DNA of 43,370 nucleotides. Origin: Vitreoscilla sp. (GTDB taxonomy: Bacteria; Pseudomonadota; Gammaproteobacteria; Burkholderiales; Burkholderiaceae_C). Where the stretch lies: the NCBI GenBank assembly GCA_018780145.1, contig JADMKA010000171.1, forward strand, positions 1 to 43,370. Reading direction: 5' to 3'. The notes under the pieces were generated by a model. The model saw nothing but the letters and a program-made list of their open reading frames with translations, ran no database searches and was not told the origin of the DNA. The position numbers and the translations under genes were made by a program. Shown here piece by piece: positions 1-43,370 of the stretch (position 1 is its first letter; every line of letters begins with the position of its first letter).

Positions 1-3000
1 CACGATCCTTCCCGCGCGGGCCGAGCAATTCAAGGTGACTTGGCCGGACGCATACACAGCGCTCTCCTCCTTCACACGGTAGGCGCTCTTGATTCCTTTC
101 AGCAGTTTTCCAAGGTCCACTTGGTCCGCTTCCCCCTGCCCTTGTTGTTGCGGCTTGACGTCCACATGGAACAACATGCCCATCACCTTATGCAGAGCAA
201 CGTGCGCGGCGCTGAGCGTAATCGTTGGCCGTCCCTTTGTAGGGTCGGGCGTCTCTGTGGCCAAACCAATGTAGCTGCTGTGCTTTGACCGGTGCAGCCG
301 CCTGGCGAACGTCGCATTCGCCTGGCGCGCAATCACAAGGCTTCGGTCAGACACATCGCTGGCCAGGGCTTCGACGATGGCCACGCTCTGCACTGTCGAA
401 GCAAAGCCGAAGTTCGTAGTGCGAAGAAAAAACGCTGCCTTGTCGTCGAACCACGCCGACTTAAGCACCTCCAGTTCTGTTTCCTGGGATTCGCCGTAAG
501 CGCCTCCACGGATGAAAGCAGCAAGGTTTGGCTGAATGGTCAGGGTGAAAGTCGGAATCTGCTCCAGAGGCAACGGCTCTAGGGCAAGCTCCGGCTGCTT
601 CAAGAAGTCGCGGCGGCAGAATGCCCGGAAGTCCTGATGGGCCAGCTCCACAAGGTCGCACAGGCGTTCCAGATTCTGCAGCTCCTTCGCCACCTGGGTA
701 GGGGTGATGGACTTCTTGTTCTGATGGTGTGCGTTGTTCAGCAGCGCATAGGTATCAGATTGAGGATTCAGCCCAGCGTGCTTCGCTAGATTCACGATGT
801 GCTTCGCCCTGAAGAGTTCGGTCGAGCCATCACGGACTGCCCTTCTCAGCTCATTGGCGAAGTCTCCAAGTGTTGGCTTGAGGTTCTGTGCCGTCGTCGC
901 GGGCTTGCCCACGTCATCGAAAAAGTCGCCAAGGCGCGCCTCGATGAACTCGCGACAGGTCGAGGCATAGGCCTGGGCCAGCGCCGGAATGGTCCACTGC
1001 GACTTGACCGCCGCCTCCTTCGCATGAAGGACATCCAGCACGCTGGGCGCCGTTACCAGCGTAGGACGCAGCGTCGTTGCCGGATGGACGTCGCGGTGCT
1101 CGATCCCTACCTGCGCCGTCTGGCACTCACGAACGACATGGTTGGCGAACTTGTTGTCGTGGGTGGTGAGGAACGGCTGAGCTCCATGGCTGACAAGCGA
1201 CACTACGCCCTTGGCAAGACGCTCCTTGTTGTCGCCGTCGAGCAGTTCCTGCGGATCGTCCAAGACGATGAGGTTCAGCCCCCCCCGCTCCTTGCGCAGG
1301 TATTCCCAGTAAGCCAGGTAGAACGCGATGAGCGTAGCTCGAAGTGCTGAAGCGTTAGCCACGTGCTGGGCCGGCGCGGAGGCGCCATCACTGCCAATGC
1401 GAAACTCGACGTTGCCGTCGGTCTTCATGGTGGTCGCCGTCAGGTCGTGGTTTGCGTTTGGGTAGCCGGCCTGGTAGATAAGCTTCCGCCACCGCTCCGT
1501 CTCCGTGTGCAGCGTCGTCTGCAAGCCAGCGACCTGCTGCTCGGCGAACCCACCGAGCTTGTAACACTGTCCCAAGGCGGCGTCGGCCACGCCATAGGCC
1601 TTGAGACGTGCTTCCACGGCGCGGCGACTCGCCACGTCATCGGTGAGCCGCCGACCGGCCCGCAGCGCGTCGTTCAGGGGTTCGACATCCTCAATGAGCC
1701 TCTGCAAGGTAGCGAGCCTGCCTCGAAGCGAGGTCTCGGCTGGCTGTGTTTCCTGTGTCGCCATCCCGACCACATCCCGGCTAAATTCTTGAAGAAGGGG
1801 CTCGTTCGCCTGCCGCCAATCTGCAGTGCGCAGCGCTCGATCCAGCCGACGGATGGCTTGTTGGAGGGTGGGCATGCCGGGTAGTTGCTCAACAAGATTC
1901 GGCAAGGTGCTCACCGCCAGACCAGAAGCGCTGGCGCGCTTGATGTCGCAGGCGTGTGTGGTGAGGTCGACCAGCGGACGCAGCGGCCCCTGGAACGACG
2001 CAGCGGTCAGCGTCTCTTCGACCAGTGCCTTGCGCATGAGGTCAAACGGGTTGTCGCTGAGGTCACGCTTCAGCTCTGATGCAAGAACCTCTCCGAGCGC
2101 CGACAACAGCTTGCTCGCGGCCGCCGTTGACCAGCGCTCAAGCGTCTGAGACAGCAGAGTCGAGTCTCCGGTGAGGGCGTCGCTCAGATGCGTTTGAACC
2201 CGCTGTCCAGTGACGGGGTCTTCGGCGTCCACCAAACTACCCCCGCACACTGCGCACGTAGAGAGGTCAGGCTGCTCTATGCCCTGGTCGACGTACCACT
2301 GCGCGATTGCCGCGTAGATGCGCTGGCGTACAGCTTTCTCCGGCGACTTCGACAGGTCCAGCAGTACCTTCGCCTCAGTGAACGCATTGGCGATGAGCGT
2401 GCGGGCTGCCGCCTTTTCCTCGTCGGTCAGCTTCTTCAGCGCGAAAAGCCGACGTGCCGACTCAGTGATCTTGAGCCCTTCGATGGCCGTCCGCGCATCG
2501 ACGACGTCGCGCTCTAGGGCTTGCCCCTGCTCCTCGGGATTGAAGTCCTCCCCCAGCACCTTACGCGCCGCTTCCAGGGCAGACGCCTTCTGGCTGGTAA
2601 GCGCCTCGGTCAGCAACTTGAGCGTCTTCTCGGTCGCATCTCCATCCTTCGGGTGCGGCACCACGGTGTCGATCTTCAGCTCGGGATGCTGCGCAGCCAC
2701 TCCAGCCAAGTCTTCCAGGCCGCGGACGAAGCGCTCGTCGCACTGCTTTACCTCGGCGTTGCGAGCCTTGGTCTCCTCGCCCGCCAGGCGCTCGCGGACT
2801 TTCTTGACGTGCTTCGCCAAGTCAGTGAGTGGCGCTAGCCCGGTGAGCTGCGCCACGGCCTTTCCAAGCTCTGACTTCGAGCCGAGCCGCGAAAACGGGA
2901 GAAGCGCGGGAATAACAGTACCTATGCGAAGCGCCTGGCTGTCGAGGCCCATTCCCGAGAAGTTGGGCGGCTGCTCGTCCAAATTGCCGCGGTTTGACCG

Positions 3001-3708
3001 GGTCTGGGTGCGCCGTACCGTGTGCAGCTGCCCCGTATTCGCATCGCGAAACTCGAGCTCAACCCAGGTATCCGCTGGGACGCTCTTGCTGGTCAGCCTT
3101 GCCATCGAAGCGGGCGGAAGAGGCGTCACGGGGGACAGCTTATAGCTCGCGGGCTCTGCCTCCCCATCATGAACCAGGTCGAACTCAAAATCCTGGTCCG
3201 CCTTCTCCGGTTCGCGCTGCGGCCGCAAGAGCATGCCGGTGATGCACCAGACCACCGCGTTGAGCAGCGAGGTTTTGCCCGCGCCGTTGAATCCCTCAAG
3301 CACCGTGACGCCCGGCGTGACCTCCATGAAGAAGTCCTCGGGCGCTTGGGCGGTCGTCCCGAACGCGTGGAGGCCGGCGAAGCGGTGGGCTTGGATTCGC
3401 GTCAGTAGATATACAGGGCTTGAATCGGCCGGCGCCGACGCAGGCGCCGGCGCCGGCGCAGATGGCTGAATCAGCGTTTGGCCGAAACTGGCAACAATGG
3501 CTTCGATGTCGGGAAGCATGACGTTCCCTGCCCACTTGCCTCGATTCTTCGCGTACCACGCCAAGACCACCCGGCTAGGCACGTCCGTAAGCGAGAAGGA
3601 CTCGCCGGCGGTGCCCACGCCGACTGCACCGCCGCCGATCAACTCGGCAAGCAACGACTCGATGGAATGGAGATGTAGCGGCTTGACGCCGACGTTGTCT
3701 TCGACCAA
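1..3708 (-). CDS. SMC/Rad50-like AAA (ABC-type) ATPase, large, partial
   Basis: An open frame of 1236 codons runs from a TTG at 3708 to the left edge with no stop, so the C-terminus is missing. A strong Shine-Dalgarno sequence (GGGAGGAG) lies 2 nt before the TTG. An in-frame ATG at 3780 has no ribosome site and would add 24 poorly protein-like residues. Visible features in order: an Ala/Pro linker near residues 83-93, Walker A GFNGAGKTS at 139-147, helical segments, one CxxC (C485, C488) placed like a Rad50 zinc hook, Walker B LIVLDDPQE with D817/D818, and a switch histidine in TTHD near 850. The tail after about 1090 resembles a LexA/S24 fold (see findings). Such ATPases act in DNA repair or phage defence. 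The role here is not established. The segment is less GC-rich than its neighbours, which suggests transfer. Confidence 0.85.
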   Translation of the reverse strand, partial: MVEDNVGVKPLHLHSIESLLAELIGGGAVGVGTAGESFSLTDVPSRVVLAWYAKNRGKWAGNVMLPDIEAIVASFGQTLIQPSAPAPAPASAPADSSPVYLLTRIQAHRFAGLHAFGTTAQAPEDFFMEVTPGVTVLEGFNGAGKTSLLNAVVWCITGMLLRPQREPEKADQDFEFDLVHDGEAEPASYKLSPVTPLPPASMARLTSKSVPADTWVELEFRDANTGQLHTVRRTQTRSNRGNLDEQPPNFSGMGLDSQALRIGTVIPALLPFSRLGSKSELGKAVAQLTGLAPLTDLAKHVKKVRERLAGEETKARNAEVKQCDERFVRGLEDLAGVAAQHPELKIDTVVPHPKDGDATEKTLKLLTEALTSQKASALEAARKVLGEDFNPEEQGQALERDVVDARTAIEGLKITESARRLFALKKLTDEEKAAARTLIANAFTEAKVLLDLSKSPEKAVRQRIYAAIAQWYVDQGIEQPDLSTCAVCGGSLVDAEDPVTGQRVQTHLSDALTGDSTLLSQTLERWSTAAASKLLSALGEVLASELKRDLSDNPFDLMRKALVEETLTAASFQGPLRPLVDLTTHACDIKRASASGLAVSTLPNLVEQLPGMPTLQQAIRRLDRALRTADWRQANEPLLQEFSRDVVGMATQETQPAETSLRGRLATLQRLIEDVEPLNDALRAGRRLTDDVASRRAVEARLKAYGVADAALGQCYKLGGFAEQQVAGLQTTLHTETERWRKLIYQAGYPNANHDLTATTMKTDGNVEFRIGSDGASAPAQHVANASALRATLIAFYLAYWEYLRKERGGLNLIVLDDPQELLDGDNKERLAKGVVSLVSHGAQPFLTTHDNKFANHVVRECQTAQVGIEHRDVHPATTLRPTLVTAPSVLDVLHAKEAAVKSQWTIPALAQAYASTCREFIEARLGDFFDDVGKPATTAQNLKPTLGDFANELRRAVRDGSTELFRAKHIVNLAKHAGLNPQSDTYALLNNAHHQNKKSITPTQVAKELQNLERLCDLVELAHQDFRAFCRRDFLKQPELALEPLPLEQIPTFTLTIQPNLAAFIRGGAYGESQETELEVLKSAWFDDKAAFFLRTTNFGFASTVQSVAIVEALASDVSDRSLVIARQANATFARRLHRSKHSSYIGLATETPDPTKGRPTITLSAAHVALHKVMGMLFHVDVKPQQQGQGEADQVDLGKLLKGIKSAYRVKEESAVYASGQVTLNCSARAGRIV

Positions 3709-3718
3709 GGCTCCTCCC
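3709..3718 (-). promoter_or_regulatory. Ribosome binding site deciding the TTG start of the ATPase gene
   Basis: Read on the minus strand, GGGAGGAG is followed by CC and then TTG at 3708. This is a near-ideal anti-SD match. It favours the TTG over the in-frame ATG at 3780, which has no purine-rich stretch before it. Confidence 0.6.
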
Positions 3719-4505
3719 TGGCGCAGGCTGCCAGCCTCGGGCCGCCAAGCGCCACCGCACGAATGAGGGTTCTGCGCCATACGTCGGACGTGCGACCGCG
3801 ACTGCGCCCTGCTCTATGTGAATGATTGTGCAGCAGCCTTTTTGCGCTGCGAAGACGCGATGCCGCTCGATGTTGCGTGTATGCGCCGACGCGGCAGTGC
3901 AACTGGCCAGCTGTGCAGGCGTCGAGCGAAGCCTCGGCCTACTTGACGACGCCACGCGACAGGCCTCAACGGCATTCGCCCAGGGCGGGCGGTATGCGAC
4001 GCCGATGGCAACGAAGCATCGCCCGCCTCACTCTCGCCGGATCGGGAGAACCGAGCCTGGTGAAAGGTCTCAAGCTCAGTTGGATGCTCCGGTTCCGCCG
4101 TTGTGGCCGCGATTGGGCTAACGCCCCGCCTCACCACTTCGAACTGCGAGCCTACTTGCGCCCACGTGAAGCTATTCACTTCCCAGCCAGGGAACACATA
4201 CAGAACGACGCGGAGTGTTCGGTCAGATTGCGGGTGCCCAGTGACGAGGCAGCAACGCCGGTCGCGCGGAACCGCACGCATCTACGACAGGCAAACCCTC
4301 GAAAGCGTGTGTTCGGCTTCGACGGATGAAGGACTGCAGTCGCTGCAAAGCGGCTGTCCACGGTCGCGGACTGAACGACTGCGACGGCCCGACCACCGGC
4401 CATCACAACCGCCTGCCATGGCAGCCCCGCATCGGCGCGAATCCTTCTCGACCATCGTTCGACCGTCGTCGGCGACCAGGACAAGTCTCCCTCGCCCACG
4501 GGCAC
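3719..4505. other. Intergenic stretch without a recognisable gene
   Basis: About 790 bp lie between the ATPase gene start and the end of the MDR oxidoreductase gene. Several ORFs of 100-167 codons exist on both strands, but their translations are rich in Arg, Ser and Cys, have no recognisable domain, and overlap each other, as chance ORFs in GC-rich DNA do. I see no tRNA, insertion sequence or clear terminator. The ATPase promoter must lie in its left part. It may mark the edge of a transferred segment. Confidence 0.5.
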
Positions 4506-5516
4506 CTACCCCAAGCGCACCAGCTGCTTGCCCAGGCTGCCCCCTTGCAGCAGGCTGATCAAGGCCGCTGGCGCCGCAGCCAGGCCGTCGGCGATGGTCT
4601 CGCGGTAGCGGATGCGGCCGGCGGCCACGTGGTGGCTCAGTTCATCGATCGCCGTGGACCAGCGCGGTGCATGGTCGCTGACGATGAAGCCCTGCATCTT
4701 GATGCGCTTGGTGATCAGCGGCAGCAGGCGCGGCAGGCCTTTCGGGTCTGGGTCGTTCACCTCGGCCATCGCGCCGCAGAGCGTGATGCGGGCAAAGTGG
4801 TTGGCGCGGCGGATCAGCGCGGCGAGGATGTCGCCGCCCACGTTGTCGAAGACGCAGTCCACGCCGCCGGGCAGGGCGCTCTTGAGTTGCGCGTCCAGTT
4901 CGCCGGCGCGGTAATCCACGCAGGCGTCGAAGCCCAGCTCGTCGGTGACGTGGCGGCACTTGGCGGGGCCGCCGGCCACGCCGACGACGCGGCAACCGCG
5001 CAGTTGGGCCAATTGGCCGGCCGCGCTGCCCACGGCGCCGGCTGCGGCGGTGACCACCACGGTCTCGCCGGGTTGGGGATCGCACAGGCCCAGCAGGCCG
5101 ACGTGGGCCGTCACGCCGGGCATGCCGGCCACGCCCAGGTAGGCTGAGAGGGGGATGCGCGTGGCGTCCACCTGGCGCAGTTGCCCGGCCTCGGCCAGGC
5201 CGTAGCGCTGCCAGCCCCCTGGGCCGACCACCGTGTCGCCCGGCTGGAACGCCGGGTGCTGTGATGCGATGACCTCGCCGGCCGTGTCGCCCACCATCAC
5301 CGCGCCCAGTGCCACCGGCTCGGCGTAGCTGCGCAGATCCAGCATGCGGCCGCGCATGTAGGGGTCCACCGACAGCCAGTCGTTGCGCACCAGCACCTGG
5401 CCGGGGCCGGGCTCGGGCATCGGCGCTTCCTCGAGCCGGAAGTTGCCTGCGCTCGGCATGCCATGGGCCTCCATGCCCGGCCGGCTGGCCAGCACGATGC
5501 GCTGGTTGGCAGTCAC
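4506..5516 (-). CDS. MDR-family NADP-dependent oxidoreductase (second copy)
   Basis: A 336-residue medium-chain dehydrogenase/reductase of the zinc-free CurA/PTGR-like group, which reduces C=C bonds of enones or 2-alkenals with NADPH. The nucleotide-binding motif VTAAAGAVGSAAGQ is followed by GVAGGPAKC, and VFDNVGG is also typical. No structural-zinc cysteine cluster is seen. The start is GTG at 5516, overlapping the TGA of the preceding Rieske oxygenase gene as GTGA. An in-frame extension upstream to 5915 is only a shadow of that gene. It is the last gene of the catabolic operon and is paralogous to the MDR at 11676-12692. Both directly follow a Rieske oxygenase gene, so each may act on the product of its neighbour (inference). 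Confidence 0.88.
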   Translation of the reverse strand: MTANQRIVLASRPGMEAHGMPSAGNFRLEEAPMPEPGPGQVLVRNDWLSVDPYMRGRMLDLRSYAEPVALGAVMVGDTAGEVIASQHPAFQPGDTVVGPGGWQRYGLAEAGQLRQVDATRIPLSAYLGVAGMPGVTAHVGLLGLCDPQPGETVVVTAAAGAVGSAAGQLAQLRGCRVVGVAGGPAKCRHVTDELGFDACVDYRAGELDAQLKSALPGGVDCVFDNVGGDILAALIRRANHFARITLCGAMAEVNDPDPKGLPRLLPLITKRIKMQGFIVSDHAPRWSTAIDELSHHVAAGRIRYRETIADGLAAAPAALISLLQGGSLGKQLVRLG

Positions 5517-6712
5517 GCCATGCCGTCCTGCACCAGTGGCGCCTGCTCCAGCGGGCGGCCCACGCCGCGGGCGAAGGCCTTGTGCATGTTGTGCAGCGCG
5601 GGCTCGTTGCGGCCAAAGGTGTTGAAGCTGCGCAGCTGGCCGTTCAGGCTCTTCATCACATTGGCGCTGATCCAGTAGTCTTCCTTGTCGACGATCTCGC
5701 GCACGAACTCGAAGTGCTGCTGGGGGCTGTTCACGCCCCAGCCGGCCTCGGGCTGGCTGCTGCGCCAGAAGCAGCGGTAGCGGGTGACGTGCTCGCCCAC
5801 CGCCTTGCCCGGGTAGAGCTGGAACAGCTCCACCGCCGCGGGCGACACCAGCAGCGAGATGTTGGGGTAGATGAAGTGCACGAGCTGGAACTCGTTGAAC
5901 AGATCGGCGCCCCACTCAGCCTCGGGCACGTCCTTCAGCCGCTTGATCGTCAGGTTGGGGAAGGCCACGCGGTGGTTGCGCTGGTCGGGCCCGAAGAAGT
6001 GCACCAGAGACAGGTTGCCGATGGAAACGTCGCCCAGCGAGGCCTTGTGCAGCGGCGTGAAGTGGTAGCCCTCGCAGAAGGTGTCGAGCGCGAGCTTCCA
6101 GTTCGCTTTCAGCGGCCATTCGTGGGTGCCCACGAGCGTGGTCTGGGCCAGGTTCCAGGCGGCGAACAGGGGCGCGGTGTCGCCCAGGATCTCGTCGATC
6201 GAAAAGCGCAGGTCGGGCTTCAGGCCGACGAAGATCAGGCCGTACTTCTCTTCGACAGGCAGGCGCACCAGGTTGTAGAACTCCTTCTCGATGGGGCCGA
6301 AGCTCTTCTCTTCGTACACATTACGCAGCTGGCCCTTCAGGTCGAAGCCCCAGGCGTGGTACGGGCAGGTGATGGAGGCGGCCGTGCCGCTGCCCTCTTT
6401 GAGCCGCGCCGAGCGGTGGGTGCAGGCGTTCAGAAAGGCATGCACCTGGCCGGCCTTGTCGCGCGTCAGCAGCACGGGCACGCCCAACTCGTCGAAGGTG
6501 CTGTAGCTGCCGGGCTCGGGCAGCTCTGAGCTGAAGCCCACGAGCTGCGGGTTGTCGCGGAAGATGGTCTGTTTCTCGCGCTCGAAGAGCTCGGGGTCGG
6601 TGTAGATGGCGGTGGGCACGCGCAGCACATCGGGCGCGCTGTCGGTGGTGCCGGCATCGATGTGGGCGAGCACGCTCTTCACGATGTCGACGTAGGCTTG
6701 TCTTTCGATCAT
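5513..6712 (-). CDS. Rieske non-heme iron oxygenase, alpha subunit (second copy)
   Basis: A 399-residue terminal oxygenase. The N-terminal Rieske [2Fe-2S] ligands are C97-x-H99 and C116-x2-H119. The C-terminal catalytic domain carries the mononuclear iron ligands H217 and H222 in EGYHFTPLH, with D210 placed as the electron-transfer acid. Such enzymes hydroxylate or demethylate rings and alkyl groups using electrons from a reductase, here probably the FNR/[2Fe-2S] protein encoded 20 bp upstream. No small beta subunit gene is present, so a homotrimeric KshA/VanA-like enzyme is likely. ATG at 6712 follows AAGGAG at good spacing. A longer in-frame start at 6892 overlaps the reductase gene and gives non-protein-like sequence. 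The substrate is unknown. Confidence 0.92.
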   Translation of the reverse strand: MIERQAYVDIVKSVLAHIDAGTTDSAPDVLRVPTAIYTDPELFEREKQTIFRDNPQLVGFSSELPEPGSYSTFDELGVPVLLTRDKAGQVHAFLNACTHRSARLKEGSGTAASITCPYHAWGFDLKGQLRNVYEEKSFGPIEKEFYNLVRLPVEEKYGLIFVGLKPDLRFSIDEILGDTAPLFAAWNLAQTTLVGTHEWPLKANWKLALDTFCEGYHFTPLHKASLGDVSIGNLSLVHFFGPDQRNHRVAFPNLTIKRLKDVPEAEWGADLFNEFQLVHFIYPNISLLVSPAAVELFQLYPGKAVGEHVTRYRCFWRSSQPEAGWGVNSPQQHFEFVREIVDKEDYWISANVMKSLNGQLRSFNTFGRNEPALHNMHKAFARGVGRPLEQAPLVQDGMA

Positions 6713-6732
6713 GTCTTGCTCCTTGTGGTCTT

Positions 6733-7707
6733 TCACAGGTCCAGCACCAGCCGCTCGCCGAGGGCGCGCGAGCAGCAGGGCGTGAATTGGTCGTTGCCGC
6801 GTTTCTCTTCGTCGGTGAGGTAGCTGTCGCGGTGGTCCGGCTCGCCTTCGAGCACGCGTGTCAGGCAGGTGCCGCACACGCCTTGCTCGCAAGACACGTC
6901 GATCGGCACGCCGTGGGCGCGCAGCGCCTGCACCACGGTCTGGCCCGCCGGCACGCTGAGCGTGCGCTGGCTGCGGGCGAGGTGCACCTCGAACGCGCGG
7001 TCACTGGCGGTGTGGGCGGCCGCGTCGGCAGTGGGCGCTGCAAAGCGCTCGAAGTGGATCTGGGCTTCGGGCCAGCCTTGCTGGCGGGCGGCGTTGCACA
7101 CCGCGTCGATGAAGCCACCGGGGCCGCACACGTAGACGTGGGTGGTGGCGTTGGGGGCGGCCAGCACAACGGGCAGGTCCAGCCGCTGTGCGGCGGGCCC
7201 GTCGTCGTGGTGAATGTGCACGTGCTCGGCAAACCGCGCAGCCTGGATGCGGGCGGTGAACGCGGTGCGGGCGGCCGAGCGGGTGCAGTAGTGCAGGGCG
7301 AAGTCGGCGCCGGCCTGGGCCAGGCGCTCGGCCATGCACAGCAGCGGCGTGATGCCGATGCCACCGGCCAGCAGCAGCGTGCGCCGTGCCGGCACCAGCG
7401 CAAAGTGGTTGCGCGGTGCGCCGATGCGGATCACCTGGCCCTCGGCCAGCTCGTCGTGCACGGCCACCGAGCCACCGCGCGAGCGCGGGTCGCGCAGCAC
7501 GCCGATCACGTAGCGGTGGGTTTCGCGCGGGTCGTTGCACAGCGAGTACTGGCGCACCAGTCCGCGTGGCAGTTGCACGTCGATGTGCGCGCCGGCGTCG
7601 AAGCGCGGCAGCGGCTGGTCGGCCAGCGGGGCCAGCTCCAACACCGCAGTGTCGGCCGCCTCGATGGCCTTGCGCACGATGCGCACCTGAAGGGTCGCGG
7701 TGTTCAT
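6733..7707 (-). CDS. Oxygenase reductase: flavin/NAD(P)H reductase with C-terminal [2Fe-2S] ferredoxin domain
   Basis: A 324-residue class IA-type (VanB/phthalate dioxygenase reductase-like) electron donor. The flavin-binding motif RQYSL lies near residue 54, the NAD-binding GGIGITPLL near 117, CGPGG near 196, and the plant-type ferredoxin cluster CEQGVCGTC with a later cysteine in TPCCSRA at the end. It passes electrons from NAD(P)H to Rieske oxygenases. It is the only such reductase in the window and may serve both oxygenases. ATG at 7707 overlaps the TGA of the CoA ligase gene (ATGA). The downstream Rieske gene begins 20 bp after the stop. Confidence 0.92.
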   Translation of the reverse strand: MNTATLQVRIVRKAIEAADTAVLELAPLADQPLPRFDAGAHIDVQLPRGLVRQYSLCNDPRETHRYVIGVLRDPRSRGGSVAVHDELAEGQVIRIGAPRNHFALVPARRTLLLAGGIGITPLLCMAERLAQAGADFALHYCTRSAARTAFTARIQAARFAEHVHIHHDDGPAAQRLDLPVVLAAPNATTHVYVCGPGGFIDAVCNAARQQGWPEAQIHFERFAAPTADAAAHTASDRAFEVHLARSQRTLSVPAGQTVVQALRAHGVPIDVSCEQGVCGTCLTRVLEGEPDHRDSYLTDEEKRGNDQFTPCCSRALGERLVLDL

Positions 7708-9356
7708 CGTGTCGGTGCGGCGAGCCGCTCTCGGATGTCCTTGCGCAGCTGATCCTTGCGCACCTTGCCGGATGCGGTGCGCGGCAGCGCCTCCACGATC
7801 ACCAGGCGCTCGGGGTACTTCTGCTTCGCCACGCCGGCTTCAGCCATGCTGGCCAGCATCTGCTCGGCGCTCAAGGCTGCGCCGGGCCGCAGCACGGCAT
7901 AGGCGCAGACGGTCTCGCCCAGCCGCTCGTGCGGCATCGCCACCACCGCGGCCTCGGCCACCGCGGGGTGGCGATGCAGGATGTCCTCGATCTCCTTGGC
8001 GCTGACCTTTTCGCCGCCGCGGTTGATCAAATCCTTCTTGCGGCCGGTGACGACGATGGCGCCCTCGGGTGTCAGGTGGCCCAGGTCGCCAGTGGCAAAG
8101 AAGCCCTGGGCGTCGAAACTCTCGGCCGACTGCGCCGGGTCGGCGTAGCCCAGCGCCAAGGCCGGGCCGCGCACGCAGATCTCGCCTTCCTGCCCGGGCG
8201 GCAGCGCGTGGCCGGCGTCGTCGTGGATGCGCACCTCGTAGTGCACCACCTCGCCATCGGTTTGCGCGGCCAGGTCCAGGCTGCCTTCGCGCACGAAACC
8301 GAGCGTGACCAGCGGCGCCTCGCTGGAGCCGTAGACGCGGAAGGCGCGGCCGTTCTGCAGCACCTGCGCCGCGCGGCGGATCAGCGCGGGGGGCACCTCG
8401 GCCCCGCCGCAGGCGAACAGGCGCAGCGACGGCAGGCCGGTGCCCTGGCGCTCGGCTTCGTCGAGCAACTCGTGCAGGAAGGGCGTGGCGCCCATGCTGG
8501 CGCTGACCTGCTCGCGCTCGATCAGGCCCACCGCGTCGGCGGCGCTCCAGCGCTCCATGAAGACGGTGCGCGTGCCGCAGACGAAGGGCAGCTCGATGCC
8601 GTAGCTGAAGCCGGTGACGTGTGTGACCGGCGAGGCCATCAGCACCGTGTCTCCCGGCCGCTGGCCCCAGTGGGAAAAGGCCTTGCGCAAGGTGACCGGG
8701 CCGGTGTTGTGGCTGTGCAGCACACCCTTGGGCCGGCCGGTGGTTCCCGAGGTGTAGAGCAGCAGCTTCACCGCGTTGGGGTCGACGCGCGGGCGCCCGG
8801 CCAGGCGGCGCTGCTCGCCTACCAAGGCTTCGTAGGTGTCGTCGAGCTGGGCGTTGCTAGCTCGCACGGTGGCCGCCAGGCGCAGGGCCGGCAGTTGGGG
8901 CGCGAGGCGCCGCATCATCGCGGCGTAGTCATGGCCGCGGTATTGGCCGGGGAAAAACGCCGCCTTGGCGCCGGAATCGGCCAGCATGTAGGCCACTTCG
9001 GCGTCGCGGTAGATCGGCACGATGGGCGCGACGACCAGGCCCAGCAGCGCGGCGGCCAGGTCGATCACCACCGCTTCGCGCCAGTTCGGCAGCTGGAAGG
9101 CGACCACGTCGCCGGTGGCGAGGCCGCGCACCTGCAAGGCGGCGGCGAGTGCCTGGGCCTCGCGCAACAGGTCGCCCACGCGGCAGGCCTCGCCCTCGAA
9201 CACATGGGTGACGCGGCCAGGCTCGTGCTCGGCGATGGTCTCGGCCAGCTCGGCCACGGTGCAGTCCAGCCAGGCGCCGGTGTCGCGGTAGCGCGCCACG
9301 GCGGCGGCCGTCTGCGGGTTGGGCCAGCGCGGGGCGGCAGGGGGTGGGCTGCTCAT
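7704..9356 (-). CDS. Acyl-CoA ligase (ANL superfamily)
   Basis: A 550-residue AMP-forming acid:CoA ligase. Signature motifs: the phosphate loop YTSGTTGRPKG, A5-like YGSSEAP, the TGDLG segment, hinge GRKKDLINRGG, and the C-terminal catalytic lysine in ASGKVRKDQ. It activates a carboxylic acid to its CoA thioester, the expected entry step for the acyl-CoA dehydrogenases beside it. The start at ATG 9356 overlaps the TGA of the preceding gene (ATGA). An ATG two codons earlier (9362) is equally possible, and neither has a clear ribosome site. The specific acid cannot be read from sequence. Steroid side-chain, terpenoid or aryl-alkanoic acids are reasonable given the neighbours. Confidence 0.92.
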   Translation of the reverse strand: MSSPPPAAPRWPNPQTAAAVARYRDTGAWLDCTVAELAETIAEHEPGRVTHVFEGEACRVGDLLREAQALAAALQVRGLATGDVVAFQLPNWREAVVIDLAAALLGLVVAPIVPIYRDAEVAYMLADSGAKAAFFPGQYRGHDYAAMMRRLAPQLPALRLAATVRASNAQLDDTYEALVGEQRRLAGRPRVDPNAVKLLLYTSGTTGRPKGVLHSHNTGPVTLRKAFSHWGQRPGDTVLMASPVTHVTGFSYGIELPFVCGTRTVFMERWSAADAVGLIEREQVSASMGATPFLHELLDEAERQGTGLPSLRLFACGGAEVPPALIRRAAQVLQNGRAFRVYGSSEAPLVTLGFVREGSLDLAAQTDGEVVHYEVRIHDDAGHALPPGQEGEICVRGPALALGYADPAQSAESFDAQGFFATGDLGHLTPEGAIVVTGRKKDLINRGGEKVSAKEIEDILHRHPAVAEAAVVAMPHERLGETVCAYAVLRPGAALSAEQMLASMAEAGVAKQKYPERLVIVEALPRTASGKVRKDQLRKDIRERLAAPTR

Positions 9357-10474
9357 CGGCATGTTGAAGCCATGGCAGGGGCACCCGAGGCCAGCGACAA
9401 GTCGGCGAAGCGCTGGAAGTGCGCGTCGCGGCTGCCGAACAAGGCGTTGATGACCATCACGCGGCGGAAGTGGTGGCTGACATCCAGCTCCTCGGTGATG
9501 CCGACGCCACCATGCAGCTGCACCGCCTCGTTGGCCACGCGGCGCGCGGCGGCGCCGATGTAGGCCCGCGCACCGCTGATCAGGCGGGCACGCTCCGGTG
9601 CCGGCTCGCCCATCGCACCCTGCGCGGCGCGCAGCAGCGCGCGCGACTCCTCCTGCAGCAGGAACAGGTCGACCATGCGGTGCTGCACGGCCTGGTTGCT
9701 GCCGATGGTCTTGCCGAACTGCTGGCGCACCTTGAGGTAGGCGAGCGTGGTGGCGATCAGGCTGCGGATCACGCCCAGGGCCTCGGCGCACAGCGCCACG
9801 GCGGCTTCGTCGTGGGCCTGGGCGATGGCCTGCGCCGCGTCACCCGCGTCCAGCCGCTCGACGGCTGCGCCATCGAAGTGCAGCCTGGCAGCCCCGCGGC
9901 CGTCCACCAGGCGGTAGGCGTGGCGGCGCACGCCGCGCGCCCCGGGCTCGACCAGGCACAGCACGGGGGCGCCACCGGCATCGGCGTCGCGGGCACTGAC
10001 GATCAGCCGGCCGGCCACGTCGCCGTGCAGCACATTGAGCTTGCCGCCGTGCAGTTGGCCGCCGCGCAGCGCGCAGCCGGTGGCCTCGGCGGGGTTGTCG
10101 TCGCAGGCGTAGGCGAGTTTCAGCGAACCATCGGCCAGGGCGGGCAGCAGCGCGGCCTGCTGCGCTGCGCTGCCGGCGGCCCGCACGAGACCGGTGCCGA
10201 GCACGGCGCTGGCCAGCAGCGGCTCCATCAGCAGCCGCTCGCCGACGAGCTCCATCACCGCACCGATGGCAGCCGAGTCGGCGTCGATGCCACCCTGGTC
10301 CTCGGGCAGGCGCAGCGCCAGCCAGCCGAACTCGGCGTAGTGCGACCAGGCCGGCGCGCTGAAGCCCTCTGCGCCTTCCAGCACCGCCGCGCGCTGGGCG
10401 AAGCCGTAGTGCTCGGCCGTGTAGCGCGCCACGCTGTCGCGCAGCATCTCGATGGTGTCTTGATCTGTGCTCAT
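9353..10474 (-). CDS. Acyl-CoA dehydrogenase, second (beta-like) subunit
   Basis: A 373-residue acyl-CoA dehydrogenase-fold protein. The C-terminal FAD-domain features are QQFGKTIGSNQAVQHRMVDL and LHGGVGITEE. The middle domain is degenerate, with no clear TEPxxGSD-type motif, and the usual catalytic-glutamate position is not evident. It directly follows a 402-residue dehydrogenase with ATGA overlaps on both sides. In steroid side-chain degradation such unequal pairs form alpha2beta2 enzymes (ChsE1-ChsE2, FadE26-FadE27, Scd1AB), with the FAD site shared between subunits. I infer the same here. Confidence 0.85.
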   Translation of the reverse strand: MSTDQDTIEMLRDSVARYTAEHYGFAQRAAVLEGAEGFSAPAWSHYAEFGWLALRLPEDQGGIDADSAAIGAVMELVGERLLMEPLLASAVLGTGLVRAAGSAAQQAALLPALADGSLKLAYACDDNPAEATGCALRGGQLHGGKLNVLHGDVAGRLIVSARDADAGGAPVLCLVEPGARGVRRHAYRLVDGRGAARLHFDGAAVERLDAGDAAQAIAQAHDEAAVALCAEALGVIRSLIATTLAYLKVRQQFGKTIGSNQAVQHRMVDLFLLQEESRALLRAAQGAMGEPAPERARLISGARAYIGAAARRVANEAVQLHGGVGITEELDVSHHFRRVMVINALFGSRDAHFQRFADLSLASGAPAMASTCR

Positions 10475-11679
10475 AGTCCGAGCACCGCCTTCGCCAGAAT
10501 GTTGCGCTGCACCTCGGACGAGCCGCCGAAGACGGTGGCGGCGCGGTTGTAGAGATGCTCCTTGACGATGCCGCCAGCGTCGTCGGGGCCGAGCGGCGGC
10601 AGGCCGGCGTGGTGCAGCGCGGCCGTGTCGTAGGCAACGCCGGCGGGGCCCAGCGTGTCGATCAGGGTCTCGGCGATGTCCTGGTACAGCTCCGTGCCAC
10701 GCACCTTGATCAGCGCGGCCTCGGCGCCGCTTTCCGCACCGTTCATCACCGCCTCCATCGCCTGGTAGGCGGCGGCTTCGAGGGCGAGAAAGCGCAGCTC
10801 GAACTCGCCCAGGCGCTGGCGCAGCGAAGGCTGATCGATCCAGGCGCCGCCGCCCGGTACGCAGGTCTCGGCGGCCAGGCGCTTCAGCCGTTGCAGCACG
10901 TGGTGGGCCATGCCGACGATGGCACCGGCGCTGCGCTCGTTGCGCAGCAGGAACTTGGCATAAGCCCAGCCCGCGCCCTCGGTGCCCACCAGGTTGTCCA
11001 CCGGCACGCGCACGTCGTCCAGCCAGACCTCGTTGACATGGTGGTAGCCGTCCATCGTGCGGATCGGCTTCACGGTGATGCCGGGGCTGCGCATGTCGAT
11101 GAGCAGGAAGGAGATGCCGTCTTGCGGGCGGCCGTCCCGGCTCGTTCTGACGAGGCAGAACAGCCAGTCGGCCCATTGCGCGTAGGTGGTCCAGACTTTC
11201 TGGCCGCTGACGCGGTAGTGCCCGCCGTCGCGCACGGCCTCGGTGCGCAGTGCAGCGAGGTCCGAGCCGGCGCCCGGCTCGGAATAGCCCTGGGCCCAGA
11301 AATCTTCGCTGCTGACGATGCGCGGCAGGAAGCGCCGCTTCTGCGCCTCGCTGCCGTAGGTGTAGATGACCGGCCCGACGTACTTCACGCCGAACGGGAT
11401 CACCCACGGGCAGCCGTGACGCGCCAGCTCGTCCTCGAAGGCAAAGCGCTCCAGCGCCGACCAGCCGGCGCCGCCGTAGGCCTGAGGCCAATGGCCGACC
11501 ACCCAGCCCTGCTGCTGCAGCAAGCGCATCCACTGCAGGTAGTCGGCCTTGTCCAGCACCTGGTGGCGTTCGGAGCGCTGCCGCAGCGACGCCGGCAACA
11601 CCTCTTCGCAGAAGCGGCGGATGTCCGCGCGCAGGCCCTGCGCACGCGAGCGGGCGGTGGCCACCGCGCTGGCCGTCAT
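10471..11679 (-). CDS. Acyl-CoA dehydrogenase, first (alpha-like) subunit
   Basis: A 402-residue acyl-CoA dehydrogenase. It has GYSEPGAGSDLAALRT (FAD/substrate loop), QKVWTTYAQWADW, RTMDGYHHVNEVWLDDVRVP, and the C-terminal FGGSSEVQRNIL. In medium-chain dehydrogenases the last motif reads YEGT with the catalytic Glu. Here that position is Gly, so the base must come from elsewhere, as in several ChsE/FadE-type enzymes. ATG at 11679 overlaps the TGA of the MDR gene (ATGA). It probably pairs with the next gene to desaturate a bulky CoA thioester (inference). Confidence 0.9.
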   Translation of the reverse strand: MTASAVATARSRAQGLRADIRRFCEEVLPASLRQRSERHQVLDKADYLQWMRLLQQQGWVVGHWPQAYGGAGWSALERFAFEDELARHGCPWVIPFGVKYVGPVIYTYGSEAQKRRFLPRIVSSEDFWAQGYSEPGAGSDLAALRTEAVRDGGHYRVSGQKVWTTYAQWADWLFCLVRTSRDGRPQDGISFLLIDMRSPGITVKPIRTMDGYHHVNEVWLDDVRVPVDNLVGTEGAGWAYAKFLLRNERSAGAIVGMAHHVLQRLKRLAAETCVPGGGAWIDQPSLRQRLGEFELRFLALEAAAYQAMEAVMNGAESGAEAALIKVRGTELYQDIAETLIDTLGPAGVAYDTAALHHAGLPPLGPDDAGGIVKEHLYNRAATVFGGSSEVQRNILAKAVLGL

Positions 11680-12692
11680 GCGAGGCGCTCCGGCGACAGG
11701 CGCAGCAGCTGCACGCCCAGGTTGCGGCCATGGAACAGGCGGTCCAGCGCGACGGTCAGATGCTCGAGCCCGTCGAGGATGTCGATGCGGTACTTGAGCT
11801 TGCCTTCGAGCACCAGGGCCTGCAGCCGTGACGCCACCTCGGCGTAGCGGTGGAAATGGTCGCGCACCAGGAAGCCCTCCAGGCGTGCGGCCTTGGTCAC
11901 CAGCCGCATCAGCGCATTGGCGCTTTGCGTGCCGCCAGCGTTGTAGCTGGCCACCATGCCGCACAGCGCGATGCGGGCGTGGTCGTTGAGGCGCTCCATC
12001 AGCAGGTCCAGCACCGGGCCGCCGACGTTCTCGAACACCATGTCGATGCCGCCGGGGCACAGCGCGTCGAGCCGTGCGGCGACGTCGTCGGCCTTGTAAT
12101 CGATGGTCGCGGCGATGCCGCATTCCTCGCGCAGCCAGCGGCACTTGTCGGGCCCGCCGGCGATGCCGACGACGCGCAGGCCGAGCCCGGCGCCGAGCTG
12201 GCAGACCAGCGAGCCGACGCTGCCGGCCGCCGCGGTGACCACCAGCGTCTGGCCCGGCTGCGGGCGACAGACCTCGTGCAGGCCGGCCCAGGCCGTGAGG
12301 CCCTGCACGTCGAGCACGCTGCGGTAGGCCGCCAGCGGCACCTCCGGGTGCGGTGCAAGCGGCATCAGCTGCGCCGCGGGCGCGGTGAACCACTCCTGGC
12401 AGCCGCCCATGCCGTTGACATAGGTGCCCACCGGCAGGGCGGGGTCGTCCGAGGCCTCGACGACGCCGAGCGTGATGCCCATCATGGTCTCACCCAGCGG
12501 CTGGGCCGGCACGTAGCTGTCCTCCTCGTTCATCCACAGGCGCATCGCCGGCGGGACGAGCAGGTAGATATTGCGCACCAGCACCTCGCCCGCGCCGGGG
12601 ATGGGCCGCGCCACGCTGCGCAGCTGAAGGTGCTGGCCGGTCACCTCGGCCTGCGGCCGCTCGCGCAGGATCCATTGGCGGTTGTGCGTCAT
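11676..12692 (-). CDS. MDR-family NADP-dependent oxidoreductase (first copy)
   Basis: A 338-residue zinc-free medium-chain reductase with VTAAAGSVGSLVCQ as the nucleotide-binding motif, then GIAGGPDKC, VFENVGG and CGMVASYN. It is paralogous to the protein encoded at 4506-5516 but clearly diverged, so the two probably have different substrates. It begins at ATG 12692, overlapping the TGA of Rieske oxygenase 1. A long in-frame extension upstream (to 15134) is only a shadow frame. A likely role is reduction of an enone or alpha,beta-unsaturated CoA intermediate. This is a family-level inference. Confidence 0.88.
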   Translation of the reverse strand: MTHNRQWILRERPQAEVTGQHLQLRSVARPIPGAGEVLVRNIYLLVPPAMRLWMNEEDSYVPAQPLGETMMGITLGVVEASDDPALPVGTYVNGMGGCQEWFTAPAAQLMPLAPHPEVPLAAYRSVLDVQGLTAWAGLHEVCRPQPGQTLVVTAAAGSVGSLVCQLGAGLGLRVVGIAGGPDKCRWLREECGIAATIDYKADDVAARLDALCPGGIDMVFENVGGPVLDLLMERLNDHARIALCGMVASYNAGGTQSANALMRLVTKAARLEGFLVRDHFHRYAEVASRLQALVLEGKLKYRIDILDGLEHLTVALDRLFHGRNLGVQLLRLSPERLA

Positions 12693-14089
12693 GCCGCCGT
12701 GTCCAGCCCGAGGTACTTGTCGAGCGTGAGGTGGTGGTGCCGGATGCGGCTCTCCTGGTAGCTGGCCAGGCTGACCTGGCCGCGCTGGCTGGCGCGCATG
12801 CCCTTCATCATGTAGGGCAGGTTGCGCATGTCTTCCTCGAACACGGGGCCCAGCGCGCCGATCTCGGGCGCGGCGGTGAACGGCTGGTCGTCGCCCAGGC
12901 GGTTCAGTGGCGCGGCCGGCGGGCAGGCACTGCCCGCGGGGTAGCGGCCGAGCAGGTAGACGTCGAACAGGCAGTGGTCCTGGTCGTCGCCGTCGGGGAT
13001 CACGCGGTAGACGATGTTGCCGAAGTAGCCGGCCCAGACCTGGAAGTTGGGGAACACCGAGTACAGGATCGCGTCTTCCAGCTCGGCCAGCGTGGCGTCG
13101 GACAGATCGGCCCCCGCGGCGGCGGCGTAGGCCTGGCGGTTCAGCTCGCCCACGTACTTGCGGGCCGACATGCCCTCGGGCAACGCGTGGCGCGAGCCGT
13201 CGGTCTCCGACATGCGGCCCGACAGCGCGAGGATGTCGTTCAGCGTGGTCGTGTCGTCGACACCGCCCAGGTTGGGGCTGACCACACCCATCGGCGTGAT
13301 GGCGCGCGCGATGTGGTCGCCGAAGACGTCGTACTGGCTGTCCACGTCGCCGGTGAAGGTCATGATGCCGGGGTGGGTGACCTTGGTGTGCATGGCCTCG
13401 AAGAAGGCCTCTTGCGCCACCTTCCAGTTGCAGGCGATGCGGCGCTGGACATGGGCGATCGAGACCGAGCGGTCCATCAGGTAGCGCTCGAAGTGCGAGG
13501 GCAGCACGCCCAGGTGCTCCAGCAGGGTGGGCGCGTCCGGATCGAAGTTGATGAAGACGAAGCCTGCCCAGCTCTCGACGCGCACCTGCGGCAGGTCGAG
13601 CTTGGCGTCGTCCAGCTGAGGGAAGTCCCAGCTGCAGGGTTTGCTCTTGAAGCGGCCCTGGATGTCCCAGGTGAAACCGTGGAAGGGGCACTTGAGCTGG
13701 CCGGCGCTGCCGCTCTGGTTGCGCAGCGTGCGGCCGCGGTGCAGGCAGGAGTTGTAGAAGCCGCGGATCACGCCGTCGTCGCCGCGCATCACGATCACCG
13801 AGCGGTCGACGATGTCGTAGACCACGTGGTCGCCGGAGCGGGGAATCTCTTCCTCGCGTGCGACGAACTGCCAGGCCTTGGGCCAGAGCTTCTCGGCCTC
13901 CAGGCGGTGGAAGGCGTGCGAGGTGTAGCGCGCGACGTCCAGGTCTTCGTTGCCGAAGTTCGGTGGGGCGGGCTTCAGGAAGGCGGGCACCTCGACGGTC
14001 TCTTCGGCCAGCAGTTGCTGGAAGCGCTGCGGGTCGCCGGCCGTTTCGGGCGGGCGCACGAAGATGTCCTGGGCCAGTGGTTTGTTCAT
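12689..14089 (-). CDS. Rieske non-heme iron oxygenase, alpha subunit (first copy)
   Basis: A 466-residue terminal oxygenase. Rieske ligands are C115-x-H117 and C134-x2-H137. Iron ligands are H234 and H239 in AMHTKVTH. The catalytic domain is larger than in the second oxygenase of this locus and the two are not close copies. ATG at 14089 has GGAGA about 7 nt upstream, and an 18-bp gap separates it from the aldolase-like gene. It overlaps the next gene (MDR 1) by 4 bp. Homology type: aromatic-ring-hydroxylating or KshA-like monooxygenases. No beta subunit gene is nearby. Confidence 0.92.
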   Translation of the reverse strand: MNKPLAQDIFVRPPETAGDPQRFQQLLAEETVEVPAFLKPAPPNFGNEDLDVARYTSHAFHRLEAEKLWPKAWQFVAREEEIPRSGDHVVYDIVDRSVIVMRGDDGVIRGFYNSCLHRGRTLRNQSGSAGQLKCPFHGFTWDIQGRFKSKPCSWDFPQLDDAKLDLPQVRVESWAGFVFINFDPDAPTLLEHLGVLPSHFERYLMDRSVSIAHVQRRIACNWKVAQEAFFEAMHTKVTHPGIMTFTGDVDSQYDVFGDHIARAITPMGVVSPNLGGVDDTTTLNDILALSGRMSETDGSRHALPEGMSARKYVGELNRQAYAAAAGADLSDATLAELEDAILYSVFPNFQVWAGYFGNIVYRVIPDGDDQDHCLFDVYLLGRYPAGSACPPAAPLNRLGDDQPFTAAPEIGALGPVFEEDMRNLPYMMKGMRASQRGQVSLASYQESRIRHHHLTLDKYLGLDTAA

Positions 14090-14107
14090 GGTTTGTCTCC
14101 GGTGGGG

Positions 14108-15256
14108 TCAGGTCTGGAGAATCGTCACGGCGCTCACGCCGGGGGCGCCGTAGACATGCGTGTAGCCCAGGCGCGGCTCGCCCGGCACCTGGCGCGCGCC
14201 GGCCTGGCCGCGCAGCTGCGTGCACACCTCGACAACCTGGCGCAGGCCCGAGGCGCCGACCGGCTCGCCGTTGGCCAGGCAACCGCCGTCGGTGTTGATG
14301 GGCAGCCGGCCGCCGATCTCGGTGTCGCCGCGTTCGAGCAGCGCGAGCTGTTCGCCGTGTTCGCAGAAGCCGTTCTCGGCCATGTGGATCAGCTCGGAGC
14401 CGCTGTCGGTGTCCTGGATCTGGATCACGTCGATGTCGGCCGGGCCGACGCCGGCCTGCTCGTAGGCGGCGTTCGAGGCGGTCACCGTCGGGGCGGGCGC
14501 GCCAACAGCCGCCAGGCTGGGGCTGAAGACCTCGAACGAGCCGTGGTGCCGGCTGCGCATCAGCGCGGCCTTCACGAGCACCGGGTGGCGCGTGTACTTG
14601 TGTGCCGAGCGGGCGCTGCACAGCACCAGTGCGGCGCCGCCCTCGGCCGGGCTGCAGAACATGTACTTGCGCAGCGGCAGGTTGACCGGCATCGAGGCGG
14701 CGATCTCGTCCGCGCTGATCGCCTGCCGGCGCCAGGCGCGCGGGTTCAGCGCGCCGTTGCGGAAGGCCCGCTCGGCCACCAGCGCGAGTGCGCGCTCGGG
14801 CACGCCGTGCTCGTGCAGGTAGCGCTGGGTCTTCAGGGCGAAGAACTGGGTGGTCAGCATCAGGCCGGTCTGGCCGTACCAGTCTTCCAGGCCCCAGTCG
14901 GCCGGCTGGGCGTTGAAGGCGCCGCGCGGGTGCTTGTCGAAGCCGACCGCCACGCCGATCTCGGCCACGCCCGAGCGGATGGCCGCCACCACGCTGGCCA
15001 GCGCGCTGCCGCCGGTGGCGCAGCCGTTGGCCACGTTGACGAAGGGAATGCCCGTCAGGCCCAGCAGATTGCCCAGCGCGTCGGCGTTGCCGGCGTCCTG
15101 GCTGCCACCGTAGGCCACGCCGACGGCGCTCCACGGCACCCCGGCATCGGCCAGCGCCTCGCGCACGGCAACGGCGCCTTGCTCGACGCCGGACAAGGCG
15201 TCGGTGCGGCCGAAGGGGTGCAGGCCGATGCCGATGATGGCGACGTCGTCGTTCAT
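14108..15256 (-). CDS. Thiolase-like lipid-transfer protein (SCPx/Ltp2 type), probable retro-aldolase
   Basis: A 382-residue thiolase-fold protein. It keeps a Cys in NGCATGGSAL, but the canonical GHPxGxTG motif reads GEPVGASG (His replaced by Glu), and the C-terminal CxGxG cysteine is absent (VYGAPGVSAV instead). These losses are typical of SCP2-thiolase relatives such as Ltp2, Sal1 and IpfD, which cleave beta-hydroxy acyl-CoA side chains by retro-aldol reaction together with a DUF35 partner. The DUF35 gene is immediately upstream with a 4-bp ATGA overlap. I therefore expect a two-protein aldolase rather than a true thiolase. The start is ATG 15256. Confidence 0.88.
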   Translation of the reverse strand: MNDDVAIIGIGLHPFGRTDALSGVEQGAVAVREALADAGVPWSAVGVAYGGSQDAGNADALGNLLGLTGIPFVNVANGCATGGSALASVVAAIRSGVAEIGVAVGFDKHPRGAFNAQPADWGLEDWYGQTGLMLTTQFFALKTQRYLHEHGVPERALALVAERAFRNGALNPRAWRRQAISADEIAASMPVNLPLRKYMFCSPAEGGAALVLCSARSAHKYTRHPVLVKAALMRSRHHGSFEVFSPSLAAVGAPAPTVTASNAAYEQAGVGPADIDVIQIQDTDSGSELIHMAENGFCEHGEQLALLERGDTEIGGRLPINTDGGCLANGEPVGASGLRQVVEVCTQLRGQAGARQVPGEPRLGYTHVYGAPGVSAVTILQT

Positions 15257-15660
15257 GGCGCGGGCGCCTCGGGGGCGGGCTCGAAGGCGTAGGTGTGCAC
15301 CGGCTCGCCGGCCGGCGTGCGGCGGTAGGCGTCGAGCGTGAGGCGCATCGGCATGCCGATGCGCAGTTGCGCGGGGTCGGCCACCGTCAGGCGCGCCTCG
15401 ACCTTCAGGCCGTTGTCCAGTTCGACATAGCCCACGCCATAGGGCTGGAAGTCGGCGTCGCTGCTGTCGCCGTCGTAGGGTTGCTTGGGGCGAAAGCCCT
15501 GCACCGTCCAGGACCAGAGCCGGCCCTGGTGGCCGAGTGCGGTGTCGGTCAAGCCGGTGCCGCAGCAGCGCGTGCAGCCCCGAGCGCGCGGGAAGAACAG
15601 TTCGCCACATGCCACACAGCGGCTGCCGATCAGCGTCAGCGCGCCGTCCTGCCAGGTCAT
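15253..15660 (-). CDS. DUF35 zinc-ribbon/OB-fold protein, partner of the thiolase-like protein
   Basis: A 135-residue protein from ATG 15660. A zinc ribbon with two cysteine pairs (CVACG and CTRCC) is followed by an OB-fold. DUF35 proteins bind and complement thiolase-fold aldolases or synthases (ChsH2/Ltp2, IpfE/IpfD). An alternative start at ATG 15747 would add 29 residues, has a good AAGGGGG ribosome site and overlaps the TetR stop. However, its extra codons are AT-rich (TTT, TCT, TCA, AAA, ACT, CTT), unlike any neighbour, and contain the 18-bp operator. I prefer the shorter form with 15661-15743 as a promoter/operator leader. This remains unproven. Confidence 0.82.
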   Translation of the reverse strand: MTWQDGALTLIGSRCVACGELFFPRARGCTRCCGTGLTDTALGHQGRLWSWTVQGFRPKQPYDGDSSDADFQPYGVGYVELDNGLKVEARLTVADPAQLRIGMPMRLTLDAYRRTPAGEPVHTYAFEPAPEAPAP

Positions 15661-15673
15661 CACGTCGTTCGAC

Positions 15674-15691
15674 ACAAACGAAAGAGTTTGT
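15674..15691. promoter_or_regulatory. Operator copy 2: ACAAAC-GAAAGA-GTTTGT
   Basis: A perfect 6-bp inverted repeat with a 6-bp spacer, directly upstream of the likely DUF35 start (ATG 15660). Its arms match the copies at 20397-20414 (one mismatch there) and 25169-25186. The surrounding AT-rich stretch stands out in GC-rich DNA. Probable binding site of the TetR regulator encoded just upstream (inference). Confidence 0.7.
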
Positions 15692-15743
15692 TTGTTTGAA
15701 GATTCGACAAACGGCGTGCCTGCCGACGGACGCAGACTCCCGC

Positions 15744-16484
15744 TCATGCCGCCCCCTTCCGCGCCGCCAGGCCGCGCTGCAGCGCCTTGGCGCCGTGTGC
15801 TTCGGTGTAGGCGCGCTCGAACTCGCTCTGGGTGGTCTGGGCCAGCAGGTCGATCAGGCGCTGCAGGCGTGCGCCCTTGACATAGCCCACCGGATCCACC
15901 GCCACGCCCTGCAAGGTGGAGAAGATCAGGTCGCGCAGCACCTCGGCGGCGCCCTGCACGTCGCCCCAGAACGGGAAGTGGTCCAGGATGCTGGCGGAGA
16001 TCTTGGCGTCGAGCGCGCGCTCGAGCGGGGCCAGCGCGGCGCTCAGCGTCTTGTCGGCGCGCGCGCCGCGCAACAGCTCGTGCAGCGCGATGAACGAGGG
16101 CTTGGCGTAGTACTTCTGCAGGTGAACGATCGTGTCGCGCATGTCGCTGAGGTTCGGCAACGTGCCGGCGGGCACCTTGACCTTGCCCAGCGTCTCGTCG
16201 TACTCCTTGGCGCGCAGCTCCATGATGTACTGGGCCGCGGCGGTGAAGACCGCGGCGCGCGACTTGAAGTGGTGGGTCATCGCACCGCGTGACACGCCGG
16301 CCTGCTGGGCGATCCTGTCGGTGGTGGTTTGTGCATAGCCGAGCGTGATCAGGCACTGCATGGTGGCCTCGACCACCATGGTCTGGGTCAACAGGCTCTT
16401 CTCGGCTTGCCAGGTGCCATCGACGGTGTCGCGCAGGCGGGCGGGGCGGGTCTTCTTGGCGGCGGGGGTGGGCATGTTCGTCAT
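15744..16484 (-). CDS. TetR-family transcriptional regulator
   Basis: A 246-residue regulator. The N-terminal helix-turn-helix includes TTTDRIAQQAGVSRGAMTHH followed by FKSRAAVFTAAA, typical of TetR_N. The rest is an all-helical ligand-binding domain. Start at ATG 16484, with ATG 16475 as an alternative. A longer in-frame start at 16589 overlaps the SDR gene and is unlikely. It lies within the catabolic locus, 79 bp after the SDR gene, and is the only regulator there. I infer that it binds the three ACAAAC-N6-GTTTGT sites and responds to a CoA thioester or other pathway intermediate. Being in block B, it would control its own synthesis. Confidence 0.92.
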   Translation of the reverse strand: MTNMPTPAAKKTRPARLRDTVDGTWQAEKSLLTQTMVVEATMQCLITLGYAQTTTDRIAQQAGVSRGAMTHHFKSRAAVFTAAAQYIMELRAKEYDETLGKVKVPAGTLPNLSDMRDTIVHLQKYYAKPSFIALHELLRGARADKTLSAALAPLERALDAKISASILDHFPFWGDVQGAAEVLRDLIFSTLQGVAVDPVGYVKGARLQRLIDLLAQTTQSEFERAYTEAHGAKALQRGLAARKGAA

Positions 16485-16563
16485 CGTGATTGAGCGGGTG
16501 CTCCAACGCCGGTGCAGTGCGCCGTGGTGACCGGCAGCCCGGCGGTGGTTACCAGCCAAGCGG

Positions 16564-17355
16564 TCATGACAGGCGGATGGAGTGTCCATAGTCTACGGTC
16601 AGCACGGTGCCGTTCATGTACGAGGACGCGTCGCTGGCCAGCAGCAGCAGCGGGCCGTCCAGCTCTTCCAGCCGCCCCAGCCGCCCGGGCGGCAGCGCGG
16701 CGACCTCGCGCTGCCCCATCTCGGTTTCGAAGAAGGGGTTGGTCATCTCGGTCGGGAAGTAGCCCGGCGCGATGGCGTTGACGCGGATGTGGTGCGGCAG
16801 CAGATCCAGCGCCATGTACTGGGTCATGTGGATCATCGCGCCCTTGGTGGTGCCGTAGTTGACGAACATCGCCTTGGCCAGGTGGCCGAGGATGGAGGCG
16901 ATGTTGATGATCGAGCCGGGCTGCCCCTTGGCGATCAGGCGCCGGCTCATCTCGCGCGCCACGTAGAACGGGGCCGAGAGGTTCACGTCGAGCACCGAGT
17001 CCCACTGCTGGTTGCTCATCTCGGCGAAGGGCGCCGGCGCGGACAGGCCGGCGTTGTTGACCAGCACGTCGACGGTGCCGAGCTGGGCCTCGATGGCGTC
17101 GAAGCCAGCGCGCATCGAGGCCTGGTCGGTCACGTCCATCACGCAGGGCATGGCCTCGCCGCCAGCGGCGCGGATGGCCTCGGCCACCGCCTGCACCTTG
17201 TCGGCCCGGCGCGCCACGCAGGCCACCTTGGCGCCGGCGGCGGCCAGCACGGTGGCGAAGCGCTCGCCGAAGCCCGAGCTGGCGCCGGTGACCAGGGCCA
17301 CGCGGCCGGCAAGTGAGAACTTCAGTGTGGGATCGGGGCGGGGGGAGGTGGTCAT
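16564..17355 (-). CDS. Short-chain dehydrogenase/reductase (SDR)
   Basis: A 263-residue classical SDR. Cofactor motif VTGASSGFG near residue 20, NNAG near 100, a serine in INIASILGH, and catalytic Tyr and Lys in NYGTTKGAM. Arg residues after the second beta strand (ARRADK) suggest NADP preference. It would oxidise a secondary alcohol or reduce a ketone or hydroxyacyl-CoA. It starts at ATG 17355, overlapping the E2 stop (ATGA). It is the only SDR of the locus, so it may replace a 3-hydroxyacyl-CoA dehydrogenase (inference). Confidence 0.9.
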   Translation of the reverse strand: MTTSPRPDPTLKFSLAGRVALVTGASSGFGERFATVLAAAGAKVACVARRADKVQAVAEAIRAAGGEAMPCVMDVTDQASMRAGFDAIEAQLGTVDVLVNNAGLSAPAPFAEMSNQQWDSVLDVNLSAPFYVAREMSRRLIAKGQPGSIINIASILGHLAKAMFVNYGTTKGAMIHMTQYMALDLLPHHIRVNAIAPGYFPTEMTNPFFETEMGQREVAALPPGRLGRLEELDGPLLLLASDASSYMNGTVLTVDYGHSIRLS

Positions 17356-18152
17356 CGCATGCTCGTGTGAAAGGGGTCGGCCAGCATGGCGGGCTGGGCA
17401 AGGGCATCGGCGACGAGGCGGCAGAAGCGCGCCGCGTCGGTGCCGTTGATGACGCGGTGGTCGTAGCTCAGCGACAGCGGCAGCATGGTGCGCGTCTGCA
17501 ACTGGCCGTCGACCAGCGCGAGCCGTTCGGTGCTGCGGGTGACGCCGAGGATGGCCACCTCCGGCGCGTTGATGATGGGCGTGAAGCCGGTGCCACCGAT
17601 GGCACCGAGCGAGCTGATCGTGAAGCAGCCGCCGGACATCTCGGCCATCGGCAGGCCGCGGCCCCGGGCGCGCTCGGCCTTGTCGGCGAGTTCGGCGGCC
17701 AGTTCGGCGAGCGACTTCTTGTCGCAATCGCGGATCACCGGTACCACCAAACCGCCGGGCACCTCCACCGCCACGCCGATGTGGAAGTAGCGTTTGAGGA
17801 CCAGCCTGTCGCCCCCAGGGGCGAGCGAGGCATTGAAGCGCGGCAGGGCCCGCAGCGCCTGCACCACGGCCTTGATCAGCAGGGGCACGAGGGTGAGCTT
17901 GATGTGCTGCTCGGCGCCCAGGCGCTTGCGCAGCGCGTCGGCCGCGTCGATGGGGGCCTCGTCGTGGTGGGTGACGTGCGGGATCTGCGCCCAGTTGCGG
18001 GCCATGAAGGCACCGACGAGCTGCTGGGTGCGGGTCAGCGCGATCGACTCCACCGGGCCGAACTGGGCATGGTCCATGACCGGCATCGGCGGCAGGTTGC
18101 CCGGCCAGGCCGAGACCGGCGGGGCGGTGGCGCGGGCCTCGTCGACTGCCAT
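17352..18152 (-). CDS. 2-oxoacid dehydrogenase-type acyltransferase (E2) catalytic domain without lipoyl domain
   Basis: A 266-residue protein that is almost only the E2 catalytic core, ending with SLSYDHRVINGTDAARF (catalytic His). Normal E2 proteins exceed 400 residues because they carry one or more N-terminal lipoyl domains and an E1/E3-binding domain. Here the lipoyl domain is a separate gene just upstream and no recognisable peripheral-subunit-binding domain remains. The start is ATG 18152, sharing its A with the lipoyl stop (TGATG). A GTG at 18155 is possible. It would transfer the acyl group from lipoyl-lysine to CoA. Confidence 0.9.
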   Translation of the reverse strand: MAVDEARATAPPVSAWPGNLPPMPVMDHAQFGPVESIALTRTQQLVGAFMARNWAQIPHVTHHDEAPIDAADALRKRLGAEQHIKLTLVPLLIKAVVQALRALPRFNASLAPGGDRLVLKRYFHIGVAVEVPGGLVVPVIRDCDKKSLAELAAELADKAERARGRGLPMAEMSGGCFTISSLGAIGGTGFTPIINAPEVAILGVTRSTERLALVDGQLQTRTMLPLSLSYDHRVINGTDAARFCRLVADALAQPAMLADPFHTSMR

Positions 18153-18394
18153 CACGCCGCCTCGGCGATTTCGCCGATCACCGTGCCGACTTCGTACACC
18201 TCGCCGGCGGCTTTGAGGATCTTCACCACGCCGGCCACCGGCGCGTCAATCTCCTGCACCGACTTTTCGCTTTCCAGCGCGTACAGCGGGTCTCCTTTGG
18301 CGACGCTGGCACCGTCGGCCACCATCCATTCGACGAGGTTGGCTTCGTTGACCGAAAAGCCGAGCTTGGGCAACAGGATGTCCATGGGGGTCAC
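18152..18394 (-). CDS. Free-standing lipoyl-domain protein
   Basis: An 80-residue single biotinyl/lipoyl domain. The lipoylation site is the Lys in ESEKSVQEI (K44 from GTG 18394, K41 from ATG 18385), and the hallmark glycine-containing turns are present (VADGAS, APVAGVV). GTG 18394 overlaps the E1-beta stop (GTGA). ATG 18385 gives a more typical N-terminus, MDILLPKLG. It probably acts as the mobile swinging arm between the E1 and E2 of this operon, much like GcvH in the glycine system (inference). Confidence 0.88.
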   Translation of the reverse strand: MTPMDILLPKLGFSVNEANLVEWMVADGASVAKGDPLYALESEKSVQEIDAPVAGVVKILKAAGEVYEVGTVIGEIAEAA

Positions 18395-19392
18395 TTCAGG
18401 GTGTCGAGCACGGCCGCCTGGATGCGCGCCGCGGTGGGGATGAAAGCCGATTCGAGCGACCTCGAGAAGGGCACCGGCGAGCGCGCCGCGCCGACGCGCC
18501 CCACCGGCGCCAGCAGGCGGCCGAACAGCTGCTGGTGCAGGCGGGTGGCGATCTCGCCGCCGACGCCGAAATCCACCTGCGCCTCGTGCGCCACCACGGC
18601 GCGCCGGGTCTTGCCGGCCGAGGCCACGAGAGTGGCCATGTCCAGCGGGGAGATCGTGCGCAGGTCGATCAGCTCGACCGAGACGCCGTCCTTGGCCAAC
18701 TGGTCGGCGGCGGCGCGGGCCTCGAGCATGGTGCGGCTGTAGCTGATCAGTGTCACGTCACTGCCTTCACGCACCACCTTGGCCTGGCCGAGCGGCACGC
18801 GCTGGCCGCGCTCGGGGGCGTCGCCGGGGGCGAAGTACAGCGGCAGGTTCTCGATGAAGACGCAGGGGTCGTCGTCGAAGATGCACGACAGCAGCAGGCC
18901 GTAGGCGTCGGCCGGGTTGGACGGGGCCACGACCTTCATGCCGGCGGTGTGGGCGAACCAGGCTTCCAGGTAGTCGGCATGCTGGCCGCCGGTGCCGAAG
19001 CCGGCGCCGGTGGCCGTGCGGATGGTCAGCGGCACATGGGTCTGGCCGCCGGTCATGAAGCGCAGCTTGGCCGCGTGGTTGACGATCTGGTCCATCGCCA
19101 CCGCGGTGAAGTTCATCAGCATGATCTCGGCGACCGGGCGCATGCCGCCCAGCGCCGCGCCGACGGCCGCACCCATGATGGCCTGCTCGGCAATCGGCGT
19201 GGATTTGACGCGTTCGGTGCCGTATTTGGCCGACAGGCCCGCGGTGCACTTGAAGACCCCGCCGCCCTGGGCGTCGGCGATGTCTTCGCCGAGCACCAGC
19301 ACGCTGGGGTCCTGGCCCATGGCGTCGTCCAGCGCGAGCTGGATGGCCTGGACCATGTTGATCTTCTTGGTGGTGGTGGCGGTCGCGTTCAT
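18391..19392 (-). CDS. Thiamine-dependent 2-oxoacid (or acetoin) dehydrogenase E1 beta subunit
   Basis: A 333-residue transketolase-like E1-beta. It contains LGEDIADAQGG, STPIAEQAIMG, TGAGFGTGGQHADYLEAWFAH and the C-terminal SPLDMATL/VVAHEA region. Together with the alpha subunit it decarboxylates a 2-oxo acid, or cleaves an acyloin in AcoAB relatives, and acylates lipoyl-lysine. ATG 19392 overlaps the E1-alpha stop (ATGA). A dihydrolipoamide dehydrogenase gene (E3) is not in the window and may be supplied from elsewhere. Confidence 0.92.
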   Translation of the reverse strand: MNATATTTKKINMVQAIQLALDDAMGQDPSVLVLGEDIADAQGGGVFKCTAGLSAKYGTERVKSTPIAEQAIMGAAVGAALGGMRPVAEIMLMNFTAVAMDQIVNHAAKLRFMTGGQTHVPLTIRTATGAGFGTGGQHADYLEAWFAHTAGMKVVAPSNPADAYGLLLSCIFDDDPCVFIENLPLYFAPGDAPERGQRVPLGQAKVVREGSDVTLISYSRTMLEARAAADQLAKDGVSVELIDLRTISPLDMATLVASAGKTRRAVVAHEAQVDFGVGGEIATRLHQQLFGRLLAPVGRVGAARSPVPFSRSLESAFIPTAARIQAAVLDTLK

Positions 19393-20375
19393 GCGTTCAT
19401 CTCCATGGCGAGCACGTCGATGCCCAGCTCGGCCACGTCGGGGAAGGGGCTGTCCAGGCCGAAGCGCACGGCCTCTTCGAATTGGGACTGGTTGGTCTGC
19501 TCGATGTCGGTGAGCGCGGCGTCGCTCGCATGGCCTTGGTCGATCAGCCAGGCGCGCAGGCGGGGCAGGGGGTCGGCCGCCATCGCCGAGGCCATCTCGT
19601 CCTTGGGGATGTAATGGCTGTCGTCGCCCAGCAGGTGGCCGCGGAAGCGGAAGGTCTGCGCATCGAGCAGCGTGGGGCCGCCGCCTTCGCGGGCGCGGTC
19701 GATCGCGGCCTTGGCGGCGGACCACATGGCCAGCGCGTCGTTGCCGTCGACCTCGACACCGGGCATGCCGTAGGCGATGGCCCGGTCGGCGATGGTGCGC
19801 GACGAGGTGCCGAGCTCGTACTTGGTGTGCTCGGCGTAGCGGTTGTTCTGGCAGACGAAGACGACCGGCAGCTTCCACACCGAGGCCAAGTTCAGCGCCT
19901 CATGGAAGGCGCCGATGTTGGTGGCACCGTCGCCGAAGTTGCACACGGTCACCTGGCCGGTCTTCTTCAGCTGCGCGGCCCAGGCCAGGCCGTTGGCGAT
20001 GGGCAGGCCGGAGCCGACCACGCCGGTGGTGACCGGCAGGCCCGAGGCCACATGGGTGATGTGCATCGGCCCGCCCTTGCCCTTGCAGGTGCCGGTGGCC
20101 TTGCCCATGAACTCGGCGACGAAGGGCTTGAGCGGGATGCCCTTGGCGAGCTGGTCGTGGATGCCGCGGTAGGTGGTGACCACGGTGTCGCTGGGCCGCA
20201 GGTTCACCGAGATCGCGGCGGGGATCAGCTCTTGCCCACGCGGCGAGTAGTACGGCGAGGCGATCTGCCCGGCCTTGATCAGCTCGATGAACCGATCATC
20301 GGCGCACTTGATCAGCGTGGCGATGCGGTAGATCTCGATCAGCGCGGCTCGGCTCGGGGTACGGGTCTCTGGCAT
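19389..20375 (-). CDS. Thiamine-dependent 2-oxoacid (or acetoin) dehydrogenase E1 alpha subunit
   Basis: A 328-residue E1-alpha. The thiamine diphosphate motif begins GDGATNIGAFHEALNLASVW and ends in NN about 30 residues after GDG. The GKGGPMH loop and YRGIHDQ are also present. Closest styles are pyruvate/acetoin dehydrogenase alpha chains. ATG 20375 has AAGGTGA about 7 nt upstream, and a GTG at 20384 is less likely. It is the first gene of block B. An operator of the TetR type lies 22-39 bp upstream. The substrate is unknown. It is not a classical acetoin system, because the E2 lacks the alpha/beta-hydrolase fusion common in that context. Confidence 0.92.
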   Translation of the reverse strand: MPETRTPSRAALIEIYRIATLIKCADDRFIELIKAGQIASPYYSPRGQELIPAAISVNLRPSDTVVTTYRGIHDQLAKGIPLKPFVAEFMGKATGTCKGKGGPMHITHVASGLPVTTGVVGSGLPIANGLAWAAQLKKTGQVTVCNFGDGATNIGAFHEALNLASVWKLPVVFVCQNNRYAEHTKYELGTSSRTIADRAIAYGMPGVEVDGNDALAMWSAAKAAIDRAREGGGPTLLDAQTFRFRGHLLGDDSHYIPKDEMASAMAADPLPRLRAWLIDQGHASDAALTDIEQTNQSQFEEAVRFGLDSPFPDVAELGIDVLAMEMNA

Positions 20376-20396
20376 GCCTGTCACCTTTTTGAAAAT

Positions 20397-20414
20397 ACAG
20401 ACAGATCTGTTTGT
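20397..20414. promoter_or_regulatory. Operator copy 3: ACAGAC-AGATCT-GTTTGT
   Basis: An 18-bp inverted repeat whose centre is the perfect palindrome ACAGATCTGT. On the minus strand it reads ACAAAC-N6-GTCTGT, one base off the other two copies. A possible promoter on the minus strand (TTAAAA, 16 bp, TATTTT) has the operator filling the spacer, so a bound regulator would block RNA polymerase at the E1-alpha operon (inference). Confidence 0.7.
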
Positions 20415-20511
20415 TTTAAGTGTAGCGAGTGGGGTCGGCCTGTGCGCGAGGGTTTGCCCGTAGCTGGGGAAAATCAGTGGCGTCGCGCTTCAGGGAGGGT
20501 TCAGGGGCGGA

Positions 20512-21294
20512 TCAACTCCCCTCGTAGCGCGGCGTCCGTTTGGCCAGGAAGGCCTCGACCCCTTCGTGGAAATCCTGCGTGCCGACGCAGGCCGCGAAGG
20601 CGGCGCGCTCGGCCGCCAGCTGCTCGGCCAGGTCGTGCGACGAGGCTTCGCGCAGCAGGCGCTTGAGTTGGCCGAGCGCCACCGGGGCACCCGCGGCCAG
20701 GCGCATGGCGATCCGCATCGTCTCTTCGGCCAGCGTGTCCGCCGCCACCACGCGGTTCACCAGCCCGAGCTGCAGGGCCTGCGCGGCATCGAGCGTGTCG
20801 CCCAGCAGCGCGATCTCGAGTGCGCGCCGCAGGCCGACCAGCCGTGGCAGGTGCCAGGAGCCACCGAGGTCACAGCTCGCGCCGAGCCGGGCGTAGGCGA
20901 AGCTGAATCGTGTGCCCTCGGCGGCGATGGCCAGGTCGCAGGCCATCGCCAGGCTCATGCCGGCGCCCGCGACGGCGCCGTGCAGGCTGGCGATCACCGG
21001 GGCGCGCAGCCGCGCCAGGCATTGCAGGCCTTGGTGCAGTGGGTCGATCAAGGTCTCGGCAATGGTCTGCGGCGCGTCGCGGAACTGCGCAATGTCACCG
21101 CCCGCCATGAAGGCGCGGCCCTCGCCCGCGAGCACGACCACACGCACGCTGGTGTCGGCTTCGAGTGCGAGGCAGGCGTCGCGAAAGGCGAGGGCGAGGG
21201 CGCTGTCGGCGGCATTGAGCACCTCGGGCCGGTTCAGCCGCAGGGTGGCGATGGCGCCGTTGCGTTCGAGCAGCACGGGGGCGGGGGTGGTCAT
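20512..21294 (-). CDS. Enoyl-CoA hydratase/isomerase (crotonase) family protein
   Basis: A 260-residue crotonase. Oxyanion-hole motifs are AFMAGGDIAQF and HGAVAGAGMS. In rat enoyl-CoA hydratase two glutamates (E144, E164) activate water. Here the first lies in a segment reading FAYARLG, so that Glu seems lost, while a Glu equivalent to the second remains in ALEIALLG. It may therefore be an isomerase, a hydratase with altered chemistry or another crotonase. ATG 21294 overlaps the DUF6285 stop (ATGA). It is the last gene of block A, 97 bp before the operator of block B. Confidence 0.88.
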   Translation of the reverse strand: MTTPAPVLLERNGAIATLRLNRPEVLNAADSALALAFRDACLALEADTSVRVVVLAGEGRAFMAGGDIAQFRDAPQTIAETLIDPLHQGLQCLARLRAPVIASLHGAVAGAGMSLAMACDLAIAAEGTRFSFAYARLGASCDLGGSWHLPRLVGLRRALEIALLGDTLDAAQALQLGLVNRVVAADTLAEETMRIAMRLAAGAPVALGQLKRLLREASSHDLAEQLAAERAAFAACVGTQDFHEGVEAFLAKRTPRYEGS

Positions 21295-21719
21295 GGCGGC
21301 GGGGTCGCGGAGGAGGTGTGGGCCTTCGCCAGCAGCTTGGGGTTGCTCACTTCGAGCTGGCGCCGGTTGGTGGCTTGCAGGTGGGCCAGCACCTGGGCGC
21401 GCCAGGGGCCTTCGTCGGCGTCGCCTTCACGAATCCGCTCGCACAGCAGGCGGTTGGCGGTCAGCAGTCGATCGTGTACGGCGGCGCGATCCAGCGTCGC
21501 ATCGCACGGCGGAAAGCCGAGCAGAGAGCCCAAGCGGGCCAGTTCCTCGCGGTCGGCGCTGCCACCCTGGAGCAGCGCCCGCGAGGCAATGGCCAGCGCA
21601 TTGGCCATCATCAGCGCGGCGTGGCGTTGGTTGTCCGGCAGTGCCGGCAGCAGTTCGTCGCGCAACACGCTTCGTGCGGCGTCGAGCAAGGGCGCGCCGA
21701 TGAGGGCTTCGTTGATCAC
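21291..21719 (-). CDS. DUF6285-like protein of unknown function
   Basis: A 142-residue, mostly helical protein without signal peptide or membrane segments. It resembles the short DUF6285 proteins that are usually found between an APH-like kinase and an acyl-CoA dehydrogenase gene. I recognise it mainly from this position. The start is GTG 21719, overlapping the TGA of the kinase gene (GTGA). A role as accessory subunit or regulator of the kinase is only a guess. Confidence 0.75.
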   Translation of the reverse strand: MINEALIGAPLLDAARSVLRDELLPALPDNQRHAALMMANALAIASRALLQGGSADREELARLGSLLGFPPCDATLDRAAVHDRLLTANRLLCERIREGDADEGPWRAQVLAHLQATNRRQLEVSNPKLLAKAHTSSATPPP

Positions 21720-22725
21720 TTGGTCTCCGTCATCGCCAGGATCTCGTGCTCGAGCTCGGGCACGATGTGGCCGGTCAGTGCGAGCAGCAGCGAGCTTTCC
21801 TCGCCGCTGGCATGGCGCTCGGCCTGTTGCAGCGCGATGACAGCCCAGGTGACGTGGGCCATCAGCTCCCAGTAGGGCACCGCGCCGCGGTCCAGCGGTT
21901 GGCCGCTTGCTCGTTCATAGCCGCGGTAGAAGGCCTCGCGCGGGCCGATGCCGCCGGCCTCTCGCTCGACGGCGCCGAAGCGCCAGCACTTGGCGCAGAA
22001 CCAGCCGATGTCCTGCAACGGCTCGCCCCAGGCCGCGAATTCCCAGTCGAGGATGCCGGTCAGGCCCTGCGCGTCGACCAGGTAGTTGCCGGTGCGAAAG
22101 TCGCCGTGGCACAGCACGATGCTGCCGCGTGGCGGGGCATGGCGCTCCAGCCAGCGCAGCCCCCACTCGAGGGCGGGCTGGGGTGTGGCCAACGCGTCGA
22201 GGTGCTCCTGGCAGCGGCGCACGGTGCGCAGCGCGGGGGATTCGTCGCAGGCGGGCAGGAAGGCGAGATCGGCGCGCGGCGGGCGGATGGCGTGGATGCG
22301 GGCCAGCTCTTCGCCCAGTTGCTCGGCCAGGCGGCTGCGGTCGCCGCGCCAGCCGCTGTCCTTGACCAGCACGTGGCCGGCGGCGGTGCCGGCCACGCAG
22401 CGCATCAGGAAGAAGGGCCGGCCGATGACGGCGCGGTCTTCGCACAGCCACAACGGCTCGGGCACGGTGACGCCGGCGCGGAACGCGGCGCGCAGCAACG
22501 CAAACTCCTGCGGGCGGCCCAGGCTCACGGCCACGCCGGAGGGTGCATCGGTGCGCAGCACCAGCACCTGCAGGCCCGCATGCGGGCCGCCGTCGATCTG
22601 CACCTGCAGGCGCCAGTTCTGCTGGATGGCGCCGCCGGACAGGCGGGTGGCTTCGTGCACGGCGGCATCGCGGGCCCCGGCCTGTCCGGCGATGAAGCGC
22701 GCGATGGAGGTGCGGAAGTCGGTGT

Positions 22726-22729
<4 letters not shown>
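21716..22729 (-). CDS. APH-like phosphotransferase (ACAD10/11 kinase-type)
   Basis: A 337-residue aminoglycoside-phosphotransferase-fold kinase. The catalytic loop is LCHGDFRTGNYLV (HGD...N) and the metal-binding segment is ILDWEFAAWGEP (D). In mammalian ACAD10/ACAD11 such a kinase domain is fused to an acyl-CoA dehydrogenase and phosphorylates 4-hydroxyacyl-CoAs so that the phosphate can be eliminated. Here the same two activities are separate adjacent genes, overlapping by ATGA at 22729. A similar role on a hydroxyacyl-CoA of this pathway is a sound family-based inference, not proven. Confidence 0.9.
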
Positions 22730-23895
<1,166 letters not shown>

Positions 23896-23908
23896 CGAGG
23901 CCGGCCGG

Positions 23909-25096
23909 TCAGAGGCGCTCGAAGATCGCGGCGATGCCCTGCCCGCCGCCAATGCACATCGTGACCAGTGCGTAGCGGCCGCCGCTGCGTTGCAGCTCGT
24001 GGATGGCTTTCACGCTGATCAGCGCGCCGGTGGCACCCACCGGGTGGCCCAGCGAGATGCCGGAGCCGTTGGGGTTGACCTTGGCCGGGTCCAGATCCAG
24101 CTCGCGCATCACCGCGCAGGCCTGGGCGGCGAAGGCCTCGTTGGCTTCGATCACGTCCATCTGGTGGGCCCGCAGGCCGGCGCGCTGCAGGGCGGCGCGG
24201 GTGGCCGGCACCGGGCCCATGCCCATGTAGGCCGGTTCGACACCGGCGTGGGCATAGCCGACCAGGCGGGCCAGCGGCGTCAAGCCCCGGGCGCGCGCCG
24301 CGTCGGCATCGGCCAGCACCACCGCGGCGGCGCCATCGTTGATACCGGAGGCGTTGCCTGCGGTGACCAGGCCGTCTTTCTTGAAGGCGGGCTTCATGGC
24401 CGCGAGTTGCTCTGCCGTGACACCACCACGCACGTGCTCGTCGGTGTCGAACACCAGCGGTGCGCCGCGGCGTGACGGCAACTCGACGGGCACGATCTGC
24501 GAGGTGAAACGGCCGTCCGCGATGGCGCGGGCCGCGCGCTGCTGGCTTTCGAGCGCCAGTTCGTCCTGCATCGCGCGGGTGATGCCATGGCGCTCGGCCA
24601 CGTTCTCGGCCGTCATCCCCATGTGGAACTTCTGCCAGGGGTCGTGCAGGATGCCGGTCATGTAATCCAGCAACTGCGTGTCGCCCATGCGGATGCCCCA
24701 GCGGCCGGCGGTCATCAGGTAGGGGCCGCGGGTCATCGATTCGGCGCCGGCGCCGATGGCGAACTCGGTGTCGCCCAGTGCAATGGCCTGCGCCGCGCAG
24801 ACGATGGCCTGCAGCCCCGACCCGCAGAGCCGGTTCACGTTGTAGGCGGGGGTTTCGATCGGCACGCCGGCATCGACGGCGGCCACGCGGCCGAGGTAGG
24901 CGTCACCCGGCTCGGTGGGGATCACGTTGCCCATGACGACCTGGCCGATGAGCGAGGGCTCGGCACCGCTGTGCCGCAAGGCACCGCGCAGCGCGGTGGT
25001 GGCCAGCTGGCGCAAGGGAACCTCCTTGAGGGCGCCACCAAAACTTCCGATGGCGGTGCGGGCGGCACCCAGCACCACGATGTCACGCGTAGCCAT
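23909..25096 (-). CDS. Acetyl-CoA acetyltransferase (thiolase II family)
   Basis: A 395-residue true thiolase with all catalytic residues: nucleophile C91 in [11 protein letters not shown], His in [16 protein letters not shown], and the C-terminal Cys in CIGGGQG. It cleaves 3-oxoacyl-CoA to acetyl-CoA, or the reverse. ATG 25096 has CGGAGAA about 5 nt before it. It is the first gene of block A. The operator at 25169-25186 lies 73-90 bp upstream. Contrast it with the thiolase-like protein at 14108-15256, which lacks two of these residues. Confidence 0.94.
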
Positions 25097-25168
25097 GCAA
25101 TTCTCCGGGGGAGCCGTCCCGTCGTCGACGGCGGCAGATCGATACAGCGCCCGTAGCGTATCAAACAA

Positions 25169-25186
25169 ACAAACACGATGGTTTGT
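25169..25186. promoter_or_regulatory. Operator copy 1: ACAAAC-ACGATG-GTTTGT
   Basis: A perfect 6-bp inverted repeat with a 6-bp spacer in the 153-bp gap upstream of the thiolase gene. It is embedded in an AAAC-rich run and has the same architecture as the sites before the E1-alpha and DUF35 genes. Probable TetR-type operator of block A. Confidence 0.7.
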
Positions 25187-25249
25187 TAATTCATTGGCGA
25201 TTACCCTGGTGCCGCTCCGGCCCGCGTGGTCCGGCCCCAGGTGGCTCGT

Positions 25250-25678
25250 TCAGCGCCCGTCCCGCGTGCGCATCGCGATCCGCGTGAGCCCCTCGAATTG
25301 GCACAGGTCCATCAGGTGCACGATCTCCTGGTAGGCGGCCCGGGTGTCGCCATCGATCCGCACGGCCTGGTTCGGGTTCTGCGTGGCGACGGCATGCAGC
25401 CGCTCGCGCAGCACGGCCTGGCTCACCCGCTCGCGGCCCCAGTAGACGCCGCCCTTCGCGTCGACCCCGATCACCACCACATCCGGTGCGGCGCTGGCCT
25501 TGTCGAGCGAGACGGCGGCGTCGGGCAGCGTGATCGGCAGCTCCTTCAGCGGCTGGCCGTCGGCCTGGTGCTTGAACGAGGTCGCCACCATGAAGAACAT
25601 CAGCAGGAAGAAGATGCAGTCGATCAGCGCGATGAGGCTGATCTCCGGCTGTTCGTCATCGCCCAGGTCGACGCGCAT
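25250..25678 (-). CDS. exbD: ExbD/TolR-family biopolymer transport protein
   Basis: A 142-residue protein with one N-terminal membrane segment (about residues 13-35) holding the conserved proton-path Asp, D20, followed by a periplasmic domain ending in the MDLCQFEGLTRI region typical of ExbD/TolR. With ExbB it would form a proton-driven stator. ATG 25678 shares a base with the ExbB stop (TGATG). It is the last gene of the response regulator-kinase-coiled coil-ExbB-ExbD operon. No TonB gene is nearby. The partner is probably the 489-residue protein of the same operon. Confidence 0.9.
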   Translation of the reverse strand: MRVDLGDDEQPEISLIALIDCIFFLLMFFMVATSFKHQADGQPLKELPITLPDAAVSLDKASAAPDVVVIGVDAKGGVYWGRERVSQAVLRERLHAVATQNPNQAVRIDGDTRAAYQEIVHLMDLCQFEGLTRIAMRTRDGR

Positions 25679-26307
25679 CAGCGGGCTCCCGGTCGCACGC
25701 AGGCGTCGAGCACGCGATCCAGCTGTTCCTCCAGCGCCAGCCCGCTGACCACCAGCCGGTGGCGGAAGTAGTGGTGCATGGCCAGCGAGGGCAGGGCCAC
25801 GGCCAGGCCCGCCGCGGTGTTGATCAGCGCCTTGGAGATGCCGCCGGCCAGCAGCGACGCGTCGCCCGTGCCGCCGGTGAAGGCGATCACGTGGAAGGCC
25901 TCGATCATGCCGACGACGGTGCCCAGCAGGCCGACGATGGGCGCCACGGTCGCCACCACGGCGAGAGGGTAGGCCCGCTGCTGCTGGCCGCGCAGCGCCC
26001 GCGAGGCCACCTCGCCGGCGCGCGTGGCCAGCACTTCGGCGGACCAGCGCGCGCGGTGCTCCACCAGGAAGCGCAGCGTGCGGGCCAGCACGCTGTCGTT
26101 GCGCGAGAGCGCCTGCTCCAGTTCGTCGAAGCGGCCGCCCTGCCACAGCGGCACCACCTCGTCCACCAGCGCCGGCGGCACCACCGCGCCCGGCCGGAAG
26201 CGGTGCAGCCGCTCCAGCGCGACCGCGATCGCCAGCACCGACAGGGCGCCGATGACCCAGATGCCGGCACCGCCGGCGACCAGTTGTTCGTAGAAGTTGA
26301 GCTGCAC
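25678..26307 (-). CDS. exbB: MotA/TolQ/ExbB-family proton channel protein
   Basis: A 209-residue protein with an N-terminal membrane segment (about 12-32) and two further ones in the MotA_ExbB domain (VATVAPIVGLLGTVVGMIEAF near 118-138, and the segment with the conserved Thr in INTAAGLAVALPSLA). The start is GTG 26307, with AGGGAA about 8 nt upstream. It probably forms the proton channel with ExbD and energises a partner across the periplasm. The 49-bp gap to the coiled-coil gene keeps it in the same operon. Confidence 0.9.
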   Translation of the reverse strand: MQLNFYEQLVAGGAGIWVIGALSVLAIAVALERLHRFRPGAVVPPALVDEVVPLWQGGRFDELEQALSRNDSVLARTLRFLVEHRARWSAEVLATRAGEVASRALRGQQQRAYPLAVVATVAPIVGLLGTVVGMIEAFHVIAFTGGTGDASLLAGGISKALINTAAGLAVALPSLAMHHYFRHRLVVSGLALEEQLDRVLDACVRPGAR

Positions 26308-26356
26308 GATCAGGTTCCCTGTGTTCGGGCGTGGGGATGAAAGGTTGCGATTCGGC

Positions 26357-27826
26357 TCATGGCGCCAGCACCACCGAAAAGAAGGTCCGCTCGCGGTCGT
26401 TGACCAGCTTCATCAGCAGGCGGTGCGTGCCGCGGCTCAGGTGCACCCGGCGGTGGCCCTCGGCCAGCGCGAGGCTGGCCACCTGCTCGTCCGGCAGGTA
26501 GTAGGGCGGGCGGTACCAGGGCTTGTCGCCGCGCGCGCTGGCCCAGACCAGGCGCCCGTCCAGCCAGAGCATCGAGTCGTCGTCGGCGGCGATGGCCAGC
26601 CACACGTCGCGGGCCTCGTCGACGCGCAGCTCGGAGTAGGCGTAGTAGACGGCGCGCTCCGCGCGGTCCGGCGGGATGAACGGGTAGAAGCCTCGGCTGG
26701 CGTATTGCCAGGTGAGCGTGCGGCCGTCCAGGCCCGGGTAGGTGCCGTCCAGGTCCACATGCTCCTCGGGCGGGTACACGGTCTCCAGCGCATTCTTGCG
26801 ATCGGCCGCGAACGGGCCGAGCAGGTACCAGCTGTCCAGGTAGACCCGTGTGGCGAAGGCGCCGCCGGGGCCGAGCACGCGGCCGGCGCCGGTGCGCAGG
26901 CTCTCGGGCGCGATGGCTGAGGGCTGGGCCAGGTCGCCGGCGCCCTGCCCGGCGGCGCCGGTGAGGTCGAGGTTGCCGCCGGGTGCACGGACCGGCGGCT
27001 CCTCGCCGACCCGCGGGATGCGCGGCCCGGGTTCGTCGGCACGGGCGATGCGCCCACCGGCCACGCCGGCCACCTTCTTCGGGTTGACCGAGCGCCCGCC
27101 CTCGAAGCCCGGCTCGCCCACGCGCCCCTGCGGCGGCCCGTTGCGGAACTCGGCAGCGAGCTGGTCCGCCAGCGAGCGCGGGATGCCGTCGGCCGGGGCC
27201 TTCTGGCCGGTCGAGCCCTCGGCGGCGCGGGTCACCTGGATCCCGTTGCGCTGCGCCTCCAGCTGCGCCCGCTGGGCCTCCAGGGCCTCCTTGGCGCGCC
27301 GCTCCAGCTGCTGGATGGCTTCGGCCGGCGACGACGCGGCAACGGGCGGCGGCTCGGCAGCGGCCCGGGCGTCGACCTCGCGGCGCGCGGCCTCCAGCGG
27401 CATCCCGGTCATGCGGGCCAGGGCGTCGGCCCGCAAGCGGCGCTGCATGGCGTCGATGGCGGCGGACAGTGCCTTGGCGCGCGCGGCCAGGGCCTCGGGC
27501 GACGAGCCCTCCGAGCCGGGCTGGGGAGGCGGCGCTTCGCCGGCGGCCTCCGCCAAACGCTGCAGGATCTCGCGCATGTGCGCCACCCGCTGCGCCAGCT
27601 GGCGCTCCTCGGTGCGGGCGATCTGGCCGGCCGTTTCCCGGGCGGCGGCGGCCACCGACATCACCCGCTCCGTCTCGCCCAGGCCCGCCAGGTTCATCAG
27701 CACGAAGGCGATCACGCCATGCAGCGCGATGGAGCCGGTGAGGTAAGGCCGATCCGCCACATGGCGACGAGCCCGCCCGAGCAGGCGGTCGCTGGCACGG
27801 AAGGTCGCGAGGTTGGGCGCTGCCAT
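26357..27826 (-). CDS. TolA-like membrane-anchored coiled-coil protein with C-terminal beta-rich domain
   Basis: A 489-residue protein of unknown function. A membrane segment near residues 28-47 (GSIALHGVIAFVLMNLAGLG) is followed by a long Ala/Arg/Glu-rich coiled-coil region (about 60-220), a Pro/Gly-rich linker, then a C-terminal domain (about 325-489) with WYLLGPFAADRKN, YPPEEHVDL and DDDSMLWLDGRLVW, resembling PA14/carbohydrate-binding beta-sandwiches. TolA and TonB share the anchor-stalk-head plan, and ExbB/ExbD genes follow immediately. I infer a stalk protein driven by this ExbBD. ATG 27826 overlaps the kinase stop (TGATG). An in-frame extension to 28060 lies inside the kinase gene. Confidence 0.8.
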   Translation of the reverse strand: MAAPNLATFRASDRLLGRARRHVADRPYLTGSIALHGVIAFVLMNLAGLGETERVMSVAAAARETAGQIARTEERQLAQRVAHMREILQRLAEAAGEAPPPQPGSEGSSPEALAARAKALSAAIDAMQRRLRADALARMTGMPLEAARREVDARAAAEPPPVAASSPAEAIQQLERRAKEALEAQRAQLEAQRNGIQVTRAAEGSTGQKAPADGIPRSLADQLAAEFRNGPPQGRVGEPGFEGGRSVNPKKVAGVAGGRIARADEPGPRIPRVGEEPPVRAPGGNLDLTGAAGQGAGDLAQPSAIAPESLRTGAGRVLGPGGAFATRVYLDSWYLLGPFAADRKNALETVYPPEEHVDLDGTYPGLDGRTLTWQYASRGFYPFIPPDRAERAVYYAYSELRVDEARDVWLAIAADDDSMLWLDGRLVWASARGDKPWYRPPYYLPDEQVASLALAEGHRRVHLSRGTHRLLMKLVNDRERTFFSVVLAP

Positions 27827-28995
27827 CAGAAGCTCAGCACGAAGGCGGCGCCGCCTTCCAGCGGGCGCACGTGGCGTACGCGGCCGCCCATGCCGTGCAC
27901 CAGCTGGCGCACGACGGTCAGGCCGATGCCCTGGCCGCCCTCGCGGGCGCTGAAGAAGGGCAGGAAGATCTTGCGCTCCATGCCCGCGGGCACGCCCGGG
28001 CCGTTGTCGCGCACGCTGATCTGCAGCCGCCCGCCGCGGCCCTGGCGCGCCTGCACCCACAGGCGCGGCGTGGGCTGCCCGGCGGTGGCCTGCTCGGCGT
28101 TGGTCAGCAGCGCCAGCAGGGCCTGCTCCAGCTGGCCCTCGTCGGCCTGCAGCCGCAGGCTGGGCGAGGCCAGCTCGAACTGGGCCTCGCCGCCTCTAGC
28201 CGCCCAAGCGGGTGCCACGGCCTGGCGCAACCGCGCGAACAGCTCCTGCAGGTCGACCGGCGCCAGGCTCGGCGCGGGCCACTGGCTCACCCGGCGGTAG
28301 GTGGCCACGAAGCTGGACAAGCCCTCGGCGCGCTGGCCGATGCCATCCAGCGCGGTGCGCAACTCGGCCTCGACCAGGGGCTTCTCGTCCAGCAGCATCA
28401 GGGCGGTTTGGCTGAGGCTCTTGATGGGCGTCAGCGAGTTCATGATCTCGTGGGTCAGCACCTGCACCAGCTGCTGCCAGGCCAGCAGCGACTCGGTTTC
28501 CAGCTCGTTTTCCAGCGGCACCAGCACCAGCAGGGCCTGGTCGGTGCCGTCCAGCGCCAAGGTCTGGCGCTGCAGCTGCCAGCGCTCGCTGCCGCGCTCG
28601 GTGTCCAGCAGCACCGGGCCGCTGCCGCCGGCCTCGCGCAGCAGGGCATGCAGCGCATCGCGGTCGCGCACGGCGCCCGGTGCGGACAGGCGGCGGGCGC
28701 GGCTGGTCAATGGCCACAGCCGGTCACCGACCCGGGCCCAGGCGGCCACCGGCAGGTGCTCCAGCTGGGCCTGCAGCAGGCTGTAGCGCTGCGGGTCCAC
28801 CGGGGCGGGCGGTTCGGGCGGCGGCGGTGCCGGGTGGCGGCCGGCGGCCGCGCGCCGCGCCAGCGGCCAGGCCACGGCCAGGCCCACCAACGCCAGCACC
28901 ACCGCCGCCACCCAGGCCCGTGGCGACGCCTCGGCGGCGTGCGCCACTGCGCCGGCTGCCAGCCACAGCAGCGCGGCCACGCCCAGGCGGAGCAT
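27826..28995 (-). CDS. Sensor histidine kinase (NtrY/PilS-like)
   Basis: A 389-residue kinase. There are two N-terminal hydrophobic segments (about 3-20 and 28-46) with almost no periplasmic loop, then a PAS-like middle, phospho-acceptor H182 in LTHEIMNSLTP, and the ATPase boxes LLTNAEQA, DNGPGVP and GQGIGL. The lack of a sensing loop suggests a membrane or cytoplasmic signal. Start at ATG 28995, 1 nt after the regulator stop. ATG 29007, overlapping that gene, is equally possible. It partners the response regulator just upstream and probably controls the divergent efflux genes or the ExbBD operon. Confidence 0.9.
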   Translation of the reverse strand: MLRLGVAALLWLAAGAVAHAAEASPRAWVAAVVLALVGLAVAWPLARRAAAGRHPAPPPPEPPAPVDPQRYSLLQAQLEHLPVAAWARVGDRLWPLTSRARRLSAPGAVRDRDALHALLREAGGSGPVLLDTERGSERWQLQRQTLALDGTDQALLVLVPLENELETESLLAWQQLVQVLTHEIMNSLTPIKSLSQTALMLLDEKPLVEAELRTALDGIGQRAEGLSSFVATYRRVSQWPAPSLAPVDLQELFARLRQAVAPAWAARGGEAQFELASPSLRLQADEGQLEQALLALLTNAEQATAGQPTPRLWVQARQGRGGRLQISVRDNGPGVPAGMERKIFLPFFSAREGGQGIGLTVVRQLVHGMGGRVRHVRPLEGGAAFVLSF

Positions 28996-28996
28996 G

Positions 28997-29578
28997 TCAA
29001 AGCCCATGCTTGTCCAGCCGGCGGTACAGCGCGGCGCGCGACAGGCCCAGCAGGCGGGCCGCCGCGCTGAGGTTGCCCTCGGCCTCGGCCATGGCCGCCA
29101 GCACGGCGGCGCGCTCCTGCGCAGCCAGCGAGCGCAGCGGCTCGGCCACCACCGCGGCGGCGGGGTCGCCACCCGGCGCCGGTTGCGCGCGCTGCAGGGC
29201 CTCGCGGCAGGTGGCGATCAGGCGCACGTTGTCCCAGGGCTTGGTGATGAAGTCGAAGGCGCCGCGCTTGAGCGCCTGCACGGCCAGCTCGATGTCGGCA
29301 TAGGCCGTCATCACCACCACCACCGGCGGCTGCGGCCGGGCCTGCACCTCGGCAAGCAGCTGCAGGCCCTGTGTGCCCTCGGTGCGGCCGGGGCCGAAGT
29401 TCAGGTCGAGCAGCAGCAGCGCCGGCCGCAGTTTGTCCAGCGCGGGGATCAACTCCGCCGGCCGGCGCAGGCAGCTGATGGGCGCGACGCGGCGCTGCAG
29501 CAGCAGCTGCGCGGCCAGGCCCACGCCGGGGTCGTCGTCGAGCAGCAGGATGGTGGGGGATTCCGTCACGAGCGGCAT
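28997..29578 (-). CDS. Response regulator with Fis-type HTH, lacking the sigma-54 ATPase domain
   Basis: A 193-residue regulator. The receiver has acidic residues LLLDDDP, phosphorylation site D58 in LLLLDLN, T in VMTAY and K in ITKPWD. A Fis-type helix-turn-helix closes the protein (NLSAAARLLGLSRAALYRRL). The AAA+ sigma-54-activating domain of NtrC relatives is absent, as in the ActR/PrrA/RegA class, so it would act on sigma-70 promoters. ATG 29578 is the first gene of its operon. The TGTCCG-N4-CGGACA repeat lies 35-50 bp upstream and is its likely target (inference). Confidence 0.92.
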   Translation of the reverse strand: MPLVTESPTILLLDDDPGVGLAAQLLLQRRVAPISCLRRPAELIPALDKLRPALLLLDLNFGPGRTEGTQGLQLLAEVQARPQPPVVVVMTAYADIELAVQALKRGAFDFITKPWDNVRLIATCREALQRAQPAPGGDPAAAVVAEPLRSLAAQERAAVLAAMAEAEGNLSAAARLLGLSRAALYRRLDKHGL

Positions 29579-29612
29579 CTTCGCAGCACCGGATGGGCGT
29601 GCGCCAGGGTGG

Positions 29613-29628
29613 TGTCCGGAAGCGGACA
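29613..29628. promoter_or_regulatory. Perfect inverted repeat TGTCCG-GAAG-CGGACA
   Basis: A 16-bp repeat with 6-bp arms and a 4-bp spacer, located in the 95-bp divergent gap between the response regulator (minus) and the efflux fusion protein (plus). Position and symmetry fit the binding site of a dimeric regulator, most simply the adjacent Fis-type response regulator, acting on one or both directions. Confidence 0.6.
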
Positions 29629-29673
29629 GGGGTCTGGCCCGCGGCCGCCGCCTGCCGGATGCTGTGAACCCTG

Positions 29674-30927
29674 ATGAGCCTGAACCCGCCCCAACTGCCA
29701 CCCAGCGGCGCCACCATGGACCGCCCGTTGCCGCCTGCGCCGCGCTGGCGCCGCCGGTGGCCCATGGCGGCCTGGGCGGCGGCGGCCGTGGCCGTGGTGG
29801 CGCTGCTGGCCTGGCAACGCGCACCGCAGCTGCAGGTGGTGGCCACGCCGCAACTGGCAGCGGTGCAGGCCGGCATGTTCCGCGACGAGCTGGCGCTGCG
29901 GGCCCGGGTGGAGCCGCTGCGCTCGGTGCAGCTCGACGCGGCCGAGGCCGGCCGGGTCGAGGCGGTGCTGGCGCACGATGGTGACCGGGTCGACGCCGGC
30001 GCGCCGCTGTACCGCCTGCACAGCCCCGAGCAGGAGCAGCTGCTGATGCAACGCAGCGCCGAGGTGGCCCAGCAGATGGCCAACGTGTCGGTGCAGCGCA
30101 GCGCGCAGGCGGCCAGCCTGGCCATGAACCGGCGCGAGCTGGCGCAGCTGCAGGCCGCCGAGGCGCAGGCCGAGACCGAACACGCCAGGCAGGCCCAGCT
30201 GGCCACGGCCGGCTTCGTCTCGCCCGCCGCGCTGGAGCAGGCCGAACGCCAGCACCGCCTGGCCACGCAACTGCTGCTGCAGGCCCGCCAGGATCTGGGG
30301 CTCGAGGCCAGCACGCGCCAGCAATCAATCGACGAGATGGCCCGGGCGGTGCAGGGCCTGCAGCGCGGCCTGCAACTGCTCGAGCGCTCGCGTGACCGGC
30401 TGCAGCAGCGCGCGCCGATCGCCGGGCAGCTCAGTGGCTTCCAGCTGCAGGTGGGTGCCAGCGTGCGGCCCGGCGACCGGCTGGGCCGCATCGACGACCC
30501 GGCCAGCGGCATGCAGCTGGTGGCCGACGTGGACGAGTACTACCTGCCCCGCCTGCAACCCGGCCAGGTGGCCACCAGTGCCAGTGGCCGCCTGAATCTG
30601 GCCCAGACCCTGCCGCAGGTGCAGGGCGGCAAGGTTCGCGTGCTGCTGCGCTGGCCCGAATCCACCGCGCCCGCCACCCTGCGCCCCGGCCAGGCGGTGG
30701 ATTTGCGCCTGCAGCTCAGCGAGCCCACGCCCGCCTTGCTGCTGCCCGAGGGCCCCGGCGTGCAGAGCCGGCTCTACGTGCGCCAGGGCCGCGAATTGCA
30801 GCGCCGCACCGTGCAACTGGGCCGGCGTGCCGCCGGCCAGGTGGAGGTGCTGTCCGGCCTGAACGCCGGCGACCTGGTCCTGATTTCCCAACCCCCTATC
30901 GATGCCGAAAGGCTGGCCCTGCCGTGA
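29674..30927 (+). CDS. HlyD/MacA-type membrane fusion protein of an ABC efflux system
   Basis: A 417-residue periplasmic adaptor. One N-terminal membrane segment (about 31-47) is followed by a biotinyl-lipoyl-like half (SVQLDAAEAGRVEAVL), a long alpha hairpin (about 125-245), the second lipoyl half (RAPIAGQLSGFQLQVG) and beta-barrel domains. It links an inner-membrane ABC pump to an outer-membrane channel. Two starts are possible, ATG 29674 and ATG 29716, and neither has a strong ribosome site. The stop overlaps the ATPase start (GTGA). It is divergent from the two-component genes. Confidence 0.9.
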   Translation: MSLNPPQLPPSGATMDRPLPPAPRWRRRWPMAAWAAAAVAVVALLAWQRAPQLQVVATPQLAAVQAGMFRDELALRARVEPLRSVQLDAAEAGRVEAVLAHDGDRVDAGAPLYRLHSPEQEQLLMQRSAEVAQQMANVSVQRSAQAASLAMNRRELAQLQAAEAQAETEHARQAQLATAGFVSPAALEQAERQHRLATQLLLQARQDLGLEASTRQQSIDEMARAVQGLQRGLQLLERSRDRLQQRAPIAGQLSGFQLQVGASVRPGDRLGRIDDPASGMQLVADVDEYYLPRLQPGQVATSASGRLNLAQTLPQVQGGKVRVLLRWPESTAPATLRPGQAVDLRLQLSEPTPALLLPEGPGVQSRLYVRQGRELQRRTVQLGRRAAGQVEVLSGLNAGDLVLISQPPIDAERLALP

Positions 30928-31610
30928 TTGAACTGAACCAACTGAGCAAACGGCACCGCGCCGGCGATGTCGAGACCACCGCGCTGGACGCGATCGACCT
31001 GGTGGTCGAGGCCGGCGAATACGTCGCCATCACCGGCCCGTCGGGCTGCGGCAAATCGACGCTGCTGGGCCTGCTGGGCCTGCTGGACCGGCCGAGCAGC
31101 GGCAGCTACCGCCTGGAGGGCGAGGACGTGTCGGCCAAGACCCCGCGCGAGCTGGCCGCGCTGCGCCGGGGCCGCATCGGTTTCGTCTTCCAGAGCTTCA
31201 ACCTGGTGGACGAGCTGAGCATCCGCGACAACGTGCAGCTCGCGCTGCGCTACGGCACGCTGCCCGAGAAGGCCCAACGGGCCCGTGTGGCCGAGGTGTT
31301 GGAGCGCCTGGGCCTCGCGCACCGTGCCAGCCACCACCCCAGCCAGCTCAGCGGCGGCCAGCAGCAGCGGGTGGCGATTGCCCGTGCCATCGCCGCGCGC
31401 CCGGCGCTGCTGCTGGCCGACGAGCCCACCGGCAACCTGGACAGCGCGCACGGCCAGGAGGTGATGCGCCTGCTGCGCGAGCTCAACGACGAAGGCACGA
31501 CCCTGGTCATGGTGACCCACAGCGCCGAGCATGCCGCGCTGGCCTCGCGCACCGTGCGCCTGCTCGACGGTCGCGTGCTGGTGGACGCCCATGCGGAGCA
31601 CGCCGCATGA
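30924..31610 (+). CDS. ABC transporter ATPase (MacB/LolD type)
   Basis: A 228-residue ATPase: Walker A GPSGCGKST, Q-loop VFQSFNLV, signature LSGGQQQRVAIARA, Walker B LLLADEPTGNLD, switch His in VTHSAEH. Motif spacing matches the MacB/LolD/FtsE group, which use ATP for periplasmic mechanotransmission. The start is GTG 30924 inside the previous stop, and the stop overlaps the permease start (ATGA 31607), so the three genes are translationally coupled. Confidence 0.95.
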   Translation: MIELNQLSKRHRAGDVETTALDAIDLVVEAGEYVAITGPSGCGKSTLLGLLGLLDRPSSGSYRLEGEDVSAKTPRELAALRRGRIGFVFQSFNLVDELSIRDNVQLALRYGTLPEKAQRARVAEVLERLGLAHRASHHPSQLSGGQQQRVAIARAIAARPALLLADEPTGNLDSAHGQEVMRLLRELNDEGTTLVMVTHSAEHAALASRTVRLLDGRVLVDAHAEHAA

Positions 31611-34039
31611 CGGGCCTGTTGAGGGATGCACTGCGCGGCCTGCGCCACCGCCGCGGCGCCACCCTGGTGGCGGTGGGCGGGTTGATGCTGGCGCAGGCCG
31701 CCTGCCTGCTGGTGGGCTTGCTCGCGATCGCGCTGGCCGACGTCGACCCCAGCATCCCGGATCCTGAACAGGTGGTGGTGCTGGACTTCAAGGGCAACCC
31801 GCCCGGCCAGCCCGGCCCCTGGCTGGCCTCGTCGCCAGTGGCCTTCGGGCCGATGCTGAAAGAGCGGCAGCTGCCGCTGGACGGCATCGCCCGTGTCGCG
31901 CCCGACGGCATGGACATCCACCACGAAGGGCGCCTGCAGCCTGCCCTGCTGCTGCTGGCCGATCCCGAGGCGGTGCCCGTGCTGGGCCTGAAAGCCCTGC
32001 ATGGCGACCTGCGTGCGGCCCTGAGCCAGCACGACGGCATCGCCATCACCACCGGCCTGGTGCGCAAGCTCTGGGGCGAGCTGCCGCCGGTGCAGGCGCT
32101 GGGCCGGCGCCTCGAATCGCGCGGCAGCTTCTACACGGTGGCGGCGGTCATGCCCAACACCGACCCGCGCGCCCCGCTGTGGGGGGCGAACCCGATGGTC
32201 GGCGACGCGATGGCGATGGTCGGCTTCGACTCCCAGGGCAACCCCTGGACCGAGGAAAACCGCCAGGCCATCTTCATGGCCAACGGCCGCGTGTTCGCCC
32301 GGTTGGGCGCGGGCGCCACGGTCGAGCAGGTGGGCGGCTGGATGCGCGAGGCCTTCCTGGCCAGCCCGCGCTACGCCGACCTGCCGGCGGAGTGGAAGCA
32401 GGGCCGCGAGGCGGCCTACTTCCGTGGCCTGACGCTGACGCAGCTGCCGTTCGAAGGCGAAGCGCAGGAACTGCGCTGGCAGCTGATCGGCGCGGTGGCC
32501 GCGGCCACCGCGTTGCTGCTGCTGATGGCCGCGTTCAACCACATGAACCTGCAGGTCGCGAGCCTGTTGCAGCGCCAGCGCGAAACGGCGTTGCGGCGCA
32601 GCCTGGGCGCGGACGGCCGCCACCTGCTGCAGCTGTGGGCGATGGAGGCCTTGCTGCCGCTGCTGGCGAGTGCCGCCGGTGCGTTGCTGCTGGCCTGGTG
32701 GGTGGCGCCGGCGGTGGCCAACTGGATGGGCCTGCCGCCGGCCCTGCCGGTGGCCGACCCGCTGCCGGCGCGCGCGCTGGCCGGCCTGCTGGTGAGCGTC
32801 GGCATCCTGCTGCCTCTCACGCTCGCCTGGCCGGCCTGGATGGCGCTGCGCCGCGCTCCGGCCCCCGCGCTGCAGGGCCGCACCGCCAGCGAAGGCCCCT
32901 GGGGCCGCCGGGTCCGCCAGGGGCTGCTGGCCCTGCAGCTCGGCGGTGCGTTGATGCTGCTGTCGCTGGCCGGCGTGATGGCCGTGCAGCACCACCATCT
33001 GCTGCATGTCGACCGGGGCTTCGACACCCGCCACCGGATGTGGCTGGGCATCATGATCGACCCGACACGCATGCCGCCGTTGGGCGACTTCATCGCGGCC
33101 TTGGACCGGCATCCGGCGATCCTGCACTGGGCCTTCAGCGGCAGCCGGCCGGGGGCGGACACCCAGGGCCAGAACGAGCTGCACGTGAGCGCCAGCCAGC
33201 ACAAGCTGCTGCTGCGCATGAGCACCGTCTCGACCGGCTACTTCGACACCTACGGCATGACCGTGCTGGCCGGCGACCTGCGCACCGGCGCCGGCGACAA
33301 GCGGCTGGTGATCGATGCCAAGGCCGCCCGCCTGCTGGGCTTCGCCGCCCCGCAGGACGCCGTCGGCGCGCTGCTGCGCGGCGGTGGCGGCTGGCTGCAG
33401 GAGGGGGAGGACCCGCGCCGCGTGGTGGCCGTGATCAAGGACGTGAAGCTGGAGTCCGCGCGCGACCCGGCGCTGCCACAGGGCTTTCTGCTCGACGACA
33501 AGCCGCAATGGGATCTCTCGGTGCACGGCACCGACCTGCCCGCGCTGCGCCAGGCGCTGGACGACATCTGGAAGGCCCATGGCCCGCCGGTGCCCCACCA
33601 GATCCAGGCCTCCGACGAGCTGATCGCCGAGACCTACCGCCTGGAGGAGCAGCTGACAACGGTGCTGATCACCGTCTCGCTGCTGGCGATGGGGGTGGCG
33701 ATGCTGGGCGCCTACGCCCTGGTGGCCGACACCTTGCGCCGGCGCCGCACCGAGCTGGTCCTGCGCCGCCTGCACGGCGCCGGGCACCTGGCCATCGCCC
33801 GCGAGGTGGCGGCGGAGTTCGCGCTGCCGGTGGCCGCCGCGGCGCTGTGCGGCCTGCCGCTGGCGGCCTGGCTGGGCGAGATGGTCCTGGGCGGCTTCGT
33901 GGACCGCGTGGGCCTGGCCAGCGGCGTGGCCGGGCCGCTCACCGCGGCGGCCGCGGTGACGTTGGCGGTCACCGCGCTCGCCGCGCTGCGGCATGTGCGG
34001 CAGGCCCTGGCCCTGCAGCCCATCGAGGCGCTGCGCTGA
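31607..34039 (+). CDS. Large MacB/FtsX-type ABC permease
   Basis: An 810-residue permease. The first membrane segment (about 18-45) precedes a periplasmic MacB_PCD domain. A cluster of membrane segments follows around 290-430, then a second periplasmic region and final FtsX segments near 680-800, with RRRTELVLRRLHGA and the terminal QPIEAL typical of FtsX domains. The two repeated PCD+FtsX halves resemble ADOP/YtrF-like permeases that export peptides or lipophilic compounds or act as antimicrobial resistance pumps. The substrate is unknown. It ends 9 bp before the convergent lyase gene, leaving no room for a separate terminator. Confidence 0.92.
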   Translation: MTGLLRDALRGLRHRRGATLVAVGGLMLAQAACLLVGLLAIALADVDPSIPDPEQVVVLDFKGNPPGQPGPWLASSPVAFGPMLKERQLPLDGIARVAPDGMDIHHEGRLQPALLLLADPEAVPVLGLKALHGDLRAALSQHDGIAITTGLVRKLWGELPPVQALGRRLESRGSFYTVAAVMPNTDPRAPLWGANPMVGDAMAMVGFDSQGNPWTEENRQAIFMANGRVFARLGAGATVEQVGGWMREAFLASPRYADLPAEWKQGREAAYFRGLTLTQLPFEGEAQELRWQLIGAVAAATALLLLMAAFNHMNLQVASLLQRQRETALRRSLGADGRHLLQLWAMEALLPLLASAAGALLLAWWVAPAVANWMGLPPALPVADPLPARALAGLLVSVGILLPLTLAWPAWMALRRAPAPALQGRTASEGPWGRRVRQGLLALQLGGALMLLSLAGVMAVQHHHLLHVDRGFDTRHRMWLGIMIDPTRMPPLGDFIAALDRHPAILHWAFSGSRPGADTQGQNELHVSASQHKLLLRMSTVSTGYFDTYGMTVLAGDLRTGAGDKRLVIDAKAARLLGFAAPQDAVGALLRGGGGWLQEGEDPRRVVAVIKDVKLESARDPALPQGFLLDDKPQWDLSVHGTDLPALRQALDDIWKAHGPPVPHQIQASDELIAETYRLEEQLTTVLITVSLLAMGVAMLGAYALVADTLRRRRTELVLRRLHGAGHLAIAREVAAEFALPVAAAALCGLPLAAWLGEMVLGGFVDRVGLASGVAGPLTAAAAVTLAVTALAALRHVRQALALQPIEALR

Positions 34040-34048
34040 TCACTCGGG

Positions 34049-35572
34049 TCAGTTGCCGCGCGGCAGCAGCTTGTCGAAATCGCCGTCGAGCCGGGCAAGT
34101 GAGGCGGAGATCTTCGTGCGCCTCGCCGCGACCCACTCGCCTTGCTGGGCGAGGCGCTGTGTGGAGGTCTTCAGCATGCGCTCCATCTCGGCCGGCTGCG
34201 GGCCGCCGGCCGAGGCGCGGTGGCGGACGATGGCGACCGGATCCAGCGTCGAGCGGAATTCGGTCTCGCTCATCGGCAGCTCGGCGGCGACGGCGAGGCC
34301 CTTGACGGTGTCCGCATAGATGCGCTTCGCCTCGGCGTAGGGGAAGTCCAGCGGCTTGATGTTCTTGGCCTTGGCGTAGTCCACCACCTCGGAGGCGAAG
34401 TGGTGCCCGGCGCGGAACGGCAGCTTGTACTTGCGCATCAGCACGTCGGCCAGCTCCTGCGAGGCCGTCCAGTCGCTGTTGAGTTCCTCCAGCGCACGCT
34501 CGGGGCTGATCACCAGCCCGTTCAGCACCTTGTCCCAGTTCTTCAGCATCGCAATGGCGCTGTTGACCATCGCGCTGTTCGGCCGCACTTCCTTCGGGTC
34601 GCCCATGCCCGGGGTGATGTTGTGGGCCTGGATCACGACGCCCATGGCCAGCGAGATCGCGGTCGAGGCGTCACGCCGGGTGGTGTTGAGCAGGCCGGGG
34701 TTGCGCTTTTGCGGCATCGCGCTGGAGACATAGGTGTTGCTGCCGCCTTCCTCCAGCAGGATCCACGGGCGGGCCTGCGCATACTGCGTCATCAGGTCCT
34801 CGACGAAGTGGCCGGTGTGCAGCGCGATGCTGGTCACGATGGACCCGGCTTCCACCGGTTGCTCCATCGACGAGATCTGCGCCGCGTCGTAGGCGTTGTC
34901 CACGGTGGTGGCGAAGCCCAGGTACTCGGCCATGCGCGTGCGGTTCAGCGGCCAGCTGGTGCCGTTCAGCACCGTGGTGCCCATCGGCGACCGGTCGACC
35001 CGCGCATACAGCTCGCGCAGGCGCTGGGCGTCCCGGTCCAGGCCGGCCGCATGGCCCAGCAGGTAGTGGCCGTAGCTGTTCGGCTGCGCGGCCACGCCGT
35101 TCGTGTAGTTGGGCACGATGGTGTCGACATGCTTGCCGGCCAGCTTCACGAGCGACCCGGCTGTCTTGTTCAGTTGATCGGCCAGGTTCAGCAGGTCGTC
35201 GCGCAGGATCGCGGCGCGGTAGGTGGCGTGCATGTCCTGGCTGGAGCGCCCGGCATGGATCAGCGTGACCTCCTGCCCGGCCGCCTGGATCAGCAGCGGC
35301 TCGAAGGTGATCACGCTGGATGGCCGCTTGCCGCCGGGCAGGTTGCCGTCCTGCAAGACCTTGGCGATGCCGGCGGCGACCCGCGGCGTCAGCGCCTTGT
35401 CCAGCAGGCCCTCCTCGCTGTTGATCACCGCCGAGGCCTTGTTGATCTGGCCCAGCCAGTAGAACTCGTCGCGGGGGGCGGCGGTCTGCGACAGCGCGGG
35501 CTGGGCCCACGCACCGGCCACCAGGGCCAGGCTGAGAACGAGACGATTCGCGGCGATTCGGGGGCGTGACAT
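34049..35572 (-). CDS. Exported argininosuccinate lyase/fumarase-superfamily enzyme
   Basis: A 507-residue protein. The superfamily signature reads SSAMPQKRNP. Other conserved regions are RSSQDMHATYR (substrate-binding HxxxR-type) and GTTVLNGTSWPLNR. Unlike cytoplasmic argininosuccinate lyase or aspartase it begins with a plausible signal peptide: basic MSRPRIAANR, hydrophobic LVLSLALVAGAW, and AQPALSQ before the mature part. It should therefore act in the periplasm, where it could eliminate fumarate or a related acid from an exogenous amino-dicarboxylate (inference). ATG 35572 has AGAGGTC about 6 nt upstream. It is divergent from narX with 132 bp between them, and no partner gene is seen. 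Confidence 0.88.
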   Translation of the reverse strand: MSRPRIAANRLVLSLALVAGAWAQPALSQTAAPRDEFYWLGQINKASAVINSEEGLLDKALTPRVAAGIAKVLQDGNLPGGKRPSSVITFEPLLIQAAGQEVTLIHAGRSSQDMHATYRAAILRDDLLNLADQLNKTAGSLVKLAGKHVDTIVPNYTNGVAAQPNSYGHYLLGHAAGLDRDAQRLRELYARVDRSPMGTTVLNGTSWPLNRTRMAEYLGFATTVDNAYDAAQISSMEQPVEAGSIVTSIALHTGHFVEDLMTQYAQARPWILLEEGGSNTYVSSAMPQKRNPGLLNTTRRDASTAISLAMGVVIQAHNITPGMGDPKEVRPNSAMVNSAIAMLKNWDKVLNGLVISPERALEELNSDWTASQELADVLMRKYKLPFRAGHHFASEVVDYAKAKNIKPLDFPYAEAKRIYADTVKGLAVAAELPMSETEFRSTLDPVAIVRHRASAGGPQPAEMERMLKTSTQRLAQQGEWVAARRTKISASLARLDGDFDKLLPRGN

Positions 35573-35704
35573 GGGGCGACCTCTGCAGGCTGACGGGCCA
35601 GGGGACGGTACGCGAGCCGCAGCGAAACATCAAATGTCCGGGCCCCGTTCCCTTCTGGCCTCAGCCTGCGGCCCCCTTGGCGGGCCCGAGAGGTACAGTG
35701 CCGC

Positions 35705-37624
35705 ATGGACCGCTCGCGCACTCACTGGACCCTGGGTGCCAAGCTCGCCCTGATGGGCCTGCCGTTTCTGCTGCTGGGCCTGTTGACCACCGCGCTCACG
35801 CTGTGGGTGTCCTGGCAGCTCGACGGCGGTGCCGCCGCGGTCAACGAGGCCGGGCGGATGCGCATGCAGGTCTACCGCATGGCCTGGCTGGCCGGCAAGG
35901 ACGAGCGGCCTGCGCTGGCGGCCCAGTTGGAATCCTTCGACTCCAGCCTGGTGCTGCTGCGCCATGGCGACCCCGAGCGGCCGCTGGTCATGCCCTGGGA
36001 CGACAGCGTGCGGTTGCGCTTCGAGGCGGTGCAGTCGGAGTGGGCCGCCTACCGCCATCGCTGGGCTGCCCCCGGGCCGGCGCTGGCCGCTCAGGACGAG
36101 CCGACCACCGGGCTGGTCGAACGCATCGACCAGCTGGTGACGGCGATCGAGGCGCACCTCTCGCGCTTCACCTCGCTGATGCACCTGCTGCAGTTGCTGA
36201 CGATGACCGTGGCGGTGATCGGCTCGGCGGTGCTGGTGGTCACCGGCTACCGCTATGTGCTGGAGCCGGTGACGGCGCTCAAGCAGGCCATCGGCCGCGT
36301 GCGCGAGGGCGATTTCGAGGCCCGTGTGCAGCCGGCCAGCAGCGACGAGTTCGGCGCGCTGGCCGAGGGCTTCAACGACATGGCCGAGCAACTGCACACG
36401 CAGTACCAGAACCTGGAGGCCCGGGTCGCCGAGAAGACGTTCGAGCTGAAGGAGAAGCGCGAGCGCCTGGAGGCCTTGTACGACGTCAGTACCCTGGTGA
36501 TGCACACCGCGACACTGGAGCAACTGGCCCAGGGTTTCACGGCACGCGTGCGGGCGGTGGTGGGTGCCGATGCAGCGGCCTTGCGCTGGACCGACGAAAG
36601 CAACCAGCGCTTCGTGATGCTGGCCTCCGACGGGCTGCCCACCAACATGCTGGAGGAAGAGCACTGCATCCGGGCCGGCGATTGCCACTGCGGGGTGACG
36701 GCCGGGCAGACCGCGGCCAAGGTGGTGCCCATCCACGCGCTCGATGGCCAAAGCCAGTTGCTGTGCGAGCGGGCCGGCTGGGCCACGGTGGTGGCGGTGC
36801 CGATCCGCCTGAAGGAGCGGCTGATCGGCGAGCTGGACCTGTTCTTCACGGCCGAGCGCAACCTGGCCGAGGCCGAGCGCTCGCTGCTGGATGCCCTCAC
36901 CGTGCACCTGGCCAGCGGCATGGAGAACCTGCGCCTGAACGCGTTGGAGAAGGAGGCCGCGGTGGCCCAGGAGCGCGGCTTCATCGCGCGCGAGCTGCAT
37001 GACTCCATCGCCCAGTCGCTGGCCTTCCTGAAGATCCAGGTGCAGCTGATGCGTGACGCGATGGAGCAGGGCGACCCGGGCCGCATGGCCGAGGTGCTGG
37101 CCGAGATCGAGCTGGGCGTGCGCGAAAGCCATGGCGACGTGCGCGAGCTGCTGATGCACTTCCGCACCCGCACCAACACCGAGGACATCGAGCCCGCGCT
37201 GCACACCACGCTGCGCAAGTTCGAGCACCAGACGGGCATCGCCACCCGCCTGGCGCTGCACGGCCAGGGCCTGCCGCTGCCGCCGGACATGCAGATCCAG
37301 GCGCTGCACATCGTGCAGGAGGCGCTGTCCAACGTGCGCAAGCACGCCCGGGCCAGCGAGGTCTGGCTGGATGTTTGGCGCCAGCCCGTCTGGCGCTTCG
37401 TGGTCCGCGACGACGGCATCGGCTTCGATGCCGGCGCAACCAGCGCCGGCGAGACCCATGTCGGCCTGGGCATCATGGCCGAGCGCGCCGAGCGCCTGCA
37501 CGCGACGCTGGAGGTCCGCTCGCAGCCGGGCTCGGGCACCACAGTCAGCCTGGTGCTGCCGCCGGTGGCCAACGTGTCCCAGCCGCCCGCCGCACCGGCG
37601 AGCCACCCCATGGCCATGAACTGA
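35705..37624 (+). CDS. narX: Nitrate/nitrite sensor histidine kinase NarX
   Basis: A 639-residue sensor. Membrane segments lie near 12-37 and 160-180. Between them is the P-box nitrate-binding motif NEAGRMRMQVYRM. Then come a HAMP domain, a GAF-like region with Cys residues (EEEHCIRAGDCHCGV), a HisKA_3 domain with phospho-acceptor His in ARELHDSIAQSLAF, and ATPase boxes EALSNVRKHA, DDGIGFD and HVGLGIM. It senses periplasmic nitrate and phosphorylates NarL. AGAGG lies before ATG 35705. narL follows after 4 bp. Confidence 0.95.
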   Translation: MDRSRTHWTLGAKLALMGLPFLLLGLLTTALTLWVSWQLDGGAAAVNEAGRMRMQVYRMAWLAGKDERPALAAQLESFDSSLVLLRHGDPERPLVMPWDDSVRLRFEAVQSEWAAYRHRWAAPGPALAAQDEPTTGLVERIDQLVTAIEAHLSRFTSLMHLLQLLTMTVAVIGSAVLVVTGYRYVLEPVTALKQAIGRVREGDFEARVQPASSDEFGALAEGFNDMAEQLHTQYQNLEARVAEKTFELKEKRERLEALYDVSTLVMHTATLEQLAQGFTARVRAVVGADAAALRWTDESNQRFVMLASDGLPTNMLEEEHCIRAGDCHCGVTAGQTAAKVVPIHALDGQSQLLCERAGWATVVAVPIRLKERLIGELDLFFTAERNLAEAERSLLDALTVHLASGMENLRLNALEKEAAVAQERGFIARELHDSIAQSLAFLKIQVQLMRDAMEQGDPGRMAEVLAEIELGVRESHGDVRELLMHFRTRTNTEDIEPALHTTLRKFEHQTGIATRLALHGQGLPLPPDMQIQALHIVQEALSNVRKHARASEVWLDVWRQPVWRFVVRDDGIGFDAGATSAGETHVGLGIMAERAERLHATLEVRSQPGSGTTVSLVLPPVANVSQPPAAPASHPMAMN

Positions 37625-37628
37625 GCCG

Positions 37629-38306
37629 ATGACGTCCTCTGCCCCTCGCATCCGCATCCTGGTGGTCGACGACCACACCTTGTTCCGCCGCGGCCTGACC
37701 GCGCTGCTGGCCCGCGACCCGGGGCTCGACGTGGTGGGCGACGCCGGCGACGCGGGCGAGGCCCAACGCAAGGCAGAGCAGCTGCGGCCGGATCTGATCC
37801 TGCTGGACAACCACCTGCCTGGCGTGAACGGCGTGGATGCGCTGCCTGCGCTCCAGGCGGCCTTGCCGGCCACCCGCATCCTGATGCTCACCGTCAGCGA
37901 GGACGAGGCGGATCTGTCCGCCGCGCTGCGTGCCGGCGCCTGCGGCTACCTTCTGAAGACGATCGAGGGCGACGCGCTCTCGGCCGCCATCCGGCGGGTG
38001 ATGCGCGGCGAGCACGTGATCGCCGACGAGATGACCGGCAAGCTGGTGGCGGCCTTCCGGGGTTCACCGGCCGCGGCCACGGCCGATGTGCCGGCCACGC
38101 CGCCATCGCCGCTGGCGCTGCTGTCGCCCCGCGAGACCGAGATCCTGCGGGCTGTCGCGCGCGGTGCCAGCAACAAGGAAGTGGCCCGCGAGCTCGACAT
38201 CGCCGAGTCGACCGTGAAGATCCATGTGCAGCACCTGCTGCGCAAGCTCGACGTGAGCTCGCGCGTGCAGCTGGCGGTGATCGCCAACCAGCACGATCTG
38301 CATTGA
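37629..38306 (+). CDS. narL: Nitrate/nitrite response regulator NarL
   Basis: A 225-residue LuxR/NarL-family regulator. The receiver has VVDDH and phosphorylation site D60 in LILLDNHLPGVNG, with a lysine in YLLKT. The C-terminal LuxR helix-turn-helix runs from LLSPRETEIL to SNKEVARELDIAESTVKIHV. Phosphorylated NarL would activate narK1K2GHJI with an FNR-type factor. Its TGA stop lies inside the FNR-like site. Confidence 0.95.
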   Translation: MTSSAPRIRILVVDDHTLFRRGLTALLARDPGLDVVGDAGDAGEAQRKAEQLRPDLILLDNHLPGVNGVDALPALQAALPATRILMLTVSEDEADLSAALRAGACGYLLKTIEGDALSAAIRRVMRGEHVIADEMTGKLVAAFRGSPAAATADVPATPPSPLALLSPRETEILRAVARGASNKEVARELDIAESTVKIHVQHLLRKLDVSSRVQLAVIANQHDLH

Positions 38307-38316
38307 CGCAGGTCAA
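38303..38316. promoter_or_regulatory. FNR/DNR-type binding site TTGAC-GCAG-GTCAA
   Basis: A perfect 5-bp inverted repeat with 4-bp spacer, matching the FNR-family consensus TTGAT-N4-ATCAA apart from the symmetric C/G change. It overlaps the narL stop codon and lies 163 bp before narK1. A class II promoter would start near 38351, just after TAGTTC. Expected to give oxygen-limited expression of narK1K2G. Confidence 0.65.
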
Positions 38317-38317
38317 A

Positions 38318-38339
38318 CCCGGCCCGATCAGCGGCCGGG
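38318..38339 (+). terminator. GC-rich hairpin after narL
   Basis: CCCGGCC and GGCCGGG form a 7-bp stem around an 8-nt loop, 11 bp after the narL stop. Only a weak T-rich stretch (TAGTTCTT) follows, so it may be a weak terminator, an attenuator or part of the promoter region. Confidence 0.35.
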
Positions 38340-38340
38340 G

Positions 38341-38388
38341 TAGTTCTTCCGGCGGATGGCCTGCCGTGGCGGCCTAGTTCCTCCGGCG
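38341..38388 (+). repeat. Direct repeat TAGTTCYTCCGGCG in the narK1 promoter region
   Basis: Two 14-bp copies (38341-38354 and 38375-38388) differ at one base and are spaced 34 bp start to start, near three helical turns. They may be regulator sites (NarL is a candidate) or promoter elements. They do not match the classic NarL heptamer well. Confidence 0.45.
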
Positions 38389-38479
38389 CCCGGCTGACGT
38401 CCCTCGGGCGGATACCGCCCGGGCCCCGCGATTCCTACGATGCCCCCATGCCAAACGTGGGCCTCGAAAAGGAATCGAC

Positions 38480-39748
38480 ATGAGCAAGCAAAGCCAGGCG
38501 CTGTCGGTGCTGATCGTCAGCACGCTCGCCTTCACCGTCTGCTTCATGGTGTGGATGATGTTCGGCGTCATCGGCATCCCGCTGAAGAAGACCCTGGGGC
38601 TGAACGCCACCCAGTTCGGCCTGCTGACCGCCACGCCGGTGCTGACCGGCTCGCTGGTCCGCGTGCCGCTGGGCATCTGGACGGACCGCTACGGCGGCCG
38701 CATCGTGATGGCCCTGCTGATGGCCGCCACGGTGCCGGCGATCTGGTTGATGGCCTACGCCACCGAGTACTGGCACTTCCTGGTGATCGGCCTGTTCGTC
38801 GGCCTGGCCGGTGGCTCGTTCTCGGTCGGCACGCCTTACGTGGCGCGCTGGTTCCCGAAGAACCGGCAGGGCTTCGCGATGGGGGTCTACGGTGCTGGCA
38901 ACTCGGGCGCGGCGGTCAACAAGTTCGTCGCCCCCGGCCTGGTGGTGGCCTTCGGCTGGACCATGGTGCCGCAGGTCTACGCGGCCATCATGCTGGGCAC
39001 TTTGGTGCTGTTCTGGATGTTCAGCCACAGCGACCCGGCCCACCTGGTGCCGAGCAACGTCAAGTTCACCGACCAGCTCAAGGCGCTCAAGGACCCCAAG
39101 GTCATCAAGTACTGCCAGTACTACAGCATCGTGTTCGGCGGCTATGTGGCGCTGTCGCTGTGGATGGTGCAGTACTACGTCGGCGAGTACGGCCTGGACA
39201 TCCGCTGGGCCGCGCTGCTGGCCGCCTGCTTCTCGCTGCCCGGCGGCGTGCTGCGCGCCATCGGCGGCTGGCTGTCGGACAAGTACGGCGCCCACAGCGT
39301 GACCTGGTGGGTCATGTGGGCGAGCTGGATCATCCTGTTCCTGCTGAGCTACCCGCAGACCGACTTCACCGTGCTGACTGTGGACGGCGCGAAGACCTTC
39401 CACGTGGGCCTGAGCGTCTACGCCTTCACCGCACTGATGTTCGCGTTGGGCATCGCCTGGGCCTTTGGCAAGGCCAGCGTCTTTAAGTACATCAGCGACG
39501 ACTTCCCGCAGAACATCGGCACCGTCAGCGGCATCGTCGGCCTGGCCGGCGGCCTGGGGGGCTTCGTGCTGCCCATCATGTTCGGCGCCCTGATGGATTT
39601 CACAGGCATCCGCTCCAGCGCCTTCATGCTGATGTACGGGGTGGTCTGGGTTTCGCTGATCTGGATGTACTGGACTGAAGTGCGCCGCACCGAGGTCATG
39701 GGCTCGCACGCCCCCGCCGCCCCCTTCTCGCGCTCGTTCGCGCGCTGA
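38480..39748 (+). CDS. narK1: Nitrate transporter NarK1 (MFS)
   Basis: A 422-residue major facilitator with about 12 membrane segments, of the nitrate/proton symporter (NarK1) type. Typical MFS loop 2-3 (GIWTDRYGGR), the nitrate-signature-like stretches GVYGAGNSGAAVNKF and GIVGLAGGLGGFVLP, and SDKYGAHSV in the second half. AAAAGGA precedes ATG 38480. narK2 follows after 33 bp. It imports nitrate for the respiratory reductase encoded downstream. Confidence 0.93.
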   Translation: MSKQSQALSVLIVSTLAFTVCFMVWMMFGVIGIPLKKTLGLNATQFGLLTATPVLTGSLVRVPLGIWTDRYGGRIVMALLMAATVPAIWLMAYATEYWHFLVIGLFVGLAGGSFSVGTPYVARWFPKNRQGFAMGVYGAGNSGAAVNKFVAPGLVVAFGWTMVPQVYAAIMLGTLVLFWMFSHSDPAHLVPSNVKFTDQLKALKDPKVIKYCQYYSIVFGGYVALSLWMVQYYVGEYGLDIRWAALLAACFSLPGGVLRAIGGWLSDKYGAHSVTWWVMWASWIILFLLSYPQTDFTVLTVDGAKTFHVGLSVYAFTALMFALGIAWAFGKASVFKYISDDFPQNIGTVSGIVGLAGGLGGFVLPIMFGALMDFTGIRSSAFMLMYGVVWVSLIWMYWTEVRRTEVMGSHAPAAPFSRSFAR

Positions 39749-39781
39749 GCCCTCTCGCTTTCACTTGATCGGAGTTCGACC

Positions 39782-41431
39782 ATGAACACCACCACGGCCG
39801 CCGTGCCCGCCCCGCGGGACAGCGGAGCAGACATCCAGGACTGGCGTCCCGAAGACGACGCCTTCTGGGAATCCACCGGCAAGAAGATCGCCTACCGCAA
39901 CCTCTGGATCTCGGTGCCCGCCTTGCTGTGCGGCTTCGCGGTCTGGGGCATGTGGGGGATCATCACCGTGCAGATGCTCAACCTGGGTTTCCCCTTCACC
40001 CAGGCCGAGCTGTTCACGCTGACGGCGATCGCCGGCATCGCCGGCGCCACCATGCGCATCCCGGCCTCGTTCCTGATCCGCCTGGCCGGTGGGCGCAACA
40101 CCATCTTCCTGACCACCGCGATGTTGCTGGCGCCGGCCTTCGGCACCGGCATCGCGCTGCAGCACAAAGACTGGCCCTTGTGGGTGTTCCAGCTGATGGC
40201 GCTGTGGTCCGGCGTGGGCGGCGGCAACTTCGCCAGCTCGATGTCCAACATCAGCACCTTCTTCCCCAAGCGCCTGCAGGGCACGGCTCTGGGCCTGAAC
40301 GCCGGCCTCGGCAACTTCGGCGTCACGACCATGCAGGTGGTGATCCCGCTGGTGATGACGGTGGGCCTGTTCGGTGCCATCGGCGGCGAACCGATGACGC
40401 TGGTGAAGGACAGCGGCTGGATCCTCGGCAAGATCAAGGCCGGCACGCCGACCTGGATCCAGAACGCCGGCTTCGCCTGGATGCTGTCGCTGGTGCCGCT
40501 GTCCATCCTGTGCTGGTTCGGCATGAACAACCTGAAGACGGTCTCGGCGGATACCGGCTCGCCGCCGGTGGCCTTTGCCAAGATCATCTGGCTGTACACA
40601 CTGGCCTTCGTGCCCTCGGTTCTCGGGCTGTACCTGTACCTGCCCAAGCCCACCGGTCTGGGCCTGATCAGCATGTGGGTGGCGATCCCGCTGGATGTGC
40701 TCAGCGCGCTGCTGATCATGAAGCTGGCCGCCTTCGGCCCGATGAAGGAGAACATCGCCAAGCAGTTCGCCATCTTCAAGGACAAGCACACCTGGTCGAT
40801 GACCGCGCTGTACATCGTGACTTTCGGCTCCTTCATCGGCTTCTCGATGGCGCTGCCGCTGTCCATCACGGTGATCTTCGGCATCAGCCACGTGCCGGAC
40901 GCGAACGGCGTGCTGCAGCACACGCTGAAGAACCCGAACGCACCCTCGGCCTTCACCTACGCGTGGATCGGGCCGTTCGTCGGCGCGGCGGTGCGGCCGA
41001 TCGGCGGCTGGATCTCCGACAAGCTCGGCGGCTCCATCGTCACCCAGGTGATCTCGGCGGTGATGGTGCTGGCCTCGGTGGCCGTGGGCTACGTGATGAT
41101 GCAGGCCTACGGCTCGGCCACGCCGGAGCAGTACTTCCCGGCCTTCATCGGCCTGTTCATCGTGCTGTTCTTCGCCAGCGGCGTCGGCAACGGCTCGACC
41201 TTCCGCACCATCGGCGTCATCTTCGACAGGCAGCAGGCCGGCCCGGTGCTGGGCTGGACCTCGGCCATCGCCGCCTACGGCGCGTTCGTCGCCCCCATCG
41301 TCATCGGCAACCAGATCAAGGCCGGCACGCCGCAGTACGCGATGTACGGCTTCGCTGTCTTCTATGCCCTGTGCCTGGTGCTGAACTGGTGGTTCTACCT
41401 GCGCACCAATGCCTACGTGAAGAACCCTTGA
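39782..41431 (+). CDS. narK2: Nitrate/nitrite antiporter NarK2 (MFS)
   Basis: A 549-residue MFS protein of the NarK2 (nitrate/nitrite exchange) type. An extra N-terminal cytoplasmic stretch (about 45 residues) precedes the first membrane segment. Signature regions: GGGNFASSMSNISTFFPKR, GTALGLNAGLGNFGV and SGVGNGSTFRTIGVIF. In many relatives NarK1 and NarK2 are fused into one polypeptide. Here they are separate tandem genes. GGAG lies before ATG 39782. narG starts 10 bp after the stop. Confidence 0.94.
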   Translation: MNTTTAAVPAPRDSGADIQDWRPEDDAFWESTGKKIAYRNLWISVPALLCGFAVWGMWGIITVQMLNLGFPFTQAELFTLTAIAGIAGATMRIPASFLIRLAGGRNTIFLTTAMLLAPAFGTGIALQHKDWPLWVFQLMALWSGVGGGNFASSMSNISTFFPKRLQGTALGLNAGLGNFGVTTMQVVIPLVMTVGLFGAIGGEPMTLVKDSGWILGKIKAGTPTWIQNAGFAWMLSLVPLSILCWFGMNNLKTVSADTGSPPVAFAKIIWLYTLAFVPSVLGLYLYLPKPTGLGLISMWVAIPLDVLSALLIMKLAAFGPMKENIAKQFAIFKDKHTWSMTALYIVTFGSFIGFSMALPLSITVIFGISHVPDANGVLQHTLKNPNAPSAFTYAWIGPFVGAAVRPIGGWISDKLGGSIVTQVISAVMVLASVAVGYVMMQAYGSATPEQYFPAFIGLFIVLFFASGVGNGSTFRTIGVIFDRQQAGPVLGWTSAIAAYGAFVAPIVIGNQIKAGTPQYAMYGFAVFYALCLVLNWWFYLRTNAYVKNP

Positions 41432-41441
41432 GGGACACACC

Positions 41442-43370
41442 ATGAGTCACTTTCTCGACCGACTGAACCACTTCGCCCAGCCGAAGGAGAGCTTCGCCGA
41501 TGGCCACGGCCAGACGACTGGCGAAGACCGCACCTGGGAAGACGCCTACCGCAACCGCTGGGCGCACGACAAGATCGTGCGCTCCACCCACGGCGTGAAC
41601 TGCACCGGCTCCTGCTCGTGGAAGATCTACGTCAAGGGCGGCATCGTCACCTGGGAGACCCAGCAGACCGACTACCCCCGCACCCGCTGGGACATGCCCA
41701 ACCACGAGCCGCGCGGCTGCGCCCGCGGCGCCAGCTACAGCTGGTACCTCTACAGTGCCAACCGCGTCAAGCACCCGATGGTGCGCGGCCGCCTGCTGAA
41801 GGCCTGGCGCCACGCCCGCCAGTCGAACGACCCGGTGGCGGCCTGGGCCTCCATCGTCGAGGACGACGCCAAGCGGCGGGATTACCAGCAGGTGCGTGGC
41901 CTCGGCGGTTTCGTCCGGTCCGGCTGGGACGAGGTCAACGAGATCGTCGCGGCGGCCAACGTCTACACCATCAAGAAGCACGGGCCGGACCGCGTCATCG
42001 GCTTCTCGCCGATCCCGGCGATGAGCATGGTCAGCTACGCGGCGGGCAGCCGCTACCTGAGCCTGATCGGCGGCGTCTGCATGAGCTTCTACGACTGGTA
42101 CTGCGACCTGCCGCCGGCCAGCCCGCAGGTCTGGGGCGAGCAGACCGACGTGCCGGAGTCGGCCGACTGGTTCAACTCCACCTACATCATCGCCTGGGGC
42201 TCCAACGTGCCGCAGACGCGCACGCCGGACGCCCACTTCTTCACCGAGGTCCGCTACAAGGGCACCAAGACGGTGGCGGTGACGCCGGACTACTCCGAGG
42301 TGGCCAAGCTGGCCGACCTGTGGATGCACCCCAAGCAGGGCACCGACGCGGCGGTGGCCATGGCCATGGGCCATGTGATCCTGAAGGAGTTCTACTTCGA
42401 CAAGCGGTCGACCTACTTCGACGACTACGCGCGCCGCTACACCGACCTGCCGATGCTGGTCATGATGAAGGAGCAGGTGCTGCCGGATGGCCGCACCGTG
42501 ATGGTCCCGGACCGCTACCTGCGCGCTTCTGATTTCAACGGCAAGCTCGGTGCCGCCAACAACCCGGACTGGAAGACGGTGGCCTTCGACACCGAGGGCA
42601 CCATGGTGCTGCCGCACGGCTCGATCGGCTTCCGCTGGGGCCCGGAGGGCCGCGCCGACGTCGGCAAGTGGAACCTCGAATCCAAGGAGGCCCGCAACGA
42701 CCGCGACGTGAAGCTGCAGTTGTCGGTGCTGGAGAGCGAGCAACCCGGCGTGGAGACCGCGCAGGTCGGCTTCCCCTATTTCGGTGGCGTGGCCACCGCG
42801 CACTTCCAGCACAACACCCAGAGCGACGTGCTGGTGCGCAGCGTGCCGGTGCGCCGTGTGAAGCTCGGCAAGGCGGGCGAGGAGCGGTTTGCCGTGGTGG
42901 CCACCGTGTTCGACCTGCAGGCCGGCCAGTACGGCGTGCCACGCGGCTTGCCCGGCGAGAACGCCGCCGCCAGCTACGACGACAACACCGCCTACACGCC
43001 GGCCTGGCAGGAGAGCATCACCGGGGTGCCGCGCGAGCAGGTCATCACCGTGGCGCGCCAGTTCGCCGACAACGCCGACAAGACGCACGGCAAGTCCATG
43101 GTCATCATCGGCGCGGCGATGAACCACTGGTACCACAGCGACATGAACTACCGCGGTGTCATCAACATGCTGATGATGTGCGGCTGCATCGGCCAGAGCG
43201 GTGGTGGCTGGGCGCACTACGTGGGCCAGGAGAAGCTGCGCCCGCAAACCGGCTGGACGGCGCTGGCCTTCGCGCTGGACTGGATCCGCCCGCCGCGCCA
43301 GCAGAACTCCACCAGCTTCTTCTATGCCCACACCGACCAGTGGCGCTACGAGAAGCTGGGCATGGAGGAG
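41442..43370 (+). CDS. narG: Respiratory nitrate reductase alpha subunit NarG, partial
   Basis: 643 codons of NarG, cut by the right edge (full proteins have about 1250 residues). It reads nitrate to nitrite at the cytoplasmic face of the membrane using Mo-bisMGD. The FS0 [4Fe-4S] ligands are H50, C54, C58 (HGVNCTGSC) and C93. The molybdenum ligand is D218 in SFYDWYCDLP. GAGGG precedes ATG 41442. narH, narJ and narI are expected beyond the window. Confidence 0.97.
   Translation, partial: MSHFLDRLNHFAQPKESFADGHGQTTGEDRTWEDAYRNRWAHDKIVRSTHGVNCTGSCSWKIYVKGGIVTWETQQTDYPRTRWDMPNHEPRGCARGASYSWYLYSANRVKHPMVRGRLLKAWRHARQSNDPVAAWASIVEDDAKRRDYQQVRGLGGFVRSGWDEVNEIVAAANVYTIKKHGPDRVIGFSPIPAMSMVSYAAGSRYLSLIGGVCMSFYDWYCDLPPASPQVWGEQTDVPESADWFNSTYIIAWGSNVPQTRTPDAHFFTEVRYKGTKTVAVTPDYSEVAKLADLWMHPKQGTDAAVAMAMGHVILKEFYFDKRSTYFDDYARRYTDLPMLVMMKEQVLPDGRTVMVPDRYLRASDFNGKLGAANNPDWKTVAFDTEGTMVLPHGSIGFRWGPEGRADVGKWNLESKEARNDRDVKLQLSVLESEQPGVETAQVGFPYFGGVATAHFQHNTQSDVLVRSVPVRRVKLGKAGEERFAVVATVFDLQAGQYGVPRGLPGENAAASYDDNTAYTPAWQESITGVPREQVITVARQFADNADKTHGKSMVIIGAAMNHWYHSDMNYRGVINMLMMCGCIGQSGGGWAHYVGQEKLRPQTGWTALAFALDWIRPPRQQNSTSFFYAHTDQWRYEKLGMEE

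What the first reader, a model, noticed from the sequence alone, without database searches (positions are those of the whole stretch)
4506..25096. Large catabolic locus combining Rieske oxygenases, retro-aldolase pair and a 2-oxoacid dehydrogenase: possibly an undescribed pathway
The 22 genes on one strand contain everything for CoA activation, side-chain desaturation, retro-aldol cleavage, ring or alkyl hydroxylation and conversion of a keto acid or acyloin to acyl-CoA. Parts recall steroid/bile-acid side-chain degradation (heteromeric dehydrogenase, Ltp2/DUF35) and parts recall ibuprofen degradation (ligase, Rieske, IpfD/IpfE). I know of no characterised pathway that also includes an E1/E2/lipoyl complex, an APH kinase module and two Rieske/MDR pairs. 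No ring-cleavage extradiol dioxygenase or Rieske beta subunit is present, so a non-aromatic, isoprenoid or branched substrate is plausible.
Basis: partly seen in the sequence, partly recalled or inferred. Interest (0 to 1): 0.7.

Follow-up and report, generated by a model that had tools for sequence, protein, structure and literature searches.

The report
Undescribed catabolic cluster feeding levulinate-type branch
A block of 21 bacterial genes, most of it kept in the same order in other soil and water bacteria, appears to break down an unidentified greasy, probably isoprenoid-like acid by a route not yet described, whose last steps look like those bacteria use for levulinic acid.

Summary
The locus is real: 21 (not 22) same-strand genes, 25096 down to 4506. 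Thirteen (E1α, E1β, lipoyl, E2, SDR, TetR, DUF35, thiolase-like, RO1, two ACADs, ligase, reductase) recur in the same order in 8 of 8 Pseudomonas/Halopseudomonas loci; 10 of 13 recur in a Polaromonas MAG. Looser versions occur in sphingomonads and actinobacteria. It is sporadic: the E1α is in 0 of 15 same-genus genomes searched. The 'unprecedented' APH module is explained: kinase, DUF6285 and ACAD_A are counterparts of LvaA/LvaB/LvaC (55/31/71% to a complete lva-type operon), and the SDR resembles LvaD (44%). The locus probably funnels a 4-oxo/4-hydroxyacyl-CoA to a BktB-like thiolase. The 'retro-aldolase' label fails a residue test: 20 of 20 clade members keep the thiolase Cys but carry QDT(D/E) and GEP, unlike SCP2 thiolases and unlike Sal/Ltp2. 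The host has no 3-oxosteroid 1-dehydrogenase match (E<=1e-30) and no MaoC hydratase was seen in the cluster, so classical steroid side-chain degradation is unlikely. Substrate unknown; a hydrophobic alicyclic/isoprenoid acid is the best guess. In the listings of ten literature searches I saw no matching pathway.

The parts
23909..25096 (-). beta-ketothiolase, BktB-like (395 aa)
   Evidence: NCBIfam PRK09051 subfamily 661 bits, cut-off 565 met; BktB equivalog 644 bits, cut-off 725 not met
22726..23895 (-). acyl-CoA dehydrogenase of LvaC type (ACAD_A, 389 aa)
   Evidence: 71% identical to the ACAD of a complete lva-type operon; ACAD11 ranks 3rd to 5th among its PDB matches
21716..22729 (-). APH-family kinase of LvaA type (337 aa)
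   Evidence: Pfam APH; 55% to the lva-operon kinase
21291..21719 (-). DUF6285 protein, LvaB position (142 aa, GTG start)
   Evidence: Pfam PF19802 70 bits; 31% to the lva-operon DUF6285
20512..21294 (-). enoyl-CoA hydratase/isomerase (260 aa)
   Evidence: Pfam ECH_1
19389..20384 (-). ThDP dehydrogenase E1 alpha (start 20384 or 20375)
   Evidence: Pfam E1_dh; 75-78% in eight Pseudomonas loci
18391..19392 (-). ThDP dehydrogenase E1 beta (333 aa)
   Evidence: Pfam Transket_pyr/Transketolase_C
18152..18394 (-). free-standing lipoyl domain protein (80 aa) with ESEKS lysine motif
   Evidence: Pfam Biotin_lipoyl, sequence; meaning of the motif recalled
17352..18155 (-). E2 acyltransferase, catalytic domain only (267 aa), DHRVING motif
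   Evidence: Pfam 2-oxoacid_dh and no other domain, sequence; meaning of the motif recalled
16564..17355 (-). SDR, LvaD-like (263 aa)
   Evidence: 44% to the lva-operon SDR; the other 15 rows of that comparison (one gene listed twice) reach at most 34.5%
15744..16484 (-). TetR-family regulator
   Evidence: Pfam TetR_N
15253..15747 (-). DUF35 protein, C4 zinc ribbon + OB fold (start may lie further in)
   Evidence: Pfam zf-ChsH2 and OB_ChsH2_C, sequence
14108..15256 (-). thiolase-fold partner of DUF35, QDTD/GEP clade (382 aa)
   Evidence: motifs in 20 of 20 clade members, window included
12689..14089 (-). Rieske oxygenase alpha subunit RO1 (466 aa)
   Evidence: Pfam Rieske + Ring_hydroxyl_A; E-x2-H-x4-H
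11676..12692 (-). MDR reductase 1, CurA/PTGR-like (338 aa)
   Evidence: NCBIfam CurA model 292 bits, below cut-off 440
10471..11679 (-). heteromeric ACAD, large subunit (402 aa)
   Evidence: best NCBIfam match PimC 380 bits, below cut-off
9353..10474 (-). heteromeric ACAD, small subunit, no middle-domain match (373 aa)
   Evidence: best NCBIfam match PimD 225 bits, below cut-off; Pfam
7704..9356 (-). acyl-CoA ligase (550 aa)
   Evidence: Pfam AMP-binding; best named models medium-chain and cyclohexanecarboxylate ligase, below cut-offs
6733..7707 (-). Rieske-system FNR-type reductase with C-terminal [2Fe-2S]
   Evidence: Pfam Fer2, NAD_binding_1
5513..6712 (-). Rieske oxygenase alpha subunit RO2 (399 aa)
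   Evidence: Pfam; E-x2-H-x4-H
4506..5516 (-). MDR reductase 2, CurA/PTGR-like (GTG start)
   Evidence: Pfam ADH_N_2, NCBIfam CurA 388 bits, below cut-off 440

Best explanation
The locus encodes an undescribed aerobic CoA-thioester pathway for a hydrophobic, probably alicyclic or isoprenoid carboxylic acid. Proposed order (inferred): the ligase makes the acyl-CoA; the two-subunit ACAD desaturates it; RO1 and RO2, fed by the reductase, hydroxylate sp3 carbons; the MDR reductases saturate enone intermediates; the DUF35/thiolase-like pair breaks a C-C bond beta to the thioester; the E1/lipoyl/E2 complex turns the resulting alpha-keto or acyloin fragment into an acyl-CoA. This yields a 4-oxoacyl-CoA (levulinyl-CoA-like), which the LvaD-like SDR reduces to the 4-hydroxyacyl-CoA. 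The LvaA/LvaB/LvaC-type proteins phosphorylate the 4-hydroxyl and eliminate phosphate to give the enoyl-CoA, and ECH plus the BktB-like thiolase finish it to acetyl-CoA and propionyl-CoA (or a homologue). Shown by sequence: gene identities, conserved order, lva-type relationship, catalytic motifs. Inferred: reaction order, substrate class, what E1 and the thiolase-like enzyme act on.
For: Thirteen-gene core colinear in 8 of 8 Pseudomonas/Halopseudomonas loci. A complete lva-type operon in another Pseudomonadaceae genome (L142: PrpR/sigma-54 regulator, APH, DUF6285, ACAD, SDR, ligase, DUF485, SSF symporter) has APH/DUF6285/ACAD/SDR 55/31/71/44% identical to the window's; lva chemistry from passages of PMC11342911 and PMC6692424. 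BktB-like thiolase over the subfamily cut-off. Hydrophobic substrate: DUF1329, YCF48 and RND/MMPL-like genes near the cluster in P. profundi and P. fluorescens PS691 (RND score below its cut-off) and MlaE and MlaD/Mce proteins beside it in Mycolicibacter. DUF35 + thiolase-like + ACAD + E1α/E1β/E2 also sit in a row in the 4 sphingomonad plasmid regions that I opened at the thiolase-like gene, of 10 sphingomonad records listed.
Against: No step is shown by experiment. The lva-type block has the opposite orientation in Pseudomonas, and the Polaromonas MAG has no DUF6285 match and no APH match above 30%, so the block could be a neighbour only. No 3-hydroxyacyl-CoA dehydrogenase or lipoamide dehydrogenase lies in the cluster. 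PMC11342911 gives 56-62% identity between LvaC and the ACAD10/11 domains, yet ACAD_A matches ACAD11 only at 185-194 bits over about 320 residues; the P. putida LvaC itself could not be fetched. Of the 22 loci that hold the thiolase-like gene, 14 show an E1 and 8 do not (one of the 8 is a 3-kb fragment); in the 4 sphingomonad regions the E1 proteins are only 33-41% identical to the window's, so the association there may be independent. The same kind of E1 set (60% E1α) also occurs without the QDT-type thiolase-like gene in the regions opened.
Confidence: 0.5

Rival explanations
1. Steroid or bile-acid side-chain degradation variant: ligase, heteromeric ACAD and Ltp2/Sal-type aldolase remove a C3 or C5 side chain.
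For: Heteromeric ACAD plus DUF35/thiolase-fold pair; flavoproteins of the KstD superfamily in two Pseudomonas clusters; Mce genes with a Mce4_CUP1 match in Mycolicibacter; KstD-model matches, mostly under the cut-off, in 7 of 8 genomes that carry the cluster or its relatives.
Against: Catalytic motif QDT(D/E)/GEP with Cys kept, not YDHF/YDCY; no MaoC hydratase among the 20 Pfam-scanned proteins; no match to the 3-oxosteroid 1-dehydrogenase model in the host at E<=1e-30; the bile-acid review PMC8399759 has no occurrence of 'acetoin' or 'dihydrolipo'.
Confidence: 0.12
2. Aryl-alkanoate (ibuprofen-like) deacylation: ligase, Rieske dioxygenation ipso to the side chain, aldolytic release of an acyl-CoA and a catechol.
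For: Ligase + Rieske + DUF35/thiolase-fold set recalls ipf genes (recalled; PMC11347016 seen in listings only).
Against: No Rieske beta subunit and no extradiol dioxygenase among the 20 Pfam-scanned proteins; RO1 and RO2 carry Glu at a place where dioxygenases usually carry Asp (role recalled); the two-subunit ACAD and lva-type block have no role in that scheme. Biphenyl dioxygenase is nevertheless the top fold match of the RO1 model.
Confidence: 0.08
3. Two or three unrelated pathways side by side: a levulinate-type/4-hydroxy-acid operon (thiolase to ECH) next to the E1/Rieske cluster.
For: The lva-type block lies in opposite orientation in Pseudomonas, exists on its own (L129, L143), and DUF6285 is missing from the Polaromonas MAG.
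Against: ECH and ACAD_A lie near the core in 8 of 8 Pseudomonas loci, and APH + DUF6285 in the 6 of 8 whose surroundings I could check (L009-L012, L014, L018); the surroundings of L016 and L017 were not searched. The LvaD-like SDR lies inside the core operon.
Confidence: 0.25

Closest known systems
lva operon (lvaABCDEFG, levulinate degradation, Pseudomonas putida KT2440)
   Same: Kinase + small partner + ACAD of LvaA/B/C type, LvaD-like SDR, a CoA ligase, feeding 3-hydroxyacyl-CoA to beta-oxidation
   Different: No LvaF/LvaG transporter and no PrpR/sigma-54 regulator among the 20 Pfam-scanned proteins, ligase only 30% to LvaE-like; embedded in a Rieske/E1/E2/thiolase-like cluster
Bile-acid/sterol side-chain aldolases Sal-Shy and Ltp2-ChsH2 (DUF35)
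   Same: Thiolase fold paired with DUF35; heteromeric ACAD nearby
   Different: Nucleophilic Cys kept, QDTD for YDHF/YDCY, GEP; no MaoC hydratase seen
SCP2-type thiolases and benzoylsuccinyl-CoA thiolase BbsAB
   Same: Best PDB sequence and fold matches (6hsj, 7pxp); nucleophilic Cys aligned
   Different: HDCF becomes QDTD and GHP becomes GEP
Acetoin/pyruvate/branched-chain 2-oxoacid dehydrogenase complexes
   Same: E1α, E1β, lipoyl and E2 catalytic proteins
   Different: Lipoyl and E2 catalytic domains are separate proteins; scores lie below every curated cut-off listed for these four proteins
Alpha-only Rieske monooxygenases GbcA and CntA
   Same: GbcA is the best NCBIfam model for RO1 and RO2; CntA among best folds for RO1; E-x2-H-x4-H
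   Different: About 100 bits against a cut-off of 670; substrate unknown; biphenyl dioxygenase ranks first by fold

Membership tests
lva-type 4-hydroxyacyl-CoA module | LvaA-type kinase, LvaB-position DUF6285 and LvaC-type ACAD as neighbours | tested here: met
   55/31/71% to the complete lva-type operon in L142; in the window the transcription order is ACAD-APH-DUF6285, in L142 APH-DUF6285-ACAD
lva levulinate operon itself | LvaE ligase, LvaF/LvaG (DUF485/SSF) transporter and sigma-54 LvaR adjacent | tested here: not met
   Ligase 30%; no SSF, DUF485 or PrpR_N among 20 Pfam-scanned proteins
Sal/Ltp2 steroid side-chain aldolase | YD(H/C)(F/Y) catalytic motif and no thiolase nucleophile Cys | tested here: not met
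   QDTD and Cys79 in the window; 20 of 20 clade members alike; motif definition from passages of PMC12329534 and PMC8399759
Sal/Ltp2 steroid side-chain aldolase | DUF35 partner | tested here: met
   zf-ChsH2 + OB_ChsH2_C, C4 zinc ribbon
Steroid side-chain degradation cluster | MaoC-type hydratase | tested here: not met
   none among 20 Pfam-scanned proteins
Classical aerobic steroid degrader | 3-ketosteroid delta-1-dehydrogenase in the host | tested here: not met
   0 matches to NF005882 at E<=1e-30 in the host assembly (96.5% complete)
SCP2 thiolase | Cys, HDCF and GHP catalytic residues | tested here: not met
   Cys met, HDCF and GHP not met
Ibuprofen ipf type | Rieske alpha + beta oxygenase (recalled) | tested here: not met
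   no beta-subunit family among 20 Pfam-scanned proteins
ThDP/lipoyl 2-oxoacid or acyloin dehydrogenase complex | E1α, E1β, lipoylated carrier, E2 catalytic domain | tested here: met
ThDP/lipoyl 2-oxoacid or acyloin dehydrogenase complex | Working E3 partner, and substrate | not testable with these tools
   no E3 in the 21 genes; whether a housekeeping E3 serves was not searched, and what E1 acts on needs the bench

The most novel reading that the evidence does not exclude
The core module is a new way to cut an alicyclic or isoprenoid skeleton without Baeyer-Villiger or extradiol oxygenases. Rieske monooxygenation makes a vicinal keto/hydroxyl pair, a third mechanistic class of DUF35-thiolase-fold enzyme (Cys + QDTD + GEP) cleaves next to it, and a ThDP E1 with detached lipoyl carrier and E2 core splits the resulting 1,2-diketone or acyloin straight to an acyl-CoA. 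The product enters an lva-type 4-hydroxyacyl-CoA branch.
Probability: 0.3. Interest if true: 0.75.

Novelty: new variant of a known kind. Interest (0 to 1): 0.55.

Why it matters
The thiolase-like/DUF35 clade occurs in alpha-, beta- and gammaproteobacteria and in actinobacteria, and I saw no characterised member in the papers searched. Learning its reaction would name many 'thiolase family/OB-fold' genes and may give a new C-C bond-cutting enzyme. The link to lva-type chemistry suggests that the kinase-ACAD route for 4-hydroxyacyl-CoA, known for levulinate and for mammalian ACAD10/11, also serves the lower half of a larger natural-product pathway. It gives a concrete prediction (4-oxo/4-hydroxyacyl-CoA intermediates) that can be tested in cultured Pseudomonas.

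Tried and rejected
A structure model of the thiolase-like protein to inspect the active site: mean pLDDT 62, with residues 282-303 and 310-332 below 50, so no geometry was read from it; its fold search only confirms the thiolase superfamily. A VIA-align second look was not available. E1 comparison with pyruvate and branched-chain E1 chains could not tell a 2-oxoacid from an acyloin substrate; no acetoin E1 appeared among those matches. Abscisic acid, tomatine, DUF1302/DUF1329 and N. aromaticivorans literature leads showed nothing on this cluster in the listings. DUF6285 occurs in no held paper. P. jinjuensis contig C7 (L128) looked like an lva operon, but its ACAD is only 27% to ACAD_A and gave no PDB match at E<=1e-70, so it was not used as the reference. 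The 'no paper' statement rests on the listings; most subscription papers are not held, and I did not see the original lva paper (Rand et al. 2017, known here through). Papers: passages read of PMC8399759, PMC12329534, PMC11342911 and PMC6692424; all others seen as listings or abstract starts. A promoter/terminator scan of 20300-20600 found nothing.


Full report
Observation. The minus strand from 25096 to 4506 carries 21 closely packed genes. NCBIfam and Pfam scans give, in order of transcription: BktB-like thiolase; ACAD_A; APH kinase; DUF6285; enoyl-CoA hydratase; E1α; E1β; lipoyl protein; E2 catalytic domain; SDR; TetR; DUF35; thiolase-like; RO1; MDR1; ACAD large; ACAD small; ligase; reductase; RO2; MDR2. 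No Rieske beta subunit, extradiol dioxygenase or MaoC hydratase family appeared among the 20 proteins scanned with Pfam (the BktB-like thiolase was scanned with NCBIfam only).

Conservation. A scan of the species-genome collection with RO1 found 221 relatives, of which the best 80 were kept. Ten match at 65-68%, the next at 48% or less. Of those ten, eight Pseudomonas/Halopseudomonas loci carry all 13 core proteins (E1α, E1β, lipoyl, E2, SDR, TetR, DUF35, thiolase-like, RO1, ACAD large, ACAD small, ligase, reductase) at 43-82% identity and in the window's order. The ninth, a Polaromonas MAG cut at a contig end, has 10 of the 13 plus MDR1 at 66%; E1α lies beyond the contig end, TetR and reductase were not found. 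The tenth is a 3-kb fragment. Among the other 70, L033 (Mycolicibacter) has E1α 62%, E1β 56%, DUF35 43% and thiolase-like 58%; L078 (Acidimicrobiales) has DUF35 44% and thiolase-like 63%; six more (L023, L025, L032, L052, L053, L059) have E1 genes at 30-47% but no thiolase-like match. In the plasmid collection, the thiolase-like clade was seen in 19 of the 25 records listed at 54.9-62% identity, with the next at 36.7% or less. I opened 4 of the 10 sphingomonad records at that gene (pNL2 of N. aromaticivorans, Novosphingobium sp. ES2-1, N. capsulatum, Sphingobium sp. TomTYG65): 4 of 4 show DUF35, thiolase-like, ACAD, E1α, E1β and full-length E2 in a row, but their E1 proteins are only 33-41% identical to the window's. 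Two Rhodococcus plasmid regions have DUF35, thiolase-like, ACADs, a phosphotransferase-family gene and a ligase but no listed E1 (PLSDB gene tables are incomplete), and BLAST found none there.

Sporadic distribution. The thiolase-like gene was found in 1 of 369 genomes of the class at E<=1e-120 (the host itself) and in 3 of 299 of the family at E<=1e-60 (host included); one of these three is an SCP2-type thiolase by its motif (L091). The E1α was found in 2 of 60 relatives at E<=1e-90, host included, and in 0 of the 15 other same-genus genomes. This points to horizontal acquisition.

The APH module. In Pseudomonadaceae genome G726 (L142), a divergent PrpR_N/sigma-54 regulator faces APH, DUF6285, ACAD, SDR, AMP ligase, DUF485 and SSF symporter genes. 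This is the composition and order described for the lva operon in passages of PMC6692424. The window's APH, DUF6285, ACAD_A and SDR are 55, 31, 71 and 44% identical to these; the other 15 rows of the SDR comparison (one gene listed twice) reach at most 34.5%. By passages of PMC11342911, LvaA phosphorylates 4-hydroxyacyl-CoA and LvaC eliminates phosphate to the enoyl-CoA. The P. citronellolis levulinate cluster has a histidine phosphatase gene, and so have the blocks of P. linyingensis and P. fluorescens PS691. The block therefore most likely converts a 4-hydroxyacyl-CoA for thiolysis by the BktB-like enzyme. One mismatch remains open: the published identity of LvaC to ACAD10/11 (56-62%) looks higher than ACAD_A's match to ACAD11 (185-194 bits).

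The thiolase-like enzyme. SCP2 thiolases have Cys, HDCF and GHP; Ltp2 has YDHF, Sal has YDCY with Gly in place of the nucleophilic Cys. In an alignment of the 27 distinct sequences (window included) that I then held with an aligned stretch of 300 residues or more, 20 of 20 with at least 53.6% identity have Cys, QDT(D/E) and GEP, and 17 of 20 have the final His. The other 7, at 38.3% or less, split into 2 with Cys/HDCF/GHP and 5 without Cys and with YD(A/C/S)F. The clade is thus neither. Loss of the GHP His with retention of the Cys suggests an altered thiolase-type or other C-C cleavage; the mechanism is inferred. The AlphaFold model was too weak for geometry. By fold its best matches are SCP2 thiolase and BbsAB; 6ok1 (Ltp2) ranks 18th and 9myr (Sal) 28th.

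Rieske enzymes. Both have the Rieske motif and E-x2-H-x4-H. All 101 RO1-matching stretches examined in the loci held at that time contain a Glu version of the latter; two have a further Asp match elsewhere and one lacks a recognisable Rieske motif. Glu in place of Asp is recalled as a feature of alpha-only monooxygenases such as CntA. CntA is among the best folds for RO1 (model pLDDT 83.5), but biphenyl dioxygenase ranks first. This favours sp3 hydroxylation without proving it.

Substrate. In P. profundi the core continues into further Rieske oxygenases, SnoaL_4, VOC, ThuA, GST and FAD_binding_2 proteins and DUF1329, YCF48 and RND-type genes, with the same genes by BLAST in P. fluorescens PS691. 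In Mycolicibacter, MlaE and MlaD/Mce proteins and an RPE65-family (carotenoid/lignostilbene cleavage) gene flank it. These indicate a hydrophobic, partly alicyclic substrate. The host has no match to the 3-oxosteroid 1-dehydrogenase model at E<=1e-30; the other 7 of the 8 genomes searched do, only Mycolicibacter over the cut-off. A 4-oxoacyl-CoA product fits an isoprene-derived methyl-ketone fragment; this is inference.

Verdict. A conserved, laterally spread catabolic unit, not seen as a whole in the papers I could search, made of known kinds of enzymes plus one uncharacterised thiolase-fold clade, and probably ending in lva-type chemistry.

Noticed in passing
window 1-3780, minus strand: Open-ended 1260-aa AAA_23/SMC-like ATPase, in a stretch of lower G+C (61-64%) than the cluster, with weak PADLOC matches to LmuB/PbeC-type ATPases; possibly a defence or DNA-repair gene.
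   Followed up: partly
L006 5886-10378 (host contig C273): Second LvaC-type ACAD (74-75% to ACAD_A) between a ThDP enzyme (TPP_enzyme_N/M/C) and an APH-family gene at 27-28%; the window's is the only DUF6285 found in the host assembly. A second, different kinase-ACAD module beside a ThDP enzyme.
   Followed up: partly
L129 7814-11181, L143 7793-11174: Stand-alone APH-DUF6285-histidine phosphatase-ACAD modules in Pseudomonadaceae, like the P. citronellolis levulinate cluster in which no LvaB homologue was reported.
   Followed up: partly
L146 19980-22973 and L151 14980-17990: The same kind of E1α-E1β-free lipoyl-E2 set beside MMPL, YCF48, DUF1302 and DUF1329 genes, but with CoA ester lyase, MaoC and KAS III-like genes and no QDT-type thiolase-like pair in the region shown: the E1 set seems to serve more than one pathway.
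   Followed up: no
G671 contigs C38, C23, C33; G672 contigs C8, C17: Two actinobacterial genomes carry three and two members of the QDT/GEP thiolase-like clade, in different gene contexts.
   Followed up: no
window 25253-26307, minus strand: ExbB and ExbD genes directly upstream of the cluster's first gene; whether they power uptake of its substrate was not tested.
   Followed up: no
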